From Epilithonimonas zeae (GTDB lineage Bacteria; Bacteroidota; Bacteroidia; Flavobacteriales; Weeksellaceae), in the NCBI RefSeq assembly GCF_900141765.1, contig NZ_FSRK01000001.1, positions 1,364,001 to 1,428,000 on the forward strand: a stretch of 64,000 nucleotides of DNA, in the 5' to 3' direction. Below the pieces are notes generated by a model. It did not search any database. It worked only from the letters and a program-made list of their open reading frames with translations, and was not told the DNA's origin. Of this stretch, positions 1-64,000 are shown in pieces. Every line of letters begins with the position of its first letter. The stretch's first letter is position 1. The translations under genes were made by a program, and so were the position numbers.

Positions 1-677
1 ACATCTCCCAAAAGATAAGCCGACATTGCATAATCGAGATTTTTCTTCTTGGCTTCATTAATCAAAGTGTGAAGAAGCTTTTCAGCATTATCCAGTTTTC
101 CTTCGTGAATATATTTTTGCGAAAGATTGATTTTATACTGAATAGAAGACTTGGGAAGCATCATCAAAAGTGAGTCACGGTACAGTTCAATTTTTTTTAT
201 ACCGTTGACATCATTAATGTTGGTGGTGTAATGCTCATAGAATTTGCTGTAGGTGTCGTAATAATTGGCTTTGGTGTCGTTGTCTAAACTCTTTATATTA
301 ATACTTTTTAAAAGATTTTCAGACTCTTTAAACTTTCCTAAAGTCGAGTAGAGATGCGCCAGTTGAAGACTTGATTCAGCTATCATTTTCGGATTATTAA
401 GCTGTTCCGAAATTGCCATATTTTTCTTTACATAATGCACGGCAGAATCAATCTGATATTGCTTGTACAATCTGTAAATATTTTCATTATTAATATATTC
501 CTGATTTGGATTCTGCGATTTCTTTCTCTTTAAATCTTCAATAGCCGCTTCTTTTTTATCACTGTACATTTTTTTCTGACTGATCTCTTTGGTCAATGTT
601 TTCAGAAGCTCATTAGAACTTTGAGAATATAAGAAATTCGAAATCAGAAAAAATAAAAAGATAAGTTTAAACTTCAT
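1..677 (-). CDS. DUF6377-type TPR regulator, 3' end cut by window
   Basis: The frame is open from an ATG at 677 to the window edge, so about 225 N-terminal residues are seen and the C-terminus lies outside. The protein starts with a signal peptide-like stretch (MKFKLIFLFFLISNFLYSQ) followed by helical TPR-like repeats. The spacing of a Lys/Glu-rich helix, then Ile-Asn-Asn-Glu-Asn-Ile-Tyr and a YQIDSAVHYV segment, matches the start of DUF6377 proteins of Bacteroidota. In that family a periplasmic TPR domain, a membrane helix and a C-terminal HTH occur in one chain; only the first part is visible here. Role as an envelope-linked transcription regulator is inferred from the family. Confidence 0.7.
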   Translation of the reverse strand, partial: MKFKLIFLFFLISNFLYSQSSNELLKTLTKEISQKKMYSDKKEAAIEDLKRKKSQNPNQEYINNENIYRLYKQYQIDSAVHYVKKNMAISEQLNNPKMIAESSLQLAHLYSTLGKFKESENLLKSINIKSLDNDTKANYYDTYSKFYEHYTTNINDVNGIKKIELYRDSLLMMLPKSSIQYKINLSQKYIHEGKLDNAEKLLHTLINEAKKKNLDYAMSAYLLGD

Positions 678-931
678 AACAGAAATTACTTCAGCACTTT
701 GTATAGTCTCCAAAGCCATCAATAATATTGCAAGTTAAAATTTTACATTCATCAAATCAAATTTTATAAATTTTAATTCAAAATCTTGATTCATATGATT
801 TGAAAAATGAATGCTCAATCAATTGTGATATTATCAACAATTTTTAACTCTCTTGTTAATTTTAAAATGATAATTAGATTTTGGTAAACAAATTGTATAG
901 TCAAAAGTAAGAACTATTAAATAAAAATGTT

Positions 932-1144
932 ATGACAATATCTTTCTACGATTTTAAGAATCTTCCGGATTATCAACAAATTGAGATGGCTAAAAAAGAA
1001 GGTCATATCAGAGAACAGCGCACAGTTAATGAGCTAAAATTTGTACTTTATGAAATCTCATGTTTTTCAGTCGAGATTATTTATAAGCAAGATCGCATGA
1101 CGGGAATGAATGTTTTTGAAAATAAAGCGGCTTATGCTTTTTAG
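932..1144 (+). CDS. small hypothetical protein (70 aa)
   Basis: A short soluble protein of 70 residues with no signal peptide or membrane helix, rich in charged and aromatic residues (NLPDYQQIEMAKKEGHIREQ). It begins with ATG and is preceded by an A-rich stretch, as is usual for translation starts in this phylum. It stands alone between a minus-strand regulator fragment and the XRE regulator. No family is recognised, and no function is proposed. It is kept because codon usage and start context look native. Confidence 0.55.
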   Translation: MTISFYDFKNLPDYQQIEMAKKEGHIREQRTVNELKFVLYEISCFSVEIIYKQDRMTGMNVFENKAAYAF

Positions 1145-1190
1145 ATTCTTATAGATTTATAATTATTAGGTACTCAATTTAACATAATAT

Positions 1191-1712
1191 TTAATTCTCA
1201 TAAGTTTCAAAAGTTCCATCTTCAAAGAAAAATACAATTCGTCTAATTTTTTTTGACGAATTTTCTTGTTTTTTATCAAAATTCTCTAATCGCTGAGAAT
1301 CGGATATTTTATTTTTTTCTGCAATTGGTACAGAAATATTAGATTCTCGTGAAATTTGATTTTCGGGTTTCTTATCCGTTTCTTGTTGTCCAAATTGTTC
1401 ATCACTAATTAATGAGAATAAATCTGGCAAAGTTTTTTTCGCCGGTTTTTTTTCCTCTGGTTCAGCTATAGGAATTGTAACTGGAATTTCTTCTTTATTA
1501 ATAAGCATTTCACCATTTCCATTAATCAACCAATCCCATTCAAGATCTGGAAATTTAGATTTTATCTTGGTAATGAAATCAAGAGAAGGTTTGTTTCTTC
1601 CAGAAATAATGTGTGAAATACTCGAACGTTGCACACCAATTTCTTCTGCAAACTCAGCAGGAGTTAGTTCAGAGTATTCGATAACTTTTGTAAATCTATC
1701 ATTAAAATCCAT
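1191..1712 (-). CDS. XRE-family (Cro/C1-type) DNA-binding regulator
   Basis: Residues 1-68 form a helix-turn-helix of the XRE type: FTKVIEYSELTPAEFAEEIG, then VQRSSISHIISGRNKPSLDF as the recognition helix region, followed by a conserved DLEWDWLINGNGEML tail common in flavobacterial members. The remaining ~100 residues are Lys/Glu/Ser-rich and probably disordered, ending in an IRRIVFFFEDGTFETYEN strand pair. An in-frame ATG lies 18 bases upstream (1730), but the start at 1712 is chosen because the HTH begins directly there. A palindromic TTACA/TGTAA site sits 2 bases upstream of this start, which suggests autoregulation (inference). Confidence 0.85.
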   Translation of the reverse strand: MDFNDRFTKVIEYSELTPAEFAEEIGVQRSSISHIISGRNKPSLDFITKIKSKFPDLEWDWLINGNGEMLINKEEIPVTIPIAEPEEKKPAKKTLPDLFSLISDEQFGQQETDKKPENQISRESNISVPIAEKNKISDSQRLENFDKKQENSSKKIRRIVFFFEDGTFETYEN

Positions 1713-1713
1713 T

Positions 1714-1781
1714 TTACAAATGTAACGCATTTTAATTTATCATCAATTACATTTGTGAATTTTGCTGATTTACTTTTGTAA
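1714..1781. promoter_or_regulatory. three operator-like TTACAnnTGTAA sites upstream of the XRE gene
   Basis: TTACAAATGTAA lies at 1714-1725, TTACATTTGTGA at 1747-1758 and TTACTTTTGTAA at 1770-1781. Each is an inverted repeat of TTACA/TGTAA with a 2-base centre, with at most one mismatch. They flank the start of the XRE gene. The minus-strand reading TACATTTG also fits the Bacteroidota -7 box TAnnTTTG, so promoter and operator roles may coincide. Binding is inferred, not shown. Confidence 0.5.
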
Positions 1782-2768
1782 ACTGATTATATTCAATATA
1801 AAATGTTCAATTACAGTTATTTACAATTACAATTGTTTATAAGGTTGTTTAAAAGTCTTAAGTATTGACAATTGTGGAAAACGTCGTGTTGAAAATCATT
1901 AGATATAAACATAAAAGTTTGTTGATACAATCAAGTCTTAAATTCAATTTGGTATATTTAACTTGAAATAATCTATATAATGTAAATTAAATCAGATGTT
2001 TACTTCTGTATAAAATTTACACTAATTTTTTAAAATTTTTAAAATAACAGTTATTAACAGCAATATTCTAGAAATAGTGATATTTCAATTTTATAAACAT
2101 TGTTATTTCTTTCATCTGTCATTTTCATTCTTTTGATTTACGTTCTTGCTGTTTCGTTAATTATAAAAATCATTTATAGTCGCTCAAATATTCTCTGAAA
2201 CAAATAGTTTTTAGTAAGGATATAGTTTATTATATAATATTTCTAATAAACACAAAATCTGTAACATTATATGATTTTTTCAAATCCAAATTTTTCCATT
2301 ACCATTAAATATATTTTTGTTCAAGAATGTGAATTGCTAAAATTTGAGTTAGTATAAATTCAATTTCTACGATTAAAACTATACAGTGGAGCAGGGAAGA
2401 GGTTAATTACAACTATTTTTTTATACGAATCCATTTAACATAATTATTTTGTTCAGTAATAAAGTAAGATAAAAACATATCCAAATTAACAACTGTGGAT
2501 AAAGGCGGGTAGAAATAGAGAAACTAGTGATACATAATTCTTTATACATTTGTAATATATAGTCAATTATTTATTAAAAACACGTTTAGTGTTTTGTTGA
2601 ACAAATCAAACTACATCAGCAAAATGAGTATTAAAGTAAATTTAAAAAATAACTTTATTTAAATTTTATAAAATGCTGATATTATTGGTTTTAAAAAATT
2701 AAAATAACAATAATGTATTCCACAAAATAATAAACAGACAATGTGACATTTGGTGTTGTTTAAAGATG

Positions 2769-2780
2769 TTACAAATGTAA
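2769..2780. promoter_or_regulatory. operator-like TTACAAATGTAA site before the M14 peptidase
   Basis: This 12-mer is identical to the site at 1714-1725 next to the XRE regulator start. It lies 24 bases upstream of the -7 box at 2805 and may bring the peptidase gene under the same regulator. This is an inference from sequence identity. Confidence 0.45.
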
Positions 2781-2804
2781 ATTAGTTTATTTCGGATTAA
2801 ATGT

Positions 2805-2812
2805 TATTTTTG
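2805..2812 (+). promoter_or_regulatory. -7 promoter box of the M14 peptidase gene
   Basis: TATTTTTG fits the Bacteroidota -7 consensus TAnnTTTG. Transcription would start about 2817-2820, so the in-frame GTG at 2812 cannot be the translation start and the ATG at 2836 is used. No clear -33 TTTG was found. Confidence 0.5.
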
Positions 2813-2835
2813 TGACAAATCAAATCAAAGAAAAA

Positions 2836-3939
2836 ATGAATTTTAGTTTTCCATATTTCCCAAATCCTAACTTCCCAGATCGCTATGTTTTCCCTGAAAA
2901 TTTATTTTCTTACTTACAGCACAACTACAGCGATTATATAAAAGAAATTGGAAAATCCAGTTTGGGAAAGCCAATCTATATGTTGTCTTTAGGAAATGGA
3001 AATTTGAAAGTCGCAGCTTGGTCACAAATGCACGGCAATGAATCTACAGCTACATTGGCAATGCTGGATTTGTTATCCATATTTGACATGAATCCTGAGT
3101 TGAAAGACAAACTTTTCACATTAATTCAGTTGGACTTCATTTTCATGTTAAATCCTGATGGTTCCGAAGCCTGGACAAGAAGAAATGCCTACGATATTGA
3201 TATCAACAGAGATTTTATCCGAAATTCGAGTAATGAAATCCGTGTTTTGAAATCTATTGTGCTAAACGGAAATTACAGTTATCTGTTAAACCTTCACGAC
3301 CAGAGAACAATTTTCACTACAGACGGAATTCATCCGGCGACTTTATCCTTCTTATCGCCATCAGAAAATGCTGAAAGAGATATTACCGAAAACAGAAAGA
3401 AAAGTATGGCTGTAATTGCGGCCATCTATATGCAGATGAAACAGATTTTGCCTAATAGAATTGCAAAATATACAGACGAATTTTACCCAACATCCAGCGG
3501 TGATAATTTTATGAAATCTGGCATTCCTGCGATTTTATTTGAAGGTGGATTTTATGAGAATGATTTGGAACGTCGTAAAACCCGAGAATATTACACTCAG
3601 GCTTTATACTTTGCTTTAAAGGCAATCTCAGTGCTTAAAGGTGATACTTTGAGTTATGAAACTTATTTTGATATTCCTCAAAATAAAGAAACACATTTTG
3701 ACCTAATTTATAGAAATGTAAAGCTGAATACAGATTTTGAGTGTATTTTGGATATTGCTGTACAATACAGAGAGATTTTGGATGACAATCAAAAACTGAC
3801 TTATCAACCATACGTAGTTGAAGTTGGAGATCTGAATCATAAAAAAGGCTGGACAGAAATCGACTGTACGGATAAACGATTTGTATCTGTAAAGAAATTT
3901 CCGAAACTAGATTCTTTAGTTGATTTTAGGATTGAATAA
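2836..3939 (+). CDS. M14-family zinc carboxypeptidase
   Basis: A 367-residue metallopeptidase of the M14 carboxypeptidase fold. Zinc ligands are visible in SQMHGNEST (His-x-x-Glu, about residue 61) and NLHDQR (about residue 154). NPDGSEAWTRRNAYDIDINRDF contains the substrate-binding Arg/Asn-Arg positions, and PAILFEGGFYEND holds the candidate catalytic Glu. There is no signal peptide, so it is probably cytoplasmic, consistent with cell-wall peptide or oligopeptide recycling (inference). The start is ATG 2836, because an upstream GTG lies inside the -7 box. It is monocistronic, ended by a hairpin terminator at 4106. Confidence 0.85.
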   Translation: MNFSFPYFPNPNFPDRYVFPENLFSYLQHNYSDYIKEIGKSSLGKPIYMLSLGNGNLKVAAWSQMHGNESTATLAMLDLLSIFDMNPELKDKLFTLIQLDFIFMLNPDGSEAWTRRNAYDIDINRDFIRNSSNEIRVLKSIVLNGNYSYLLNLHDQRTIFTTDGIHPATLSFLSPSENAERDITENRKKSMAVIAAIYMQMKQILPNRIAKYTDEFYPTSSGDNFMKSGIPAILFEGGFYENDLERRKTREYYTQALYFALKAISVLKGDTLSYETYFDIPQNKETHFDLIYRNVKLNTDFECILDIAVQYREILDDNQKLTYQPYVVEVGDLNHKKGWTEIDCTDKRFVSVKKFPKLDSLVDFRIE

Positions 3940-4112
3940 TTTTTAATTTCTAATCGCTGAGAATCTGTTATAAAATTTTTAATCGAATATAATTTTGCAC
4001 AGACGATATTTTTTTGTTGATTTTAAACGGAATAATTTTTAATTTCTAATCGTTGAGAATCTGTTATAAATTTTTAATCGAATATAATTTCGCACAGATA
4101 AATTGATATCCA
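3919..4112. repeat. tandem duplication of ~97 bp at the 3' end of the peptidase gene
   Basis: A segment starting GTTGATTTTA at 3919 is repeated at 4016. The best-conserved core is 3934-4003 versus 4030-4098, differing by one deleted A and two substitutions. The first copy includes the last codons and stop of the peptidase gene; the second is wholly non-coding. This looks like a recent duplication. Confidence 0.85.
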
Positions 4113-4141
4113 AAGTTTGTAAAAATTTTGGATATTTTTTT
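4106..4141 (+). terminator. rho-independent terminator after the M14 peptidase
   Basis: Perfect 9-bp stem ATATCCAAA (4106-4114) with TTTGGATAT (4127-4135), 12-base loop, followed by a run of T to 4141. Confidence 0.75.
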
Positions 4142-4323
4142 AAAAGTTATACTCACATAATATTTTCTAATAATCAGTCAGTTATAATATTCAATTTAAC
4201 ATAATATAAATTATAGGACATTTTATAATTATTTAATTGTTGCCTTTTACAGCTGTCATATTCCTTTATAAATCAATTTGGTATATTATTTTCTGCATTG
4301 GTATCAGATTAAAATAAGCGTTT

Positions 4324-4845
4324 ATGAAAAAAGCCTTTTTATTATTATCAACAACTATGCTCCTGATTTATTCGTGTGAAAAAAACGATGGCAAACAAAT
4401 CAACGTTGAAAACAGAAAACCTGATACATTAGCTGTTGATAAAGATTCAACCAATCAGATTCGTCTGGCTGAAAATGTGGATTATTGTTATATGAATGTC
4501 TTAGCAAAAGATTCGATGTTTCTATCTTACCAAATAACAAATGGAAATGTCACCGGTAAATTGAAATACAAAAACTTCGAAAAAGATTCAAATTCCGGCG
4601 AGATCTCAGGAAAAGTTTTTGGTGACACGCTGAAGGTCAATTATAAGTTTGCTTCTGAAGGTTCTACCAGCGAACGTGAAATTTACTTCTTACAAGACAG
4701 CGGCGTTTTGTTGGAAGGCATCGGAAAATATGCGCAATCTAATTCTTCAAAATCCGTCTACGAATCTCCAAAAGTCATCAATTTTACCAAAGGTCAAAGA
4801 TTGACTCCGGCAGATTGTAAAATGATTGAAACCAAATTAAAATGA
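4324..4845 (+). CDS. hypothetical lipoprotein (173 aa)
   Basis: An N-terminal lipoprotein signal (MKKAFLLLSTTMLLIYSC, Cys18) predicts export and lipid anchoring. The mature part is about 155 residues, with a beta-rich pattern (GNVTGKLKYKNFEKDSNSGEISGKVFGDTLKVNYKF) resembling a small lipocalin-like or META-like barrel, but no named family is recognised with confidence. It ends in TPADCKMIETKLK. It is transcribed alone on the plus strand and converges on the glucan locus, sharing the hairpin at 4847. Confidence 0.75.
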   Translation: MKKAFLLLSTTMLLIYSCEKNDGKQINVENRKPDTLAVDKDSTNQIRLAENVDYCYMNVLAKDSMFLSYQITNGNVTGKLKYKNFEKDSNSGEISGKVFGDTLKVNYKFASEGSTSEREIYFLQDSGVLLEGIGKYAQSNSSKSVYESPKVINFTKGQRLTPADCKMIETKLK

Positions 4846-4846
4846 A

Positions 4847-4873
4847 AACAGCAGCCTTAAAAAAGCTGCTGTT
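4847..4873. terminator. convergent hairpin terminator
   Basis: AACAGCAGC (4847-4855) pairs with GCTGCTGTT (4865-4873). Read on the minus strand the stem is followed by TTTTCATTTT, so it serves best as the 3' end of the PUL transcript. Confidence 0.65.
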
Positions 4874-4892
4874 CACAAGAAAATAATATATA

Positions 4893-6332
4893 CTATAAAA
4901 CTATAGTCTGAATAGAATGCGCTGGTGCAGAGAGTTTTGAAGATTTTCCTTCAATCCAGAGATTGAAATCCGTATCTGCATCACCTTCGTTCATCACCAC
5001 AACTACCAGTTCCCCACTCTCGTTCAAAAAGCTTGTAGATAATAGGAAATCTTTATTGGTGGAGGTTCCAACACGTTGAGCATTTGGTTTTACATATTTT
5101 GAAATATGACCGATGTAGTAATACTCATAAGTATAATGAAGTTCTTGCTTGTTTGTATCATAAATAATTGGTGCAAAACAGAAATTTCCTACATGATTTG
5201 GACCGCCTTTTTCGTCTAAAAGAATGTTCCAATCAGTCCAAGCTGATGTTCCTTTGTTGAAATCATTGATCATATTTCTACCATACAATTCTCCCAAGCT
5301 GACATCATAAATCTTAGAAAAATCAAATTGTTCTTTACAACCTTCCGTGAAAATCAAGAATTTGTCTGGAAAAGCTCTGTGTGTTTCTGCAAGATTATCA
5401 AAGAGTTGAGATTTGTTATTCCACGTTTCGTACCAATGATAACCGATTCCGGAAGCGTACTTTGAAGTTTCTGGGTCTTGTAAAGTTGTTGTAGCGCGTT
5501 GGTACATCAAGTCTCTGTTATGATCCCAAATAATGACTTTTTTGTCTTTATAATTATTCTTCCATAATGTTGGACCAAGGTTTTCTTTTAGGAATTTTGC
5601 CTCTTCATCTGCTGTGTAAATACAAGATTCCCAAGTTTGAACGGCCATTGGTTCATTCTGGATAGTCAATCCCCAAACCGGAATATTCCTTTTCTCGTAT
5701 TCCTGAATGAATTTAACATAATAATTCGCCCAAACCTGATAATATTTGTCCAATAATCTTCCGCCTTTCAGCATATTATTATTGGATTTCATCCAAGCTG
5801 GCGGACTCCAAGGACTGAAATAAAATCTGAAATCTTTTGGATTAATTACTTTCTGAGCTGCTTTAATTAATGGGATTTTGTACTGTTCATCGTGCTTTAC
5901 ATCGAAGGATTTTAAAGATTCATCATTATCATTAATATAAGTATAACTGTCGCTGGAGAAATCGCAAGAGTTCATATTGGTTCGAACAATATTATAACCA
6001 ATCCCCGATTTTCCGTAATAAGCTTCGATAAATTCTTTCTGTTTCTCTTTAGGTATTTTTGCAAAAACTTCCGAAGAAGCATCCGTAATCGCACCTCCGA
6101 TTCCAATTAATTTTTGATATTTGAAATCTGGATCTACAAAAACACAAACATCTGTTTCTTTTGGCTGAGGAAAATCTACAAATTTGGCATTCGCTTTTTT
6201 AGCAAATTTCTCATTTGTTTTTTGAGAAGTGATTATAACTCTACCCTCTTTCATTCCTTTTTTCCAGTAATTCTGGGCATTCATATTTGATGCAATTGCT
6301 AATGCAGCAAATAGTACAATTGTCTTTTTCAT
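4893..6332 (-). CDS. GH30-family glycoside hydrolase (secreted)
   Basis: A 479-residue secreted enzyme with signal peptide MKKTIVLFAALAIASNMNAQ. The GH30 (beta/alpha)8 barrel is recognised by IGGAITDASSEVF near the start, SPWSPPAWMKSN, the acid/base Glu in GLTIQNEPMAVQ and the nucleophile Glu in FLIFTEGCKEQ. A beta-sandwich tail ends in APAHSIQTIVL. The family includes glucosylceramidases and endo-beta-1,6-glucanases; given the GH16 neighbour, a beta-1,6-glucanase role is inferred. It is the last gene of the minus-strand PUL. A GTG at 6359 is in frame, but the ATG at 6332 starts directly at the signal peptide. Confidence 0.9.
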   Translation of the reverse strand: MKKTIVLFAALAIASNMNAQNYWKKGMKEGRVIITSQKTNEKFAKKANAKFVDFPQPKETDVCVFVDPDFKYQKLIGIGGAITDASSEVFAKIPKEKQKEFIEAYYGKSGIGYNIVRTNMNSCDFSSDSYTYINDNDESLKSFDVKHDEQYKIPLIKAAQKVINPKDFRFYFSPWSPPAWMKSNNNMLKGGRLLDKYYQVWANYYVKFIQEYEKRNIPVWGLTIQNEPMAVQTWESCIYTADEEAKFLKENLGPTLWKNNYKDKKVIIWDHNRDLMYQRATTTLQDPETSKYASGIGYHWYETWNNKSQLFDNLAETHRAFPDKFLIFTEGCKEQFDFSKIYDVSLGELYGRNMINDFNKGTSAWTDWNILLDEKGGPNHVGNFCFAPIIYDTNKQELHYTYEYYYIGHISKYVKPNAQRVGTSTNKDFLLSTSFLNESGELVVVVMNEGDADTDFNLWIEGKSSKLSAPAHSIQTIVL

Positions 6333-6381
6333 TTTTACTTTAAGAAAATTAGATGTCACAGATGAACATCATTTTTATTAG

Positions 6382-7182
6382 TTATTTTTTATAAATTCTG
6401 ACATAATCTATCCAGAATTTTTGTGGATAAATGCTAGAATCTACGCCCTCTTTTCCACCCCAATTCCCTCCTACCGCTTGATTCAGAATCAAATAAAAAG
6501 GTTGGTCAAATGGCCACGCTTCATAATCATTTTCAGTTTTGATGTAGGTGAAATATTTTTTATCGTCTACATACATCTCGATTTTCTCTAGCGACCAATC
6601 CGCTCTGTAAATGTGGAAATTTTCTGACGCATCTTTGATGACAATCGTATCTGTTTTCTGCGTGTTGATGATGTGATTATACTTCTTCGTATGAACAGAA
6701 CCGTGAACAAAACCTTGGTTGTAACCCACGTGTTCCATAATATCGATTTCACCATCATCCGGCCATTCTTTGATATTCTGACTAAGCATCCAGATGGCGG
6801 GCCAAGTTCCCTTTCCTTTCGGTAATTTGGCTCTAACTTCAACAGTTCCGTACTGGAATGGAAAAGTATTTTTGGTAATCAGTTTTGCCGATGTATAATC
6901 GTTTTTATCCCATTTTTCCTTTTTAGCTTCGATGATGAGATTCCCGTTTTCTACCCTTGCATTTTCAGTTCTGTTTTTAGTATAAAACTGAAGTTCATTA
7001 TTCCCAAAACCATCGCCTCCCACTTCGAATTCCCACTTCGATGAATCTGGCAATCCTTTATAACTGAACTCATCCTGAAAAACGAGTTTTCCTTTATCCG
7101 AGTTTTTTTGAGTCAAGCAGGAAATATTCAATACAGAAATCAATGCAAATGCTGATACTATTTTAAGTGTTTTGAAATTCAT
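6382..7182 (-). CDS. GH16 endo-beta-1,3-glucanase (laminarinase-like) lipoprotein
   Basis: A 266-residue GH16 enzyme with lipoprotein signal (FALISVLNISC, Cys22). The catalytic motif GEIDIMEHVG carries nucleophile Glu, Asp and acid/base Glu in the ExDxxE order of laminarinases. Conserved surroundings such as WPAIWMLSQN and FHIYRADWSLEKIEMYVDDK are present, as are C-terminal NQAVGGNWGG and FWIDYVRIYK. It should cleave internal beta-1,3 linkages at the cell surface, feeding oligosaccharides to SusC/D. It lies between two GH30 genes with 12- and 49-base gaps, so it is co-transcribed. Confidence 0.92.
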   Translation of the reverse strand: MNFKTLKIVSAFALISVLNISCLTQKNSDKGKLVFQDEFSYKGLPDSSKWEFEVGGDGFGNNELQFYTKNRTENARVENGNLIIEAKKEKWDKNDYTSAKLITKNTFPFQYGTVEVRAKLPKGKGTWPAIWMLSQNIKEWPDDGEIDIMEHVGYNQGFVHGSVHTKKYNHIINTQKTDTIVIKDASENFHIYRADWSLEKIEMYVDDKKYFTYIKTENDYEAWPFDQPFYLILNQAVGGNWGGKEGVDSSIYPQKFWIDYVRIYKK

Positions 7183-7194
7183 TAGGATTTAAAT

Positions 7195-8655
7195 TTAAAA
7201 AACAAAAGTCGCTACAGCTCTTGCTGGTAAAGAAGTTGCTGCAGATTTACCATTCATCTTGATGTTAAAATTCTCAGTTGCATTTCCTTCATTCAGGACA
7301 ATCAAAGTTGTTTTTCCGTCAGGTCTTGTAAACGCCACAGAACTTAGATTTCCCGGCTGAGTCGAAGCAATTCTTTGAGAATTCTGAGGAACAAATTTAG
7401 AAGCGTGAGCAATGATATAATAAGCTACATTCTTAGTCAAACTTTCGCTAGAATTGATTGTTACAGCTCCTTTACATTGTGTACAACCACCTTCTGTATG
7501 GGGATTGAATTGTGGGTCATTGGCAAGATTCCATTCCAAAGCTATTTTACTCCAGTTTCTCATAGAACCGATAATCACATTTTTGGAATGCCATATCAAA
7601 TCATCAGAAAAAGATGATGTAGAACCAGTCCATTGTTCCGTAAAATAAAGATTCTTAGAAGGATGAGCCAAATGAACATTATTCAAAACTGATATATTTC
7701 CTGCATAAAGATGGAAAGCCGAACCATCTACATATTTCGCAGCTTCTGCATCAGCTAAAATTTCCAAAGGATAATCCGGTTTGTCACAATTGTGGTCATA
7801 AAGAACAATTTTCGTTGTGATATTTGCTGCTTTAAATGCTGGTCCTAAATTATTTTTGATAAAAGTCGCCTGTTGAGAAGCAGTCATCAATAAACTTGGA
7901 TTGTTTCCTGGATGCAGGGGCTCATTTTGTGGAGTAATGGCATCGACAGTAATTCCCTGCGCTTTCATTCCCTGAATATATTTTACAAAATATTGAGCAT
8001 AAACGCCATAATATTCTGGTTTCAAACTTCCTCCGATGCTGCTTCCGTTATCCTTCATCCAAACTGGAGGTGACCAAGGGGTTGCCATAATTTTGATATT
8101 TGGATTGATGACTAATATTTTCTTCAGCATATCGATTAATGCCTGATCTTTGGCTAATGAAAAATTAGCTAAAGAAGTATCCGTTTGTCCAGCAGGCATA
8201 TCGTCATAAGAAAAAACACTGCTGTTTAAATCTGATGCGCCGATACTTAGTCTAATATAACTCACGCCAATGGAATTATCTTTATTAGAAAATAATTCCT
8301 GTAATAATTCTTCTTTCTTAGAAGTTGACAATTGATTGATTACCTGAACGCTTCCGCCAGTCAATGTATATCCAAAACCATCAATTGTCTGATATTTTTG
8401 CGAAGCATCAACATCAAGAGTTTGATAGTTATTGCTTGCATTATTGAAGAAAATATCGTTTTGTTTTTGGAGTTTTATGGTTTCGTCTGCTTTTGTGAGC
8501 CAGACACTTGCTGAGGCATAACTGCTGTTATCTCCACCATTGTCAGCCGGAGGATTTGATGAATCATCTACACTATTGCTTTGACAAAATAAAAGTGAGA
8601 AAACGGTGAGTCCTAAGAAAAATAATTTATTCGGGAAAATTTTGTTGCTGTACAT
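7195..8655 (-). CDS. second GH30-family hydrolase (lipoprotein)
   Basis: A 486-residue GH30 enzyme diverged from its paralogue two genes downstream. The start at 8655 gives MYSNKIFPNKLFFLGLTVFS followed by LLFC, a lipoprotein signal; the longer frame to 8739 begins with TTG and is rejected. Family marks are IDGFGYTLTGGSV, TPWSPPVWMKD, acid/base Glu in DAITPQNEPLHPGN and nucleophile Glu in LYFTEQWTGS. The C-terminal beta domain ends ARAVATFVF. It is probably a surface exo- or endo-beta-glucanase acting on a different branch than the first GH30 (inference). Confidence 0.9.
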   Translation of the reverse strand: MYSNKIFPNKLFFLGLTVFSLLFCQSNSVDDSSNPPADNGGDNSSYASASVWLTKADETIKLQKQNDIFFNNASNNYQTLDVDASQKYQTIDGFGYTLTGGSVQVINQLSTSKKEELLQELFSNKDNSIGVSYIRLSIGASDLNSSVFSYDDMPAGQTDTSLANFSLAKDQALIDMLKKILVINPNIKIMATPWSPPVWMKDNGSSIGGSLKPEYYGVYAQYFVKYIQGMKAQGITVDAITPQNEPLHPGNNPSLLMTASQQATFIKNNLGPAFKAANITTKIVLYDHNCDKPDYPLEILADAEAAKYVDGSAFHLYAGNISVLNNVHLAHPSKNLYFTEQWTGSTSSFSDDLIWHSKNVIIGSMRNWSKIALEWNLANDPQFNPHTEGGCTQCKGAVTINSSESLTKNVAYYIIAHASKFVPQNSQRIASTQPGNLSSVAFTRPDGKTTLIVLNEGNATENFNIKMNGKSAATSLPARAVATFVF

Positions 8656-8781
8656 TTTATTAGATTGATTTAAAATATTTGATTCTAATAAGAGACTTGT
8701 ATTGGAATAGTGATTTCCCAATACAGCTCTCTTTTTCAAGAGAAGCTTAGAAAACTATATTTTGATTTGAAATTAAAAAAT

Positions 8782-8807
8782 GAAAGAGGTTTTTGAGGAC
8801 CTCTTTC
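8782..8807 (-). terminator. internal PUL hairpin between SGBP and the hydrolases
   Basis: GAAAGAGGT (8782-8790) pairs perfectly with ACCTCTTTC (8799-8807), loop of 8. Read on the minus strand it is followed by ATTTTTTAA. It may act as a partial terminator or an mRNA stabiliser that sets the ratio of SusCD/SGBP to hydrolases. Confidence 0.65.
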
Positions 8808-8831
8808 ACCTAAGAATATGATAAGAAAAAA

Positions 8832-9710
8832 TTAGTTAACGCCGCGGAATTCTATGTTGGTAATAGAAATTCCATCTTTCATATCGTTACCGCCTGATCT
8901 GATTGCAAAATATGCCACACCTGTTTTGGTAGCTGTAAAAATACCATCCGGATTATTAGCATTTTTAGAACCTACATTAGAAATTTTACCGTCGAAAGCA
9001 GAAGTTCCGCTTCCAGCCCAAGTATTGATTCCTCTTAACCAGGTGGAATCATTTCCATCTCCTGTGTAATCTGTATTAGCCGTTGGTTTTGTGTAACCTA
9101 CGTAAATCTCAAACCAAGAATCTGAAACACCTTTTGAGCTAACAACTGCATCTGCTTTGTATTTACGACCTTCAACAACTTCAACAGCTTGATACATTAC
9201 ATTTCTATCCCATCCATTTGCTGTGAATGTTGCTTTCTTGTTTGTAAGATCCCAAACCCATAAAGCGGAGTTGGAAGGATTAGGGAAAGCTAATGACCAT
9301 TTGGTAATATCTGCGGCATCAGCAAACTTTCCGCCTTGAATCATATTTCCTGCAGCAGGGTCAGATTTATCAACTTTTATGGTTTGGGTTGCTGTACCAC
9401 CTACAATTCCTCCTTGACCAATAATTTGGTGTTGAACATTATAAGTTCCTTCATCTGGGATAAAAACATCGTAAATATTAGGACCAACTCCAAATCCACC
9501 TCCGTCACCTAAATCCCATTTAGAGACCAAGAAATTATTATTAGAAGACGAAAGTCTATAATGATTTTCTGATGTTTTTGTTACGGTAAATGATGCGTCA
9601 GAATTAGTAGGTGTAAGTCCGTTACCTTCTCCATCTATAGTATCTGGCACACAAGAAAGTGCAAATACCGATAAACTCAAACAAATTGTATGTTTTAAAT
9701 ATTTATTCAT
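8832..9710 (-). CDS. PKD-bearing surface glycan-binding lipoprotein (SGBP)
   Basis: A 292-residue lipoprotein (signal MNKYLKHTICLSLSVFALSC). Residues ~40-115 form a PKD-like domain (SKWDLGDGGGFGVGPNIYDVFIPDEGTYNV pattern). Residues ~125-292 form a jelly-roll carbohydrate-binding-like domain (NMIQGGKFADAADITKW ... FEIYVGYTKP ... VAYFAIRSGG). The place directly after susD is typical of the surface glycan-binding protein of a PUL, and no catalytic motif is seen. It is expected to capture glucan at the cell surface. The gap to susD is 9 bases. Confidence 0.8.
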   Translation of the reverse strand: MNKYLKHTICLSLSVFALSCVPDTIDGEGNGLTPTNSDASFTVTKTSENHYRLSSSNNNFLVSKWDLGDGGGFGVGPNIYDVFIPDEGTYNVQHQIIGQGGIVGGTATQTIKVDKSDPAAGNMIQGGKFADAADITKWSLAFPNPSNSALWVWDLTNKKATFTANGWDRNVMYQAVEVVEGRKYKADAVVSSKGVSDSWFEIYVGYTKPTANTDYTGDGNDSTWLRGINTWAGSGTSAFDGKISNVGSKNANNPDGIFTATKTGVAYFAIRSGGNDMKDGISITNIEFRGVN

Positions 9711-9719
9711 AACTAAAAA

Positions 9720-11282
9720 TTAATAATGAGGATTTTGATTCAATGCTGTATTAGGTAGTTCGTTAAATGGAATAGGCATAATTTCATTTTTATTAGCTAC
9801 AAAACCTTTAGATGCTAATTTAGAAGGAGCATCTCCCCATCTTACTAGATCAAACCAACGGTGACCTTCACCTGCCAATTCTCTTCTTCTCTCATCTTTA
9901 ATCGCTTGCATTGAAACAGGAACTGAGCCTAATCCAACTCTTGCTCTAACTGCATCTAGTAATGCTTGAGCTCTTCCACCTGTTGCACCAAGTGCTTCAG
10001 CCTCCATCAAATAAGTATCTGCTAATCTAATTGCAATATAGTTTTGACGGAAATTTAGTTCCGTTGCTCCAGGTAGAGAGCTTCTTAGATTATTGGTAGG
10101 CAAATATTTATTTAAGAAGTAACCTGTATCTGAATATGCAGGACTATAAGAAATTTTGCCTTCCTCTACTAATTTTTTTGCATTGAAAATTGTGACATCT
10201 AATCTAGGATCTCCTTGCATGAAATTAAATAAATCGTCTGTTATAGTATTAAATGCCCATCCTGAATATAAATCAGGTGCATTATTATTTGGAAAATCTT
10301 TTTTTATAGAGTATGATCTTGGTCCTACCATAATATTGATTGAATTTCCTTCATCTTTTCCTTGTCCCCAGAAACCCCAATCAGAGTTTGCTTTATTAGT
10401 ATGCATTACTTCTAATATAGATTCTGATAAGAATTTATATCTATTTGGATCCGGATCAGTTTCCAAACCAACTTTAAATAAATCAGCATAATTTGCTACA
10501 AGTTTATATCCATATTGGCTGGTTCCTCCAGGCACACCATTAACTTGTGCAAATTGTTCTGCTGCTTGGGGCATTTTTTTATCATAAAGATAAATCTTCC
10601 CTAGTATTGCTCTGGCAGTACCTTGAGTGATTCTTCCTTTATCATTTGTATCTGCCGTAAGCATCAAATCTGGAATTGCAGCAACTATATCACTTTCTAT
10701 TTGTGCATATACTTCACTTGGTTTTGCTTGCGGAATATTCCAATAATCATCATCGAATTTAATATAGTTTAATATCAGAGGAATATTTCCAAAAATTCTT
10801 ACTAATTCGAAATAATATAATGATCTAAGAACTTTAGCTTCTGCAATGAATCTCTTTTTTAAACCATCACTCATATCTGCAGCTGGAACTCTTTCAATCA
10901 ATAAGTTGGCTCTCGCAATACCTTGGTAATAATCTTTCCAATAGCTGGCTGGCATTGTGTTAGGATTGATTGTATAATTATTAATACCTTGGATCCCCGC
11001 ACCATCATTGGAGTTTCCACCTCCTGAGTAAAGATCATCTGAACCAGCATTAAAGAAAGTGACACTATTCTCAAAACCTCCAGAATATTTTCTCAAAACA
11101 TCATATACAGAAACTAATGCGCTGAAAGATTGTTGTTCATTTTTGAAATACAAATCTGTATTGAAAGATCCTGAATTCTGTACATCATCTAGATATGCAT
11201 CATTACAAGCAATGTTAGTAAAACTTAAACCAGTTAAGAATGTAATGGCAAGTCCCTTATATAAAAATTTTTTATTTTTCAT
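9720..11282 (-). CDS. SusD/RagB-family nutrient-binding outer membrane lipoprotein
   Basis: A 520-residue SusD-like protein with lipoprotein signal (KGLAITFLTGLSFTNIAC). N-terminal SusD helices (NEQQSFSALVSVYDVLRKYS) are followed by RFIAEAKVLRSLYYFELVRIFGNIPLI, a strong family signature, and the C-terminal RNYIAIRLADTYLMEAEALG and ERRRELAGEGHRWFDLVRWGD blocks. It forms the hinged lid over the SusC barrel and binds oligosaccharides outside the outer membrane. It is 12 bases downstream of susC, as in nearly all PULs. It starts at ATG 11282. Confidence 0.96.
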   Translation of the reverse strand: MKNKKFLYKGLAITFLTGLSFTNIACNDAYLDDVQNSGSFNTDLYFKNEQQSFSALVSVYDVLRKYSGGFENSVTFFNAGSDDLYSGGGNSNDGAGIQGINNYTINPNTMPASYWKDYYQGIARANLLIERVPAADMSDGLKKRFIAEAKVLRSLYYFELVRIFGNIPLILNYIKFDDDYWNIPQAKPSEVYAQIESDIVAAIPDLMLTADTNDKGRITQGTARAILGKIYLYDKKMPQAAEQFAQVNGVPGGTSQYGYKLVANYADLFKVGLETDPDPNRYKFLSESILEVMHTNKANSDWGFWGQGKDEGNSINIMVGPRSYSIKKDFPNNNAPDLYSGWAFNTITDDLFNFMQGDPRLDVTIFNAKKLVEEGKISYSPAYSDTGYFLNKYLPTNNLRSSLPGATELNFRQNYIAIRLADTYLMEAEALGATGGRAQALLDAVRARVGLGSVPVSMQAIKDERRRELAGEGHRWFDLVRWGDAPSKLASKGFVANKNEIMPIPFNELPNTALNQNPHY

Positions 11283-11294
11283 TTTTGTTTACAA

Positions 11295-14213
11295 TTAAAA
11301 TTGAATATTAGCACCTATTAAAAAAGTTCTAGCTTGCGGATAGTAAGCTCTATCAACTCCTATTATATCTTGCTCAGAATTATTTCTTCCTGCAATTTCC
11401 GGGTCGTAACCAGTATATTTAGTGAAAGTAAAGACGTTTTCACCAGTTATGTAGAGTCTTACTTTACTCATACCAAAACGAGTTGTAACATCTTGTGGAA
11501 TTGTATATCCTAACTGAATTATTTTCAAACGAACATAATCTCCTTTTTGTAAATAATAGTTTGACATCCAAGAATAATTATGATTAGTATCATCCCTTGT
11601 AACTCTTGGGTTATCGTTTGTAGAGCCTTCCCCAGTCCATCGATCTAAAATTTTTGTTTGATAATTGGCATCAAGCATATCCAATCTTCTAAGTCCTTGG
11701 AAAATTTTATTTCCTGCTTGTCCTTGTGCAAACGCCATAAAATCAAAATTCTTATAATTCAAATTGACAGTTAAACCAAAAGTATATTTTGGAATAGAGC
11801 TTCCTAAATTTACATTGTCATTAGGATCAATTTTCCCATCTCCATTATTATCCTGCCATATAAAATCTCCAGGTTTTGCATTAGGTAGTAATAAATCTCC
11901 ATTACTATTTACGTAGGAGTTGATTTGAGCCTGATTTTGGAAAACTCCGCTATAAGTTTGTCCATAGAAAGATCCGTAAGGTTGGCCGACCTGTACTCGA
12001 GAGATAGGTCCCATAGTTTGGAATGAAGCAAGGTTGAAGTACTCTATATCATCTTCTAATCTCAACACTTTATTCTTAATTGTTGCAAAGTTTCCATTAA
12101 CTGAAATACCAAAATCTCCCCAATTCTTTTTATAACCTAATTCAAGTTCCAGGCCTGTGTTTTCCATATCTCCAACATTTGACCATGGTAAATTAGGAAC
12201 ACCTATGTAACCAGGAACATTGATTTGTCTTAGGATATCTGTAGTTTTCTTTTTGTACCAGTCTGCAGTGAACGTAAAATTGTTAAGTATTTTAAAATCA
12301 GCAGCAATATTTAACTGGCTTGTTTCTTCCCATTTCAGGTTAGGATTTTCCAATGTACTTGGCGCATATCCGATAATGATATTATTTCCTGAATTGGTGT
12401 AGTTACTTCCGGAAACCATAAAATTTGCAAACTTGAAGTTATCCATTTCATCATTACCTAAAACTCCATAACCTCCTCTAAGTTTTACAGTATTAATAAT
12501 TTTATTTTCTGGCCAGAAATTCTCTTTATTAATATTCCATCCCAATGACATAGATGGGAAAGTTCCCCAGTGTTTGTTAGTTGCGAATTTCGAAGAACCA
12601 TCTCTACGAATAGTTCCAGTAAATAAATATTTATCTGCATAGTCATAGATAATTCTACCAAAATAAGATGCTTTATGAGTTTTTATCCCGTCCCATCCTG
12701 TAGCGGTAATATTATCTTGAGGAATGTCAAAATTGAATGAAGCATCCTGCCAATTATCAATTGGTAAATTGGTATAAGTTAAGCTTGTACCACCAGAAAT
12801 ATTATATTCATAAACACCCTGACCTACTAACACACTTAAATTATGATCTCCAAATCTATTTTGATAAGTTAGAGTATTCTCCATACTCCATTCAAATTTA
12901 TTTTGATCAACTTTATTCAGATTATTGAATGTAGTGTTATTGTAATTAGGGCTTAAGTAATATTTTGGAGTAAAAGCGCGGCTTCCCCAGTAAGATTTTT
13001 TACCATTCAAACTTGTTTTGAAAGTAAGCGTTTTATGAAGTTTTAGTTCTGCAAAAATATTTGCCACAAAATCATCTGACCAGCTATAGTTTCCTTGTTG
13101 GATGTAACGAAAAGCTCTTGGGTTGGTCATTTCTTGATTTACGTAACGTGAAATTCCGTAAGGATTTCCATTAGGGTCGCGCACAATATATGGATTTGTG
13201 TAACCACTAGGATCTACCATAGACCAATCGGTTACTACTACAGGAGTTGTAGGATCCAGATTAACTGCTGAAGCTAACGGGCCTCCAAATTCTTCATTTG
13301 CACTAATACCTTGAGATTTTGTATGAGTATAAGCAAACGTTTGTCCGATGGTTAAATAATCAGTAACCTTATGAGTTGAATTTAATCTTGCGTTTAACCT
13401 TTTGTAATAAGAGATATCACTCAACACAATTCCTGTCTGATCAAGATATCCAAAAGAAGCATAATAAGTAGATTTTTCATTTCCTCCCGTTATACTTACT
13501 TCATGATTAGATTTCTCACCAGTTCCAAAAATCGCATCCTGCCAATCTGTTCCTTTTCCAAATTTTGAAGGGTCAGCATAACGAATTGGTTTACCATCAT
13601 TTGAAAAAGCTTCATTGATAATAGTAGCATACTCCGTAGCGTTTAGAAGATCCAATTTCTTTGCAGCATTACCAAATCCATAAAAGCCATTATAAGAGAG
13701 GCCTAATTTTCCTTTCTTTCCTTTTTTGGTTGTTACAAGAATTACCCCTTTTGCAGCAGAAACACCATAAATTGCTGATGAAGCTCCATCTTTTAATACT
13801 TCAATACTTTCTATATCAGATTGATTAAGCCAGCCAATGTTATCAACAACAATTCCATCAACAACCCATAAAGGGCTGTTACTACCTGCTCCAAAACTTG
13901 TAATTCCCCTTACACGAACTGTTGCAGCAGCTCCTGGCTGACCAGAATTAGTAACTACAGAGACACCGGCTGCTCTGCCTTGTAGAACCTGTTCAGGCTT
14001 TCCAGCAGGGATGTTTTCGATGTCAGAAGCCTTGATACTAGCAATCGCACCGGTAACATTACTTTTCTTTTGAGTCCCATAACCGATAACGACTACTTCT
14101 TCTATTGTTTTTTCTTTAGAAGCAGTGTCACTTACCCGTTGTTGAGCTGAGTAGTTGGCTGTGAAGTAAAGTACAGCGGCTAACCCAAGACATTTTGAAT
14201 ACTTTAAGTTCAT
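11295..14213 (-). CDS. SusC/RagA-family TonB-dependent outer membrane transporter
   Basis: A 972-residue beta-barrel importer. After a signal peptide (LAAVLYFTANYSAQQ) comes a very short linker, then a TonB box region (EEVVVIGYGTQKK), the plug (VRVRGITSFGAGSNSPLWVVDG, IESIEVLKDGASSAIYGVSAAKGVILVTTKKG) and the barrel, ending in QARTFLIGANIQF with terminal Phe. The usual N-terminal CarboxypepD_reg-like extension (~80 residues) is missing, so the chain is slightly short. A DNNGDGKIDPND Ca-binding-like loop lies near residue 800. It is the first gene of the minus-strand PUL. Confidence 0.96.
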   Translation of the reverse strand: MNLKYSKCLGLAAVLYFTANYSAQQRVSDTASKEKTIEEVVVIGYGTQKKSNVTGAIASIKASDIENIPAGKPEQVLQGRAAGVSVVTNSGQPGAAATVRVRGITSFGAGSNSPLWVVDGIVVDNIGWLNQSDIESIEVLKDGASSAIYGVSAAKGVILVTTKKGKKGKLGLSYNGFYGFGNAAKKLDLLNATEYATIINEAFSNDGKPIRYADPSKFGKGTDWQDAIFGTGEKSNHEVSITGGNEKSTYYASFGYLDQTGIVLSDISYYKRLNARLNSTHKVTDYLTIGQTFAYTHTKSQGISANEEFGGPLASAVNLDPTTPVVVTDWSMVDPSGYTNPYIVRDPNGNPYGISRYVNQEMTNPRAFRYIQQGNYSWSDDFVANIFAELKLHKTLTFKTSLNGKKSYWGSRAFTPKYYLSPNYNNTTFNNLNKVDQNKFEWSMENTLTYQNRFGDHNLSVLVGQGVYEYNISGGTSLTYTNLPIDNWQDASFNFDIPQDNITATGWDGIKTHKASYFGRIIYDYADKYLFTGTIRRDGSSKFATNKHWGTFPSMSLGWNINKENFWPENKIINTVKLRGGYGVLGNDEMDNFKFANFMVSGSNYTNSGNNIIIGYAPSTLENPNLKWEETSQLNIAADFKILNNFTFTADWYKKKTTDILRQINVPGYIGVPNLPWSNVGDMENTGLELELGYKKNWGDFGISVNGNFATIKNKVLRLEDDIEYFNLASFQTMGPISRVQVGQPYGSFYGQTYSGVFQNQAQINSYVNSNGDLLLPNAKPGDFIWQDNNGDGKIDPNDNVNLGSSIPKYTFGLTVNLNYKNFDFMAFAQGQAGNKIFQGLRRLDMLDANYQTKILDRWTGEGSTNDNPRVTRDDTNHNYSWMSNYYLQKGDYVRLKIIQLGYTIPQDVTTRFGMSKVRLYITGENVFTFTKYTGYDPEIAGRNNSEQDIIGVDRAYYPQARTFLIGANIQF

Positions 14214-14276
14214 ATTTTAATTAATTTTTGTTAATCTCAAACTGAGACAATAAAAGTATCTTTTTTTTCGATATAA

Positions 14277-14284
14277 CAAAATTA
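14277..14284 (-). promoter_or_regulatory. -7 box for the susC transcript
   Basis: Minus-strand TAATTTTG fits TAnnTTTG, 64 bases upstream of the susC ATG. No well-spaced -33 TTTG is evident. Confidence 0.4.
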
Positions 14285-14312
14285 TTTTTTATTTTTTTCA
14301 AAAAACTACTGT

Positions 14313-14322
14313 TTATCGATAA
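14313..14322. promoter_or_regulatory. palindrome TTATCGATAA in the divergent susC/MFS region
   Basis: A perfect 10-bp palindrome between the two divergent promoters, placed to affect both. Candidate operator of the neighbouring Nudix-type regulator; this is inference. Confidence 0.35.
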
Positions 14323-14361
14323 TTTAACGATGCTTATCATCAGTAATATCATTATAATTGT

Positions 14362-14369
14362 TATATTTG
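14362..14369 (+). promoter_or_regulatory. -7 box for the MFS-Nudix operon
   Basis: TATATTTG fits TAnnTTTG, 51 bases before the MFS ATG at 14420. Confidence 0.45.
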
Positions 14370-14419
14370 GAATCCCCAAAAACGCTTCCAATTGTTAAGT
14401 TTAAGTTAAGGTCGATTAA

Positions 14420-15619
14420 ATGAATGTTAATAAAAAATCTCTAAAACCTCCGCTAATGTTGAGCTTTTTAATCTTCTCTATGTTGCTTAACAGCATGGGA
14501 GTGATTATTCTGCAACTTTCGGAGAAGATTTCATACAAAGGCTTGGGGGTTTTGGAGTCATTTAAAGATATTCCGATGGCAATTGTGTCATTGTTCTGTG
14601 TTAATTTAATTGCTAAAACTGGAAATAAAAACGCCCTTATTTTTTCATTGATTTTTATTCTCGTAAGTTGCATTGCACTTCCTCTCGTGGATGCTTTTTG
14701 GTTTTTCAAGATTTGGCTCAGTATTGTTGGGGTAAGCTTTGCTCTGGCTAAAATCTCGGTTTTCAGTATTATCAAAAATAATTTTCAGGACAAACAGTTG
14801 GCAAGTTCAATCAGCAGTGTGGATGCCTCTTTTATGATTGGAATTTTCTTTGTCAATATAGGTTTCGGAAGTCTGTTAACTAGTTCTTTTTCCGAATATT
14901 GGAAATTCGGATTTTGGGTAATTGCAGTTTTAAGTATCATTAATATTCTAATGCTGAAACCTCTGAAAATAGATGAAATTAAGATTTCAAACACAGAAAA
15001 AAAATCGGGCGAATGGAAGTTTTTTCTTAATCTAAAAATCATTTATTTCTTTGTCATTGTCTTTTTTATGGTTTTTGTAGAGCAAAGTTTTAACTCCTGG
15101 TTACCAAGTTTTTTTAGAAATAATTTGAAACTCAATTCTTATTTTGCATTGCAGGCTTCAGCATTTTTAGCATTATTTTCTTTTTTTGGCAGATTGATTA
15201 ACAGCAGATTGATTTTAAGATTCCATTGGTTTAAATTGGTACTGATTTGTCTTTTTACCGTCTTCACCATATTGGCAATTTGTCAAATCATTATCTCAAA
15301 TTTTTATTTGGATTATAAATTCCTGCTTATATTCTTGATGCCTTTAATTGGATTATTTCTAGCACCATTGTTTCCGCTCTATAATGCAGAAGTTTTGAAT
15401 AAAGTTCCAAAGGAAAAAACACACTTGCTAATATCAATTGTTATGATTTGTTCCTCCTTAGGAAGTTCAGTCGGTTCTCTGTATATGGCAGGAGTTTTTC
15501 ATAAAAATCTAAGTAATTTTTATCCAATATTTATTTTATTCCCATTATTAATTATATTTGGTCTCACTTTTTTTCTTAATAAAACAACGATAACCTATGA
15601 CCGAAACCAACAAGAATAA
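14420..15619 (+). CDS. MFS transporter divergent to the PUL
   Basis: A 399-residue polytopic protein with about 12 hydrophobic segments (for example PPLMLSFLIFSMLLNSMGVI, IYFFVIVFFMVFVEQSFNSW, LLIFLMPLIGLFLAPLFPLY). The GRLINSRLILR loop is a shortened MFS A-like motif. It is divergent from susC and overlaps the downstream regulator by 23 bases, so both are one transcript. Import of glucan-derived sugars (gentiobiose, laminaribiose or glucose) across the inner membrane is inferred from the context. The substrate cannot be read from sequence. Confidence 0.85.
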   Translation: MNVNKKSLKPPLMLSFLIFSMLLNSMGVIILQLSEKISYKGLGVLESFKDIPMAIVSLFCVNLIAKTGNKNALIFSLIFILVSCIALPLVDAFWFFKIWLSIVGVSFALAKISVFSIIKNNFQDKQLASSISSVDASFMIGIFFVNIGFGSLLTSSFSEYWKFGFWVIAVLSIINILMLKPLKIDEIKISNTEKKSGEWKFFLNLKIIYFFVIVFFMVFVEQSFNSWLPSFFRNNLKLNSYFALQASAFLALFSFFGRLINSRLILRFHWFKLVLICLFTVFTILAICQIIISNFYLDYKFLLIFLMPLIGLFLAPLFPLYNAEVLNKVPKEKTHLLISIVMICSSLGSSVGSLYMAGVFHKNLSNFYPIFILFPLLIIFGLTFFLNKTTITYDRNQQE

Positions 15620-16364
15620 ACAGAATTTAAGGGAACTTATAGACACAAAAGACTTCGTGGAACACGTGTCTGTAGATTGTGTTATTTTCGGATTTCATAA
15701 GGATACACTGAAGGTTTTGTTGTTAAAATATCATGATTTGGATCTTTGGGCAGTTCCCGGAGGATTTATTTTTAATGATGAAAATCTGAATGACGCTGCT
15801 GCCAGAACTTTGTACGAGAGAACACATCTTTCGGATGTTTATATGGAGCAATTTTACACTTTTGGTGATATCAAAAGGACAGAAAACAATACACACCAAA
15901 AACTTTTAGAGAACAAAAATATTAAAGTGGATACCAATCACTGGATTTATCAGCGTTTTATTTCTGTTGGTTATTATGCTCTGATTGATTATACTCTAAC
16001 ATACACTTTCCCCGATTCATTCAATGAAGTTTGCCAATGGTTTAATGTGGATGAAATTCCGAATCTCGCTTTTGACCACAAGGAAATGATTGAAAAAGGA
16101 CTCCTCTATCTTAGGAAAAATATAGACTATCAAGTGATGGGTAGTAATCTTTTACCTGATAAATTCACGATGAAAGAACTTCAAAATCTTTATGAATCTA
16201 TCTTGGGAGAACCACTCAGAAGGAATAATTTTCAAAGAAAAATATTGAGCATGAATATCTTGGAAAGACTGGAAAAACATTATAGTGGTTCAGCAAACAA
16301 GGCGCCTTATCTCTATAGATTTTTAGATAATCCTGAAGTCAAGAATAATGATTTTGGTAATTAA
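15597..16364 (+). CDS. Nudix-fold transcriptional regulator (NrtR/AraR type)
   Basis: A 255-residue protein with a Nudix domain (residues ~18-150) and a C-terminal winged helix (MKELQNLYESILGEPLRRNN, then FQRKILSMNILERL). The Nudix box GGFIFNDE-x7-RTLYERTHL is degenerate: two Glu of the catalytic REUxEExGU motif are replaced (T and R) and Gly by His. Hydrolysis is therefore unlikely and ligand sensing is expected. This matches the NrtR-related regulators that include the sugar-responsive AraR of Bacteroides. It overlaps the MFS gene by 23 bases and is probably the local PUL regulator (inference). Confidence 0.85.
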   Translation: MTETNKNKQNLRELIDTKDFVEHVSVDCVIFGFHKDTLKVLLLKYHDLDLWAVPGGFIFNDENLNDAAARTLYERTHLSDVYMEQFYTFGDIKRTENNTHQKLLENKNIKVDTNHWIYQRFISVGYYALIDYTLTYTFPDSFNEVCQWFNVDEIPNLAFDHKEMIEKGLLYLRKNIDYQVMGSNLLPDKFTMKELQNLYESILGEPLRRNNFQRKILSMNILERLEKHYSGSANKAPYLYRFLDNPEVKNNDFGN

Positions 16365-16372
16365 TTCAAATA

Positions 16373-16404
16373 AAAAAACCAGCTTAATAGTAAGCTGGTT
16401 TTTT
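16373..16404. terminator. bidirectional terminator, Nudix regulator / M28 peptidase
   Basis: AAAAAACCAGCTTA (16373-16386) pairs with TAAGCTGGTTTTTT (16391-16404), loop ATAG. The A and T runs allow function on both strands for the convergent genes. Confidence 0.85.
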
Positions 16405-16422
16405 ATTTGATAGTTTAGAATT

Positions 16423-17448
16423 TTATCTGGTATTCTTTCCGTCAACAACAATTCTTTCTGGTCTATTTGCCAATTCCCAGGCAGTCGTGAAAACCAATTG
16501 CGTTCTTTTCTGCAACAATGGATAATCAATTTTGTCAGGCGTATCTGTCGGTTTGTGATAATCTTCGTGGATTCCGTCAAAGAAAAATGCAACCGGAATA
16601 TTATGCTTCGCAAAGTTGTAATGGTCTGATCTGTAATACAATCTTTGTGGATCTTTTGGATCATCATATTTGTAATTTAGTTCCAGATTCACCGATTTTT
16701 TGTTGGCTTCTTCATTGATTTTTTTCAATTCTGTACTCAACATTTCAGATCCGATCACATATACATATTGCTTGCCTCTGTTTTCTGGATCATCACGTCC
16801 GATCATATCAATATTAAGGTCTGCAACAGTATTAGCCAAAGGAAAAACCGGATGCTCTGAGTAATATTCGGAACCAAAAAGTCCGTGCTCCTCACCTGTT
16901 ACATGTAGAAAAAGAATAGAACGTTTTGGTCCATAACCTTTTTTCTTAGCTTCCTGAAAAGCTTGAGCAATTTCCATTACAGCCACAGTTCCACTTCCGT
17001 CATCATCTGCACCGTTGTAAACTTCGCCTTTTTTCATTCCTACGTGATCGTAATGAGCAGAAACTACAATCACTTCATTTGGTTTCTCAGAACCTTCTAT
17101 ATAAGCCATTATATTTTCAGAATCTGGCAGAGTTTCACCGTATTTTTTCATAGCTTCAGAAGGTACTTTTTGATAATAAGAACCTAATACCGATGGGAAA
17201 CCAATTCCATTTTTTTTGTACTGCTCAATCATATAAACGCCGGCTTTTTTCTGTCCCGCACTTCCGGTATCTCTACCTTCCATATCATCACCAGCAATCA
17301 CATAAAGATTGGTTTTCAGTTCTTCTGCAGTAATACTGTTATAGGCGTCTTTGAAACCTTTTCCTTCATAACCGAAATTTTTACTGGACGCACAACTTGT
17401 CAAAAGCGCTGCACCAATGAAAAATCCGTATAGTTTTACATTTCTCAT
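16423..17448 (-). CDS. M28-family zinc peptidase, lipoprotein
   Basis: A 341-residue secreted peptidase with lipoprotein signal (FIGAALLTSC). M28 zinc ligands and catalytic residues are all visible: SAHYDHVG (His, Asp), NGADDDGSGT (bridging Asp), TGEEHGLFGSEYYSEH (Glu-Glu), NIDMIGRDD (Asp) and IHEDYHKPTDTPDKID (His). It should act as an aminopeptidase in the periplasm or on the outer membrane. It is a single gene on the minus strand, ended by the terminator at 16373. Confidence 0.92.
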   Translation of the reverse strand: MRNVKLYGFFIGAALLTSCASSKNFGYEGKGFKDAYNSITAEELKTNLYVIAGDDMEGRDTGSAGQKKAGVYMIEQYKKNGIGFPSVLGSYYQKVPSEAMKKYGETLPDSENIMAYIEGSEKPNEVIVVSAHYDHVGMKKGEVYNGADDDGSGTVAVMEIAQAFQEAKKKGYGPKRSILFLHVTGEEHGLFGSEYYSEHPVFPLANTVADLNIDMIGRDDPENRGKQYVYVIGSEMLSTELKKINEEANKKSVNLELNYKYDDPKDPQRLYYRSDHYNFAKHNIPVAFFFDGIHEDYHKPTDTPDKIDYPLLQKRTQLVFTTAWELANRPERIVVDGKNTR

Positions 17449-17689
17449 ATATAGATATTTATTTTTTTATTGTCATATGGAATTGCACATTTAATGGCGA
17501 TTTCATAAAGTTAATTTATTATTAAGTCGATTTTCTAAAAGTAATGTTACAATTCCTAAGGAAACTTTTTCTTGATCTATAACCGTAAAGATTGTTGATC
17601 TTTTTTGCTACAAAAATCATCTGAATCAATCCTGTGAATATGAAAATCAGTCTAATAATATTGGGACTTAGCATCAATTTTCCATAATA

Positions 17690-18043
17690 TTAATTCATTT
17701 TCTCTCCGAAAGTCAGTAAAGTTCCGTTCGGGTCAATTAAAGAAAATTCTCTCATTCCCCAAGGTTTTGTTTCAAGGCTTCCATTGGGATGAATAGCAAT
17801 TCCTTTATCCTGAATTTGCTGATAAAATTTATCAATATTATTCGAAATTTTGAGATAAAGCATAAAATCTGATTTTTCAGGAATCAAACTTTCAAACTCA
17901 AAAAAATGAAGCTCCGAATTATTATAAACTGCAATCAAATATTGATCATAATCTGCAGGAAATTCAAAACCTAAATTCTGATAATACTGTAAGGTTTTTT
18001 CTTTGTTGATAAAAGGTAATTTTGGAATTATTTGTGAAATCAT
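17690..18043 (-). CDS. VOC-superfamily (glyoxalase/bleomycin-resistance-like) protein
   Basis: A 117-residue protein with one VOC half-barrel pair: PKLPFINKEKTLQYYQNLGF at the start, LHFFEFE in the middle and MREFSLIDPNGTLLTFGE at the end, the usual VOC C-terminal signature. The pattern resembles bleomycin-binding proteins more than glyoxalase I. The substrate is unknown. It lies 43 bases downstream of the YciI-like gene, so it is probably co-transcribed with it. Confidence 0.8.
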   Translation of the reverse strand: MISQIIPKLPFINKEKTLQYYQNLGFEFPADYDQYLIAVYNNSELHFFEFESLIPEKSDFMLYLKISNNIDKFYQQIQDKGIAIHPNGSLETKPWGMREFSLIDPNGTLLTFGEKMN

Positions 18044-18085
18044 AATATTGATTTTTAATGTTTAAAGTCAATTAAACAGAACAAA

Positions 18086-18355
18086 TTATGCCAATTCATC
18101 ATTCCATTCTCTGATAGTCGTTTTTGCAATCAAACCTTCCTGAACAAAAGGGTCGCCATTTACAAAATCTTCCGCTGCTTGTCTGTCCACAAAAATTGCC
18201 ATTGCACCTTCGCCAGCATTAGCAAAAGCGCCTGTTCCAAGAACTCTTCCGGACTTTATAAATTCTGCTTCAAACTCTTCGTGGCGTGGAAACACAGCCA
18301 TAAATTCATCCATTGATTTGTCTGTTGCGTGCTCGTAAAATACTACTGCTTTCAT
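18086..18355 (-). CDS. YciI-family protein
   Basis: An 89-residue single-domain ferredoxin-like protein of the YciI family: FYEHATD with the conserved His-Asp type pair near the start, HEEFEAEFIKSGRVLGTGAF and a C-terminal VNGDPFVQEGLIAKTTIREW. YciI-like proteins are small enzymes or ligand binders of mostly unknown role. It lies 53 bases downstream of polA on the same strand. Confidence 0.85.
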   Translation of the reverse strand: MKAVVFYEHATDKSMDEFMAVFPRHEEFEAEFIKSGRVLGTGAFANAGEGAMAIFVDRQAAEDFVNGDPFVQEGLIAKTTIREWNDELA

Positions 18356-18407
18356 ATTGTATGTTTTTAATAATTAATCATTTATAACTTATAATTCATA
18401 ATTTCTA

Positions 18408-21242
18408 CTAATGTGCTTCCAACCAATTATCGCCAACGCCAACTTCCACCAAAAGCGGAACGCTTGTAGCAAATGCCGATTCCATTTCTTTTTTGATTAA
18501 GGATTTTGCAGTTTCTATTTCATCGATGGGAACTTCAAAAAGTAATTCATCGTGAACCTGCAAAAGCATTTTGGTTTCAAGATGTTGAGCTTCCAACTCT
18601 TTATCAATTTTTATCATTGCGAGTTTAATTATGTCTGCCGCACTTCCTTGGATTGGTGCATTCACGGCGTTTCTTTCGGCGTGAGCCTTAACTACAAAAT
18701 TGCTTGAATTAATATCTTTTAAATGGCGTTTTCTACCGAGAATGGTTTCTACATAACCGAAATCTTGAGCTTTTTTGACTTGCTCTGCCATATACTCTTT
18801 CAGTCTTGGATAATTCTCATAATAAGAATCGATCATTTTCTTGGCTTCCGATCTGGAAAGTCCGGTTTGTTCTGCTAAAGCAAAAGCACCTTGACCATAG
18901 ATAATCCCAAAATTAACGGTTTTTGCCTGACCTCTCTGAGTTTTCGTCACTTCTTCCAGAGGAATATCAAATAATTTTGCCGCTGTAGAAACGTGAATAT
19001 CTTCACCATTTTGGAAAGCCTTTATCATATTTTGTTCGCCGGAAATTTCTGCAATCAATCTTAATTCAATTTGAGAATAATCGGCAGAAATGATTTTTTT
19101 TCCTTCATCCGAAACAAAAGCACCACGAATCTGTTGTCCTCTCAAAGTTCGGATTGGGATATTTTGAAGGTTTGGATTCACACTTGCCAAACGTCCGGTC
19201 GCAGCAACGGTTTGAGCAAAAGTTGTATGCACACGGTCATCTTTTTTATCAATCTGACTCGGCAAAGCATCAACATAAGTCGATTTTAATTTTTGTAAAG
19301 TTCTGTATTCCAGAATCGAAGTGATGATTTCATGTTTTGAAGATAATTTTTGTAATACATCTTCTGAGGTTGCATATTGTCCGGTTTTGGTTTTTTTAGC
19401 TTTCGGATCCAATTGCATTTTATCAAATAAAATTTCTCCCAATTGCTTCGGTGAATTCATATTGAACTCTTCTCCAGACAATTCGAATATTTTTGATTCA
19501 AGAATTCTCAAATCATTTTCCAAATCTATACTTTCCTGAGCCAACCATTTTTCATCAAGTTTAACACCTGTCAATTCTATTTTAGCCAAAACTTTCATCA
19601 ATGGCATCTCAACATTGTAGAACAAATCCTCCAAATTTTCTTTGGCTAATTGCGGCGCAAATAATTCATATAATTGAAACGTAACATCCGCATCTTCCGC
19701 CGCATAATTGGTTTGAGTCACCAAATCAACTTCGCGAAGTGTCAATTGATTCTTCCCTTTTTTTCCAATCAAAGTCTCGATGGAAACAGGTTTGTAGTCT
19801 AGATACATTTCGGAAAGATAGTCCATTCCATGACGTCCGTCTGGATTCAGAAGATAATGGGCAATCATCGTATCGAACAATTTGCCCGTCACATCTATAT
19901 TATAATTCTGAAGAACTTTAGCATCATATTTCATATTATGAGCAATTTTCAGAACATTTTGATCTTCAAAAAACGGACGGAAAATCTCAACTGTTTCTTG
20001 TGCTTCTTCCTGATTTTCAGAAATCGGAACATAATAAGCCAAGCCTTTTTTGTATGAAAAACTCATTCCGATCAATTCAGCTTCCAGCTCATTAAGAGAA
20101 GTTGTTTCTGTATCAAAACACACCGCTTTTTGTTTGAGAAGGTTTTCTACAAGGATTTTCTGAGCTTTTGGAGAATCTATGTATTGATAAAGGTGATCAT
20201 TTTCTTCGATATTCGTTTTTGTCGTTGTTGCTTGTTCCAATTGTTCGAAACTTGCAAAAAGATCCATTGTACCGTTTTTATGAGACGCAACTTTTGTTTC
20301 AATTTTTCCAGCGACAGGATTATCTACTTCCATCAGCTCTTCCACATATTCTTTATTGGAGAATGCGCGGTAAAGATTTTCATAAAGTCTTCGGAATTCC
20401 AATTCATCAAAAATTTCTTTTACTCTTTCAAAATCCGGAATATCCAAATCATATTGTTCTTCTAAAAACTCTATCGGAGCATCACAAAGTATTGTTGCTA
20501 ACTTTTTGGATAATAAACCTCTTTCTGCACTGGCTTCAACTTTTTCTTTAAGTTTCCCTTTTAAAGTATGCGTATTTGCCAAAAGATTCTCCATTGATCC
20601 AAATTCCTGAATGAATTTCTTAGCTGTCTTTTCACCAACACCTTCCAAACCCGGGATATTATCCACAGCATCGCCCATCATTCCTAGATAATCGATGATT
20701 TGTTTTGGATCGTTGATCTCATATTTAGCTTTGACTTCTTCGACACCTAAGATTTCGATGTCACCACCTTTCAAGCCAGGTTTATAAATTTTGATATTTT
20801 CTGTTACCAATTGCGCAAAATCTTTGTCCGGTGTCACCATAAAAACCTGATAACCTTGCTTTTCTGCTTTGCAGGCAATTGTTCCGATAACATCATCTGC
20901 TTCATAACCTTCAACTCCCAAAATAGGAATATGCATTGCTTCCAAAATACTATTAATATAAGGTTTCGCCAACAAAATCGGTTCTGGCGTTTCCAAACGA
21001 TTGGCTTTATATTCTGCATAATCATCATGACGTACATTGGTTCTACCAACATCGAAAACAACTGCTAAGTGTGTTGGTCGGTCTCTTTTGATAAGCTCAA
21101 TCAATGAATTGGTAAATCCGAAGATTGCTGAAGTATTAATACCTTTAGTTGTAATTCTCGGATTTTTGATGAATGCAAAATAGCCACGAAAAATCATAGC
21201 GTAAGCATCTATAAGATATAATCTTTTGTCTGTTGAAGTCAT
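18408..21242 (-). CDS. polA: DNA polymerase I
   Basis: A 944-residue three-domain polymerase for repair and Okazaki fragment processing. Residues 1-~290 are the 5'-3' exonuclease (YLIDAYAMIFRGYFAF, GYEADDVIGT, DKDFAQLV, GVGEKTAKKFI). Residues ~350-530 are a 3'-5' proofreading domain whose acidic residues are intact (CFDTETTSLNELEAELIGMS, AHNMKYD, YAAEDADV). The polymerase follows with motif A (ADYSQIELRLIAEISGE), motif B (RGQAKTVNFGIIYGQGAFAL) and motif C (LLQVHDELLFEV). The start is ATG 21242; the longer frame at 21260 begins with TTG. Confidence 0.97.
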   Translation of the reverse strand: MTSTDKRLYLIDAYAMIFRGYFAFIKNPRITTKGINTSAIFGFTNSLIELIKRDRPTHLAVVFDVGRTNVRHDDYAEYKANRLETPEPILLAKPYINSILEAMHIPILGVEGYEADDVIGTIACKAEKQGYQVFMVTPDKDFAQLVTENIKIYKPGLKGGDIEILGVEEVKAKYEINDPKQIIDYLGMMGDAVDNIPGLEGVGEKTAKKFIQEFGSMENLLANTHTLKGKLKEKVEASAERGLLSKKLATILCDAPIEFLEEQYDLDIPDFERVKEIFDELEFRRLYENLYRAFSNKEYVEELMEVDNPVAGKIETKVASHKNGTMDLFASFEQLEQATTTKTNIEENDHLYQYIDSPKAQKILVENLLKQKAVCFDTETTSLNELEAELIGMSFSYKKGLAYYVPISENQEEAQETVEIFRPFFEDQNVLKIAHNMKYDAKVLQNYNIDVTGKLFDTMIAHYLLNPDGRHGMDYLSEMYLDYKPVSIETLIGKKGKNQLTLREVDLVTQTNYAAEDADVTFQLYELFAPQLAKENLEDLFYNVEMPLMKVLAKIELTGVKLDEKWLAQESIDLENDLRILESKIFELSGEEFNMNSPKQLGEILFDKMQLDPKAKKTKTGQYATSEDVLQKLSSKHEIITSILEYRTLQKLKSTYVDALPSQIDKKDDRVHTTFAQTVAATGRLASVNPNLQNIPIRTLRGQQIRGAFVSDEGKKIISADYSQIELRLIAEISGEQNMIKAFQNGEDIHVSTAAKLFDIPLEEVTKTQRGQAKTVNFGIIYGQGAFALAEQTGLSRSEAKKMIDSYYENYPRLKEYMAEQVKKAQDFGYVETILGRKRHLKDINSSNFVVKAHAERNAVNAPIQGSAADIIKLAMIKIDKELEAQHLETKMLLQVHDELLFEVPIDEIETAKSLIKKEMESAFATSVPLLVEVGVGDNWLEAH

Positions 21243-21355
21243 AGAAACAAAAGTAATCAATTGTTATCGATTTTGTGAATGGTTACATCGAAAAAATAAA
21301 AAATGTGTCTGTTAAAAAATCTTAAATTTTTATTACGAATAAGGAAATTTGGTTG

Positions 21356-21363
21356 TATTTTTG
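21356..21363 (+). promoter_or_regulatory. -7 box before the 191-aa lipoprotein
   Basis: TATTTTTG fits TAnnTTTG and lies 13 bases upstream of the ATG at 21377, which would leave a very short leader. Confidence 0.45.
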
Positions 21364-21376
21364 CAACATCAATACG

Positions 21377-21952
21377 ATGAAGAAAAACTACTCTTTTTAT
21401 TCTGTTTTTATCCTTTGCTTTTTAGTTTCCTGTGCCAGTTATGGGGACAGTCTTCTTTATTTTAATAAAGATGCAAAAATCAATGCTATAAAAACTGTTC
21501 TTTACTTTGAACCAGAGGTGTTTCCTGATATTACTGAGATTAAAGATCCTACATTTTCTGCTTTTTATAATGCAACTTCTGACAAGATGAAATCTATAGG
21601 AAATGTAAAATATTTGCAGGTCAACACTTCTATTCCTTTTGACGAAGTTGATTCTAAAACGGTAAAAGAAATCTGTAAAAATAATAATGCAGATGTTGCT
21701 GTTATACCAAAAGTAAAATATTTCAAAGTTGGCTTTGGAAAGTATGTGTTTTCTAATCAAGTGGTTGTAAGTTTGAAGCTTTATGATTCTAATGGTGATT
21801 TTGTAATGGAAACTTCCTACGATACTTATAAAGGAAATGCCAGATTGTTGGGAAGTGCAGAAAACTCTGTAATAATCGGTACAAAAGGAGCTATCCGAAA
21901 AATGGAAAAAGAACTGAGAAACCGACAAGTAATCCTAAGAAAAGCATCTTAA
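21377..21952 (+). CDS. hypothetical lipoprotein (191 aa)
   Basis: An ATG at 21377 gives a lipoprotein signal (MKKNYSFYSVFILCFLVSC). The longer frame from 21353 starts with TTG inside the promoter and is rejected. The mature part alternates strands and helices (KTVLYFEPEVFPDITEIKDP; NNADVAVIPKVKYFKVGFGK; YVFSNQVVVSLKLYDSNGDF) similar to small periplasmic proteins that assemble outer membrane complexes, but no family is assigned. It is upstream of mgtE on the same strand, separated by its own promoter. Confidence 0.75.
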   Translation: MKKNYSFYSVFILCFLVSCASYGDSLLYFNKDAKINAIKTVLYFEPEVFPDITEIKDPTFSAFYNATSDKMKSIGNVKYLQVNTSIPFDEVDSKTVKEICKNNNADVAVIPKVKYFKVGFGKYVFSNQVVVSLKLYDSNGDFVMETSYDTYKGNARLLGSAENSVIIGTKGAIRKMEKELRNRQVILRKAS

Positions 21953-21991
21953 TTTTACGTAATCTTAATACTTTTTTTCTTAAGATTTTAA

Positions 21992-21999
21992 TACTTTTG
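21992..21999 (+). promoter_or_regulatory. -7 box upstream of mgtE
   Basis: TACTTTTG fits TAnnTTTG. Transcription would start near 22004-22006, leaving no ATG/GTG/TTG in the mgtE frame before 22076. Confidence 0.45.
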
Positions 22000-22075
22000 C
22001 AATGCAAAAAAGTTAAGTATCGAGAATCAAGAAATCATATTAAATCCTGCGGATATTGCCGAATCCCTGAGCAAA

Positions 22076-23338
22076 TTGCCAGCGGAAGAACGTATTTTGC
22101 AGTTTTTGAAATTACAAAGATCTGAGAAGGCAGAAGTTTTCTCGCATCTTGACCCTGATTTTCAAGAAGATACTATCAGAAGTATTGCGAGTCACGAAGT
22201 TTCTGACATCCTGAACGAAATGTCGCCTGACGACAGAACTCAACTTTTTGAGGATTTTCCGGATGAACTAATCAAATATTCTATCAACCTTCTTAATCCG
22301 CAAGAGCGTAGAGTTGCCTTAAAACTTTTAGGCTACGAAGCGGATTCAATCGCACGTTTGATGACGCCTTATTATGTTCAGATCCGAAAAGAATGGACCG
22401 TTAAAAGATGTTTTCAGCAAATCAAAAAAGTTGGAAAGAAGGTAGAAACGCTCAATTTCCTCTATGTTGTTGATGAAAGAAATCGTTTGATAGACGATAT
22501 TACAATAGGTTCTCTCCTATTGGCTGATGAAGAACAATTGATTTCTGAACTTTGTGATGACCATTTTGTTGCAATCAAAACAACAACTTCCAAAGAAAAT
22601 GCAGTTCCGTATTTTGAGAAATATGATAGAAGTGCTTTGCCTATTATTACAGAAAATGGTGTTTTGGTGGGAATTGTGACTATCGATGATATCCTAGATC
22701 AAATTGAATCTCAAAATACTGAAGATATCCAGAAGTTTGGAGGTTTGGATGCATTGGATCTTCCTTACACACAAACTTCCGTTTTTGAAATGGTGAAGAA
22801 AAGAGGATTCTGGCTAGTTGTACTTTTCTTTTCCGAGATGTTGACCGCTTCTGCAATGGGACATTTTGAAGACGAAATCCAAAAGGCTGTTGTTTTAGCG
22901 TTATTTGTTCCACTAATTATTTCGAGTGGTGGAAACACGGGTTCGCAAGCTGCAACTTTGATTATCCGTGCAATGGCTCTACAAGAAATTGGACTGAAGG
23001 ATTGGTGGTACGTGATGAAAAAGGAGATCTTCACAGGGATTTTCTTGGGAAGTATTTTGGGAATTATAGGGTTCATGAGAATTGCTTTCTGGCAACAAGT
23101 CGGATTATTTAATTATGGAGAACATTGGACTTTTGTTGGACTAAGTATCGGCGTTTCTTTGATGCTAATTGTTCTTTGGGGAACAATTTCAGGATCGATG
23201 GTTCCTTTTGTTCTTAAAAAATTAAAACTTGATCCAGCGACTTCTTCTGCTCCTTTTGTCGCAACGCTTGTGGATGTTACAGGATTGATTATCTACTTCT
23301 CTGTTGCAGGATTGTTCCTTACGGGGAAACTTCTATAA
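22076..23338 (+). CDS. mgtE: MgtE-family magnesium transporter
   Basis: At least 420 residues: an MgtE N domain ([37 protein letters not shown]), two CBS domains ([40 protein letters not shown]) and five membrane helices with the pore signature ([20 protein letters not shown] and [16 protein letters not shown]). It imports Mg2+ under CBS/N-domain gating. The first usable start in frame is TTG 22076, but conserved N-domain sequence continues upstream to ~22013 ([19 protein letters not shown]) without a standard start codon. A single extra A in the A-run 22006-22011 would join it to ATG 22002. Confidence 0.9.
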
Positions 23339-23387
23339 TTTGTTTAAATTTCTAATTGTAGGCAAATCTTCGACGTTGGCGTAGCGC

Positions 23388-23464
23388 GCCCCGGCCTGAG
23401 TGGAGCTCTTTTTCTTGAAAAGAAAAAAGCGGGAACGGAGGACGGATAAAGGCGCTCAAATAAT
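23388..23464 (+). repeat. dispersed structured element, copy A
   Basis: Starts GCCCCGGCCTGAGTGGA, has an A/T stem TCTTTTTCTT (23407) with AAGAAAAAAG (23420), then GCGGGAACGG and ends GCTCAAATAAT. It is much more GC-rich than its surroundings and is homologous in layout to elements at 38451 and 61947. It is the shortest of the three, with a loop of only 3 bases. Confidence 0.7.
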
Positions 23465-23474
23465 ATTTAAATAA

Positions 23475-23502
23475 AAATGCCACCTTATAAAAGATGGCAT
23501 TT
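23475..23502 (-). terminator. terminator of the pyrophosphatase gene
   Basis: AAATGCCACC (23475-23484) pairs with GATGGCATTT (23493-23502) with one mismatch; T-rich sequence follows on the minus strand. Confidence 0.65.
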
Positions 23503-23513
23503 GGTATTTTTGA

Positions 23514-24134
23514 TTATTTCAATTTTTCAACGAAATTATCTGTATAATCTTTTTGTGAGGCAATAATGACTTGTTTTGCCTGATCTGCGCCGTAAACCAA
23601 ATCTATTTTCACTTTTGCAGGTTCTGTTGGCAAGTTTTTGTAGCTCAAGAAATAGTGTAACAAACGGTTAACTTCTGCTTTTGGCAACTCAGAAATATCC
23701 CTGATGTGACCGTAAACCTGATCTTCTACCAGAACTGCAATAATCTTGTCATCAGCTTCTCCTTTGTCAATCATTTGGAAACCTCCAATTGGAATCGCCT
23801 GCAAAATAATGTTACCAGAAGTGAAATTGTGCGAGCTAAGAACGCAGATATCCAAAGGATCGTGATCGCCTTCTGTAACGTCTGTTGCGCCAGTTGAAAC
23901 CGCTAAATTCTTAACTTCATCCTCGCAATACGTTCTTGGAACGAAACCGTACATCGCAGGAATAATGTTGGAAAATTTCTGTGGACGATCCACTTTAAGA
24001 TAACCACTTTCTTTATCTACTTCATATTTTATAGTGTCCGTTGGAACGATTTCTACAAAAACGTTTACAATCTCAGGAGAATTTTCTCCAGCAGAAATCC
24101 CGTGCCAAGGATGTGCTTTAAAACTAGGAATCAT
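23514..24134 (-). CDS. ppa: family I inorganic pyrophosphatase
   Basis: A 206-residue soluble pyrophosphatase hydrolysing PPi to two phosphates. Active-site blocks are intact: KYEVDKESGYLKVDRP, YGFVPRTYCED, and the metal-binding EGDHDPLDICVLS (DxDPxD). IPIGGFQMIDKGEADDKIIAV is the next conserved block. There is no signal peptide. It lies 7 bases downstream of a membrane-anchored hypothetical gene, and they probably share a transcript. Confidence 0.95.
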   Translation of the reverse strand: MIPSFKAHPWHGISAGENSPEIVNVFVEIVPTDTIKYEVDKESGYLKVDRPQKFSNIIPAMYGFVPRTYCEDEVKNLAVSTGATDVTEGDHDPLDICVLSSHNFTSGNIILQAIPIGGFQMIDKGEADDKIIAVLVEDQVYGHIRDISELPKAEVNRLLHYFLSYKNLPTEPAKVKIDLVYGADQAKQVIIASQKDYTDNFVEKLK

Positions 24135-24141
24135 GTTTATT

Positions 24142-24651
24142 TTATATTATTTTGTTAAGTTCTTTTCTAAGATTCTCAATCGTGTCCGAAATGTAATCTT
24201 CGGAGTTAAGATAACTCATCAGGAAAACAGTTTTGAAGTCTTCTAATTTTGAGTTTTCATTCAGTTCCTCATAGGTTTTATGAAGGGCTTGGATGACGTT
24301 GTTTTTACTAGTCAAGATATCTTGCCAGGAAGATTTTGAAATGTAAAGTTGCTGGGAAGCATTGTATTCAAACTCTTCTGTGATATTTTTTTCAGTAAGA
24401 AAAACGAATTCGTGAGGCTGAAGACCTTTATCGAATTTCATTACAAGATTGGATGGCTTAAGTCTTTCTAAGAATAAAGTCATTCTTTCTAAAGCCTGAA
24501 GCTTGATCTCGCTGTTTGATTTTGTTGCAAGGAAATTGATTTCCTGTTTTTTGAGTCTGATAAAACTGTTAACGAATTGTTTCGCAAAAACCAAGAATGG
24601 CAATGCGATGATAACTGCAACAGCGTAAGGTAAATAATCTGAATCAAACAT
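24142..24651 (-). CDS. membrane-anchored hypothetical protein (169 aa)
   Basis: One N-terminal membrane helix (YAVAVIIALPFLVFAKQFVN) is followed by a soluble alpha-helical domain with conserved-looking segments KLQALERMTLFLERLKPSNL, PHEFVFLTEKNITEEFEYNA and SKSSWQDILTSKNNVIQALH. Proteins with this layout are found widely in Flavobacteriia as a DUF, with no known role. It precedes ppa with only a 7-base gap. Confidence 0.75.
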   Translation of the reverse strand: MFDSDYLPYAVAVIIALPFLVFAKQFVNSFIRLKKQEINFLATKSNSEIKLQALERMTLFLERLKPSNLVMKFDKGLQPHEFVFLTEKNITEEFEYNASQQLYISKSSWQDILTSKNNVIQALHKTYEELNENSKLEDFKTVFLMSYLNSEDYISDTIENLRKELNKII

Positions 24652-24700
24652 ATCTGAAATCGGATTGCAAAATTAATACTTTTTGACTTAATAAAGAATT

Positions 24701-25606
24701 TTAATTTAGAAAGAATAATTTCTTAATAATCTTCAAGATTAAGTTCTTTTTGCTAACCTGAATACAAGGATAAGGTTTCAATTCAGGTCGAAAACCACGG
24801 AAAAATTCTTCCACAGCAGGAATCTCGCTACCTTCAAAATCAAAGATTTTGGTTTCTATATTTTCAGCGATTACTTTATCTATTAAATAAGATGACCCAC
24901 TCAATTTTACATAGTCTCTTTCATTGTAAGTGCCTAATAGTGTCAAAGAATAGTCTTCTCTATAAACAGCAATCATATTAATCAATTTCTGATGATAGAA
25001 AAAACCGTAGAAATCTAATTTATCATTAAGATGAAATTTTGATAAAAGATTAATAAAGTCTTCCAAATCTTTAGCGTCTGCACCTAAGCCTGTACTTCTG
25101 ATAAAATTTTTAATAGTTTGTAAATCAAAATTTTTAATAATTTCAGAATTATCCAAAACTTCTTGATCTAACCTAAGTTTTCTTTTTCTTTTTGGTGAAT
25201 ATTTTTGTCTTACAGTTTCATATTTATCCGGAAAAATCAAGAAGTTTTTTCTTTTCTTTAATGGTTTTGAAAATGAATTAGCATCGTTGAATCCATAGTA
25301 GACAATTAAAAAATGTTTGACAAAATAAGTATAGAACAAATCATTTATTTCTGTGGAATCAATTTTGGAAAAAATGCCCAGTTGCTGACAAAGCTTAGGG
25401 TTAATGACAATCCTAATTCCAAATTTATAAATCAATGGAACGGGCATCACCGCTTCATAATCTTTATAAACCAGTAATTCCCAATTTTTATCTGTGCTAA
25501 TGTCTAAGAAAATACGTTCAGCGTATAATTTCTTCTGAACAGAATTTTCAATACATCTATTGTACTTTTCAAAATTAATTTCTTGATATTTCAATCGTTT
25601 AATCAT
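24701..25606 (-). CDS. GNAT/FemAB-like hypothetical protein (301 aa)
   Basis: A soluble 301-residue protein. The pattern RKNFLIFPDKYETVRQKYSP, a basic KRKRKLRL stretch, DLQTIKNFIRSTGLG, and the C-terminal IETKIFDFEGSEIPAVEEFF with RGFRPELKPYP resembles the GNAT-fold acyltransferases related to FemAB. In these, the FEGS-x-I-x-x-V-x-x-F-x-R-x-F block is typical. The substrate is unknown. It overlaps radC by 4 bases (ATGA), so it is translationally coupled. Confidence 0.65.
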   Translation of the reverse strand: MIKRLKYQEINFEKYNRCIENSVQKKLYAERIFLDISTDKNWELLVYKDYEAVMPVPLIYKFGIRIVINPKLCQQLGIFSKIDSTEINDLFYTYFVKHFLIVYYGFNDANSFSKPLKKRKNFLIFPDKYETVRQKYSPKRKRKLRLDQEVLDNSEIIKNFDLQTIKNFIRSTGLGADAKDLEDFINLLSKFHLNDKLDFYGFFYHQKLINMIAVYREDYSLTLLGTYNERDYVKLSGSSYLIDKVIAENIETKIFDFEGSEIPAVEEFFRGFRPELKPYPCIQVSKKNLILKIIKKLFFLN

Positions 25607-26280
25607 AAAATCCCTTCTTCTTTGAAACTATAAAATTTATTTTGAGCAATAATAATGTGATCTAGTAATTCTATATCCAACAAATTTCCAGCTTCATTAA
25701 TCTTATTTGTAATACTAATATCTTCCTGACTTGGCTTCAGACTTCCTGCAGGATGATTGTGTGCAACAATGATTCTAGTAGAAAAATGTTCCAAAGCTGT
25801 TTTGAAGATTACTCTTACATCAGCCACAGAATTTGCAATTCCACCTCTGAAAAGACAGGTTTTATATAAAATCTTGTTTTGATGATTCAGGAAAATCGCC
25901 CAGAATTCTTCTGTTGACAAATCTGAAAGATGTGGCTGCAAAACTTCAAAAACGTCTTTGCTGCTGGAAATCTGCTGTCTTTCGAGAACTTCCTGTTGAG
26001 ATTTTCTGTTCCCGATTTCCAACGCCGTTGCAATAGAAATAGCTTTTGCCTCACCTACTCCTTTGAACTTCATCAAATCTTTTATAGATAATTGACTTAA
26101 TCTGTGCCAGTTATTTTCTACCGAATTCAAAATTCTTCTTGCCAATTCTACAGCAGATTCCTCACGATTTCCACTTCCCATAATGATTGCCAGCAGTTCC
26201 GAATCGGAAACTGAAGCTTTCCCTTTCAACAGGAATTTTTCTCTTGGGCGGTCGTCTTCCGCAAGGGATTTTATACTCAT
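25603..26280 (-). CDS. radC: RadC-family JAB/MPN domain protein
   Basis: A 225-residue protein with an N-terminal UPF0758 helix-hairpin-helix part (DRPREKFLLKGKASVSDSEL, KFKGVGEAKAISIATALEIG) and a C-terminal metal-binding JAMM motif (VAHNHPAGSLKPSQEDISIT). RadC has a disputed DNA-repair role; the JAMM motif suggests a metalloprotease or nuclease-like fold. It overlaps by one base the preceding L,D-transpeptidase-like gene and by 4 bases the next gene. Confidence 0.92.
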   Translation of the reverse strand: MSIKSLAEDDRPREKFLLKGKASVSDSELLAIIMGSGNREESAVELARRILNSVENNWHRLSQLSIKDLMKFKGVGEAKAISIATALEIGNRKSQQEVLERQQISSSKDVFEVLQPHLSDLSTEEFWAIFLNHQNKILYKTCLFRGGIANSVADVRVIFKTALEHFSTRIIVAHNHPAGSLKPSQEDISITNKINEAGNLLDIELLDHIIIAQNKFYSFKEEGIL

Positions 26281-26879
26281 TAGTTATAGGCGTAAAGAAT
26301 TATTTTTTTGTTCGATTTGTCAATATGTTGCTCCAAAATCTTGAAAAAATCATCAGAAACCATTGGACAGCCAAAACTTAAACAAATATCTGTTTTTTGT
26401 TCAACATCTGGAACACAACTCAATCTGTGCAAAACAATAGCTCTTTTTCTCGCATTACTATTGGTTTCGTCTAATCCTGTTAATCGATATGATAAACCGA
26501 ATTGACCTTTATATTTCTCCTCAATTAAATATTTTCCTAAAGATGAACAATGAGAATTTTCCAAATTACTGAACTTCAAACCGTTCTTAGTTTTTCCATT
26601 TTCTGAGCCGTCGCCGTGGGCAACCAAAGCTTTTTGAAGAATTTTTCCGGTTTTAATATCAATGACGAAAAACCTGAATTTGGAAGATGCAATTGAAAAA
26701 TCAATTAAAAAAGCTTTATTAGAATTGTAATCTGAATCTTTTACAAAATCTTTTATTTCAGAGATTTTTTGAGAAAATTTATCTTCAGTGTTAATATAAT
26801 TAACCGATTGATTTTCCTGAGATTTTACCTCGCAGGAAATCAATAAAAATGATAAAAATATTAGTAAAAATGTTTTCAT
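26280..26879 (-). CDS. L,D-transpeptidase catalytic domain (YkuD_2-type) lipoprotein
   Basis: A 199-residue protein with lipoprotein signal (TFLLIFLSFLLISC). The mature domain has AHGDGSENGKTKNGLKFSN, IVLHRLSCVPDVEQ and the catalytic-site motif LSFGCPMVSDDFFK (SxGCP). The family cross-links or anchors peptidoglycan in the periplasm. The catalytic Cys is present; activity is inferred from the family. It is co-transcribed with radC (1-base overlap). Confidence 0.8.
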   Translation of the reverse strand: MKTFLLIFLSFLLISCEVKSQENQSVNYINTEDKFSQKISEIKDFVKDSDYNSNKAFLIDFSIASSKFRFFVIDIKTGKILQKALVAHGDGSENGKTKNGLKFSNLENSHCSSLGKYLIEEKYKGQFGLSYRLTGLDETNSNARKRAIVLHRLSCVPDVEQKTDICLSFGCPMVSDDFFKILEQHIDKSNKKIILYAYN

Positions 26880-26904
26880 TTGTGTTTAATAATGAAAGTA
26901 TAAT

Positions 26905-27306
26905 TTATTTTGCAATTACTTCAATTTTCGTATATCGAAAAACTTTTCCTTTTTTAGCTCCTTTATTTAATTGTTTATCTGTAAAATAATTTGGATAACC
27001 ATTTTCTTCAACCAAACTTCCTGTAAGTTTAACAATTAGGGGAAGATTATTACCTTTCCATAAATCACTGGCGTTTTTCACCCTATTATTAATCGGCTCT
27101 AAATAATAAAAATCATTCTTATTTTTCCAATTAGGACAAATACAACCAATTACATTGTAAGAAAATATTACAGTTGTTTTTTTCTTTTTTAACAGAGGTA
27201 TGTCTTTATTTAATTTTGATTTTGTATTGCGAATAGAGATATCTTGCGACAAAATCAAGTTCGGAATTAATAACAAGAGAACTAAAAATCTGTATAGTTG
27301 ATTCAT
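26905..27306 (-). CDS. secreted hypothetical protein (133 aa)
   Basis: Signal peptide ([20 protein letters not shown]) followed by a ~110-residue mature protein with a CIC motif ([11 protein letters not shown]), a [10 protein letters not shown] block and a strand-rich C-terminus. No family is recognised. It overlaps the lolD-type gene by 4 bases (ATGA) and so is translated with it, but nothing in its sequence ties it to lipoprotein transport. Confidence 0.65.
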
Positions 27307-27974
27307 CCCAAAACAATCTGCCCATCCTTCATAACCAACTTTCTATCCGTACTTTCTGCCAAAACAGAATTATGGGTTACAATCACGAATGTCTGCTGAT
27401 ATTTGTCTCTCAAATCAAAAAATAACTGATGAAGTGCATCCGCATTTTTGGAATCTAGGTTTCCGGTTGGCTCGTCAGCGAAAATAATTTTTGGAGAATT
27501 AATCAATGCTCTGGCAACCGCCACTCTTTGTGCTTCTCCACCTGATAATTCTGATGGTTTGTGATGCAATCGACTAGCGATATTCAAATCCTCAAACAGG
27601 GAATGTGCTTTTTCAATGACTTCTTTTTCAGCAATTCCACCGATTCTTGTTGGTAACAAAACATTTTCTAAAGCCGTGAATTCTGGCAACAATTGATGAT
27701 TTTGAAATACAAAACCGATATTTTTATTACGGAATTTTGACAATTCTTTATCTTTCATTTTCAAGAAAGAATTACCATCCAGACTGATTTCTGTTCCGTA
27801 TTTATCAATATTAGAAGGATGGTCTAATGTTCCCAAAATTTGAAGTAAAGTAGATTTTCCTGCTCCGGATTCTCCCACGATAGAAATTACTTCACTTGGT
27901 TTTATATGTATGTCAACACCCTTCAGAACTTCTAAAGTTCCATAAGATTTGTGTATATTTTTTGCTCGAATCAT
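27303..27974 (-). CDS. LolD-like ABC transporter ATPase
   Basis: A 223-residue ATPase of the MacB/LolD/FtsE class. Walker [10 protein letters not shown] (~residue 34), Q-loop [17 protein letters not shown], signature [15 protein letters not shown] and Walker [17 protein letters not shown] are all intact. In this class the partner permeases are FtsX/LolC-like and are not in this neighbourhood. Lipoprotein release is the likely role (inference), as the gene stands apart from any permease. Confidence 0.88.
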
Positions 27975-27993
27975 TTATTAATGTGATATTGAG

Positions 27994-30321
27994 TTATATT
28001 TTGGTCAATTTAGCAAATTTCAGGATAAGATTTTTCTCGCCTTCATTTTTGAAAATGACTTTTGCTTTGATATTTTGCGGGTCTGTTCCGTCCAAAAATT
28101 CCACTTTTCCAATTCCGAAACGGTCGTGTCTCACGTTGTCTCCTACCTGAATATCTTCTGAAGACGAACCACTTGGATTGATGATTCTTGCAGTAGCAAT
28201 TGGTTTCAATTGTTTAGGGACTGGAGTGTTTACATTTCGTTCAATTGTTTTCTTTTCTTCTTTTTTCTTGAAAAATCGAGGCTCTGAAGGTGTATCATCA
28301 AAGATATTAGAATTGATTCCCGAACGGTTGATGAATTTCAATTCCGTTACAGGATTTATCATTTCTACATATTTGTCATCTATTTCGCTTAAAAACCTTG
28401 AAGGTTCAGCGTCAGTGATTTTCCCCCATTGGAATCTGGAAACCGCATAAGTGAAAAACACTTGCTTTTCAGCTCTCGTCAACGCCACATAAAACAAACG
28501 TCTTTCTTCCTCCAATTCTTCTCTTGTCGACGAACTCATAAAGCTTGGAAAAAGATTTTCCTCGAGTCCAACTAAGTGAACCACAGGAAATTCCAAACCT
28601 TTTGATAAGTGGATGGTCATCAACGATACTTTATCTCCGTCATCTTCTTTATCAGTTTGAGTATCTGCAGACAACGCAATATTTTCCATAAAATTGGACA
28701 AACTTGGGTCACCACCTTCAATCTGAATTTGCTCCTCGATGAAACCCTGCATTGAGTTAAGCAATTCCTGAATATTCTCTACTCGGGAAATACCTTCCGG
28801 TGTTGCATCTTCTTTCAGGAATTTGATGAGTCCGCTTCGCTTTGCTACTTCCATCGCTACATCGTAAACATTTTCTGTTTTCAACATCACTTGGAACGCT
28901 TTTATCATTGCCCAGAAATCACCTAACTTGGTAAGAACGCCATTATTTAATCCTAATTGTGGTGCATAAAACCCAAGATTATCAAGAACTTGAGCAACAG
29001 GAACATTTTGAGAATCTGCAAAAACAACTAGCTTATTTTGGGTAGTTTCGCCGATTCCTCTTGCCGGATAATTGATGATTCTTGACAACGCTTCGGAGTC
29101 ATTTTCATTAACCAAAATTCTAAGATAAGCGAGCAAATCCTTCACTTCTTTCCTTTGGTAGAAAGATAATCCGCCATAAACTTTGTAGGGAATATTCTTT
29201 TTTCTCAATGCATCTTCAAAAGCTCTAGTCTGCGAATTGGTTCTGTAAAGAATAGCAAAATCAGAGAAATGACGCTGTTGCGTGTTATGTAATTCGAAGA
29301 TGTTGGCAGAAACGAAATTCGCTTCGTCCGCATCGGAAAGACTTCGGTAAACTTTTATTTTGTCTCCAATTTCATTCTCACTGAAAACATTTTTCTTGAA
29401 TTGTTGTAAGTTTTTCGAAATCACAACATTTGCCGCATCCACGATATTTTGAGTTGAACGGTAATTTTGTTCCAAAGAAACCGTCACTGCATCTGGATAA
29501 TCTTTTTTGAAATTCAGAATGTTGTGGATATTTGCGCCACGAAAAGAGTAAATCGATTGTGCATCATCTCCAACTACACAAATATTTTCAAATTTAGATG
29601 CTAAAGCTTTCACAATCAAATACTGAGAATGGTTCGTATCTTGATACTCATCCACCAAAATATATCTGAATCTGTCTTGGTATTTTGCTAAAACTTCAGG
29701 GAAGCGAGTTAGTAATTCATTGGTTTTTAATAATAAATCATCGAAATCCATTGCACCGTTTTTGAAACAAGCTTCAACGTATTTACGATAAATGTCACCC
29801 ATCAATCTCATATTCGCTTTTTCATCAGCTTCCATCAGGTCAGGATTATTGAAATAAGCATTGACTGTAATAAGATTGTTTTTATATTGAGAAATTCTTG
29901 ATAAAACTTTCTTGGCTTTATAGATTTCTGAATCGATGTTCATATCCTTGATGACTTTTTTCATCACATTCAGAGCATCCTGCATATCATAAATCGTGAA
30001 ATTGGAAGGGTAACCGAGATGATGACCTTCGCTTCTCAAAATTCTAGCAAAAACCGAGTGAAAAGTTCCCATCCAAAGCGAGCGTGCATTGCTGTCTCCA
30101 ACGAGTTTCGCGATACGTTCCTTCATTTCCTTTGCCGCTTTGTTGGTAAAAGTTAAAGACAAAATATTGAAAGGGTCTACTCCATTCGTAATCAGATGCG
30201 CAATTCTCATCGTGAGCACACGCGTTTTGCCAGAACCTGCACCAGCCAAAACCATCAGGGGGCCTTGCAAGGTGGTAACTGCTTCTAACTGAGGCTCATT
30301 CAGTCCTTTCAGATAATCCAT
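27994..30321 (-). CDS. pcrA: UvrD/PcrA-family superfamily 1 DNA helicase
   Basis: A 775-residue 3'-5' helicase. All SF1A motifs are visible: motif I LAGAGSGKTRVLTMR, LTFTNKAAKEM, motif II RYILVDEYQDTNHSQ, motif III GDDAQSIYSFRGAN, motif IV LEQNYRSTQNI, motif V SLMTIHLSKGLEFPVVHLVG and motif VI RLFYVALTRAEKQ. The C-terminal tail has the typical KVEFLDGTDPQNIKAKVIFK Tudor-like end of PcrA. Roles include repair and removal of replication obstacles. Confidence 0.95.
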   Translation of the reverse strand: MDYLKGLNEPQLEAVTTLQGPLMVLAGAGSGKTRVLTMRIAHLITNGVDPFNILSLTFTNKAAKEMKERIAKLVGDSNARSLWMGTFHSVFARILRSEGHHLGYPSNFTIYDMQDALNVMKKVIKDMNIDSEIYKAKKVLSRISQYKNNLITVNAYFNNPDLMEADEKANMRLMGDIYRKYVEACFKNGAMDFDDLLLKTNELLTRFPEVLAKYQDRFRYILVDEYQDTNHSQYLIVKALASKFENICVVGDDAQSIYSFRGANIHNILNFKKDYPDAVTVSLEQNYRSTQNIVDAANVVISKNLQQFKKNVFSENEIGDKIKVYRSLSDADEANFVSANIFELHNTQQRHFSDFAILYRTNSQTRAFEDALRKKNIPYKVYGGLSFYQRKEVKDLLAYLRILVNENDSEALSRIINYPARGIGETTQNKLVVFADSQNVPVAQVLDNLGFYAPQLGLNNGVLTKLGDFWAMIKAFQVMLKTENVYDVAMEVAKRSGLIKFLKEDATPEGISRVENIQELLNSMQGFIEEQIQIEGGDPSLSNFMENIALSADTQTDKEDDGDKVSLMTIHLSKGLEFPVVHLVGLEENLFPSFMSSSTREELEEERRLFYVALTRAEKQVFFTYAVSRFQWGKITDAEPSRFLSEIDDKYVEMINPVTELKFINRSGINSNIFDDTPSEPRFFKKKEEKKTIERNVNTPVPKQLKPIATARIINPSGSSSEDIQVGDNVRHDRFGIGKVEFLDGTDPQNIKAKVIFKNEGEKNLILKFAKLTKI

Positions 30322-30409
30322 TCTATTCTCAAAATTTTAAGGTAACAAAAATAGCTTTTTTTATGCAATTTCTCAGTCGTTATAAATTTGAATTTCAACA
30401 ATTATGAGG

Positions 30410-30417
30410 TAATTTTG
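30410..30417 (+). promoter_or_regulatory. -7 box upstream of the FUSC gene
   Basis: TAATTTTG fits TAnnTTTG, 51 bases before the TTG start at 30469. Confidence 0.4.
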
Positions 30418-30468
30418 CAAGCATAAAAAATGAATCCAATAACACTCTAAAAATCAATCAAAGTAATC

Positions 30469-31548
30469 TTGAAATCTGACTATATCAAGAAAGAATTTCT
30501 TTCTTTTTTCAAATTGAAGCCTTCGCCTAGAAGTTGGCATATTCCATTTTTGGCTGGATTGGCAGTTGGGATTCCGCTGATGTTCGGCTACTTTTTGGGC
30601 GATATCAAATCTGCTCTCACAGCTAGTTTGGCAGGTCTGGTAATTATTTATATTCCAACAAGTAATGATTTTATTGAGACGATGATGAAAATGTTTGTCT
30701 GCTCTTTTGGGATGATTATTTCTTATGGTTTGGGATTGACTTTTAGTTTTAATCTTTGGATTGCATCTTTGGTTTTTGGGATTTTTTCGGCAATCGCTTA
30801 TTATATTGCAAGATATTTTAATCTGAAACCACCGGGAAGTTTTTTCTTTATTATGATGGCTTCTATGGCAATTGGGCTTCCACATCATCCAGAATTGATT
30901 CCGAAACGAATTGGGATTTTCACCATCGGAACGGTTAATGCTTGTATTATTTGTTTAATTTATTGTGTTTTAAATTCTAAAAAAGAAACAAAGAAAAACC
31001 TGACGACCTTCCATATCAACCCTTACGTCAATCTTGTAGAATCTTTTATTATTGGGATTTGTATGTTGGTTTCGGTTTTTATTGGTAAGTTTTTCAATCT
31101 CGATTATCCCTATTGGATTCCGATTTCCAGTTTGGCGGTTTTGCAAGGTGTGAATCAATATCATATTTGGAAACGAGGTTTGCATAGAATTATTGGAACT
31201 ACAATCGGACTTGGAATCGCGTGGTTGATTTTTTCATTGGTAACTTCTCCTTTGCTAATTTGTGTTTGCATAATTGCTTTACAAATCATCGTAGAAATGC
31301 TAATTACAAGACATTATGCATTAGCTGTGATGTTCCTTACACCAATGGGAATTCTCTTGGCTGAAACCGGAAGTTCTACTTCACTTAATCCCGATTATCT
31401 TTTACAAATGAGATTGTTAGAAATTTTAATAGGAAGCGTAATTGGTTGTATTGGAGGTTGGTTTTTGTATAATGAGAGAATTAGATTTAACTCTATCAAA
31501 CATTTGAGAAGGTCGAAAGTTGTTTTGAGGAAAAGCTTTCAAAAATAA
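30469..31548 (+). CDS. FUSC-family membrane protein (aromatic acid exporter type)
   Basis: A 359-residue protein with two sets of membrane helices, the FUSC arrangement: PFLAGLAVGIPLMFGYFLGD, SALTASLAGLVIIYIP and others in the first half, YWIPISSLAVLQGVNQYHIW and IIGTTIGLGIAWLIFSLV in the second. It ends at SKVVLRKSFQK with no long soluble domain, so it is shorter than YccS or AaeB. The start is TTG 30469; the ATG at 30430 is in another frame and stops at once. It may export organic anions (inference). Confidence 0.8.
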   Translation: MKSDYIKKEFLSFFKLKPSPRSWHIPFLAGLAVGIPLMFGYFLGDIKSALTASLAGLVIIYIPTSNDFIETMMKMFVCSFGMIISYGLGLTFSFNLWIASLVFGIFSAIAYYIARYFNLKPPGSFFFIMMASMAIGLPHHPELIPKRIGIFTIGTVNACIICLIYCVLNSKKETKKNLTTFHINPYVNLVESFIIGICMLVSVFIGKFFNLDYPYWIPISSLAVLQGVNQYHIWKRGLHRIIGTTIGLGIAWLIFSLVTSPLLICVCIIALQIIVEMLITRHYALAVMFLTPMGILLAETGSSTSLNPDYLLQMRLLEILIGSVIGCIGGWFLYNERIRFNSIKHLRRSKVVLRKSFQK

Positions 31549-31558
31549 AATTAAGGGC

Positions 31559-31903
31559 TTAATTTATACCTAAAATCAGTATAAAAATCATCAATACTGC
31601 CAATCCTACCAAAATCATATTAGCTGTAGATAGTTGAGTCTTATTGCTTTTATTCAGTCTAATCGCTTCCATTATCATCAAACTAAACCAACCAACAACA
31701 ATTAGAAGCGCCAAAACTCCCAGACTAATTTGCGAATCGTAAGCAGCAATAAATAAAAGAACGCAACTAGCCGCTGTTGCAACTACTAGAACTATAGTCC
31801 TTATCAATGTGTGAATTACTATTTTTTGAGTCGTAATTTGGACGTTGGGTTTGTCGTCATTGTCTTCCTTAATATCAAATAACTCATTAAATTCTTTATT
31901 CAT
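31559..31903 (-). CDS. small membrane protein (114 aa)
   Basis: About three hydrophobic helices (LIRTIVLVVATAASCVLLFI, GVLALLIVVGWFSLMIMEAI, MILVGLAVLMIFILILGI) after an acidic N-terminus (MNKEFNELFDIKEDNDDKPN). No family is recognised. It follows a 60-residue membrane protein by 1 base and is the last gene of the glycosyltransferase operon, so it may serve the same membrane process. Confidence 0.65.
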   Translation of the reverse strand: MNKEFNELFDIKEDNDDKPNVQITTQKIVIHTLIRTIVLVVATAASCVLLFIAAYDSQISLGVLALLIVVGWFSLMIMEAIRLNKSNKTQLSTANMILVGLAVLMIFILILGIN

Positions 31904-31904
31904 A

Positions 31905-32087
31905 TTACTTCTGTTTTTGATATAATTTAATAAAGAAAGCGGTAAGGCCTGCGTATGCCAAAACTTGTAACATACTGCTTATCATATACATGTTTTGTGA
32001 AAAACCTACTTGAGGAAATATGTAAACTAATTGAGTTAAGGTCAGAATTGCTAAAGAAATAATGGCTATTAGTGTGTGATTTTTCAT
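31905..32087 (-). CDS. tiny membrane protein (60 aa)
   Basis: Two predicted helices (LIAIISLAILTLTQLVYIF and MISSMLQVLAYAGLTAFFIK) with a basic tail (KLYQKQK). Its ATG follows directly after the TAG stop of the glycosyltransferase-like gene, and the next gene starts 1 base later. Its position and translation coupling support that it is real. Confidence 0.6.
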   Translation of the reverse strand: MKNHTLIAIISLAILTLTQLVYIFPQVGFSQNMYMISSMLQVLAYAGLTAFFIKLYQKQK

Positions 32088-33146
32088 CTAAATATTTTTA
32101 GTAGTTAATCTTTCTACTAATATCGATATTTTTTTTGAAACATTCTCTAACGAATACAATTCAAAATTAAATTTCTGATTTCTGACTTCCGAAAATTGAG
32201 TTTGCAAATCCTTTTTTTCTTCGTTAATAAATTCTAAATCCGATTGATAACTTTCTGGAAAAATAGCAGGTTTTGCGTATTTTATCGCGTCTCCAATATT
32301 ACCACTGATTTTTGTTTTTCCATAGATTTCTTTGACAGAGAAAAATTCAGTTTCATTTTGAATTGGGCAATATAAAACATCTGCTTTTTTCATCCAACTA
32401 TCAAATTCTTGCTGAGGGATTTTATTTTCAAAAAAATGTATTTTAATTAATTGTGGAAGTTTATCTACAATTGACTTTAATTTTTCTAATTCTCTTCCAA
32501 TTGCTTTTCCTAAGAAAATAATTTCATAATTGATTCCGGTATTTTCAAAGTTTTTTAATTTGTCAAGAAACAAATTATAATCTCTTCTCCTTTGCGAAAC
32601 AGCACCAGGAATCACAATTCTGATTGATACTTTTTCAGAATTTTGAGAATCAAATTGATTAAAATAAATTGGTAAAAATTCAAGATTATATTTCTGAGAA
32701 ATCAATTCATCAATTGCTAAAAGATATTTTGACTGTTGATAAACTTTCGGAGCCTCCAAAAGTCCTTCTTTGAGGAATAATTTAAGTCTGTATTTAAAAT
32801 CTTTTTTGAAAATACTCTTAAATAATTCCCATTTTGAAACTTTGATAAAATTTAAATTATGAACAAGAATTGCGGTGTTGAATTTCTTTACAATCGCTTT
32901 GTAGAAAATGAAATGACGATGAACAGTTCCAATAATAATCAAATCATATTTTTCCTTCTCCAATGTTTCCAAAAGTTCAGAATAGTCGGTCAGAAAAATA
33001 TTTTTCTCATGAATGTTTATTAACTTGAAAATCTTATCAGAAAAATAGAAATCTACAGAAATATTCTGAGAATCTTTAGTCAGCTCATAGAAATTGTTTG
33101 CTAGTTCTGCGTGTGTATCGAGTTCTATGTAAGCGATTCTTTTCAT
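32088..33146 (-). CDS. GT4/GT-B-like glycosyltransferase
   Basis: A 352-residue protein without membrane helices. The N-terminus MKRIAYIELDTHAELANNFY, IIIGTVHRHFIFYK and AILVHNLNFIKVS suggest a GT-B Rossmann half. The second half has IRIVIPGAVSQRRRDYNLFL, YEIIFLGKAIGREL, a nucleotide-sugar end WMKKADVLYCPIQNETEFFS and IGDAIKYAKPAIFPESY, as in GT4-type enzymes. The start is ATG 33146, overlapping the preceding GT2 stop by 4 bases (ATGA). Confidence 0.7.
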   Translation of the reverse strand: MKRIAYIELDTHAELANNFYELTKDSQNISVDFYFSDKIFKLINIHEKNIFLTDYSELLETLEKEKYDLIIIGTVHRHFIFYKAIVKKFNTAILVHNLNFIKVSKWELFKSIFKKDFKYRLKLFLKEGLLEAPKVYQQSKYLLAIDELISQKYNLEFLPIYFNQFDSQNSEKVSIRIVIPGAVSQRRRDYNLFLDKLKNFENTGINYEIIFLGKAIGRELEKLKSIVDKLPQLIKIHFFENKIPQQEFDSWMKKADVLYCPIQNETEFFSVKEIYGKTKISGNIGDAIKYAKPAIFPESYQSDLEFINEEKKDLQTQFSEVRNQKFNFELYSLENVSKKISILVERLTTKNI

Positions 33147-34054
33147 AATCCAAAATTTTTGAAAAACTCCTTCCAACGCAGATTTCGGATAAATCTGATT
33201 TCTTTTTTACTCAGATTTCGTTTATCTTTTTGCCTAAGAAAAGAATTGATTGTTATGAAAAACTCTTTCGCAGAACGGTTTTTAAAGCTGGATTTAGCAG
33301 AAGAAATCATTGCCAAAGGCAAACTTAATCCAATATTATAAAAATATTGACCCAGTTTTTCTGCTTTTTGGTCTTTATATTTATAAGCAGTTGGGCGCAA
33401 ATGTTTTACCCAAAGGTCTTTAATTGTGACTATTTCCCAATTACTTTTTTTTGCCAACAAAATATCCAAATTGTCCCAGCCCAAAACAGCTCTTAAGCCA
33501 TTCATATCTTCGAAACATTCTTTTCTATAAGCTTTTATCGGACCACGAACATGATTTTTGGAAGATAGATTTTCGAAAACCCAATCGTGATTTTTATTAC
33601 TAAAATCTGACCAATTTTCGTTCGGATTTCTCAGATTTTTAATTTCAGGATTCTGTTTATAATTTCTAATGTAAACCAAACCAGAAACAATTCCGGCTTT
33701 TGGATATGACTCGAAAATCTGATTAACTTTCTCTAAATAATTCTGAGGAAAAACGATATCTGCATCATATTTACAAATCACATCAAAGCTTTTCCAATCT
33801 ACAGATTCTAAACCTTTAATAAAAGTCCGAACGACTTTTGCTCCAGGTTGATGTTCAGAAATTTGAAGATTTTCTAATTTGAAGTTTGAAGTTTGAAGTT
33901 TGAAATTTTCGACAATTTCTGCGGTCTTGTCTGTTGAGCCATCATTTACAATCACACAAACAAAATCTTGAAAGCTCTGGCTTTTCAGAGATTCGAGACA
34001 GAGAGAAATATTATTTTCTTCGTTGTGAGCAGGAATGATGATGAGTAATTTCAA
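33143..34054 (-). CDS. GT2-family glycosyltransferase
   Basis: A 303-residue GT-A enzyme: LLIIIPAHNEENNISLCLES and FVCVIVNDGSTDKTAEIVEN at the nucleotide-binding start, DVICKYDADIVFPQNYLEKV containing the DxD motif, then NHVRGPIKAYRKECFEDMNG and LGWDNLDILLAKKSNW as the acceptor part. A heptanucleotide repeat lies inside it, translated as NFKLQTSNFKLENL. It is translationally coupled to the downstream GT-B gene. Likely product is an envelope glycan (inference). Confidence 0.88.
   Translation of the reverse strand: MKLLIIIPAHNEENNISLCLESLKSQSFQDFVCVIVNDGSTDKTAEIVENFKLQTSNFKLENLQISEHQPGAKVVRTFIKGLESVDWKSFDVICKYDADIVFPQNYLEKVNQIFESYPKAGIVSGLVYIRNYKQNPEIKNLRNPNENWSDFSNKNHDWVFENLSSKNHVRGPIKAYRKECFEDMNGLRAVLGWDNLDILLAKKSNWEIVTIKDLWVKHLRPTAYKYKDQKAEKLGQYFYNIGLSLPLAMISSAKSSFKNRSAKEFFITINSFLRQKDKRNLSKKEIRFIRNLRWKEFFKNFGL
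33878..33904. repeat. heptanucleotide tandem repeat in the GT2 gene
   Basis: TTTGAAG occurs three times in full plus TTTGAA (33878-33904) on the plus strand. Seven is not a multiple of three, so a gain or loss of one unit shifts the reading frame of the glycosyltransferase. Confidence 0.85.
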
Positions 34055-34150
34055 ATTGGATTCAAAAAGATTAGAAGCCGAAAGTTACAGATTTTTCTAT
34101 TATTTTTCTTTTACAAAAAATATGTATTTTTAAAATCGATTAAAATTCCA

Positions 34151-35251
34151 ATGAAAAAATATTTTGTCCTTTTATTGATATCAATTTCGTCCCAATTATT
34201 TTATTCTCAAAAAAGCTCAAGTTTAGAAATTGATGCATCAAATTTAAAACTTGATACCATCTTTGTATCATACCCTTCTGCTACCAGAAATACGCATCTT
34301 TTACACAACTATCAATTCACTTCTGAAGGTTCGAAAAAAATTTCTGAACAAGGCGATTTGAAATTGGGAATAAAAGAAACTGCAAAGATTATAACGAAAT
34401 TTGATTATCCTCAACCTGTATCAATTTCTTATTATGATGCGATTAAAAATTCTGGAATGCAGTCACTGCCTTTCTTTGTTGAAGCTGGAAATTTGAAATT
34501 ATTATTAAAAGATGACAATTTAAATTTTGAGTTTTTGTCCACATCTCCAGCGAATATTGAATTCAATAAATTAAGTGCGATTCTTAAACCGTATGAGAGC
34601 AAATTAAAACCTTACGAAAGTAATGATGCTGAAAATCTGAAAGGTAAAGAATTAGAAATTCAGAAATATATCAGAAAAAATCCTAAGTCTTTTGTTGCTC
34701 TTTGGGAAATTATTAGTGATTTCTCCAAATATGGTTATAATCCTATTTACTCTGAAAATTTAACATTATTCGATTCAACTGTCAAAAAAACATTCACTTA
34801 CATAGAATTCAGTAAACTTGTAAAGTTGGAAGCGGAAAATAGTTTTCCTGATGTTAACCTTGATAACAATAATCATTTATCAAAAGAAACATTTAAAAAT
34901 TACAAATTAACTTTAATCGATTACTGGGCAACGTTTTGCAAACCTTGCATAGAAGATATGCCACGATTGGTTGAGCTTTATAATCAATATAAAAATCTAG
35001 GTGTGAATTTCATTTCTATTGCTGATGAACAAACACTTGGAAGGGTGACCAAAGCAACCGAAATTCTGAAGAAAAATAACATCACCTGGGAAAATTATTT
35101 TGATAAAAACAAAGATTTTCCGAAAAAATTAAATGCTTCCGGATACCCTTTGCAGATTTTAGTAGACTCTGAAGGCAATATCCTTAAAAGAACTTATGGA
35201 GAATTGGACGTTATCACGGTATTTATTAAAGATTATTTGAGTAATAAGTAA
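34151..35251 (+). CDS. TlpA-like thiol-disulfide oxidoreductase (secreted)
   Basis: A 366-residue protein with signal peptide (MKKYFVLLLISISSQLFYSQ). Residues ~25-225 form a beta-rich N-terminal part as in DUF4369-containing TlpA relatives of Bacteroidota. The C-terminal thioredoxin domain carries the active CxxC (DYWATFCKPCIEDMPRLVEL) and the cis-Pro region (NASGYPLQILVDSEGNI). It is periplasmic and probably reduces protein disulfides. It stands alone with a short upstream gap from the divergent GT2 gene. Confidence 0.85.
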   Translation: MKKYFVLLLISISSQLFYSQKSSSLEIDASNLKLDTIFVSYPSATRNTHLLHNYQFTSEGSKKISEQGDLKLGIKETAKIITKFDYPQPVSISYYDAIKNSGMQSLPFFVEAGNLKLLLKDDNLNFEFLSTSPANIEFNKLSAILKPYESKLKPYESNDAENLKGKELEIQKYIRKNPKSFVALWEIISDFSKYGYNPIYSENLTLFDSTVKKTFTYIEFSKLVKLEAENSFPDVNLDNNNHLSKETFKNYKLTLIDYWATFCKPCIEDMPRLVELYNQYKNLGVNFISIADEQTLGRVTKATEILKKNNITWENYFDKNKDFPKKLNASGYPLQILVDSEGNILKRTYGELDVITVFIKDYLSNK

Positions 35252-35352
35252 AATTATAGATTTCGTCTATAAAAAATTATTGTTTAATTAACCGTAAACA
35301 TTCCTGCTAAAATATTTATAAGAGGTAATTTTACACCTTTGATTTTAATGTT

Positions 35353-36540
35353 ATGGATGCAACGATTGAACAAAGCAAAAACTTCTCTTATTCCATTATT
35401 TCCTATGTGTTTTTCACGTTTATAGGTTATTTTATCATCGGATTATCATTATCTGTTTTACCAATTTTCATTAGCAAAGGTCTTGGATTTAGTATGCTGG
35501 TTGCAGGAATTGTGATTAGTTTACAATACATAATGACTTTTTTGATGAGAGCTTATTCAGGAAAAATCATTGACAGCAAAGGTCCGAAACCTGCAGTTTT
35601 AGCAAGTATGATAAGTTTCTCTTTTACGGGATTGGTATTGATAATGGCCTATTATTTCAGATTCTCTCCTATGATAAGTTTGTTATTTCTAATTATCACG
35701 AGACTTTTTACCGGAGGTGCAGAAGGAATGGTTGGCGCAAGCCCAATTAACTGGGCGATTATGACTTTCGGAGAAAAATATACTGCAAAAATCATTTCTT
35801 ACAACGGTGTTGTTTGTTACGGCGCTTTGGCATTAGGAGCATCTTTGGGCGTTACGATTGTTAAGAACTTCAATTTTTATGGTTTAGGAATTCTGATTGT
35901 AATTTTAGGGTTAATTGGATTTTTCGTGGCAAGAACCAAAGAAAACAAAACCGGAAAACACGCTTCTGAAGAAGAACAAAAATCTTTTTGGAATGTGTTA
36001 GGAAAAGTTGCGCCTTTTGGACTTTGTCTGGCTTTGGGAGGATTAGGATTTGCAACTATTTCTACATTTATCACGCTTTATTACGATTATTACCACTGGC
36101 AAAACGGCGCGATGTGTTTATCTGTTTTCGGGATTTTGTTTGTTGCAGGAAGATTAGTTTTCAGCAATGCGATTAATCGATTTGGAGGAATCAACGTTGC
36201 AATTGCAAGTTTAGCTGTAGAAACCCTTGGATTAACGATTATTAGCTTGTCTTATCATCCTTATTTTGCATTAATTGGTGCAGGAATCACAGGTTTAGGA
36301 TTTTCATTGATATTTCCGGCTTTGGGTGTAATGGCGATGAAAACTGTTCCTTCTTCCAATCAAGGTTCGGCTTTGGCTGGTTATGGATTATTTATTGATA
36401 TTTCTCTTGGGGTGACAGGTCCATTAATTGGCGGTGTTGCTGATGCATTTGGATTGCCTTACATTTTCCCGTTCAGTATTGGAATCGTAATGCTAGGTTT
36501 AGCTTTGGCTTATTACCTCAAGATGACTCAAAGCAAATAA
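35353..36540 (+). CDS. MFS transporter (YhhS/arabinose-efflux-like)
   Basis: A 395-residue, 12-helix MFS protein. YFIIGLSLSVLPIFISKGLG and MRAYSGKIIDSKGPKPAVLA (motif A, G-x-x-x-D-x-x-G-x-[RK]) are followed by FTGGAEGMVGASPINWAIM. The second half has LFVAGRLVFSNAINRFGGIN and SLIFPALGVMAMKTVPSSNQ plus GSALAGYGLFID. The layout matches the YhhS/YfcJ efflux group. The substrate is not known. Confidence 0.85.
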   Translation: MDATIEQSKNFSYSIISYVFFTFIGYFIIGLSLSVLPIFISKGLGFSMLVAGIVISLQYIMTFLMRAYSGKIIDSKGPKPAVLASMISFSFTGLVLIMAYYFRFSPMISLLFLIITRLFTGGAEGMVGASPINWAIMTFGEKYTAKIISYNGVVCYGALALGASLGVTIVKNFNFYGLGILIVILGLIGFFVARTKENKTGKHASEEEQKSFWNVLGKVAPFGLCLALGGLGFATISTFITLYYDYYHWQNGAMCLSVFGILFVAGRLVFSNAINRFGGINVAIASLAVETLGLTIISLSYHPYFALIGAGITGLGFSLIFPALGVMAMKTVPSSNQGSALAGYGLFIDISLGVTGPLIGGVADAFGLPYIFPFSIGIVMLGLALAYYLKMTQSK

Positions 36541-36568
36541 TTAATTGAGTCTTTGGACTTTTAAACCC

Positions 36569-36640
36569 ACGCTGATTTTGCAAATTTTGCAGATTTTATA
36601 TGTAAAAATAAATCTGCAAAATCATATCAATCTGCGAGAT
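36569..36640. repeat. dispersed inverted repeat family F, copy 1
   Basis: Imperfect inverted repeat with CGCTGATTTTGCAAATTTTG at one end and AATCTGCAAAATCA...AATCTGCGAGA at the other. It belongs with the copies at 57059 and 60728 by the shared TCTGCGAGA and GCAAATTTTGCAGAT words. Confidence 0.65.
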
Positions 36641-36699
36641 AAAAATAAAATATGTTTTATTCTATTAAGTTTGTTTCTATTTTCGCATTTTAAATTTTT

Positions 36700-38226
36700 A
36701 TGCAGAAAGTTCTCAATCTTTTTGATTTCTCTCAAAAAGTAAATTATAAAAATGAAATCTTTGCCGGATTAACTGTCGCAATGACGATGATTCCGGAATC
36801 TTTGTCATTTGCTATTCTTGCCGGATTTTCACCGTTGACAGGTTTGTACGCTGCTTTTATAATGGGATTGGTTACCGCAATTCTAGGAGGAAGACCAGGA
36901 TTGATTTCCGGAGGTGCCGGCGCAACTGTTATTGTTTTGATTCCATTAATGATTTCACACGGAATCGAATATGTTTTTGCAACCGTCGTTCTTGCAGGAG
37001 TTATCCAGATTGTTATCGGAATCTTTAAACTCGGAAAATTCATCAGATTGGTTCCGCAGTCGGTGATGTACGGTTTTGTGAATGGATTGGCGATTGTGAT
37101 CTTTATGTCACAGATCAATCAGTTTAAGGTTCAGGGAACGGACAATTGGCTGTCGGGAAATCCACTTTATACAATGCTCGGTCTGGTTGCTCTGACGATT
37201 TGTGTTGTATTTATATTTCCAAAATTCACAAAAAAAATTCCGGCTTCTTTGGTCGCCATAGCAGTGACTTTTGCGTTGGTAATGATCTTTGGGATCCAGA
37301 CCAAAACTGTGAATGATATTGCTAATATTGCCGGAGGTTTTCCGCCATTTCATATTCCGAATGTTGCGTTTTCTTTTGAAGTTCTGAAAGTCATTTTTCC
37401 ATTTGCTCTGATAATGTCAACCGTTGGATTAACCGAAGGTCTACTGACTTTAAATCTGGTTGATGAAATCACAAATACAAAAGGAAACAGCAACAGAGAA
37501 TGTATTGCACAAGGAACCGCAAATATTCTGAATGGCTTCTTTTTTGGAATGGGCGGTTGTCCGATGATCGCGCAGACTTTGGTTAATTTATCAGCTGGAG
37601 CAAGAGCAAGATTATCAGGAATTATCGCTGCTTCGGTCATTCTTTTAATCATTCTTTTTGGAGCGCCAGTTATTGGTAAGATGCCAGTTGCGGCATTGGT
37701 TGGCGTAATGATCATGGTTTCTGTCGGAACTTTTGAATGGGCAAGTTTCAAAGCTATAAAACGATTCCCAAAATCTGATATTTTCGTAATGATCGTCGTG
37801 ACCTTGATTACCGTTTTCCTCCACAATCTGGCTTTGGCAGTTTTGATTGGTGTGGTAATTTCGGCTTTGGTATTTGCTTGGGAAAGTGCGAAAAGAATCA
37901 GAGCTAGAAAATTTGTAGATGATGAAGGAGTAAAACATTACGAGATTTTCGGACCATTATTTTTCGGTTCTACAACTGCTTTTGCAGAGAAATTTGATGT
38001 GATGGATGATCCAAAAGAAGTTATTATCGATTTTAAAGAAAGCCGAGTCGTTGATATGTCTGCGATTGATATTCTAAATAAACTGACTGAACGTTACAAA
38101 ACTCAAGGGAAAACGATTCGATTGAAACATCTGAGTCCGGATTGCAGAAGACTGATAAAAAATGCTGAGAATGTGGTTGATATCAACATTATCGAAGATC
38201 CGGAATATGGAGTTTTGAAGAATTAA
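36700..38226 (+). CDS. SulP-family anion transporter with STAS domain
   Basis: A 508-residue transporter. About 10-12 membrane helices include ALTVAMTMIPESLSFAILAG-like start (GLTVAMTMIPESLSFAILAG) and GLYAAFIMGLVTAILGGRPG, then GLAIVIFMSQINQFK. The C-terminal ~100 residues form a STAS domain (GVKHYEIFGPLFFGSTTAFA, VIIDFKESRVVDMSAIDILN). SulP members carry sulfate, bicarbonate or other anions. No bicA/sulfate-specific context is present, so the anion is open. Confidence 0.9.
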   Translation: MQKVLNLFDFSQKVNYKNEIFAGLTVAMTMIPESLSFAILAGFSPLTGLYAAFIMGLVTAILGGRPGLISGGAGATVIVLIPLMISHGIEYVFATVVLAGVIQIVIGIFKLGKFIRLVPQSVMYGFVNGLAIVIFMSQINQFKVQGTDNWLSGNPLYTMLGLVALTICVVFIFPKFTKKIPASLVAIAVTFALVMIFGIQTKTVNDIANIAGGFPPFHIPNVAFSFEVLKVIFPFALIMSTVGLTEGLLTLNLVDEITNTKGNSNRECIAQGTANILNGFFFGMGGCPMIAQTLVNLSAGARARLSGIIAASVILLIILFGAPVIGKMPVAALVGVMIMVSVGTFEWASFKAIKRFPKSDIFVMIVVTLITVFLHNLALAVLIGVVISALVFAWESAKRIRARKFVDDEGVKHYEIFGPLFFGSTTAFAEKFDVMDDPKEVIIDFKESRVVDMSAIDILNKLTERYKTQGKTIRLKHLSPDCRRLIKNAENVVDINIIEDPEYGVLKN

Positions 38227-38350
38227 TTTTTTTATCGCAAAGGCGCAAGTTTTTTACATCCTAAATGTTTTAAAAGTCCCAAAGTAAATATTGAATTTTT
38301 ATTTTTATAGGTCTTCGAGAGCCTCAGACTGACATTTATTCAACGTTTAG

Positions 38351-38406
38351 TTTGTCATTCCGTAAGAATCTAAATTTCACTGTCGAGATTCCTACGGAAT
38401 GACAAA
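38351..38406. repeat. long inverted-repeat element D, copy 1
   Basis: Arms of 21 bases, 38351-38371 and 38386-38406, pair with one mismatch; the core word is GTCATTCCGTAGGAATC. Loop of 14. The word is identical to the arms at 61844-61913. A CGCAAAGGCG word at 38236 also recurs before the second copy. No gene is seen in 38227-38625. Confidence 0.85.
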
Positions 38407-38450
38407 GATTGTGGTTAAGCTTTTATGTTGATTGGAAGACAAAATTCCTA

Positions 38451-38560
38451 GCCCCGATTGCAGCGGCATCCTTTTTTGTCTTAACTGGAAAAGTTGTTTT
38501 GATAACAAAATTTCTGAGACAAAAAAGATATAGCGGAAAGCGGGAAATAGCTCCTAATTC
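38451..38560 (+). repeat. dispersed structured element, copy B
   Basis: Starts GCCCCGATTGCAGCGGCATCC (first 20 shown in part), with a perfect 10-bp stem CTTTTTTGTC (38471) and GACAAAAAAG (38518), a 37-base loop, then GCGGAAAGCGGGAAATAGCT. Same layout and strand as 23388 and 61947. Confidence 0.75.
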
Positions 38561-38625
38561 TTTTATAAAAACTCGATTTTCAAAATCCAACTAAAATCAC
38601 GATTTTTGCAATCTCAAATTTTATT

Positions 38626-40218
38626 ATGTCTTTACAACAAGAAATCAGCAGAAGAAAAACTTTCGGAATCATCTCCCACCCCGATGCGGGAAAAACCACT
38701 TTGACGGAAAAACTCCTGCTTTTTGGAGGAGCGATTCAGGAAGCTGGTGCTGTAAAATCCAACAAAATCAAAAAAGGTGCGACATCCGACTTTATGGAAA
38801 TCGAGCGTCAGAGAGGGATTTCTGTGGCAACTTCGGTTTTGGCTTTTGAATATAGAGACCATAAAATCAATATTCTGGATACGCCTGGTCACAAGGATTT
38901 TGCGGAAGACACGTACCGAACGCTGACTGCGGTTGACTCTGTAATTGTTGTGATTGACGTTGCAAAAGGGGTTGAAGAACAGACGGAAAAGCTGGTTCAG
39001 GTTTGTAGAATGAGAAACATTCCGATGATTGTTTTCATCAACAAATTGGACCGTGAAGGTAAAGATGCTTTTGATTTGCTGGATGAAGTGGAACAAAAAT
39101 TAGGTTTGACTGTTTGTCCGCTTTCTCTGCCAATTGGTATAGGAAGTGACTTCCAGGGGATTTATAATATTTGGGAAAATAACATTCAGTTGTTTTTGGA
39201 AGAGAAAAAACAGAAAGTTGGAGAATCTCTGAAAATTGATGATATCAACGATTCTCAAATTGATGAATTAGTTGGTGAAAAAGCGGCGACGACTTTGCGT
39301 GAGGAATTAGATCTGATCCAGTCGGTTTATCCGGAATTTAATCGTGAAGATTATATGAATGGTGATCTGCAGCCGGTTTTCTTTGGTTCTGCTTTGAATA
39401 ATTTTGGCGTTCGTGAGTTATTGAATGCTTTCATCGATATTGCACCAATGCCACAACCGAAAGAAAGTGAAACGAGATTGGTAAAACCTGAAGAAAATAA
39501 TTTTACAGGATTTGTCTTCAAAATCCACGCAAATATGGACCCGAAACACAGAGACCGTCTGGCATTTGTTAAAATCGTGTCCGGAACTTTCAAAAGAAAT
39601 GAAAATTACCTGCTTGTAAGAGAAGGTAAAAAAATGAAGTTTTCCTCTCCCAACGCGTTCTTCGCTGACAAAAAAGAAGTTGTGGACGAGAGTTTCCCAG
39701 GCGATATTGTAGGACTTCACGATACGGGAAGTTTCCGAATTGGTGATACTTTGACAGCTGGTGAAAAATTGAGTTTTAAAGGAATCCCAAGTTTCTCTCC
39801 GGAACATTTCCGTTATATCAATAACAATGATCCATTGAAAGCAAAACAATTGGCTAAAGGTGTTGACCAGCTAATGGATGAAGGTGTTGCTCAGTTATTT
39901 ACGCTGGAAATGAACAACAGAAAAATCATCGGAACGGTTGGTGCGCTTCAGTACGAAGTTATCCAATATCGTTTGGAGCACGAATACGGAGCGAAATGTT
40001 CTTATGAGCCAATCAGCATCCATAAAGCGTGCTGGGTGGAAGCGGATGAAAAATCTGAAGAATTTAAAGAGTTTGCGAGACTGAAACAGCGTTTCTTAGC
40101 GAGAGATAAATATGACCAATTGGTTTTCTTAGCTGATTCGTCTTTTACGATTACAATGACTCAGGAAAAGTTTCCGAATGTGAAACTGCATTTTATTAGT
40201 GAGTTTGCTAATGACTAA
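38626..40218 (+). CDS. prfC: peptide chain release factor 3
   Basis: A 530-residue translational GTPase that recycles RF1/RF2 after termination. G1 ISHPDAGKTTLTEKLLLFGG, G2 region ERQRGISVATSVLAFEY, G3 DTPGHKDFAEDTYRT and G4 FINKLDREGKD are intact. RF3-specific domain IV follows (QLFTLEMNNRKIIGTVGALQ and YEVIQYRLEHEYG), with EPISIHKACWVEADEKSEEF near the end. The gene has its own leader downstream of the repeat elements and is closed by a strong terminator. Confidence 0.95.
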   Translation: MSLQQEISRRKTFGIISHPDAGKTTLTEKLLLFGGAIQEAGAVKSNKIKKGATSDFMEIERQRGISVATSVLAFEYRDHKINILDTPGHKDFAEDTYRTLTAVDSVIVVIDVAKGVEEQTEKLVQVCRMRNIPMIVFINKLDREGKDAFDLLDEVEQKLGLTVCPLSLPIGIGSDFQGIYNIWENNIQLFLEEKKQKVGESLKIDDINDSQIDELVGEKAATTLREELDLIQSVYPEFNREDYMNGDLQPVFFGSALNNFGVRELLNAFIDIAPMPQPKESETRLVKPEENNFTGFVFKIHANMDPKHRDRLAFVKIVSGTFKRNENYLLVREGKKMKFSSPNAFFADKKEVVDESFPGDIVGLHDTGSFRIGDTLTAGEKLSFKGIPSFSPEHFRYINNNDPLKAKQLAKGVDQLMDEGVAQLFTLEMNNRKIIGTVGALQYEVIQYRLEHEYGAKCSYEPISIHKACWVEADEKSEEFKEFARLKQRFLARDKYDQLVFLADSSFTITMTQEKFPNVKLHFISEFAND

Positions 40219-40225
40219 AATATTG

Positions 40226-40255
40226 AATCCGCAGCTTTTTCTGCGGATTTTTTTT
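40226..40255 (+). terminator. terminator of prfC
   Basis: AATCCGCAG (40226-40234) with CTGCGGATT (40241-40249), loop CTTTTT, T-run to 40255. Confidence 0.9.
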
Positions 40256-40321
40256 GGTGATAAGAATTGATGTTATTTCGACTAGAATAATGATTATATT
40301 TGAATACTTAACATTAATAAG

Positions 40322-40900
40322 ATGAAAATAATTATACTGCCTAAAGATATATCTGAAGATTTATTAAATTATGACATATCTGAAATTAACTCAAATGAAT
40401 TAGATATAATTTTGACTGAACTTAAGGAAATTGATAACAGTGTTGAAATTTCTACAGTTAATTTTGGGCGAGGTGCGGATTGGATACTGATACTTGCTAC
40501 ATTGAGTTCTATAACAAGTATAATTTCACTTGGCGATAAACTTGAAAAAGGTATTGACGGATGGATAAAAATCGGAAAAAGAATTTCAAAAATATTTCAT
40601 AATTCAGACAAAGTTTATATTGATGAAGATGTAGCTAAAATTATGGCTATCTCACATATCTCTAAAAATTATGATATTAAAAGTATAAAATTGATTGATA
40701 ATCATACTACATTTTTAGTTGATTTTTCAAATTGGTTCAAAAGAGAGAATAAACAAGATTTGACATCGAAGCCCTTTAATATTTACAATTTCACATTTGA
40801 ATTAAATAGTGAAAGAACAATTTCTTTAAGTGTAAAATCAAATGGTGAAATAATAGAAATATTAGATATTGAAATAGAAACGCTTAATAATATTTTATAA
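40322..40900 (+). CDS. hypothetical protein with one membrane-like helix (192 aa)
   Basis: An AT-rich gene of unknown family. An acidic N-terminal part (DLLNYDISEINSNELDIILT) is followed by a hydrophobic segment (ADWILILATLSSITSIISLG), an amphipathic KLEKGIDGWIKIGKRISKIF and a C-terminal strand-rich half. The base composition is lower in GC than prfC, which may mean recent acquisition. It stands alone between two convergent units. Confidence 0.6.
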   Translation: MKIIILPKDISEDLLNYDISEINSNELDIILTELKEIDNSVEISTVNFGRGADWILILATLSSITSIISLGDKLEKGIDGWIKIGKRISKIFHNSDKVYIDEDVAKIMAISHISKNYDIKSIKLIDNHTTFLVDFSNWFKRENKQDLTSKPFNIYNFTFELNSERTISLSVKSNGEIIEILDIEIETLNNIL

Positions 40901-40905
40901 AAATT

Positions 40906-41706
40906 TTATTTTAAATACTCCTTCACTTCATCCAAATTATTATCCCCAAAAATCAAAGAAACAATAATCGGCATTTTACCTTTTTTATAAAGCAACGCCA
41001 ATGCATTATATCCATTGATTTTTGATTTTGTATCAATTGTTATGCTTTTATGATTAGATAAATCAAGACCCAGAAAGCGTTTTCTCATATAATGGGTTTT
41101 CACGCCTAATTTTTCGAAGCTCTCATCAAGTTCTAGCGAATAGAAATTCCAGTCGTCCATTGCTGTGAAATAAGCGTCGGCTTCTTCTGAGTTTTCATTT
41201 GCAAAAGTTTTGGTTTCCGGACTGAGAATGATAAGTCGTGTTTCGGAGATAGTTTCTGTTTGAGAAGGATTTGGTTTTTCTGGCGATTTGTATGAAACAA
41301 CCTGCATTGGATTTTCGATAGAAATACCTTTTAGGATGCTCCAACCTTCGTCTATTCTTCCAAAGTCATTAAAGAAAAAAGTGGTGTCTTTATTTTTCTT
41401 ATCAATAAGATAATCATCATAATCTGTGTAATGGCCATAGGTTTCGGTTTTCATCAATTCCGTAATGAAATCGCCATCGGTATCAAATCTCGCCTGACCT
41501 TTGATCTCACCATTTTTCAGATACAGAATAGAACCGCCGTTGGCTGTGAAAAGATGCTGAACTTGGTCTCTTGGATTTTCATTTATCGTTTTTGATTTAA
41601 CAATAACTGAATCTTTTTTAATTGGCTGAACTTCTTGAATTTCTTGTTCCTTTTTACACGAAACTGCAATTGTCAATATCAGAAAGTATTTAAAATGTTT
41701 TATCAT
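40906..41706 (-). CDS. hypothetical lipoprotein (266 aa)
   Basis: The ATG at 41706 gives a compact lipoprotein signal (MIKHFKYFLILTIAVSC); the longer frame from 41727 only adds residues before it. The mature protein repeats DTDGDFITELMKTETYGHYT-type acidic segments and has an FTAMDDWNFYSLELDESFEK block. No family is assigned. It is divergent from the DUF4349 protein at 41915. Confidence 0.75.
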   Translation of the reverse strand: MIKHFKYFLILTIAVSCKKEQEIQEVQPIKKDSVIVKSKTINENPRDQVQHLFTANGGSILYLKNGEIKGQARFDTDGDFITELMKTETYGHYTDYDDYLIDKKNKDTTFFFNDFGRIDEGWSILKGISIENPMQVVSYKSPEKPNPSQTETISETRLIILSPETKTFANENSEEADAYFTAMDDWNFYSLELDESFEKLGVKTHYMRKRFLGLDLSNHKSITIDTKSKINGYNALALLYKKGKMPIIVSLIFGDNNLDEVKEYLK

Positions 41707-41914
41707 CGCATTTGGTTTAAGAAGCAATTTAGAATTAATTCGGTAAAATCCTCTTTTTATCTTTAAAATTTACTTCAAAAAATTTTGTAAATCACTTGTA
41801 AAATCAATTTAAATATTTGATTTTCATTTGATTAAAATATTACAAAAAATTTCAGATCCATTTACAAATCATTCTTTTCGTTTCAGGATAGCTTTACAAC
41901 ATAAAATTATCCCA

Positions 41915-42847
41915 ATGAAAAAATTAATATTGACCGCCGTTATTTTGAGCACACTTACGATGTGTAAAAAAGCAGATTTACAAGAAGCTAATCATACAAT
42001 TGCCAATGCAGATTCTTTAATGGATAAAGCCTCTGAAACAGTAAATAATCTGGATTCCAATGCCAATGCTGTTTTGGATTCAGTCAATCTGAAAGCTAGA
42101 GATTTGATTAAAAATAAAGAAGACATCGAAAAAGCTTTTGAGAATAGCAAAAATAAAATCGATTCTATTTCTGAGAATGTTGAGCAATTCAAAAAAGATA
42201 TTGAAAATAAAAAAGTCACCACAACGATTAACTCTATCCAAGAGAAAATCAAAAAAGAAATTCCGAAACCAAAAACCGTCACCAAAGTTATCTACAAAGA
42301 TAAACCTGTCAAAAAAGAACCGGTCGCACCAGTTAACGCAATGGTGAAAAATGGTTCTGTTGAACTGAATGTTGACAATATTTCTTTAGCAAAGCAATCG
42401 GTAAGAGATATTATCAGTAAATATGATGGAATTATCAACACAGAAAATCTGGTGAGTAATGATGAGTTTCAGACTTTGTATTTGACGACAAAAGTTCCTT
42501 ATGATAAATTCGATTATTTGGTAGAAGATTTATCAATGTTGGGTAGTATTCACAACAAAAATTTAGAAGTCAAAGGTGATTCTTACAATCCTAATAAACT
42601 TTGCAGTCTGGACATTACTTTGTACGATAATCATTTCAAACCAAAAGAATCCGAGAATCAAAGTTTTGGAGAAAAATCTGCAGATGCAATTTCTTCCGGC
42701 TGGAAAGTAATTGGAGATATTTTACTGTTCCTTCTACCCTTTTGGCCGGTTTTTCTGATTGGTGGTATTGGATATTATTTATACAAAAAGAAATATGGTA
42801 ACGGAAATCACAATCTACCAAACAAAGATTCTGGTGAGAACTCCTAA
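41915..42847 (+). CDS. DUF4349 membrane lipoprotein with coiled coil
   Basis: A 310-residue protein. A lipoprotein-like N-terminus (LILTAVILSTLTMC) precedes a long Lys/Asp/Asn-rich coiled coil (residues ~30-110), then a DUF4349 core (VELNVDNISLAKQSVRDIIS, TLYLTTKVPYDKFDYLVEDL) and a membrane helix near the end (ILLFLLPFWPVFLIGGIGYY). The family is found at the envelope of many bacteria with no settled role. The start is ATG 41915, since the longer frame lacks a signal before it. Confidence 0.8.
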   Translation: MKKLILTAVILSTLTMCKKADLQEANHTIANADSLMDKASETVNNLDSNANAVLDSVNLKARDLIKNKEDIEKAFENSKNKIDSISENVEQFKKDIENKKVTTTINSIQEKIKKEIPKPKTVTKVIYKDKPVKKEPVAPVNAMVKNGSVELNVDNISLAKQSVRDIISKYDGIINTENLVSNDEFQTLYLTTKVPYDKFDYLVEDLSMLGSIHNKNLEVKGDSYNPNKLCSLDITLYDNHFKPKESENQSFGEKSADAISSGWKVIGDILLFLLPFWPVFLIGGIGYYLYKKKYGNGNHNLPNKDSGENS

Positions 42848-42884
42848 AATAAAAGACGCTTAAATTATAAGCGTCTTTTATTTT
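42846..42884. terminator. strong bidirectional terminator
   Basis: A perfect 17-bp stem (42846-42862 with 42868-42884, core AAAAGACGCTTA/TAAGCGTCTTTT), loop AATTA. It ends both convergent transcripts (DUF4349 and TPR). Confidence 0.9.
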
Positions 42885-42901
42885 ATTGAAAAATTTGATT
42901 C

Positions 42902-43411
42902 CTAGTTCATCAAGCTTTTGCTTAAGTTAAGCGCATCTTGGTTTGAGCCGTCATACTGCAAAGATTTTGCGATATATTGTTTTGCTTTTTCCTTATCTGT
43001 ATCCTTTTCTTGGAAAGCGATGAAGAAATAAGCATAAGCTAAGTTTTGCTTCGCAGCATCCACTTCTTCTGGTTTAACCTTGGCGATATATTGCTCGTAA
43101 GCAGCTTTTGCACCAGCATTATTTTTAGCTGATTGATTGGCATAACCAATACTGTAATATGCTGGAGCCCAATCTGGAAGAATTGCTGTGATTTTATTCC
43201 AAGTTGCGATAGCAGATGTCCAATCGTTAGCATTTTGATAAGCTGTTGCTAATCCCACCAAAGCTTCTGTATCACTTGGATTTGTAACTATTTTCTGATT
43301 AAGAGTTTCTATCTCCGCATTAGTTGCCGGGCTATTTTGTGCACTAATCATTCCTACTGTCATTAATGAGAACCCTAATAATAGTCCTTTAATTTTCATA
43401 TTCGTTTTCAT
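42902..43411 (-). CDS. secreted TPR-repeat protein
   Basis: A 169-residue protein with signal peptide (LLLGFSLMTVGMISAQ) and about three TPR units (DTEALVGLATAYQNANDWTS; PDWAPAYYSIGYANQSAKNN; DAAKQNLAYAYFFIAFQEKD). TPRs mediate protein contacts; partner unknown. ATG 43411 or ATG 43399 (MKIKG) are both possible starts, the latter being closer to the signal peptide. Confidence 0.85.
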   Translation of the reverse strand: MKTNMKIKGLLLGFSLMTVGMISAQNSPATNAEIETLNQKIVTNPSDTEALVGLATAYQNANDWTSAIATWNKITAILPDWAPAYYSIGYANQSAKNNAGAKAAYEQYIAKVKPEEVDAAKQNLAYAYFFIAFQEKDTDKEKAKQYIAKSLQYDGSNQDALNLSKSLMN

Positions 43412-43548
43412 AACCTTTTATTTTAAGTTGTAAAGTATATCGCAACTACAATTCCACAAATTGGAAAAGTTTTAAAATTTTAAAGTTTTTAATACTTTTT
43501 TAAGAAAATGAATTTATGATTTATGAAATTTTAAAATAATCTAATATA

Positions 43549-43576
43549 ACTACTAAATAAAGTATATTTATGTAGT
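43549..43576. promoter_or_regulatory. inverted repeat upstream of the carotenoid MarR gene
   Basis: ACTACTAAATA (43549-43559) and TATTTATGTAGT (43565-43576) are inverted apart from one extra A. They sit 49 bases before the MarR ATG and could be its operator, controlling the carotenoid operon. Inference. Confidence 0.35.
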
Positions 43577-43624
43577 ATTTAGGTATGATTATTGGTATGC
43601 TTTTCAACTATTATAAAAACTAGA

Positions 43625-44305
43625 ATGAATTTTAGAACAATCAAAGACGTGATTCAGCTCCTAGAAAAATTTGATTCTGAAAACACAAGAGATAACTATT
43701 CTGATGATGTCGATGGATTCAGACACTGGATTTATGATAATGAGATCAGCAAAGTACAATCAGTTAATGATGAACCAATTTGGGAAGGTAAAGAAAACGG
43801 AAGAACTCCGGAAAGTGTTATCAGCACATTGTTGGTTCATCTTAACCGATACGCCAAAACCTATTCTAAATCTGCTATTTCCGATTCGGAATTCAACACT
43901 CAGGAAGAATTTATTTACTTAATCAATCTCAAGACGACAGGAACAATGACGAAAATGGAATTGATTAAAAAGAACATTCAGGACAAGTCCACAGGTATTC
44001 TCATTATCAACAGACTCATAAAACAAGGCTGGGTGGAGCAAACCAATTCTCAAACCGACAAAAGAACCAAAGTTCTGAAAATTACTGAAAAAGGATTATA
44101 TACTCTGGAATTACAAATGGATAAAATCCGTAATGCGACGAATATTGTTACTGGAAATCTGAGCTATCCTGAGAAAATAGAACTCATCAAAATTCTGGAC
44201 AAATTGGATAAATTCCACCATCCTATTTTCTCAAAAAATATAGAATCTCCCAATCTTATAGATACGGTTTACAAAGATTATCCTTTTGGAAAAGATAAAT
44301 TATGA
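43625..44305 (+). CDS. MarR-family regulator heading the carotenoid operon
   Basis: A 226-residue MarR-like protein (start ATG 43625; the frame from 43592 begins with TTG). A MarR winged helix lies at residues ~105-205 (EEFIYLINLKTTGTMTKMEL, IKKNIQDKSTGILIINRLIK, QGWVEQTNSQTDKRTKVLKI). The N-terminal part is longer than in typical MarR proteins. It overlaps crtI by 4 bases (ATGA), so regulation of the operon is likely. Confidence 0.85.
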   Translation: MNFRTIKDVIQLLEKFDSENTRDNYSDDVDGFRHWIYDNEISKVQSVNDEPIWEGKENGRTPESVISTLLVHLNRYAKTYSKSAISDSEFNTQEEFIYLINLKTTGTMTKMELIKKNIQDKSTGILIINRLIKQGWVEQTNSQTDKRTKVLKITEKGLYTLELQMDKIRNATNIVTGNLSYPEKIELIKILDKLDKFHHPIFSKNIESPNLIDTVYKDYPFGKDKL

Positions 44306-45771
44306 AGAAAAAAATAGCAATTATCGGTTCCGGATTTTCAGGTTTATCTGCTGCAGCCTACGCTTCGAAAATGGGAAATGAAGTCCACATTTTTGAGAAA
44401 AACAATAGTTTGGGAGGCCGTGCAAGAAGTTTCCAGACAGAGAACGGTTATACTTTCGATATGGGTCCGAGCTGGTATTGGATGCCAGATATTATTGAAA
44501 ATTTCTTTAATGATTTTGAAAAAAAAGCGTCTGATTTTTATGAATTGATTCCTCTTAATCCACAATTTGAAATGGTTTTTTCTGATGGGTTAATGGCGAT
44601 TCCTGAAAGCTATGAAGAGATGAGAACTCTTTTTGAACAAACTGAAAAAGGAGCTGGAAAACGACTGGATGATTTTATGAAAGACGCCCAATATAAATAT
44701 GAAGTTGGCATGAAGGATTTTGTGAACAAGCCTTGCCATTCCTGGTTTGAGTTTGTTTCTCCGAAGATTGCTAAAAGCGCTTTGAAATTGGATTTGTTAT
44801 CTAATTTTCATCAATTCGTAAGAAAATATTTTTCTAATCCGAAACTGATTACTTTAATGGAATTTCCTGTAATTTTTTTAGGTGCAGCACCAAAAGATAT
44901 TCCTGCTTTGTATAGCTTGATGAATTATGGAGGTTACAAATTAGGAACTTGGTATCCAATGGGTGGTTTCGTCAAAGTGATTGAAGCGATGTCGGAAATT
45001 GCTACTGCTCAAGGTGTGAAATTTCATCTTAATTCTAATGTTGAACAAATCATTATTGAAGATAAAAAAGCTTCCGGAATTATTGTTAATGGAAAAACCT
45101 TAAAGTTTGACACAATTATTGCTTCCTCTGATTATCATCACACAGAATCAAAATTAATCTCCGAAGAATACAGAAATTACGATGAGAAATATTGGAAAAA
45201 GAAAACTTTTGCTCCTTCTTGTTTGATATTTTATCTCGGTTTCAGAGAAAAAATCCCAAATCTGAAACATCATACATTGTTCTTTGAAAATGAATTGGAT
45301 CTTCATACCAAAGAAATCTATAATGATAAAAAATGGCCGTCAAAACCACTATTCTATGTTTGTTGCCCATCTAAAACGGATAAGAATTTGGCCCCTGAAA
45401 ATGGCGAAAATGTTTTTTTACTAATGCCAATTGCAACGGGAATCGAAGATTCTGAAGAAATGAGAGAAAAATATTTTCTGGAGATGATGGCACGATTGGA
45501 AAAACACACAAAGACTACTAATCTCCTATCCATAATAGATTATAAAAGAAGCTATTGCATTGATGATTTTATAAATGATTACAATGCTTATGAAGGAAAT
45601 GCTTACGGTTTAGCAAATACTTTGTCTCAAACTGCAGTTTTAAAACCTTCTTTGAAAAATAAAAAAATCAAAAATCTCTTTTACACAGGACAATTAACAG
45701 TTCCCGGACCAGGCGTTCCACCATCTATAATTTCAGGAAAAATAGCAGCAACAGAAGCCGACAAAAAATAA
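44302..45771 (+). CDS. crtI: phytoene desaturase (carotenoid)
   Basis: A 489-residue FAD enzyme. The dinucleotide fold IAIIGSGFSGLSAAAYASKM is followed by GGRARSFQTENGYTFDMGPSW, and the C-terminal FAD block NLFYTGQLTVPGPGVPPSII closes it (C-terminal CrtI signature). It converts phytoene to lycopene by successive desaturations. It overlaps the MarR gene by 4 bases and is followed by crtB after 6 bases. Confidence 0.95.
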   Translation: MKKKIAIIGSGFSGLSAAAYASKMGNEVHIFEKNNSLGGRARSFQTENGYTFDMGPSWYWMPDIIENFFNDFEKKASDFYELIPLNPQFEMVFSDGLMAIPESYEEMRTLFEQTEKGAGKRLDDFMKDAQYKYEVGMKDFVNKPCHSWFEFVSPKIAKSALKLDLLSNFHQFVRKYFSNPKLITLMEFPVIFLGAAPKDIPALYSLMNYGGYKLGTWYPMGGFVKVIEAMSEIATAQGVKFHLNSNVEQIIIEDKKASGIIVNGKTLKFDTIIASSDYHHTESKLISEEYRNYDEKYWKKKTFAPSCLIFYLGFREKIPNLKHHTLFFENELDLHTKEIYNDKKWPSKPLFYVCCPSKTDKNLAPENGENVFLLMPIATGIEDSEEMREKYFLEMMARLEKHTKTTNLLSIIDYKRSYCIDDFINDYNAYEGNAYGLANTLSQTAVLKPSLKNKKIKNLFYTGQLTVPGPGVPPSIISGKIAATEADKK

Positions 45772-45777
45772 ACTACT

Positions 45778-46611
45778 ATGAAAAAATTATTTGACGAACT
45801 TTCTTACAAAGTAAGCAAAGCGACCACAAAACAATACAGCACCAGTTTTTCGTTGGGTATTTTGGCATTGTCACCAAAAATTAGAAATTCTATTTACGCC
45901 ATTTATGGTTACGTCCGTCTAGCAGACGAGATTGTTGATAGTTTTCACGGTTTTGATAAACAAAAATTACTTTCCCGATTCCGAGATGAAACATTGTTAG
46001 CCTTGAACGAAAAAATTTCTCTTAATCCTATTCTGCAATCGTTTCAGGAAACAGTTCATCAATATGAGATTGATTTTCAGTTAATCAATCAGTTTCTCAG
46101 AAGTATGGAAATGGATCTTCATAAAATTGATTATAATTCTGATTTGTATAAAGAATATATTCTTGGTTCTGCGGAAGTGGTTGGTTTGATGTGCCTTCAG
46201 GTTTTTGTTGATGGTGATAAAGAAGAATTTGAAAAATTAAAACCTTCTGCAATGATTTTAGGTTCTGCTTTCCAAAAAGTAAATTTTCTGCGAGATATGA
46301 AAGACGATTATGAAATCCTAGGAAGAACATATTTTCCTAATGTTGATATTACTTCTTTTGACCAAAATGTAAAATCGGAAATTGAAAAGGAAATTGAAAA
46401 CGAATTTTCACAAGCTTTAGAAGGAATTAAAAAATTGCCTAATTCGTCCAGATTTGGGGTTTATTTGGCTTACAGATATTATGTTTCCTTATTCAATAAA
46501 ATCAAGAAAACGTCTGCAAATAAGATAATTAATCAAAGAATCAGAATTTCTAACAGTCGGAAAATATCATTAATGATGGGCTGTTATGTAGAATATAAGT
46601 TTTCCATATAA
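45778..46611 (+). CDS. crtB: phytoene synthase
   Basis: A 277-residue trans-isoprenyl condensing enzyme. Both Asp-rich Mg-binding motifs are present: GYVRLADEIVDSFHG and VNFLRDMKDDYEILGRTYFP. YILGSAEVVGLMCLQVF is the conserved segment between them. It joins two GGPP to phytoene. The operon context with crtI, crtZ and a cyclase supports phytoene rather than squalene synthase. No GGPP synthase gene is in this window. Confidence 0.95.
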   Translation: MKKLFDELSYKVSKATTKQYSTSFSLGILALSPKIRNSIYAIYGYVRLADEIVDSFHGFDKQKLLSRFRDETLLALNEKISLNPILQSFQETVHQYEIDFQLINQFLRSMEMDLHKIDYNSDLYKEYILGSAEVVGLMCLQVFVDGDKEEFEKLKPSAMILGSAFQKVNFLRDMKDDYEILGRTYFPNVDITSFDQNVKSEIEKEIENEFSQALEGIKKLPNSSRFGVYLAYRYYVSLFNKIKKTSANKIINQRIRISNSRKISLMMGCYVEYKFSI

Positions 46612-46690
46612 ATTGGAACTGATTTTGTTTAGTCAAAAATGCACAAATATTACTTTATCAATCTTGATATTGTAATTTAAATGAAAGAAA

Positions 46691-47164
46691 ATGAAACACC
46701 AATTGAAAAGAGAACAACAACTGAATTGTAATATTGAGAAAGCCTGGGCCTTTTTTTCCTCCGCTAATAATCTCTCTGTAATCACTCCTAAAGATATGAA
46801 TTTCACTGTGCTTACACAATTAGAGAATGATGATATTTTTGAAGGCATGATTATAGATTATCACGTTTCTCCTTTGTTCAATATAAAAATGAACTGGCAG
46901 ACAGAAATTATAAAGGTAGATTATTTGAAGAGTTTCATAGATTTTCAGGTAAAAGGTCCATATAAATTGTGGCATCATTACCATGAATTTGTTGAAAATG
47001 ACGAGGGTGTTCTTGTAAAAGATGTTGTGGATTACGAATTGCCACTTGGTTTTCTAGGAGAAATTGCCCACAATCTTTTCGTAAAGAAAAAGTTAGATCA
47101 CATTTTTGATTATAGGAAAGAGGTTTTAGAATTATTATTCAATCAAAAAAGAAAAGCTTCATGA
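46691..47164 (+). CDS. SRPBCC-family ligand-binding protein
   Basis: A 157-residue START/Bet v1-like protein (KREQQLNCNIEKAWAFFSSA at the start, then SVITPKDMNFTVL, VKGPYKLWHHYHEFVENDEG and DVVDYELPLGFLGEIAHNLF). The FLGEIAHNLFVKKKLDHIFD end is typical of the subgroup found with flavobacterial carotenoid genes. A hydrophobic cavity could bind a carotenoid or isoprenoid. It overlaps crtZ by 4 bases. Confidence 0.85.
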   Translation: MKHQLKREQQLNCNIEKAWAFFSSANNLSVITPKDMNFTVLTQLENDDIFEGMIIDYHVSPLFNIKMNWQTEIIKVDYLKSFIDFQVKGPYKLWHHYHEFVENDEGVLVKDVVDYELPLGFLGEIAHNLFVKKKLDHIFDYRKEVLELLFNQKRKAS

Positions 47165-47616
47165 ATTTTCTGATTATTGCAGCCACTTTCCTTTTGATGG
47201 AAGGTTTTACTTGGTGTGTTCACAAATATGTGATGCACGGCTTTCTTTGGTCGCTCCACAGAGATCACCACGATCATTCTACAGATCCGCCTTTGGAAAA
47301 AAACGATTACTTCTTTGTGATTTTTGCAATCCCTGCTATAGCTTTGATGTACTATGGAAGTACACAAAACTTCAATTATTATTTTTATATCGGAATTGGA
47401 ATAACATTGTATGGAATGTCCTATTTTTTTGTTCACGATATCTTCATCCATCAAAGATTTAAAATCTTAAAAAATACTCAGAATCCGTATTTGCTTGCAA
47501 TCAGAAGGGCACATAAGCAACACCATAAACATCTTGGAAAAGAACACGGCGAATGTTTTGGTTTTCTTTGGGTTCCAGTCAAATACTTCAAAATGTATTT
47601 CAATAAAAAAAAATAA
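47161..47616 (+). CDS. crtZ: beta-carotene hydroxylase
   Basis: A 151-residue membrane di-iron hydroxylase. The histidine boxes are visible: HKYVMHGFLWSLHRDHHDH, HDIFIHQRF and RRAHKQHHKHLGKEHGE. It hydroxylates both beta rings, giving cryptoxanthin then zeaxanthin. It is followed by the cyclase after 10 bases. Confidence 0.95.
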   Translation: MNFLIIAATFLLMEGFTWCVHKYVMHGFLWSLHRDHHDHSTDPPLEKNDYFFVIFAIPAIALMYYGSTQNFNYYFYIGIGITLYGMSYFFVHDIFIHQRFKILKNTQNPYLLAIRRAHKQHHKHLGKEHGECFGFLWVPVKYFKMYFNKKK

Positions 47617-47626
47617 CCATTATATA

Positions 47627-48334
47627 ATGCAACTCACCTATTTGCTGATTGATTTCTTCACCGTTATTATCTGTTTTATATTCTCTTTTCATCCAAAAAT
47701 TAATTTCCACAAGCATTTCCGTGCATTTTTGTTATCATCAGTTTTAGTAGCAATCGTATTTGTAATATGGGATTCTTGGTTTACAAAAATGGGCGTTTGG
47801 TGGTTCAATGATGATTATCTGGTTGGAATCAGGTTTTTAGGATTACCTCTCGAAGAACTACTTTTTTTCATCTGTATCCCTTTTTCGTGTGTCTTTACAT
47901 ATCATTGTTTAACAAAGTTTTTTCCAATGGATTGGGATTCTTTGCGGGATAAAGTTTTTGTTTTAGGATTTGTAATAATTTCGGTCTTTTTTGCTATTTT
48001 ATTTTACGATAAGATCTATACATTCATCACATTTTTGACTTTAGCAGTTAGTATGATTGTGTTAAGATTTGTTTTAAATGTCCAGTGGATAGGAAAAGCA
48101 TTTACAATTTATCTGATTCTTTTGCCCGGATTCCTACTTGTCAATGGGATATTGACAGGTTCAGGATTGGAAAATCCAATTGTAAATTATAATCCTAAAG
48201 ATTTCATTGGTTTTAGAATTATCACCATTCCAATCGAAGATTTCTTTTATGGCTTCGAATTAATTATTTGGAACCTTTTTTTCTATAAAAAGTTTAAAAT
48301 AGATGAGTTGGAAGAGGCTTATTTGGAAGAATAA
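47627..48334 (+). CDS. crtY: fused lycopene beta-cyclase (CrtYcd type)
   Basis: A 235-residue integral membrane protein with two homologous halves. The halves are marked by RFLGLPLEELLFFICIPFSC and FRIITIPIEDFFYGFELIIW, each with a Pro-x-Glu-[Glu/Asp] motif as in the crtYc and crtYd subunits. It cyclises both ends of lycopene to beta-carotene. The start is ATG 47627. Its 3' end overlaps the convergent gene at 48319 by 16 bases. Confidence 0.9.
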   Translation: MQLTYLLIDFFTVIICFIFSFHPKINFHKHFRAFLLSSVLVAIVFVIWDSWFTKMGVWWFNDDYLVGIRFLGLPLEELLFFICIPFSCVFTYHCLTKFFPMDWDSLRDKVFVLGFVIISVFFAILFYDKIYTFITFLTLAVSMIVLRFVLNVQWIGKAFTIYLILLPGFLLVNGILTGSGLENPIVNYNPKDFIGFRIITIPIEDFFYGFELIIWNLFFYKKFKIDELEEAYLEE

Positions 48335-49503
48335 ATCTTTTTGGGCTTAATCAAATACAACCCCGTATTTTTAACAATCGGATCTATTTCTCCACTAGTC
48401 ATGTCCATGTAACCACCTAAATCAAGACCGTAATCAAGAAATGCTAATTTTGATTTTGTCCGGAATTGTTTTGGTAATTCATACAAATAAAGATCATTTT
48501 GAGCAGTTGGACTGTCATACATTTTTACTGCTTTTGCTTTGAAAAATAACTTTTCATTTTGATAAATTAATCTGTAATAAGCTGTATTAATAAAAGATGG
48601 TGTTACCCATTTTGGCAGACTGAAGGGATTTCCGGTTTCATAATAGTCATCTTTTTTACGTGACAATAATTTGATTTTATCATCAGTTTGATAATCCAAT
48701 TTCTTTTCTTTTAAAATCTGCGTATAATATTTATTGAGATAATCATCATCGATTTTTTCTTTTCCTAATTGATTGATGGAATAAAGTCCGGTTTTGACAT
48801 CTTTCAGAACAGTTAACCGTTGATTAGAAAATTTGGCCGGAAAACCTTTGAAATCGATTTGTCCGATTGTATCGCTTTCAAAAACTTCATTTCCTTGATG
48901 CGAAAATCTGTAATCATCTTTTTGTGAAAACATCAGAATCCAATTTTCACCTCTCTGAAAGTACATTGGAAAACAATTTCTTCCATATTCCACTTTGCGA
49001 TCTGTATCATATATTACCAGATTGGATTGGCCATAATTTTCTTCAAAAATAGATTTGAATTCCTTATCGCTCAGTTCATTTTTGGAATTCAGAATCTTTG
49101 AAAATTTGGAATAGATTAATCGATTTCCGGAAAAATCATAAACTCCATTTTCAGCAAAAACATAAGGCACAAAATTCGCAAAATCAAAAATAGACGTATA
49201 TTTTTCTTTGTTAAGATCATTAGAAATCATCAAATTTCCTGATGCATCATACTTCGTCAACCCTTGTCCGTTTCTCAAATAAAATTCGTTTTTGGCAGAA
49301 TTATAAAGAATAGGAAAAGTGCCTAAGGCTGGGACAATTTCAAAATTTTCGGATTGAGGTTTTTGTGTTAATTTTTTAAAATGATTATAAGATTTTGGGC
49401 GGAAAATATCTGCAGTTGTAAGATTAATCGTCGTACATCTGTCAACAAATAACAGAATTAATAAACCAATGATAAGAATAATAACTGTAGATTTCTTCAT
49501 CAA
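48319..49503 (-). CDS. hypothetical membrane-anchored protein (394 aa)
   Basis: An N-terminal membrane helix (KSTVIILIIGLLILLFVDRC) precedes a long soluble part with repeated beta-strand pairs (FYLRNGQGLTKYDASGNLMI; VYDFSGNRLIYSKFSKIL; NQRLTVLKDVKTGLYSINQL), suggestive of a propeller-like fold. No family is recognised. It is the last gene of the LemA operon, 9 bases after the small membrane protein. Confidence 0.7.
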   Translation of the reverse strand: MMKKSTVIILIIGLLILLFVDRCTTINLTTADIFRPKSYNHFKKLTQKPQSENFEIVPALGTFPILYNSAKNEFYLRNGQGLTKYDASGNLMISNDLNKEKYTSIFDFANFVPYVFAENGVYDFSGNRLIYSKFSKILNSKNELSDKEFKSIFEENYGQSNLVIYDTDRKVEYGRNCFPMYFQRGENWILMFSQKDDYRFSHQGNEVFESDTIGQIDFKGFPAKFSNQRLTVLKDVKTGLYSINQLGKEKIDDDYLNKYYTQILKEKKLDYQTDDKIKLLSRKKDDYYETGNPFSLPKWVTPSFINTAYYRLIYQNEKLFFKAKAVKMYDSPTAQNDLYLYELPKQFRTKSKLAFLDYGLDLGGYMDMTSGEIDPIVKNTGLYLIKPKKIYSSK

Positions 49504-49512
49504 TAATTTAAG

Positions 49513-49890
49513 TTAAACTACTTTCTTCTTCAATTGATCTACATCGAATTTCTTCTTCAAACCTCTCACATTGACTGCAACAAATGCAGTAATACAAAGA
49601 TACATCGAGAAATAAATCAGCAACATTTTAAGGCCTGAGACGCCCATAAACATTAATAAAATTTGGGAAACAAACCCCATCAACCAACCAACCATCATAA
49701 TAACTACTACAGAAAAGCCAAATAATCCTAACTCCTGAGCAGGCTTGTAGATTCCCAGCTTTTTAAAAATCCCGAGCGGAATTAGCAACAACAACAGCGC
49801 GAATGGATGAAAAGCTGCAAAAGCAACCAAAATGCCTGGCTCAGCTTCGATATGTTGCAAAATATCTATGATGTTAAAAGGCAACTCCAT
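49513..49890 (-). CDS. small integral membrane protein (125 aa)
   Basis: Three to four hydrophobic helices (LVAFAAFHPFALLLLLIPLG, FGFSVVVIMMVGWLMGFVSQ, MLLIYFSMYLCITAFVAVNV) and a basic C-terminus (KKKFDVDQLKKK). No family known. It overlaps lemA by 17 bases and so is translated with it. Confidence 0.7.
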   Translation of the reverse strand: MELPFNIIDILQHIEAEPGILVAFAAFHPFALLLLLIPLGIFKKLGIYKPAQELGLFGFSVVVIMMVGWLMGFVSQILLMFMGVSGLKMLLIYFSMYLCITAFVAVNVRGLKKKFDVDQLKKKVV

Positions 49891-50434
49891 CGTATTTTTT
49901 TTCTTGTTCAGAGATTTGAAGCAATTGTTTTTTGCCGTACATCATTGGTTTTGCCAAAAGCAAATTAGGGAATTCTGCGATGCCGATATTGTACATCGTA
50001 ACGCTTTCGTTATAAAATTCTCTTCGGTCTGCAATTGCATCTTCGATTTGAGAAACACGACCTTGGAGTAATTGAAAATTTTGGCTGGTTTTGATATCAG
50101 GATAATTTTCTGCCACTGCAAAAACCGATTTTAACTGATTTTGCATTTGGTTGGACAACTCTACTTTTTCCTCAGCAGAATTAGCATTTAAAAATTGAGT
50201 CCGCAGTTCCGTTAGTTTCGTCAGCATCGATTCTTCAAACCTCATCGATTCTTTTACAACTTTGATTAGATTCGGAATTTCGTCTGCTCTTTGTTTTAAT
50301 AAGACATCGATATTTCCAAAAGATTTATCGACATTATTTTTTAACATAACCAATCTGTTGTAAGTGGAAACAATCACATTCAGCAATCCCAAGACAACTA
50401 ATCCGATAATGACATATGCAAAAATTTGTATCAT
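49874..50434 (-). CDS. lemA: LemA-family protein
   Basis: A 186-residue LemA protein: N-terminal membrane helix (IFAYVIIGLVVLGLLNVIVS) then the coiled four-helix domain (NRLVMLKNNVDKSFGNIDVL, LKQRADEIPNLIKVVKESMR, YPDIKTSQNFQLLQGRVSQI, and YNESVTMYNIGIAEFPNLLL). Function is unsettled; the family acts at the membrane and is often next to GIDE-like or TPM-domain proteins. It is 19 bases downstream of the GIDE-like gene. Confidence 0.92.
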   Translation of the reverse strand: MIQIFAYVIIGLVVLGLLNVIVSTYNRLVMLKNNVDKSFGNIDVLLKQRADEIPNLIKVVKESMRFEESMLTKLTELRTQFLNANSAEEKVELSNQMQNQLKSVFAVAENYPDIKTSQNFQLLQGRVSQIEDAIADRREFYNESVTMYNIGIAEFPNLLLAKPMMYGKKQLLQISEQEKKYDGVAF

Positions 50435-50453
50435 AGTTTTTTATTTTTTTAAT

Positions 50454-51701
50454 TTATTCTGATGATGTTGGCTCTGGTGCAGGAACTGGTTCAGCACCTA
50501 CAGCTGGTTGAGAATAGATCTCTTCTTCAGGTTTAGATTCATAACTGTCGTAGATATTATCATAAAAATCATCCAGAGATTTCACAGGTTTAGAATTCTG
50601 AAAAGGTAAATCAAAATTAATCTTTCCAATTTCTAATTGATTATTCCTCAGTTTCACAGGCGTTAGAAAAATCAAAGCAATCAGAATAACCCAAAAGTAA
50701 GTAAAATAGCCTGCAGACTGTAAAATCGGCCGCAACGTATTATGATTGTCAACACTTTCCACAGTTGCAATTCCGAAAACATTTTTGATTTCTTCTTTCT
50801 CAAAAACAGGTTCATTATTTTCTTTTACACTTGCTTTACCAATCAACAAAACTTCCATATTTTGTTTAAGAAGATATTGTGTGTAGCGCTTCATAGAGGA
50901 TTGATATTGCTCATCGATTTCAAAATCAATAAATTCAATACCTTCGGTTATCACTTTTATCTGACCGGATTTATCTTGTACGTAAAAAGGTTTACAAATC
51001 GTTTCCGAAAATTCTAACGAGTAAGAATCTTTGCCGTCTTTATCTGTCGATACAGTTTCTATAGTATAAAGAAAACCAATGCATTCTTTTGTACCAATGC
51101 GCGAAATCATCGGCTCAATCATTTTTACAGTTCCAGAAATCTCTGCCAAACCCATCGCCACAGAACGTATATTGGAAGTTGGTAAAGTGCGTTGAATTCT
51201 GTAAAATCTCTTCTTATTACTAGGTTTAAAAATGGAAGTTAAGAACGGAAGAATAATAAAAACAATCAGGATAAAATAAGGAACGCCCAATGTAAAGACA
51301 AAACCGAAAAATAATAATCCTGATAAAGAATAAAGAATTTTTTTCCAAAGCGGGATTTTGGCCAAACCTGCCTTTTTTCTCCTTTCGCTTTGCTCTTTGG
51401 AACTCTGGTAAGAAGCTCTAATCATCGCATAAAACATCCCGATAATTCCCAGAACGAAAACCGACAGAAACAAAGCAATGGCTACTAATGCGGCTAATTT
51501 GTTATCATATAATGAACAGAGACCAACTGATAAAGGATTTAGTACGAAAAATAACCATTTTGGTTTGAGATTGATTTCGTATAATCCGATTAAAATAAAA
51601 GTGTGAAAAATAGCCACAAAGAAACTCATCAGCATCAACATGACAATGAGACCTTTATCAACTTCTAAAGTGTTATAAAATGCAAGGAAGTCGTTCATCA
51701 A
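50454..51701 (-). CDS. GIDE-like (MULAN-related) membrane protein
   Basis: A 415-residue protein with N-terminal membrane helices (DKGLIVMLMLMSFFVAIFHT; LVAIALFLSVFVLGIIGMFY; LFFGFVFTLGVPYFILIVFI) and a C-terminal one (FTYFWVILIALIFLTPVKL). The loop between (SNIRSVAMGLAEISGTVKMI, ECIGFLYTIETV, KDSYSLEFSETICKPFYVQD) has the pattern of the GIDE domain of mitochondrial E3 ligases, but there is no RING, so ligase activity is not expected. The C-terminus is Pro/Glu-rich. It leads the LemA operon. Confidence 0.65.
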   Translation of the reverse strand: MMNDFLAFYNTLEVDKGLIVMLMLMSFFVAIFHTFILIGLYEINLKPKWLFFVLNPLSVGLCSLYDNKLAALVAIALFLSVFVLGIIGMFYAMIRASYQSSKEQSERRKKAGLAKIPLWKKILYSLSGLLFFGFVFTLGVPYFILIVFIILPFLTSIFKPSNKKRFYRIQRTLPTSNIRSVAMGLAEISGTVKMIEPMISRIGTKECIGFLYTIETVSTDKDGKDSYSLEFSETICKPFYVQDKSGQIKVITEGIEFIDFEIDEQYQSSMKRYTQYLLKQNMEVLLIGKASVKENNEPVFEKEEIKNVFGIATVESVDNHNTLRPILQSAGYFTYFWVILIALIFLTPVKLRNNQLEIGKINFDLPFQNSKPVKSLDDFYDNIYDSYESKPEEEIYSQPAVGAEPVPAPEPTSSE

Positions 51702-51810
51702 GGGTTAGTAGTTTTTATAGTTTTGACTTTTCGGCAACAACAAACGCGCCAACTGTATTGATTTTATACGGATAAAGATATTTAATTTTAACTTATCATT
51801 GGAGTTATTG

Positions 51811-51818
51811 TAAATTTG
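51811..51818 (+). promoter_or_regulatory. -7 box of the Crp/Fnr gene
   Basis: TAAATTTG fits TAnnTTTG, 10 bases before the ATG at 51829. Confidence 0.4.
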
Positions 51819-51828
51819 TTTTAATACT

Positions 51829-52410
51829 ATGGACAAAACAAACATCAACAATTATTTTCATTCCTTGTTTCCGATAGAAAAAGATGTTGTGGAAGAGGTT
51901 ACAAAAACTTTTACCCAATTTTCTATGGAGAAAAATACAATTCTTTTGGATAACGGGATTATAAGTACCAAAACCTATTTTCTGGAAAAAGGTTATGTCC
52001 GTTCTTATATCATCAATGAAGATAATGAAGAAGTTACAACCAATATCTTTTTTGCGCCTTGCTTCGTGAATGATTTTTTATCGTTCTTCAAACAACAACC
52101 GACAAAAGAAATCTACGAAACGATCACCGATTGTTCATTTTGGGAAACTGGTCTTGAGAATGTTCAAAAGAATTTTCATAACATTTCTGATTTTCGGGAG
52201 TTCAGCAGGCTCTTGTTTGTCATTAATTATTACCGACTGAATGACCGAGTTATTGAACTGACAAGCCAAAAAGCAGAAACCAGATATCTGAAATTATTAA
52301 AAGAACATCCACATATTTTCCAGCACGTTCCACTGAAAATCATTGCTTCTTATCTAGGAATTACCAACAGTTCGCTCAGCAGAATCCGGAAAGAAATTAC
52401 AAAGATTTAA
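51829..52410 (+). CDS. Crp/Fnr-family transcription regulator
   Basis: A 193-residue regulator. Residues ~25-120 form the cyclic-nucleotide-like beta-roll (FSMEKNTILLDNGIISTKTY, EKGYVRSYIINEDNEEVTTN). A C-terminal winged HTH follows (HVPLKIIASYLGITNSSLSR and IRKEITKI). Such proteins in Flavobacteriia usually lack cAMP-binding residues. It lies upstream of the ketopantoate-reductase-like gene and a candidate palindrome is between them. Confidence 0.9.
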   Translation: MDKTNINNYFHSLFPIEKDVVEEVTKTFTQFSMEKNTILLDNGIISTKTYFLEKGYVRSYIINEDNEEVTTNIFFAPCFVNDFLSFFKQQPTKEIYETITDCSFWETGLENVQKNFHNISDFREFSRLLFVINYYRLNDRVIELTSQKAETRYLKLLKEHPHIFQHVPLKIIASYLGITNSSLSRIRKEITKI

Positions 52411-52415
52411 TTTTT

Positions 52416-52429
52416 TTGTCATTTGACAA
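52416..52429. promoter_or_regulatory. palindrome TTGTCATTTGACAA, candidate Crp/Fnr operator
   Basis: Perfect TTGTCA/TGACAA arms around a 2-base centre, 23 bases upstream of the -7 box at 52453. Crp/Fnr proteins bind such two-fold sites; the pairing with this regulator is inference. Confidence 0.45.
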
Positions 52430-52452
52430 TCGGACTTACGTTTCAAGTATTT

Positions 52453-52460
52453 TACATTTG
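52453..52460 (+). promoter_or_regulatory. -7 box before the ketopantoate-reductase-like gene
   Basis: TACATTTG fits TAnnTTTG, 10 bases upstream of the ATG at 52471. Confidence 0.45.
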
Positions 52461-52470
52461 ACAAAAATTA

Positions 52471-53418
52471 ATGAAAATGAAAAATATAGTAGTTGTAGGA
52501 CTTGGCGGCGTTGGCGGTTATTTTGGATTTAAGATTAATCAATTTAACGAAACTACAAATCAGTTTACTGTTTCTTTCATAGCGAGAAATCAAACTTATG
52601 ATATTGTAAAGAATAATGGATTGACGCTCCTTTCTCCGGAACATCCAAACAGCATTACAAAACCGAATCACGTCTTACAAAACATTAATGAAATCAACGA
52701 TCCTGATTTGATTTTAATTTGTGTGAAAGAATATGATTTGGAAAATGTTTGCAAGCAATTGAAGCAAGTTATTACGGATAAAACTATTCTGCTTCCACTG
52801 ATGAACGGCGCAGATATCTATGACAGAATCAGAAAAATAATTCCTGATAATACGATTCTACCCGCTTGTGTTTACGTCGCTTCTCACATCAAAGAAAAAG
52901 GAATTGTAGAACATAAAGGTAAAGCCGGAAAACTGATTTTTGGAAAAGATCCAGCCCATCTTTCAACAGAAATCGATTGGATTATCGAGTTGATGAAAAA
53001 CAGTCAAATTGATTTCGATTTCAAAGACAATTCCTTTGCTGATATCTGGACCAAATTCTTTTTTGTATCGAGTTTTGGATTAGTTACAGCCAAATACAAT
53101 TCTTCTATCGGAACAGTTTGCACAGATGAAATTCAGAAACAGGAAGCTGCAGATATAATGAAAGAAGTGAAACTGATTGCTGACAAAAAAGGAATTAATT
53201 TACCCGAAGATATTATAGAGAAAACCTTTGAAAAAGCAATGACTTTTCCTCCAGCAACACCAACTTCTTTACAACTGGACATCAATGTAAAAAAAGAAAA
53301 TAGCGAGTTGGAATTATTTGCAGGAGCCATTATCAATTATGGAAAAGAACTGACTATTGAAACGCCTTTTACGGAGAAGATTTATAATGAATTAAAGGAA
53401 ATTATAAAAGCTTCATAA
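52471..53418 (+). CDS. 2-dehydropantoate 2-reductase-family protein
   Basis: A 315-residue NADP-dependent reductase: MKNIVVVGLGGVGGYFGFKI (nucleotide-binding GxGxxG), DLILICVKEYDLENVCKQLK, LLPLMNGADIYDRIRKIIPD, and the C-terminal NSSIGTVCTDEIQ, SLQLDINVKKENSELELFAG blocks of ApbA/PanE. It may reduce ketopantoate in pantothenate synthesis or an analogous 2-oxoacid. Its link to the Crp/Fnr regulator suggests specialised control. It ends at a hairpin at 53424. Confidence 0.88.
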   Translation: MKMKNIVVVGLGGVGGYFGFKINQFNETTNQFTVSFIARNQTYDIVKNNGLTLLSPEHPNSITKPNHVLQNINEINDPDLILICVKEYDLENVCKQLKQVITDKTILLPLMNGADIYDRIRKIIPDNTILPACVYVASHIKEKGIVEHKGKAGKLIFGKDPAHLSTEIDWIIELMKNSQIDFDFKDNSFADIWTKFFFVSSFGLVTAKYNSSIGTVCTDEIQKQEAADIMKEVKLIADKKGINLPEDIIEKTFEKAMTFPPATPTSLQLDINVKKENSELELFAGAIINYGKELTIETPFTEKIYNELKEIIKAS

Positions 53419-53423
53419 ACAAC

Positions 53424-53447
53424 AAAACCTGCTCAGTAGCAGGTTTT
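53424..53447. terminator. terminator after the reductase gene
   Basis: AAAACCTGCT (53424-53433) with AGCAGGTTTT (53438-53447), loop CAGT. The same stem sequence recurs at 55471. Confidence 0.85.
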
Positions 53448-53533
53448 ATATTTTTGAGATTGTCACTAATCTTTACTGAGGAGGATTGTCTTTAGGCTCA
53501 GGCAGGTTAGAATTCTTTGCGGCTTTTACCAGT

Positions 53534-54175
53534 TCATTGATATCTGCATAAAAAAAGTTGCCAGTCGGCGATATCTTTCATCGCAGTAATCAGGTTGAGA
53601 AAAGATTTCAGGGTTTTCTCCAGATCTTTTCGGATGGCTGAGGCACTTTTCTGATTTCGAAGGTCGGCATTAGCACCCGCCTGTTCTGCAAAGATGGTTT
53701 CGAAAGCGGTCTGCTTGTCTTTCATATCATCGAAAGCGCTTGTCACTTTCAGGTCTTTGAGCTTTTGGTTGTTGTCCGGTTTTTCCAGTTCCTCAATCAG
53801 CTTTTTCATCTGGGCGGTTTGGGAGGAATAGCTCATCCGGTCGAGATTGAGACCGAATTGTCTGAAAATCCCATAGAGGTCTTCTGCAGATTGATAGTTT
53901 GGTAAAGTTAGCATTTTGCGGTAACTGTTGAGAAAGGCTTTCAGAGTTGTAAAAGCCAGATCTCTTTCCTGATCTGCATTGGCAACGTCATTTCCTTTTC
54001 CGCTGAATGTCATTTTTGTATAAACCGCATCGTAATCTGCATACTTTAGCTTAAGCTCCGCCAGAAGCGGATGACCATCGATAACTGGATAATTCCCCGA
54101 CTCAGATGTGTTGATGGTTCTCTGCGCGAGCGTCGCTAAGTCTTTCGTGCTTAGCTTTCTTAAAGTGATTTTCAT
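53534..54175 (-). CDS. DUF6261-like protein, C-terminus altered by a homopolymer frameshift
   Basis: A helical 213-residue protein (KITLRKLSTKDLATLAQRTI, QSAEDLYGIFRQFGLNLDRM, SAIRKDLEKTLKSFLNLITA) resembling DUF6261 proteins of Chryseobacterium-type bacteria. As read it ends ADWQLFLCRYQ. Removing one A from the run 53550-53556 continues the frame to a stop at 53473-53475 with YADINELVKAAKNSNLPEPK and a Pro-rich end. The extension looks authentic, so the short end is either an assembly error or a slippage site. Confidence 0.7.
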   Translation of the reverse strand: MKITLRKLSTKDLATLAQRTINTSESGNYPVIDGHPLLAELKLKYADYDAVYTKMTFSGKGNDVANADQERDLAFTTLKAFLNSYRKMLTLPNYQSAEDLYGIFRQFGLNLDRMSYSSQTAQMKKLIEELEKPDNNQKLKDLKVTSAFDDMKDKQTAFETIFAEQAGANADLRNQKSASAIRKDLEKTLKSFLNLITAMKDIADWQLFLCRYQ

Positions 54176-54278
54176 AAATCAAATGTGTTTTTGTTAATAA
54201 TTTATTTAACTAATTCTTTGTTTAAATATATTATTTTTTTGATTTCCGGCAAAACAATCTGTTTAGACTAAAAATATT

Positions 54279-54442
54279 TTGTGTTTTAGTTTAAACAACT
54301 TGGTTAGAGAAAAAACAAATTGAGGTTTTGTTTAATCTAGTTGTTTTGGCAAAAAACACTTTGTATTTTAGTTTAATTGAGTTGTTTGGAGAAAATGACA
54401 GTTGTGGTTTGGTTTAAATGGGGTGTTTGGGAGATTTTATTT
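54279..54442. repeat. degenerate tandem array, four units of 41 bp
   Basis: Units start at 54279, 54320, 54361 and 54402, each 41 bases, beginning TTG and sharing GTTTAA, (A/G)GTTGTTT and GAGA/GCAA words in fixed positions. A weaker half unit is visible before 54279. No gene lies in 54176-54567. Copies have diverged, so this is not a recent slippage product. Confidence 0.7.
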
Positions 54443-54567
54443 TCATTATAAATATTGATTATTAAGGAATAGGCTTATTTATTTTTTGAATATTGAATAA
54501 AGTTTGAGACTCTATTGATAAAAGTTATATGATGCTTTTAGCTATATTTGTTTTTTAACATTTAGCC

Positions 54568-55437
54568 ATGATTACAAATATAGATAAGGAAGAATTAAAT
54601 AATTCAACAGAGAAAATTAAAAATAAGAAAGAAGATATACGCCCCGTATGTGGTTTAATTATGCCAATTGCTGATACAGAAGGATATCCTATTGGTCATT
54701 GGAAAGAAGTAAAAAAAATAATTACAACAGTTGCAGAAGAAGCTGGATTTAGAACAAGACTTGTTAGTGAAAGCGAAGATGTACGGGTAATTCAAAAAAA
54801 CATTGTACAGAATGTTTTTGATGATGATATCGTAATCTGCGATGTAAGCTCTAAAAACCCAAATGTAATGTTTGAACTGGGATTAAGATTTGCTTTTGAT
54901 AAGGCCGCAGTAATCATAAAGGATGATGAGACTGGATATTCTTTTGATACTAGTCCTGTAGAGCACATTAATTATAGAAAAGATTTAAGATTCTCATCTA
55001 TTGAGCAGTTTAAAAAAGATTTGCATCTAAAGTTGGTTGCGACATTTGAAAAATCAAGAGAACCTAATCACTCAATGTATTTACAGGATTTTGGAAAATT
55101 TGTTGTTAAAGAACTTAATACAAAAAATGTTTCAGAAAATCAGTTTATTTTTGAAAAGCTAAATGAGTTGCAAAAAGAAATAAAAAATATTTCAACTAAG
55201 AATCAAACACCTATTCAAAATTTGGAAATTAAAACTCAAAAGAATTTAAAAGATTTAGTTAAATCTATATTTTATGAGTTTACTAATGGAGATGAAGATT
55301 ACTCAAAATACGGATATTCTAAAAATAGATTGGCACAATTAATAAGTCTTACTTTAGAAGAACAACATAAAATTATTGTATCTGAAAGAACAGTTATTAG
55401 ATATATTAATGATTTACTTATTGAATCAATTAATTGA
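54568..55437 (+). CDS. nucleoside deoxyribosyltransferase/TIR-like Rossmann protein with C-terminal HTH-like part
   Basis: A 289-residue protein. After a charged N-terminus, residues ~28-130 form a Rossmann-like domain: VCGLIMPIADTEGYPIGHWK, then VQNVFDDDIVICDVSSKNPN and VMFELGLRFAFDKAAVIIKD. The D-x-x-x-C-D-x-S...N-P-N-V-x-F-E-L-G pattern is that of nucleoside 2-deoxyribosyltransferase and TIR-like nucleotide-processing folds, with the Glu of FELG as candidate catalytic residue. A linker and an HTH-like end (RLAQLISLTLEEQHKIIVSE, RTVIRYINDLL) follow. Function is not known. Confidence 0.65.
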   Translation: MITNIDKEELNNSTEKIKNKKEDIRPVCGLIMPIADTEGYPIGHWKEVKKIITTVAEEAGFRTRLVSESEDVRVIQKNIVQNVFDDDIVICDVSSKNPNVMFELGLRFAFDKAAVIIKDDETGYSFDTSPVEHINYRKDLRFSSIEQFKKDLHLKLVATFEKSREPNHSMYLQDFGKFVVKELNTKNVSENQFIFEKLNELQKEIKNISTKNQTPIQNLEIKTQKNLKDLVKSIFYEFTNGDEDYSKYGYSKNRLAQLISLTLEEQHKIIVSERTVIRYINDLLIESIN

Positions 55438-55470
55438 AAAAAGAATAAACTATAAAGTTTTTAAAACAAA

Positions 55471-55494
55471 AAAACCTGCTAAACAGCAGGTTTT
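55471..55494. terminator. convergent terminator
   Basis: AAAACCTGCT (55471-55480) with AGCAGGTTTT (55485-55494), loop AAAC. It serves both the TIR-like gene and the sugar MFS gene. Confidence 0.85.
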
Positions 55495-55515
55495 CATTTA
55501 TATAAAGCAAAAATC

Positions 55516-56937
55516 TTAATGTCCAGACTTAGCATCCGCATCTTGCTTCACGTGGCTAAGATACTTAGTACAATAAGCTCCAAAAACCAAAATCACAAGA
55601 TAACAGAACACAGGAATTACAAAAGAATGTTGAACTCCAAAAGTATCTGCCAGATAACCTTGGAAAATCGGAACAATAGCACCTCCTAAGATGGCCATTA
55701 CAACCAAAGAAGAGCCTTGGCTCGTGTATTTTCCTAAACCAGAAATCGCTAATGTATAGATATTAGAGAACATAATAGAGTTGAAAATCCCTATTCCTAA
55801 AACGCTGTACATTGCCAGTTCGCCGTGGTTCAACATTGTGGAGATTAATAACAAAACGTTGATTCCTGCAAAAATAGACAATGTTCTTGCCGGAGCAGAT
55901 TTCCCGATGAAGAACGCAATGAAATTCAAAGCAATAAATACCAAGAAGAAACTAATCTGTGCAAACGTCAAATCCACAATACTGAAAATCACCAAGAAAA
56001 CAGCTGCAGCCGCTCCTAACATATACAAAGCTTTCTTACTTTGACTAATCGAGTGATTCAGAGAGATTGCTCCAAGGAAACGTCCAATCATCGCACCACC
56101 CCAATATAGAGACAGGTAGTTTTTACTTACAGATTCGGTAAGGTTCATTACTTGTGGCTGTTCCAGAAAACTGATGATAAAACTTCCAACCGCAACTTCA
56201 CCACCTACATAACAAAACATCGCCAAAACGCCGAACTTCAAATGATTGTGTTTCAAAGCACCGAAACCTTTTACCACTTCTTCTCCAGCTACTTTGAAAT
56301 CAGGAAGTTTAACTCTTGAGATAATCAAAGCCACCAATAAAAGAATTCCGGCAAAAATCAAATAAGGAATCTTAGTCGCTGCTGCAGAGAAAGAACCGTC
56401 TGCCTCAGAGAACAATTCGAAAATCAAATGTCCACCCAAAACCGGCGCAATCGTTGTCCCGAATGCGTTGAAAGCCTGTGTCATATTCAGTCGGCTGGAT
56501 GCAGAATCTTCCGGACCCAAAAGTGAAACGTAAGCGTTCGCCGTGATTTGTAGCACTGTGAATCCCAGTCCTAAAATAAATAAAGCGCCTAAAAACAAAG
56601 GATAAGACGACAAACTCGCCGCTGGAAAAAATAAAACACACCCAAATGCCGCCAAGAAAATTCCGAAAAGAATCCCTTTCTTATAACCGACTTTATCAAT
56701 CGGGTCGCCTTGTGTGGTTGAAATTAAAAAGTAAATTAATGAGCCAATAAAATACGCTCCAAAGAAACAAAACTGCACCAACATCGATTGGAAAAACGTC
56801 AGATTGAACAGCTGTTTCAGGTAAGGAATAAGAATGTCATTCATACACGTAATGAATCCCCACATAAAGAACAAAAGGGTAATCGTAATCAGCGGAACGG
56901 TGTAACTCCTTTTGGTTCCTACTTCATTATTTATCAT
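55516..56937 (-). CDS. sugar MFS transporter (fucose permease/FGHS type)
   Basis: A 473-residue, 12-helix MFS protein: PLITITLLFFMWGFITCMND and ILIPYLKQLFNLTFFQSMLV near the start, GYKKGILFGIFLAAFGCVLF, LLGPEDSASSRLNMTQAFNA and FGTTIAPVLGGHLIFELF. These are marks of the FucP-like sugar:H+ symporters. The second half has SFIISFLEQPQVMNLTESVS and LYWGGAMIGRFLGA. It probably imports glucose or a glucan-derived sugar for the GH3 cluster next to it. It starts at ATG 56937. Confidence 0.92.
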   Translation of the reverse strand: MINNEVGTKRSYTVPLITITLLFFMWGFITCMNDILIPYLKQLFNLTFFQSMLVQFCFFGAYFIGSLIYFLISTTQGDPIDKVGYKKGILFGIFLAAFGCVLFFPAASLSSYPLFLGALFILGLGFTVLQITANAYVSLLGPEDSASSRLNMTQAFNAFGTTIAPVLGGHLIFELFSEADGSFSAAATKIPYLIFAGILLLVALIISRVKLPDFKVAGEEVVKGFGALKHNHLKFGVLAMFCYVGGEVAVGSFIISFLEQPQVMNLTESVSKNYLSLYWGGAMIGRFLGAISLNHSISQSKKALYMLGAAAAVFLVIFSIVDLTFAQISFFLVFIALNFIAFFIGKSAPARTLSIFAGINVLLLISTMLNHGELAMYSVLGIGIFNSIMFSNIYTLAISGLGKYTSQGSSLVVMAILGGAIVPIFQGYLADTFGVQHSFVIPVFCYLVILVFGAYCTKYLSHVKQDADAKSGH

Positions 56938-57058
56938 ATATTTTTAATTTTAAAAGAGGCTAAAGATAGCCCCTTTTGTTGATAATATATTATTTTGAGA
57001 CAATAAATTTGTCACTAAAAAGTCAAGTTTAATATTGATTATTTTATTTGACTAAAAT

Positions 57059-57128
57059 CTCTCGCAGATTGAGCAAATTTTGCAGATTAGTCAATTAAAA
57101 ATCTGCTTAATCTGTAAAATCTGCGAGA
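57059..57128. repeat. dispersed inverted repeat family F, copy 2
   Basis: TCTCGCAGATT at 57059 and AAATCTGCGAGA at the other end form an inverted repeat, with internal GAGCAAATTTTGCAGATT. Part of it is an exact match in opposite orientation to 60775-60793. It lies 9 bases from the 3' end of the GH3 gene. Confidence 0.75.
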
Positions 57129-57136
57129 ATATAATT

Positions 57137-59596
57137 TTAATGTTTCAAATCCTCAAACTTCTCATCCGCAGGCAAAATATGCTGAACTTTCTCCACCACC
57201 AATTCTTTAGGAACAGAGAATTCCGCCGTTTGTTTGATGTCTAAAGAAGACGCTCCGACAGAAATTTTATAATTTCCTGCTTCTGCAATCCAAGCCGATT
57301 TTGCGGTTTCAAATGAAGCCAAATCTTTCGGGTTAAGAGTCAAAGTAATCGTTTGAGATTCTCCCGGTTTCAAATCTTTGGTTTTTGCGTACGCTTTCAA
57401 CTCAGATTTTGGTTTGTCAATCGTTTTTCCAGGAGCAGATAAATACAATTCCACCACTTCTTTTCCTGCTACTTTTCCGGTATTTTTTACATCAACTGTA
57501 ACTTCTAATTTATTATTAAAAGTTTTAGAATTCAGTTTTAAATTACTGTAAGCGAAATCCGTATAAGACTTACCATAACCGAATTCGTAAGAAGGTTTTA
57601 CATTAAATGTATTGAAATAACGGTATCCAACATACACACCTTCCTGATACGTCACATCTTTCGGATTATCCGCAGGAATTCCAGGGAAATTCCTTGCAGA
57701 AGCGTGGTCTGTATAATTCACAGGGAAAGTCATCGTCAGTTTTCCTGAAGAATTTACTTTTCCTGAAATCACATCTGCAACAGAATGTCCACCCTCCTGA
57801 CCTGGTTGCCAAGCTAAAAGAATTCCATCTACTTTATCTTTCCAAGACGCAGTTTCAATTACGCCTCCGATGTTTAAAATCACAACCACTTTCTTTCCTT
57901 TTGCGTGGAACGCTTTTGAGATTTTATCCAGCATTTCGATTTCTTCCTTTGCCAGATTGAAATCATCGTTCACTACCCTATCACCGCCTTCTCCTGAGTT
58001 TCTTCCCAGAGTCACGAAAGCTATTTCAGAAGTTTCCGCTTTTTTAGCATAGAAAGCATCATCCAATTTCATTTCAGACAATCTTCCCGGAAGTGCTAAA
58101 ATCCCTCTTGCTTTTCTGCTTTCTTTTTCAGCCGCTTCTTCTTTCTCAGCAAATGGTTTGTACAAATCAACCAGTTCTTTGTCCAATTTATATCCTGCTG
58201 CGTTCAAGCCTTCCAAAAGTGAAACCGTGTGCTTGTTGTTCACACTTCCACTTCCCGTTCCGCCGGTAATCCAAGCGTAAGAAGTCACTCCGAATAACGA
58301 AACTTCTTTCTGTTTGTTGGCAAAAGGCAAAGCATTTTGTTCATTTTTAAGCAAAACCATTCCTTCTGCTGCAGCGTTTCTCGTCACTTCTGCGTGTTCA
58401 GCTAGATTTGGCTTGTCACTGTATTTGTACTGTGCGAAAGTCGGTGTTTTGAAAACATATTCCAAGATTCTTTTCACATTAAGATTCGCAACTTCCGGAG
58501 ATAATTTCCCTGAGTTTAAAGCTTCCAACAAGACTTTTTTCTGAGCAGGAATTCCGGGCATCAAAAGGTCATTTCCTGAATTCATCTGTTTTACAACGTC
58601 AGAAATTCCACCGCTTCTAATCGATTCAAATCCCGGAAAACCTCCAAACCAGTCGGTCATTACAATTCCTTTGAAACCCCATTCATTTCTCAAAACCTGA
58701 GTCAGTAAATCTTTTGAATCTGAAGTATAAACGCCATTCACTTTGTTATAAGATGACATCACCGTCCAAGGCTGAGATTCTTTCACCGTGATTTCAAAAT
58801 TTCTCAGATACAATTCTCTCATTGCTCTTTCGGAAACGTGAGCGTTGATGGTCAAACGGTTGGTTTCTTCGTTATTCGCGGCGAAATGTTTGATCGAAGT
58901 TCCTACACCTTGAGACTGGATTCCATTAACGATGGCTGCAGCAGTTTTCCCTGAAATTAATGGGTCTTCCGAATAATATTCGAAGTTTCTTCCGTTCAAT
59001 GGATTTCTCTGGATGTTCAGAGCCGGCGCTAAAAGTACGTCAACACCGTATTCTTTCACTTCATTTCCCATTGCTTTTCCAACCTGCTCCAACAATGTTT
59101 TATTCCAGGTTGAAGCCAAAGCTGTCCCAACAGGAAAAGCCGTTGCATAATATGTTTTTGAATCATTATCTCTTGTTGGCTGAATTCTCAAACCTGCAGG
59201 TCCGTCTGCAACAATTGTCGCTGGAATTCCAAATCTGTCGAAAGAATCTGTTCCTCCAGCAGCTCCGGGAACCAATCCTTGTTTTGAATCTCCGACAGGA
59301 CCTGTCAAAACTTCAATTCCAGGCATTCCGGTTCCGATGAGAAGATTTACTTTTTCTTCGTTGGTCATTTGCTTGATGATGGCATCAATTCTTTTGTCCA
59401 CCGAAAGACGTGTGTCTTCCCAAACATCTAATTTTCCGTTTTTGTTAGAATCTTTAAATGTTTTTCCGTCAACCGTTACTGTTGCATTTTTAGTCTGAGC
59501 ATTCGCAAACGGCGATGCAGCCAATAAAGCCAGGAATAATCCTGAATATTTTGCTTTCTGAGAAAGTCCTATCAGCGTTGATATATTCTTCTGCAT
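57137..59596 (-). CDS. GH3-family beta-glucosidase (BglX-like)
   Basis: An 819-residue secreted enzyme. Signal peptide (GLFLALLAASPFANAQ) is followed by an EF-hand-like calcium loop (DSNKNGKLDVWED), the GH3 N-domain (IPATIVADGPAGLRIQPTRD, IKHFAANNEETNR, nucleophile Asp in GIVMTDWFGGFPG), the C-domain (GEGGDRVVNDDFNLAKEEIE, LLAWQPGQEGGHSVADVISG) and a fibronectin type III-like end (EVTVDVKNTGKVAGKEVVEL). It should release glucose from beta-linked oligosaccharides. It heads a probable operon with the nucleoside hydrolase upstream of it. Confidence 0.93.
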   Translation of the reverse strand: MQKNISTLIGLSQKAKYSGLFLALLAASPFANAQTKNATVTVDGKTFKDSNKNGKLDVWEDTRLSVDKRIDAIIKQMTNEEKVNLLIGTGMPGIEVLTGPVGDSKQGLVPGAAGGTDSFDRFGIPATIVADGPAGLRIQPTRDNDSKTYYATAFPVGTALASTWNKTLLEQVGKAMGNEVKEYGVDVLLAPALNIQRNPLNGRNFEYYSEDPLISGKTAAAIVNGIQSQGVGTSIKHFAANNEETNRLTINAHVSERAMRELYLRNFEITVKESQPWTVMSSYNKVNGVYTSDSKDLLTQVLRNEWGFKGIVMTDWFGGFPGFESIRSGGISDVVKQMNSGNDLLMPGIPAQKKVLLEALNSGKLSPEVANLNVKRILEYVFKTPTFAQYKYSDKPNLAEHAEVTRNAAAEGMVLLKNEQNALPFANKQKEVSLFGVTSYAWITGGTGSGSVNNKHTVSLLEGLNAAGYKLDKELVDLYKPFAEKEEAAEKESRKARGILALPGRLSEMKLDDAFYAKKAETSEIAFVTLGRNSGEGGDRVVNDDFNLAKEEIEMLDKISKAFHAKGKKVVVILNIGGVIETASWKDKVDGILLAWQPGQEGGHSVADVISGKVNSSGKLTMTFPVNYTDHASARNFPGIPADNPKDVTYQEGVYVGYRYFNTFNVKPSYEFGYGKSYTDFAYSNLKLNSKTFNNKLEVTVDVKNTGKVAGKEVVELYLSAPGKTIDKPKSELKAYAKTKDLKPGESQTITLTLNPKDLASFETAKSAWIAEAGNYKISVGASSLDIKQTAEFSVPKELVVEKVQHILPADEKFEDLKH

Positions 59597-59609
59597 AATT
59601 CTATATTTT

Positions 59610-60638
59610 TTACTTTTTGTTATTGAATAATTTTAATTTTGAATAGAAATCTTCGAACATCAATCGAGTGTCGAGCTGCGTATAGACTCTAATGTTCCTT
59701 CCTTTCGAATTGTATTCGTACAGTCCATTATCATTGATTTTCGGTGCATTTTTGATGACGTAAGAACTCGAAGATGGGTCTGCTTCAAATGAAGACTGTA
59801 AGGCCGTCAGCAAAACTAAAGGACTGTCACCCATAATGTAGGTTTCGCCGATTTTCAGATTGAATTTCTGAACCATTTCCATCAGGTCTTCAATCTTTTT
59901 AGTGAGATAAGCTCCGGTTTTTCCTTCAGGTTTTACTTTGGTTACGAGTTCGGCATAAGACATCAAAGTCTGTCGGTAAGCGTTTCTTGGAATTTGCCAG
60001 ATATTTAAGTTGGATTCATTGAAAACAACCTGTGCTGCTTTGATGTCGATTCCAAGATTGTATTCTAAAGGCGTGTAACCTGGAGGTGGCGTTGCCAAAT
60101 CGGGATATTCCGGACCGCCAATCCAAACGACGATAATTTTGTCTGCGATTTTTGGTTCCATTAAATAGGCACTTGCAACTTCCGTTAAACCTGCGCCACA
60201 AACCACGAATAAAGGATTTTTTTCATCCGCTTTCATTGCTTCTGCAACGATGGCTTTCGCACCTTCGGAAACATTAGGAGTTTTCAAATCTTTCAATTGG
60301 TCATTTGAACCCTGGAAAACTGAAAATTTGTTTTTCAAATTCATTACTTCCAACGTTTCGTTGACTCTTTTTACAGCATTTTCCGCAGTAATATCTGATT
60401 TGTCAAACGGGTCGCCTGGTTTTAAATGGGAACCGATAATTCCTTTGATTTCTGCGGAAGGCGAAAGAACCTGATGAACCAACTGAAATAAACCATCGGG
60501 GTCGCCACCAAAATCGTTATCGACGATAACGCGATAGCGGGGTTTTACGTATTTATCCATTTCCGAAATCACGGCAGAAGACTGTGCGGACACAGCCATT
60601 GTCGCAAAAAAAGAAACTATATTAAAAATTGATTTCAT
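59610..60638 (-). CDS. nucleoside hydrolase-family protein (secreted)
   Basis: A 342-residue protein with signal peptide (SIFNIVSFFATMAVSAQ). The inosine-uridine nucleoside hydrolase fold is indicated by VIVDNDFGGDPDGLFQLVHQ (Asp cluster that holds Ca2+ in the family), PLFVVCGAGLTEVASAYLM, KIIVVWIGGPEYPD and ETYIMGDSPLVLLTALQ. It may act on nucleosides or on another N- or O-ribosyl/glycosyl compound. It lies 13 bases upstream of the GH3 gene, so it is co-transcribed with it. Confidence 0.82.
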   Translation of the reverse strand: MKSIFNIVSFFATMAVSAQSSAVISEMDKYVKPRYRVIVDNDFGGDPDGLFQLVHQVLSPSAEIKGIIGSHLKPGDPFDKSDITAENAVKRVNETLEVMNLKNKFSVFQGSNDQLKDLKTPNVSEGAKAIVAEAMKADEKNPLFVVCGAGLTEVASAYLMEPKIADKIIVVWIGGPEYPDLATPPPGYTPLEYNLGIDIKAAQVVFNESNLNIWQIPRNAYRQTLMSYAELVTKVKPEGKTGAYLTKKIEDLMEMVQKFNLKIGETYIMGDSPLVLLTALQSSFEADPSSSSYVIKNAPKINDNGLYEYNSKGRNIRVYTQLDTRLMFEDFYSKLKLFNNKK

Positions 60639-60727
60639 TGTTTTAGGTTAACCAAAAAAGAGTTATTGATTATTTTCTGATAGGATTTTATCCTATCCTT
60701 TAGTAAATCGTCCCTTTGGGACTCTGT

Positions 60728-60795
60728 AAAATCTCTCGCAGATTATTCAGATAAAGTAGATTTCTTAATTTATTATCTGCAAAATTTGCTCAACC
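60728..60795. repeat. dispersed inverted repeat family F, copy 3
   Basis: AAATCTCTCGCAGATTATTC at 60728 and ATCTGCAAAATTTGCTCAA at 60775. The second word is the exact reverse complement of a segment of the copy at 57059. Adjacent is a perfect stem GATAGGAT/ATCCTATC (60679-60697). Confidence 0.65.
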
Positions 60796-60840
60796 TACTT
60801 GAGACTAAAGTCATTACAATTTTTATGATTTAATCAAATG

Positions 60841-61719
60841 CTATAAAAATTTGTGGAATTTCAGCCAATCCAAATACACATCCGACCATTTATCAACAGG
60901 AAGATTCTGTTTCCCTATTCCGAAACCGTGACCACCTTTTTCGTAGATGTGAAGTTCGGTTGGCTGTCCTGCTTCAAGCCATTTGTTGTACAACAAAACT
61001 GATTTTGGAGCCAACTTTAATTGGTCATCACTTGCAGCACAAATGAACAATGGTAAAGTCGTTGAAGGAATCTGAGTATCTAAAATCTCCTGACTTGGTC
61101 CGCCGTAAATCGAAGCTGCGAAGTTGGGTAACGTTGAAGCATCTTTACTGTGAAGAACGCTTTCCAAAATCACACTTGCACCCGCTGAAAAACCGATAAC
61201 ACCCAATTTTTCAGGATTGATATTCAGTTCTTTTGCGTGGGTTCTGATGTAGGAAATGGCCGTTTTGATGTCGTTTCCAGCCATTACTTTGATTGGAGCT
61301 GTTTTTGCGTCAAATGCTTTTCGGTCTTTGATGCCTTCCATCATTTCTTTGGCTGGGTCGTTGGATTTTGTTTCCAGTAATCTGTATTTTAAAACGATTG
61401 CCGTGATTCCGTTTTCTGCTAGTTTTTTGGCAACATCAATTCCTTCTCTGTTGATGGATAAACTTTGAAAACCACCCCCCGGAGCGACAACGATTACCGT
61501 TCCGTTGGCTTTCGCCTTGTCAGCTTCGAATATTAACATTGAAGGTTGCGCTACGTTGAAAACAACTTCTGTTTTGAACAATTCATTAAATTGCTGCGCT
61601 TCTTTTTGTGTCCAGTTTTCTGTTCCCGGTGCTTTTCCTTTGTATAATGGAATTGATTTTTGAGCGTTGATGGTTGTTAAACCTGTAAGAAGTAGACTTA
61701 CTATGATTAATTTTTTCAT
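60841..61719 (-). CDS. alpha/beta-hydrolase esterase (BD-FAE/AXE type), secreted
   Basis: A 292-residue hydrolase with signal peptide (LIIVSLLLTGLTTINAQ). Oxyanion region VIVVAPGGGFQSLSINREG, nucleophile Ser in GVIGFSAGASVILESV, acid region LPLFICAASDDQLKLA and catalytic His in EKGGHGFGIGKQNLPVD are all visible. It probably removes acyl groups from sugars. The target is inferred from the glycosidase neighbours. It starts at ATG 61719. Confidence 0.9.
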   Translation of the reverse strand: MKKLIIVSLLLTGLTTINAQKSIPLYKGKAPGTENWTQKEAQQFNELFKTEVVFNVAQPSMLIFEADKAKANGTVIVVAPGGGFQSLSINREGIDVAKKLAENGITAIVLKYRLLETKSNDPAKEMMEGIKDRKAFDAKTAPIKVMAGNDIKTAISYIRTHAKELNINPEKLGVIGFSAGASVILESVLHSKDASTLPNFAASIYGGPSQEILDTQIPSTTLPLFICAASDDQLKLAPKSVLLYNKWLEAGQPTELHIYEKGGHGFGIGKQNLPVDKWSDVYLDWLKFHKFL

Positions 61720-61843
61720 TTTGAATTGATTTTAATTTTTAATCCCGAAGTTTCGGGACTAAGTTTTTTTAATGTTGTTCTGCAAATTTTCCGTTCGCAA
61801 AGGCGTTCTACTTAGCAAAGACAAACAATTAGATAACAGTCTG

Positions 61844-61913
61844 TTTGTCATTCCGTAGGAATCTAAGCTCAGTATTTCAAATATCATTGTTGAGATTCCT
61901 ACGGAATGACAAA
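61844..61913. repeat. long inverted-repeat element D, copy 2
   Basis: Perfect 21-base arms, 61844-61864 and 61893-61913 (core GTCATTCCGTAGGAATC), 28-base loop. The arms match those of copy 1 at 38351 with one difference. It sits 33 bases before the structured element at 61947, in the same order and orientation as at the first locus. A CGCAAAGGCG word at 61796 and a CCCGAA/TTCGGG stem at 61744 lie further upstream. Confidence 0.9.
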
Positions 61914-61946
61914 AATGCTGTTGATTTTAACATCGAATTGCACGCA

Positions 61947-62055
61947 GCCCGACTTGAACGGAAATCCTTTTTTGCGAAAACTTCGAGTTCTATTTAGACT
62001 GAAATCGTCTGCAAAAAAGATTGGGAGTGGAAGGCGGAATAGCTGCCCAAATAAT
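61947..62055 (+). repeat. dispersed structured element, copy C
   Basis: Starts GCCCGACTTGAACGGAAATCC (first 20 shown in part), with a perfect 9-bp stem CTTTTTTGC (61967) and GCAAAAAAG (62011), a 35-base loop, then GTGGAAGGCGGAATAGCT and CCCAAATAAT. Same layout and strand as 23388 and 38451. Confidence 0.75.
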
Positions 62056-62070
62056 TATAAAAAAAGAAAT

Positions 62071-62095
62071 GAGACCGAACCTAATGCCCGGTCTC
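62071..62095 (-). terminator. terminator of the second GH3 gene
   Basis: GAGACCG (62071-62077) with CGGTCTC (62089-62095). On the minus strand it is followed by ATTTCTTTTTTTAT. Confidence 0.8.
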
Positions 62096-62128
62096 AAGAC
62101 ATCAATTAACTAATTTTTTGATGAACTA

Positions 62129-64000
62129 TTACTTATGATATTTTTGAGTTCTGACGTCTTTAATCACACCTGACCAGTTCATTCCATATCCGAAATCGTA
62201 GTTGTGGCCTTCGGAATCTTTGTGTGTTTCCATATCATAAGGAACATCTTCTTTCTGCTTTTCAACCGTCGCCATATTCGCAGGCATCTGTAAAGGAAGC
62301 AAACCTGAAGGTTCGTATTTTCCGATCACAATATCCACAACTGCCTGATTGGATACATTGAAATTCATCAGAATTGCATCGGCGTGTTTTTCAAATTCAT
62401 TAAAAATCATCGGCTTGGAAGCTGTGATAGAAACGATGACCGGCTTTCCGTTCATTGCTTTATAAGCATTTTCTATCGCTAACAAATCTGTGAAATTGGT
62501 CGCTGTAGAAGTTTTGTTCTTGAACGTTCTGTCGTGAACATTTGGTGCAACAACTGGGTCTCCCGCTGCAATACTTTTTTCACGGGCTTCGGTTGCCGTG
62601 TACGTTTGGTATTGAAGAGAAATCGGGACATAACCGTTTCCGCCTTCTTTAGCATCGACGTCGCTGTAACCGCCTTCTTCACTGTGCGGACTTTTCACGA
62701 AAACCAATGCGAAATCAGCTTTTGCAGGGTCGTCTGTTACGTTAAAATGTTTCTTCACTTTCTCGATATCGACAGGATATTCCAAAGACGGTCCGGTGTA
62801 AACTCCCCACCAGTTGAAGGTTGCAGGAGAATATCTTTTCGGAATGTAAACCGTTTTTCTTTCTTTAATCGGAAGAATATTGGCTTTGTTTTTCAGCATC
62901 ACGATGGATTTTACCTGAGCTTCGTAACCTGCTTTCATAAATTCAGGATTACCAACGATTTTCTTGGTTTCTTCTGTGTTTACGTAAGGATTTTCAAACA
63001 ATCCGGTTCTGAAGAAATTTCTCAGCAAACGGACTGCAGACTGCTCAAATTTTGCACGATACGCTTTTTCGCCGTGTTCTTTCACGCCCATTTGATAAGC
63101 TTCCAAAACAGGTACTTTGTCGTTGTTTCCACCAAATTGGTCAACTCCTGCCTCCAAAACTTTGTAATGACGTTGAGAAATTGATAATTTTTCTGCTCCC
63201 CAAGGTTTTCCGGCAAATCCTCCCGGTGATTTTGGTTCGTCTGCTGTGATTAACCAATCGGTGCAGACTACGCCGTCATATTTATATTTTCCACGAAGTA
63301 AATCTGTGATAAGATATTTGCTGTAACCGTTTCCAACGTTTTCCCCGTTTTTGGTATCCTGATTGAAACTAATCGTGTAATAAGGCATTACCGCAGAAGC
63401 TTCTTTGGTTCCGCCGTTTAGCTTGAAAGCACCTTCAGTAAAAGGTTTTACGTGGTTCTGGAAATTATTTCCCGGATAAACCGCGTATTTTCCCATTGCC
63501 CAGTGACCGTCGCGACCGCCTTCTTCAGGTCCTCCTCCAGGCCAATGTTTGACCATTGCATTCACACTTTTGTTTCCCCAACCGTTTTTACTTCCAATGG
63601 TTGTCTGGAAACCGTCGATGTAACCTCTTCCTAAATCTGCTGTCAACTCAGGACTTTCAGAAAAAACATACGCGATTCTGTACCAGCGGGGTTCTGTTCC
63701 TAGGTCGATTTGAGGAGATAAAGCGGTTGAAATTCCCAAGGCTCTGTATTCCTGAGCGGCGATGTTTCCGAATTTTTTCACCAATTCCGGGTCGAAAGTT
63801 GCACCCATTGCCAAACCATCCGGCCAAAGTGAAATCTGTCCGCCTGCTCCTTCATTAAATTCTGCGGTTACCGTTGCAGAATGTCTCGGGTCTGTACTGT
63901 TGTTGGCAGGAATTCCTAATCCCAAACCTTCAATATAAGCCTGGATATTATTGCTCCATTTTGCGGCAATTTCAGGAGATTCTACTGTTGTTACCAAAAC
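62129..64000 (-). CDS. GH3-family glycoside hydrolase, N-terminus beyond the window
   Basis: The frame is open to the window edge, so at least 623 C-terminal residues are seen. GH3 marks are GLGIPANNSTDPRH and DPELVKKFGNIAAQEYRALG in the N-domain, VNAMVKHWPGGGPEEGGRDG (His motif), nucleophile Asp in YDGVVCTDWLITADEPKSPG, and the C-domain ADFALVFVKSPHSEEGG and KPVIVSITASKPMIFNEFEK with an end at FGYGMNWSG. There is no fibronectin type III end, unlike the GH3 at 57137, so it belongs to another GH3 branch. Confidence 0.92.
   Translation of the reverse strand, partial: VLVTTVESPEIAAKWSNNIQAYIEGLGLGIPANNSTDPRHSATVTAEFNEGAGGQISLWPDGLAMGATFDPELVKKFGNIAAQEYRALGISTALSPQIDLGTEPRWYRIAYVFSESPELTADLGRGYIDGFQTTIGSKNGWGNKSVNAMVKHWPGGGPEEGGRDGHWAMGKYAVYPGNNFQNHVKPFTEGAFKLNGGTKEASAVMPYYTISFNQDTKNGENVGNGYSKYLITDLLRGKYKYDGVVCTDWLITADEPKSPGGFAGKPWGAEKLSISQRHYKVLEAGVDQFGGNNDKVPVLEAYQMGVKEHGEKAYRAKFEQSAVRLLRNFFRTGLFENPYVNTEETKKIVGNPEFMKAGYEAQVKSIVMLKNKANILPIKERKTVYIPKRYSPATFNWWGVYTGPSLEYPVDIEKVKKHFNVTDDPAKADFALVFVKSPHSEEGGYSDVDAKEGGNGYVPISLQYQTYTATEAREKSIAAGDPVVAPNVHDRTFKNKTSTATNFTDLLAIENAYKAMNGKPVIVSITASKPMIFNEFEKHADAILMNFNVSNQAVVDIVIGKYEPSGLLPLQMPANMATVEKQKEDVPYDMETHKDSEGHNYDFGYGMNWSGVIKDVRTQKYHK

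Follow-up and report, generated by a model that had tools for sequence, protein, structure and literature searches.

Three short elements on one strand of a 64,000-nucleotide stretch of the Epilithonimonas zeae genome (hereafter the window) raise the question of whether such repeats are structured RNAs or palindromic units of DNA. An earlier note, made from the sequence alone, had proposed either an RNA or a mobilised palindromic unit, and had guessed at a relation to the Flavo-1 RNAs of Rfam. All three copies lie on the plus strand where that note placed them, with conserved ends, stem and variable loop as described, and the guess proved right: copy 2 matches the Flavo-1 family RF01705, and copies 1 and 3 are recognised through R1, a model trained on 53 copies from the same genome (copy 3 included, copies 1 and 2 not). 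The following features of the window bear on the analysis.

22076..23338, + strand: mgtE (magnesium transporter), left neighbour of copy 1; TIGR00400 380.7 bits, cut-off 232.75
23371..23461, + strand: Flavo-1-type copy 1, subtype C (GCGCCCCGGCCTGAGTGGAGCTC...AACGGAGGACGGATAAAGGCGCTC); R1 53.7 bits, E 1.4e-12
38351..38406, no strand assigned: companion palindrome TTTGTCATTCCG..CGGAATGACAAA, left of copy 2; pattern search of the E. zeae genome
38438..38559, + strand: Flavo-1 copy 2, subtype A; R1 104.6 bits; RF01705 74.4 bits at 38446-38551
38626..40218, + strand: prfC (peptide chain release factor 3), right neighbour of copy 2; NF001964 747 bits, cut-off 473
61844..61913, no strand assigned: companion palindrome TTTGTCATTCCG..CGGAATGACAAA, left of copy 3; pattern search of the E. 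zeae genome
61934..62052, + strand: Flavo-1 copy 3, subtype B (GCAGCCCGACTTGAACGG...GTGGAAGGCGGAATAGCTGCCC); R1 90.7 bits (copy 3 belongs to the R1 training set)

Family and fold

R1 finds all three copies, and the next match in the window has an E-value of only 0.24. The RF01705 gathering cut-off of 42 bits is reached in the window by copy 2 only; over the whole genome, copy 3 stays below that cut-off at 38.4 bits (E 1.9e-6), and copy 1 is absent from the 125 matches listed at E<=10. Copy 1 has feet GCGCC..GGCGC and represents a divergent subtype; mgtE and an inorganic pyrophosphatase gene flank it in convergent orientation. Copy 2 is located between a sulfate-permease-family gene and prfC.

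The earlier note had named confinement to three places as an outcome that would count against its proposal, and these elements are not so confined. The E. zeae genome holds more than 100 copies, with 113 RF01705 matches at E<0.001, 61 of them above the gathering cut-off, and three single-contig relatives carry 106, 68 and 47 copies at E<=0.001. The other such outcome, a stem without compensatory changes, did not materialise either. An early, looser parse (99 of 180 parsed) was replaced by an analysis of 114 copies, in which 98.9% of 794 stem cells are paired, 156 cells are altered on both sides and the covariation score is 0.559, values reached by none of 500 shuffles, with the qualification that the copies are related and such counts are therefore not independent events. 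In slid controls pairing amounts to 62% at most. Two of the five covariation measures fail against the shuffles, namely the number of both-side-changed pairs (6, reached by 68 of 500) and that of further pair types (13, reached by 284 of 500). Save for these two measures, the copies show the paired arms with compensatory change expected of RF01705 members, and the description of a structured element with conserved ends and a variable loop is borne out.

The arms are interrupted by two purine-rich internal loops and by an A.G/G.A mismatch that swaps sides (AG in 100 copies, GA in 11, other in 3; n=114). Feet read by eye are AGCCC, GCAGCCC and GCGCCCC, and GTAG occurs at variable positions within the left arm of some A-type copies (GATAGTAGCGG). 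The excess of G.T over A.C cells (13 versus 5, p 0.10) is too weak to serve as proof of the strand. Family and core structure are those of RF01705 (Weinberg 2010). However, the copies examined here differ from that description in having several arm subtypes, a left extension, a companion palindrome at some sites and exchanged tips; they also have a further basal stem that by eye, and with no control, changes in step (GCAGC/GCTGC, GCGCC/GGCGC, CAAC/GTTG), and they behave as a dispersed DNA repeat.

The companion is a second palindrome, which some Flavo-1 copies have about 40 nt to their left. In the E. zeae genome, 21 of the 34 GTCATTCCG places fall within 100 nt of a Flavo-1 left end, all 21 of them on the left, and in the 12 copies with an adjoining CGGAATGAC arm the gap measures 31-52 nt, with 10 of the 12 at 39-43. 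A companion is present within 250 nt in only 16 of 112 copies. Different palindromic units are thus joined at regular spacing, forming a mosaic of the BIME kind.

Shared sites and exchanged tips

We compared the E. zeae copies with those of a congener (G008). Both flanks of 48 of the 113 copies were present in the stretches fetched from this genome, and 47 of the 48 carry an element at the same site, the 48th being a remnant; the stretches were picked around the congener's own copies, so that shared sites are favoured in this count. One clean case of presence and absence was found, an element of the congener that is missing from E. zeae (L189/L119). Upstream of prfC, 13 of 21 congener loci have the element. 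The sites of Flavo-1 are old, and the proposed mobility fits in part: copies seldom shift site between the congeners sampled; it is the tips that are exchanged.

By eye, a different hairpin tip stands behind similar arms at 22 of the 47 shared sites, a count that includes one site where only the innermost tip differs (L126:1501) and one that is a judgement (L073). An automated parser, which left 9 of the 47 pairs unparsed, scored 19 of 38 pairs as exchanged, two of which (L110:4453, L123) look by eye like parser truncations. Mean tip identity is 0.49 at these sites and 0.90 at the other 19, compared with outer arm identities of 0.87 versus 0.90 on the left and 0.78 versus 0.87 on the right. 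The right flank is also less alike at exchanged sites (0.69-0.70 versus 0.80-0.82), but the left flank is not (0.69-0.77 versus 0.66-0.74, depending on the flank window). For 24 of the 47, the element in each of the two genomes has a nearer match among the copies of its own genome than in its ortholog. Two of the window copies illustrate the pattern, with other tips at the same mgtE site in named relatives, and different tips at the prfC site among congeners.

The eight strong matches to one tip family all lie within Flavo-1 copies, seven with A-type arms and one with B-type arms, which for this family rejects the notion that tips are free-living repeats; of four weaker matches (E 0.07-0.8), two lie elsewhere than in Flavo-1 copies. 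A count of tip donors (43 parsed, 24 exchanged, 7 polarised) proved unreliable, as it scores as exchanged two sites (L001, L004) with parser identities of 0.97 and 0.95, and the only donor examples used are those read by eye.

We consider it fairly probable that Flavo-1 is a family of palindromic repeats of chromosomal DNA, similar to REP and BIME, and that tips are exchanged between its copies. The working form would be the plus strand folded as single-stranded DNA, and tips would be traded by ectopic conversion or template switching on the folded arms, each side offering around 20 nt of shared arm. The incoming tips often resemble tips of other copies in the same genome. The first candidate agent would be a transposase of the single-strand (Y1/HUH) type that works in trans, or did so in the past. 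More tentatively, the family might be a site-bound population of DNA hairpins in which a dedicated or structure-driven process on folded single strands trades the tips, with the internal loops of the arms as entry points of foreign repeats.

As a separate observation, which counts against exchange, the shared arms are short for RecA-type recombination.

Replication, transposases and transcription

Of 112 copies, 106 as DNA and 91 as RNA have a lower folding energy for the plus strand than for the minus strand; a lower plus-strand z-score is seen in 97 as DNA and 59 as RNA, again counts over related copies and not independent events. Copies are oriented opposite to the inferred leading strand in 47 of 67 cases (p 0.0013), with the leading-strand boundary at 2.85 Mb chosen after a table that also showed the element signs; non-tandem contexts alone give 13 versus 9, which is not significant. 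An orientation directed by genes is partly rejected, in that tandem copies are antisense to leading-strand genes by 22 to 4 but not to those of the lagging strand (7 versus 12). Orientation tracks replication more than genes.

A Y1/HUH transposase (IS200/IS605 or RAYT-like) could, acting in trans, move the elements and swap their tips by cutting and joining folded single-stranded DNA, as has been proposed for REP and BIME. Y1_Tnp is present in 46 of 51 genomes with at least 10 copies and in 29 of 69 others (within-genus permutation p 0.025), an association that may be a phylogenetic or genome-size effect (genome size versus copy count, Spearman 0.50). DDE_Tnp_1 (31/51 versus 36/69, p 0.81) and IS110 (16/51 versus 18/69, p 0.40) have no such association with copy number under the same permutation and were rejected as linked transposases. 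Other repeats inserted in internal loops of the Flavo-1 arm also speak for such an enzyme. However, Y1_Tnp is absent from the E. zeae genome at E<=0.001 and was not found in another genome (G037), and there are few new sites between congeners. By the inferred direction of replication, moreover, the plus strand is the leading-strand template, and not the lagging-strand template that IS200/IS605-type elements use.

Among 46 Y1_Tnp loci (of more than 150 found), comprising 30 strong ones with 1.5 kb flanks and 16 weak-scoring ones with flanks of about 3 kb, none has an RF01705 match at gathering beside the Y1 gene. The arrangement of REP with RAYT, a Y1 or RAYT gene flanked by the repeat, was thus not seen at the Rfam level in these loci, and R1 adds a match in L137 (E 0.0002), at a distance of 3.3 kb, and a pair of weak ones at a single locus, L059 (E 0.5 and 0.7). 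One study (PMC6006769) places TnpA_REP subclass 2.6 mostly in Bacteroidetes, flanked by atypical secondary structures said to have copies elsewhere in the genome, all of which resembles Flavo-1; however, no Rfam-level Flavo-1 stands alongside the 16 weak-scoring loci, which are probably RAYT-like, judging by their score and length. On balance, the transposase explanation is doubtful.

We regard it as unlikely that Flavo-1 is a transcribed structured RNA, either an sRNA or a UTR element, with arms under selection and peripheral tips free to vary. Compensatory changes in the arms, stable sites near genes and the lower RNA energy of the plus strand would suit such an RNA, as would the TAnnTTT weak promoter element, found 5' of the element in 76 of 112 copies on the same strand versus 61 on the other. 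The fuller pattern TTG-N17-23-TAnnTTTG, however, occurs 5' of 4 of the 112 copies on each strand (on the 3' side, in 8 on the same strand and 2 on the other). U-runs are seen behind 31 right ends and 26 left ends of the 112 copies, a tally with no background control, and promoter and terminator proxies give nothing clear over these copies. In addition, among 106 copies, 51 run antisense to the genes on both sides and 17 sense to both, and wholesale replacement of tips, often by those of other copies, looks like recombination and not drift. Published evidence falls on both sides. Weinberg 2010 lists Flavo-1 as RNA 'y' and cis-regulatory 'n', and in work on F. psychrophilum several 5' transcribed regions coincide with Flavo-1 matches, but matches there are indistinctly sense or antisense and many lie outside transcribed regions. 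Of the two possibilities raised at the outset, the RNA finds no clear support from promoter, U-run, orientation and fold proxies, and the palindromic unit fits in part.

That the elements are retained at gene ends as bidirectional terminators or insulators is very unlikely. Where a right end faces a stop codon (70 cases from 106 copies), the median distance is 31 nt, and 34 of the 70 are at 25 nt or less, but the G+C-rich parts are at the base of the element with A/T at the tip, E-type tips lack a T-run, and the U-runs counted above are found at few ends. Cleavage of the palindrome by SbcCD, with repair from other copies converting the tips, would account for replaced tips at fixed sites, and the share of genomes with SbcD is higher where at least one copy is present (40/96 versus 4/24, nominal p 0.03); it is nonetheless highly improbable, with no link at 10 or more copies (20/51 versus 24/69, p 0.70) or at 20 or more, and with SbcD not found in E. 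zeae or G008, the very pair with differing tips, for which this route is largely refuted unless another nuclease acts.

Relation to known repeats

The Flavo-1 family itself was known; new here is its nature, with old sites, tip exchange, a companion palindrome and replication-linked orientation. What Rfam lists as an 'RNA' may be a DNA repeat, present in some flavobacterial genomes in more than 100 copies; pipelines would in that case be annotating DNA hairpins as sRNA genes, and covariation, the usual proof of RNA structure, would also arise in DNA hairpins. A fixed address between species combined with replaced tips parts two things that are usually lumped as transposition, and the replaced tips leave a natural, countable trace of recombination among structured repeats of very short length. 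If an exchange of hairpin cassettes is true, repeats would evolve with inherited addresses and circulating contents.

Like Flavo-1, the REP and BIME elements of enterobacteria and pseudomonads are high-copy intergenic imperfect palindromes near stop codons, with subfamilies and with mosaics at near-fixed spacing. In contrast to them, Flavo-1 is longer and has two internal loops and stable sites with changing tips; no conserved GTAG foot was apparent by eye, and no RAYT gene lies beside the copies examined. BOX/ERIC-type repeats are likewise modular, palindromic and intergenic, a likeness of description, and we know of no tip exchange at orthologous sites among them. Integron attC sites also resemble Flavo-1 in being single-stranded DNA hairpins with conserved ends, extrahelical bases and a variable tip; in the loci read, however, Flavo-1 lies outside cassette arrays.

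The elements are structured members of the Flavo-1 family

The earlier note described three copies of a structured element, which the window sequence confirms:

23371..23461, (+) strand: copy 1, by mgtE, arm subtype C
38438..38559, (+) strand: copy 2, by prfC, arm subtype A
61934..62052, (+) strand: copy 3, arm subtype B

Its guess that they belong to Flavo-1 was correct: the sole gathering-level match in the window, compared with all of Rfam, is to Flavo-1 (RF01705), at 38446-38551 with 74.4 bits (cut-off 42). A model (R1) trained on 53 copies of the source genome, with copy 3 in and copies 1 and 2 out, recovers all three and scores them far above the remaining window. Nor is the family restricted to three copies, as RF01705 yields 125 matches at E≤10 in this genome, whose 4 contigs total 4.08 Mb and which contains the window at C1:1364001-1428000; 61 of the matches exceed the cut-off and 113 have E<0.001. 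Copy 3 is among these matches with 38.4 bits, and copy 1 is absent from those listed at E≤10. Among 120 sampled genomes of the taxonomic family, searched with fast filters and counted among the matches listed (up to 36 per genome), 96 have RF01705 at E≤1e-4 and 90 above the cut-off; three single-contig relatives have 106, 68 and 47 matches at E≤0.001.

The outermost part is a weakly conserved left extension of ∼25 nt. The basal stem, classified by eye with no control, is GCAGC/GCTGC or else GCGCC/GGCGC, CAAC/GTTG or CACC/GGTG. Inside it come the CCG/CGG stem, then a mismatch of purines, which is A.G in 100 of 114 copies, G.A in 11 and other in 3, then two variable pairs. The first internal loop has A at the 3′ side of both arms in 114/114 copies, with GGA on the right in 106. 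Beyond it lie two further variable pairs, another internal loop built much like the first, and the tip, a hairpin of variable length that is A/T-rich or otherwise composed. Across the 114 copies, the arms pair in 98.9% of 794 cells, both sides differ in 156 cells and covariation scores 0.559, each value being reached by 0/500 shuffles; slid controls pair at 62% or less. Two measures are no better than shuffles, namely pairs changed on both sides (6/7, reached by 68/500) and further pair types (13, reached by 284/500). Because the copies are paralogs, these counts do not represent independent events. Arm subtypes and tip types occur in different combinations: the eight strong matches to a GTCATTGCG-like tip include seven with A-type arms and one with B-type arms.

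A table in Weinberg 2010 marks Flavo-1 "y" for RNA and "n" for cis-regulatory. An F. psychrophilum transcriptome paper reports hits indistinctly sense or antisense, many of them beyond transcribed regions, and REP/BIME papers propose mosaic repeats made by transposases. In the mainly open-access journal literature searched, passages on Flavo-1 as a motif and RNA do not describe it as a DNA repeat. The family itself is already known; what is new is our reading of it as a DNA hairpin repeat that keeps its sites and exchanges its tips.

Elements at common sites often carry replaced tips

The congener genome G008 was sampled as 40 stretches of 20 kb (0.8 of 3.94 Mb), picked around copies among the 64 matches listed, plus the prfC region. 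In this sample, which favours common sites because stretches are centred on G008 copies and a site occupied only in the source genome is visible only elsewhere in a stretch, 48 of 113 source-genome copies (112 from the RF01705 search, one extra via R1) have both flanks matched to one stretch, and the element is present at 47 of these. At the 48th, the G008 counterpart is a remnant whose core is gone. The reverse comparison, likewise biased by stretches centred on source-genome copies, finds a counterpart region for 48 of 67 G008 elements and an element in 45. Among the three apparent absences, L215 is actually present under a different locus identifier, L189:9997 differs cleanly by the presence or absence of ∼170 nt, and L202:11850 is not alignable.

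An element lies upstream of prfC in 13 of 21 congener loci. The other 8 lack it or retain a remnant; a contig end cuts one of these eight, and the left neighbour differs in some loci. The mgtE protein at the copy 1 site has its nearest relatives in Chryseobacterium sp. 36-9 and in Epilithonimonas hispanica (97%), followed by other Epilithonimonas, which makes Epilithonimonas the most probable genus of origin of the window. At this site R1 detects an element in 9 of 18 loci, L216-L233, which belong to Epilithonimonas or to records labelled Chryseobacterium or Flavobacteriaceae, and in none of the other 62, mostly Chryseobacterium; divergent elements in L225 and L226 and remnants in L216 and L218 were additionally seen by eye.

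By eye, the tip differs at 22 of the 47 sites common to both genomes. A parser, which handled 38 of them, splits these at a tip identity of 0.70: 19 fall below, averaging 0.49, and 19 above, averaging 0.90. By eye, two of the lower 19, L110:4453 and L123, look like truncations by the parser. At the low-identity sites the outer arms are 0.87 (left) and 0.78 (right) identical, versus 0.90 and 0.87 at the others. Left flanks are alike in both groups (0.69-0.77 versus 0.66-0.74, by window), and right flanks are lower at the low-identity sites (0.69-0.70 versus 0.80-0.82). At 24 of 47 sites, the copy in either genome resembles a paralog there more than it does its ortholog, with G008 paralogs drawn from 67 elements.

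In one clear exchange, L074 carries an E tip and its counterpart L183:12623 a CTTTTTCTTTTTT tip, with flank identities of 0.96 and 1.00; L007, L069, L107, L002 and L024 are further clear cases. L024 and L099, nearly 2 Mb apart, are 0.97 identical and both carry GATGAAAAAG. Since the G008 tip is similar (0.91) at the L099 site and different at the L024 site, L024 looks, from sequence comparison, like the recipient of an L099-like tip. The feet at the mgtE site are constant, and the tips on them fall into five unrelated kinds (the source genome, L219/L220, L222/L227/L233, L224 and L230), one being a perfect ATCCGCC-GCA-GGCGGAT. The prfC site shows tips of types A, E and F and a B/C-type element. 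Conversion or template switching is probably the process behind tip exchange.

Strand preference and replication

Relative to the copy, the flanking genes (left/right) read -/- at 51 of 106 source-genome copies, -/+ and +/- at 19 each, and +/+ at 17, and a facing stop codon lies within 25 nt of the right end in 34 of 70 cases. With the G008 GC skew changing sign near 2.85 Mb, a boundary chosen after viewing a table that also displayed element signs, 47 of 67 G008 copies oppose the inferred leading strand (p 0.0013), with which 373 versus 305 ORFs are co-oriented. Where the neighbouring genes are in tandem, copies lie antisense to leading-strand genes in 22/26 cases versus 7/19 for lagging-strand genes; replication therefore accounts for orientation better than transcription does. 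The non-tandem contexts by themselves give 13 versus 9 against the leading strand, which is not significant.

When the strands are folded separately, the energy of the + strand is below that of the - strand in 106/112 copies with DNA parameters and 91/112 with RNA parameters, and its z-score is the lower one in 97/112 as DNA and 59/112 as RNA (+ strand mean z, -1.86 and -1.06). G.T versus A.C cells number 13 versus 5 (p 0.10). The working form is probably single-stranded DNA.

Composites, insertions and candidate agents

A palindromic repeat, TTTGTCATTCCG.., separate from Flavo-1, occurs at window positions 38351-38406 and 61844-61913. Copies 2 and 3 are composites with this companion, and copy 1 is not. 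Exact TTTGTCATTCCGNNRGAATCT sites number 34 in the source genome, versus 0 for a control pattern; 21 of them lie no more than 100 nt from a Flavo-1 copy, always on its left, and 13 lie elsewhere. GTCATTCCG or its complement lies within 250 nt to the left of 16/112 copies and to the right of 1. For the 12 copies with an adjoining CGGAATGAC arm, the gap is 31-52 nt (39-43 in 10).

Other repeats occur within the arms. In the DNA searched, CTTCGACA.GCTCAG.ATAAACT lies in the right GGA loop in 5 distinct contexts of 8 found (L147, L149, L157, L189 and L207, at the same right-arm point in varied sites and species), and GTCGAACCACTTCGTTAGG in the other right loop in 2/4 (L176 and L229, likewise at one right-arm point in separate sites and species). 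Under the same rule, three further patterns score 0/2, 0/2 and 0/5 in arm loops; by eye, the last is part of a ∼47-nt insert in the left loop of six prfC-site loci, which the rule missed. Because repeats are found within arm loops, unpaired loops of the fold may, on this small sample, be entry points for other repeats.

Y1_Tnp has no match in the source genome at E≤0.001. Among the 120 family genomes, it is present in 46/51 with at least 10 copies versus 29/69 with fewer, and DDE_Tnp_1 (31/51 versus 36/69) and IS110 (16/51 versus 18/69) show no link with copy number; within-genus permutation p values are 0.025, 0.81 and 0.40, respectively. Genome size confounds the Y1_Tnp association, for which p is 0.0002 in genomes of at least 2.5 Mb. 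Rfam-level Flavo-1 lies beside the Y1 gene in 0 of 46 Y1 loci searched, where R1 gives one match at a distance of 3.3 kb and, in L059, two with E 0.5-0.7. SbcD has no match in the source genome or G008, and its sole nominal link is with having any Flavo-1 copy at all. This palindrome-cleaving nuclease (TIGR00619) is patchy across the element-rich genus, with no match in G000, G008 and seven more of 13 sampled genomes and a match in 4.

In L053, an Rfam Acido-Lenti-1 match (1893-1938; 37 bits, equal to the cut-off) lies downstream of a Y1_Tnp match, at a distance of 54 nt, and may be an end structure of an IS200-like element. Other Y1_Tnp matches lie near RNase P RNA (L040) and near a tRNA gene (L051).
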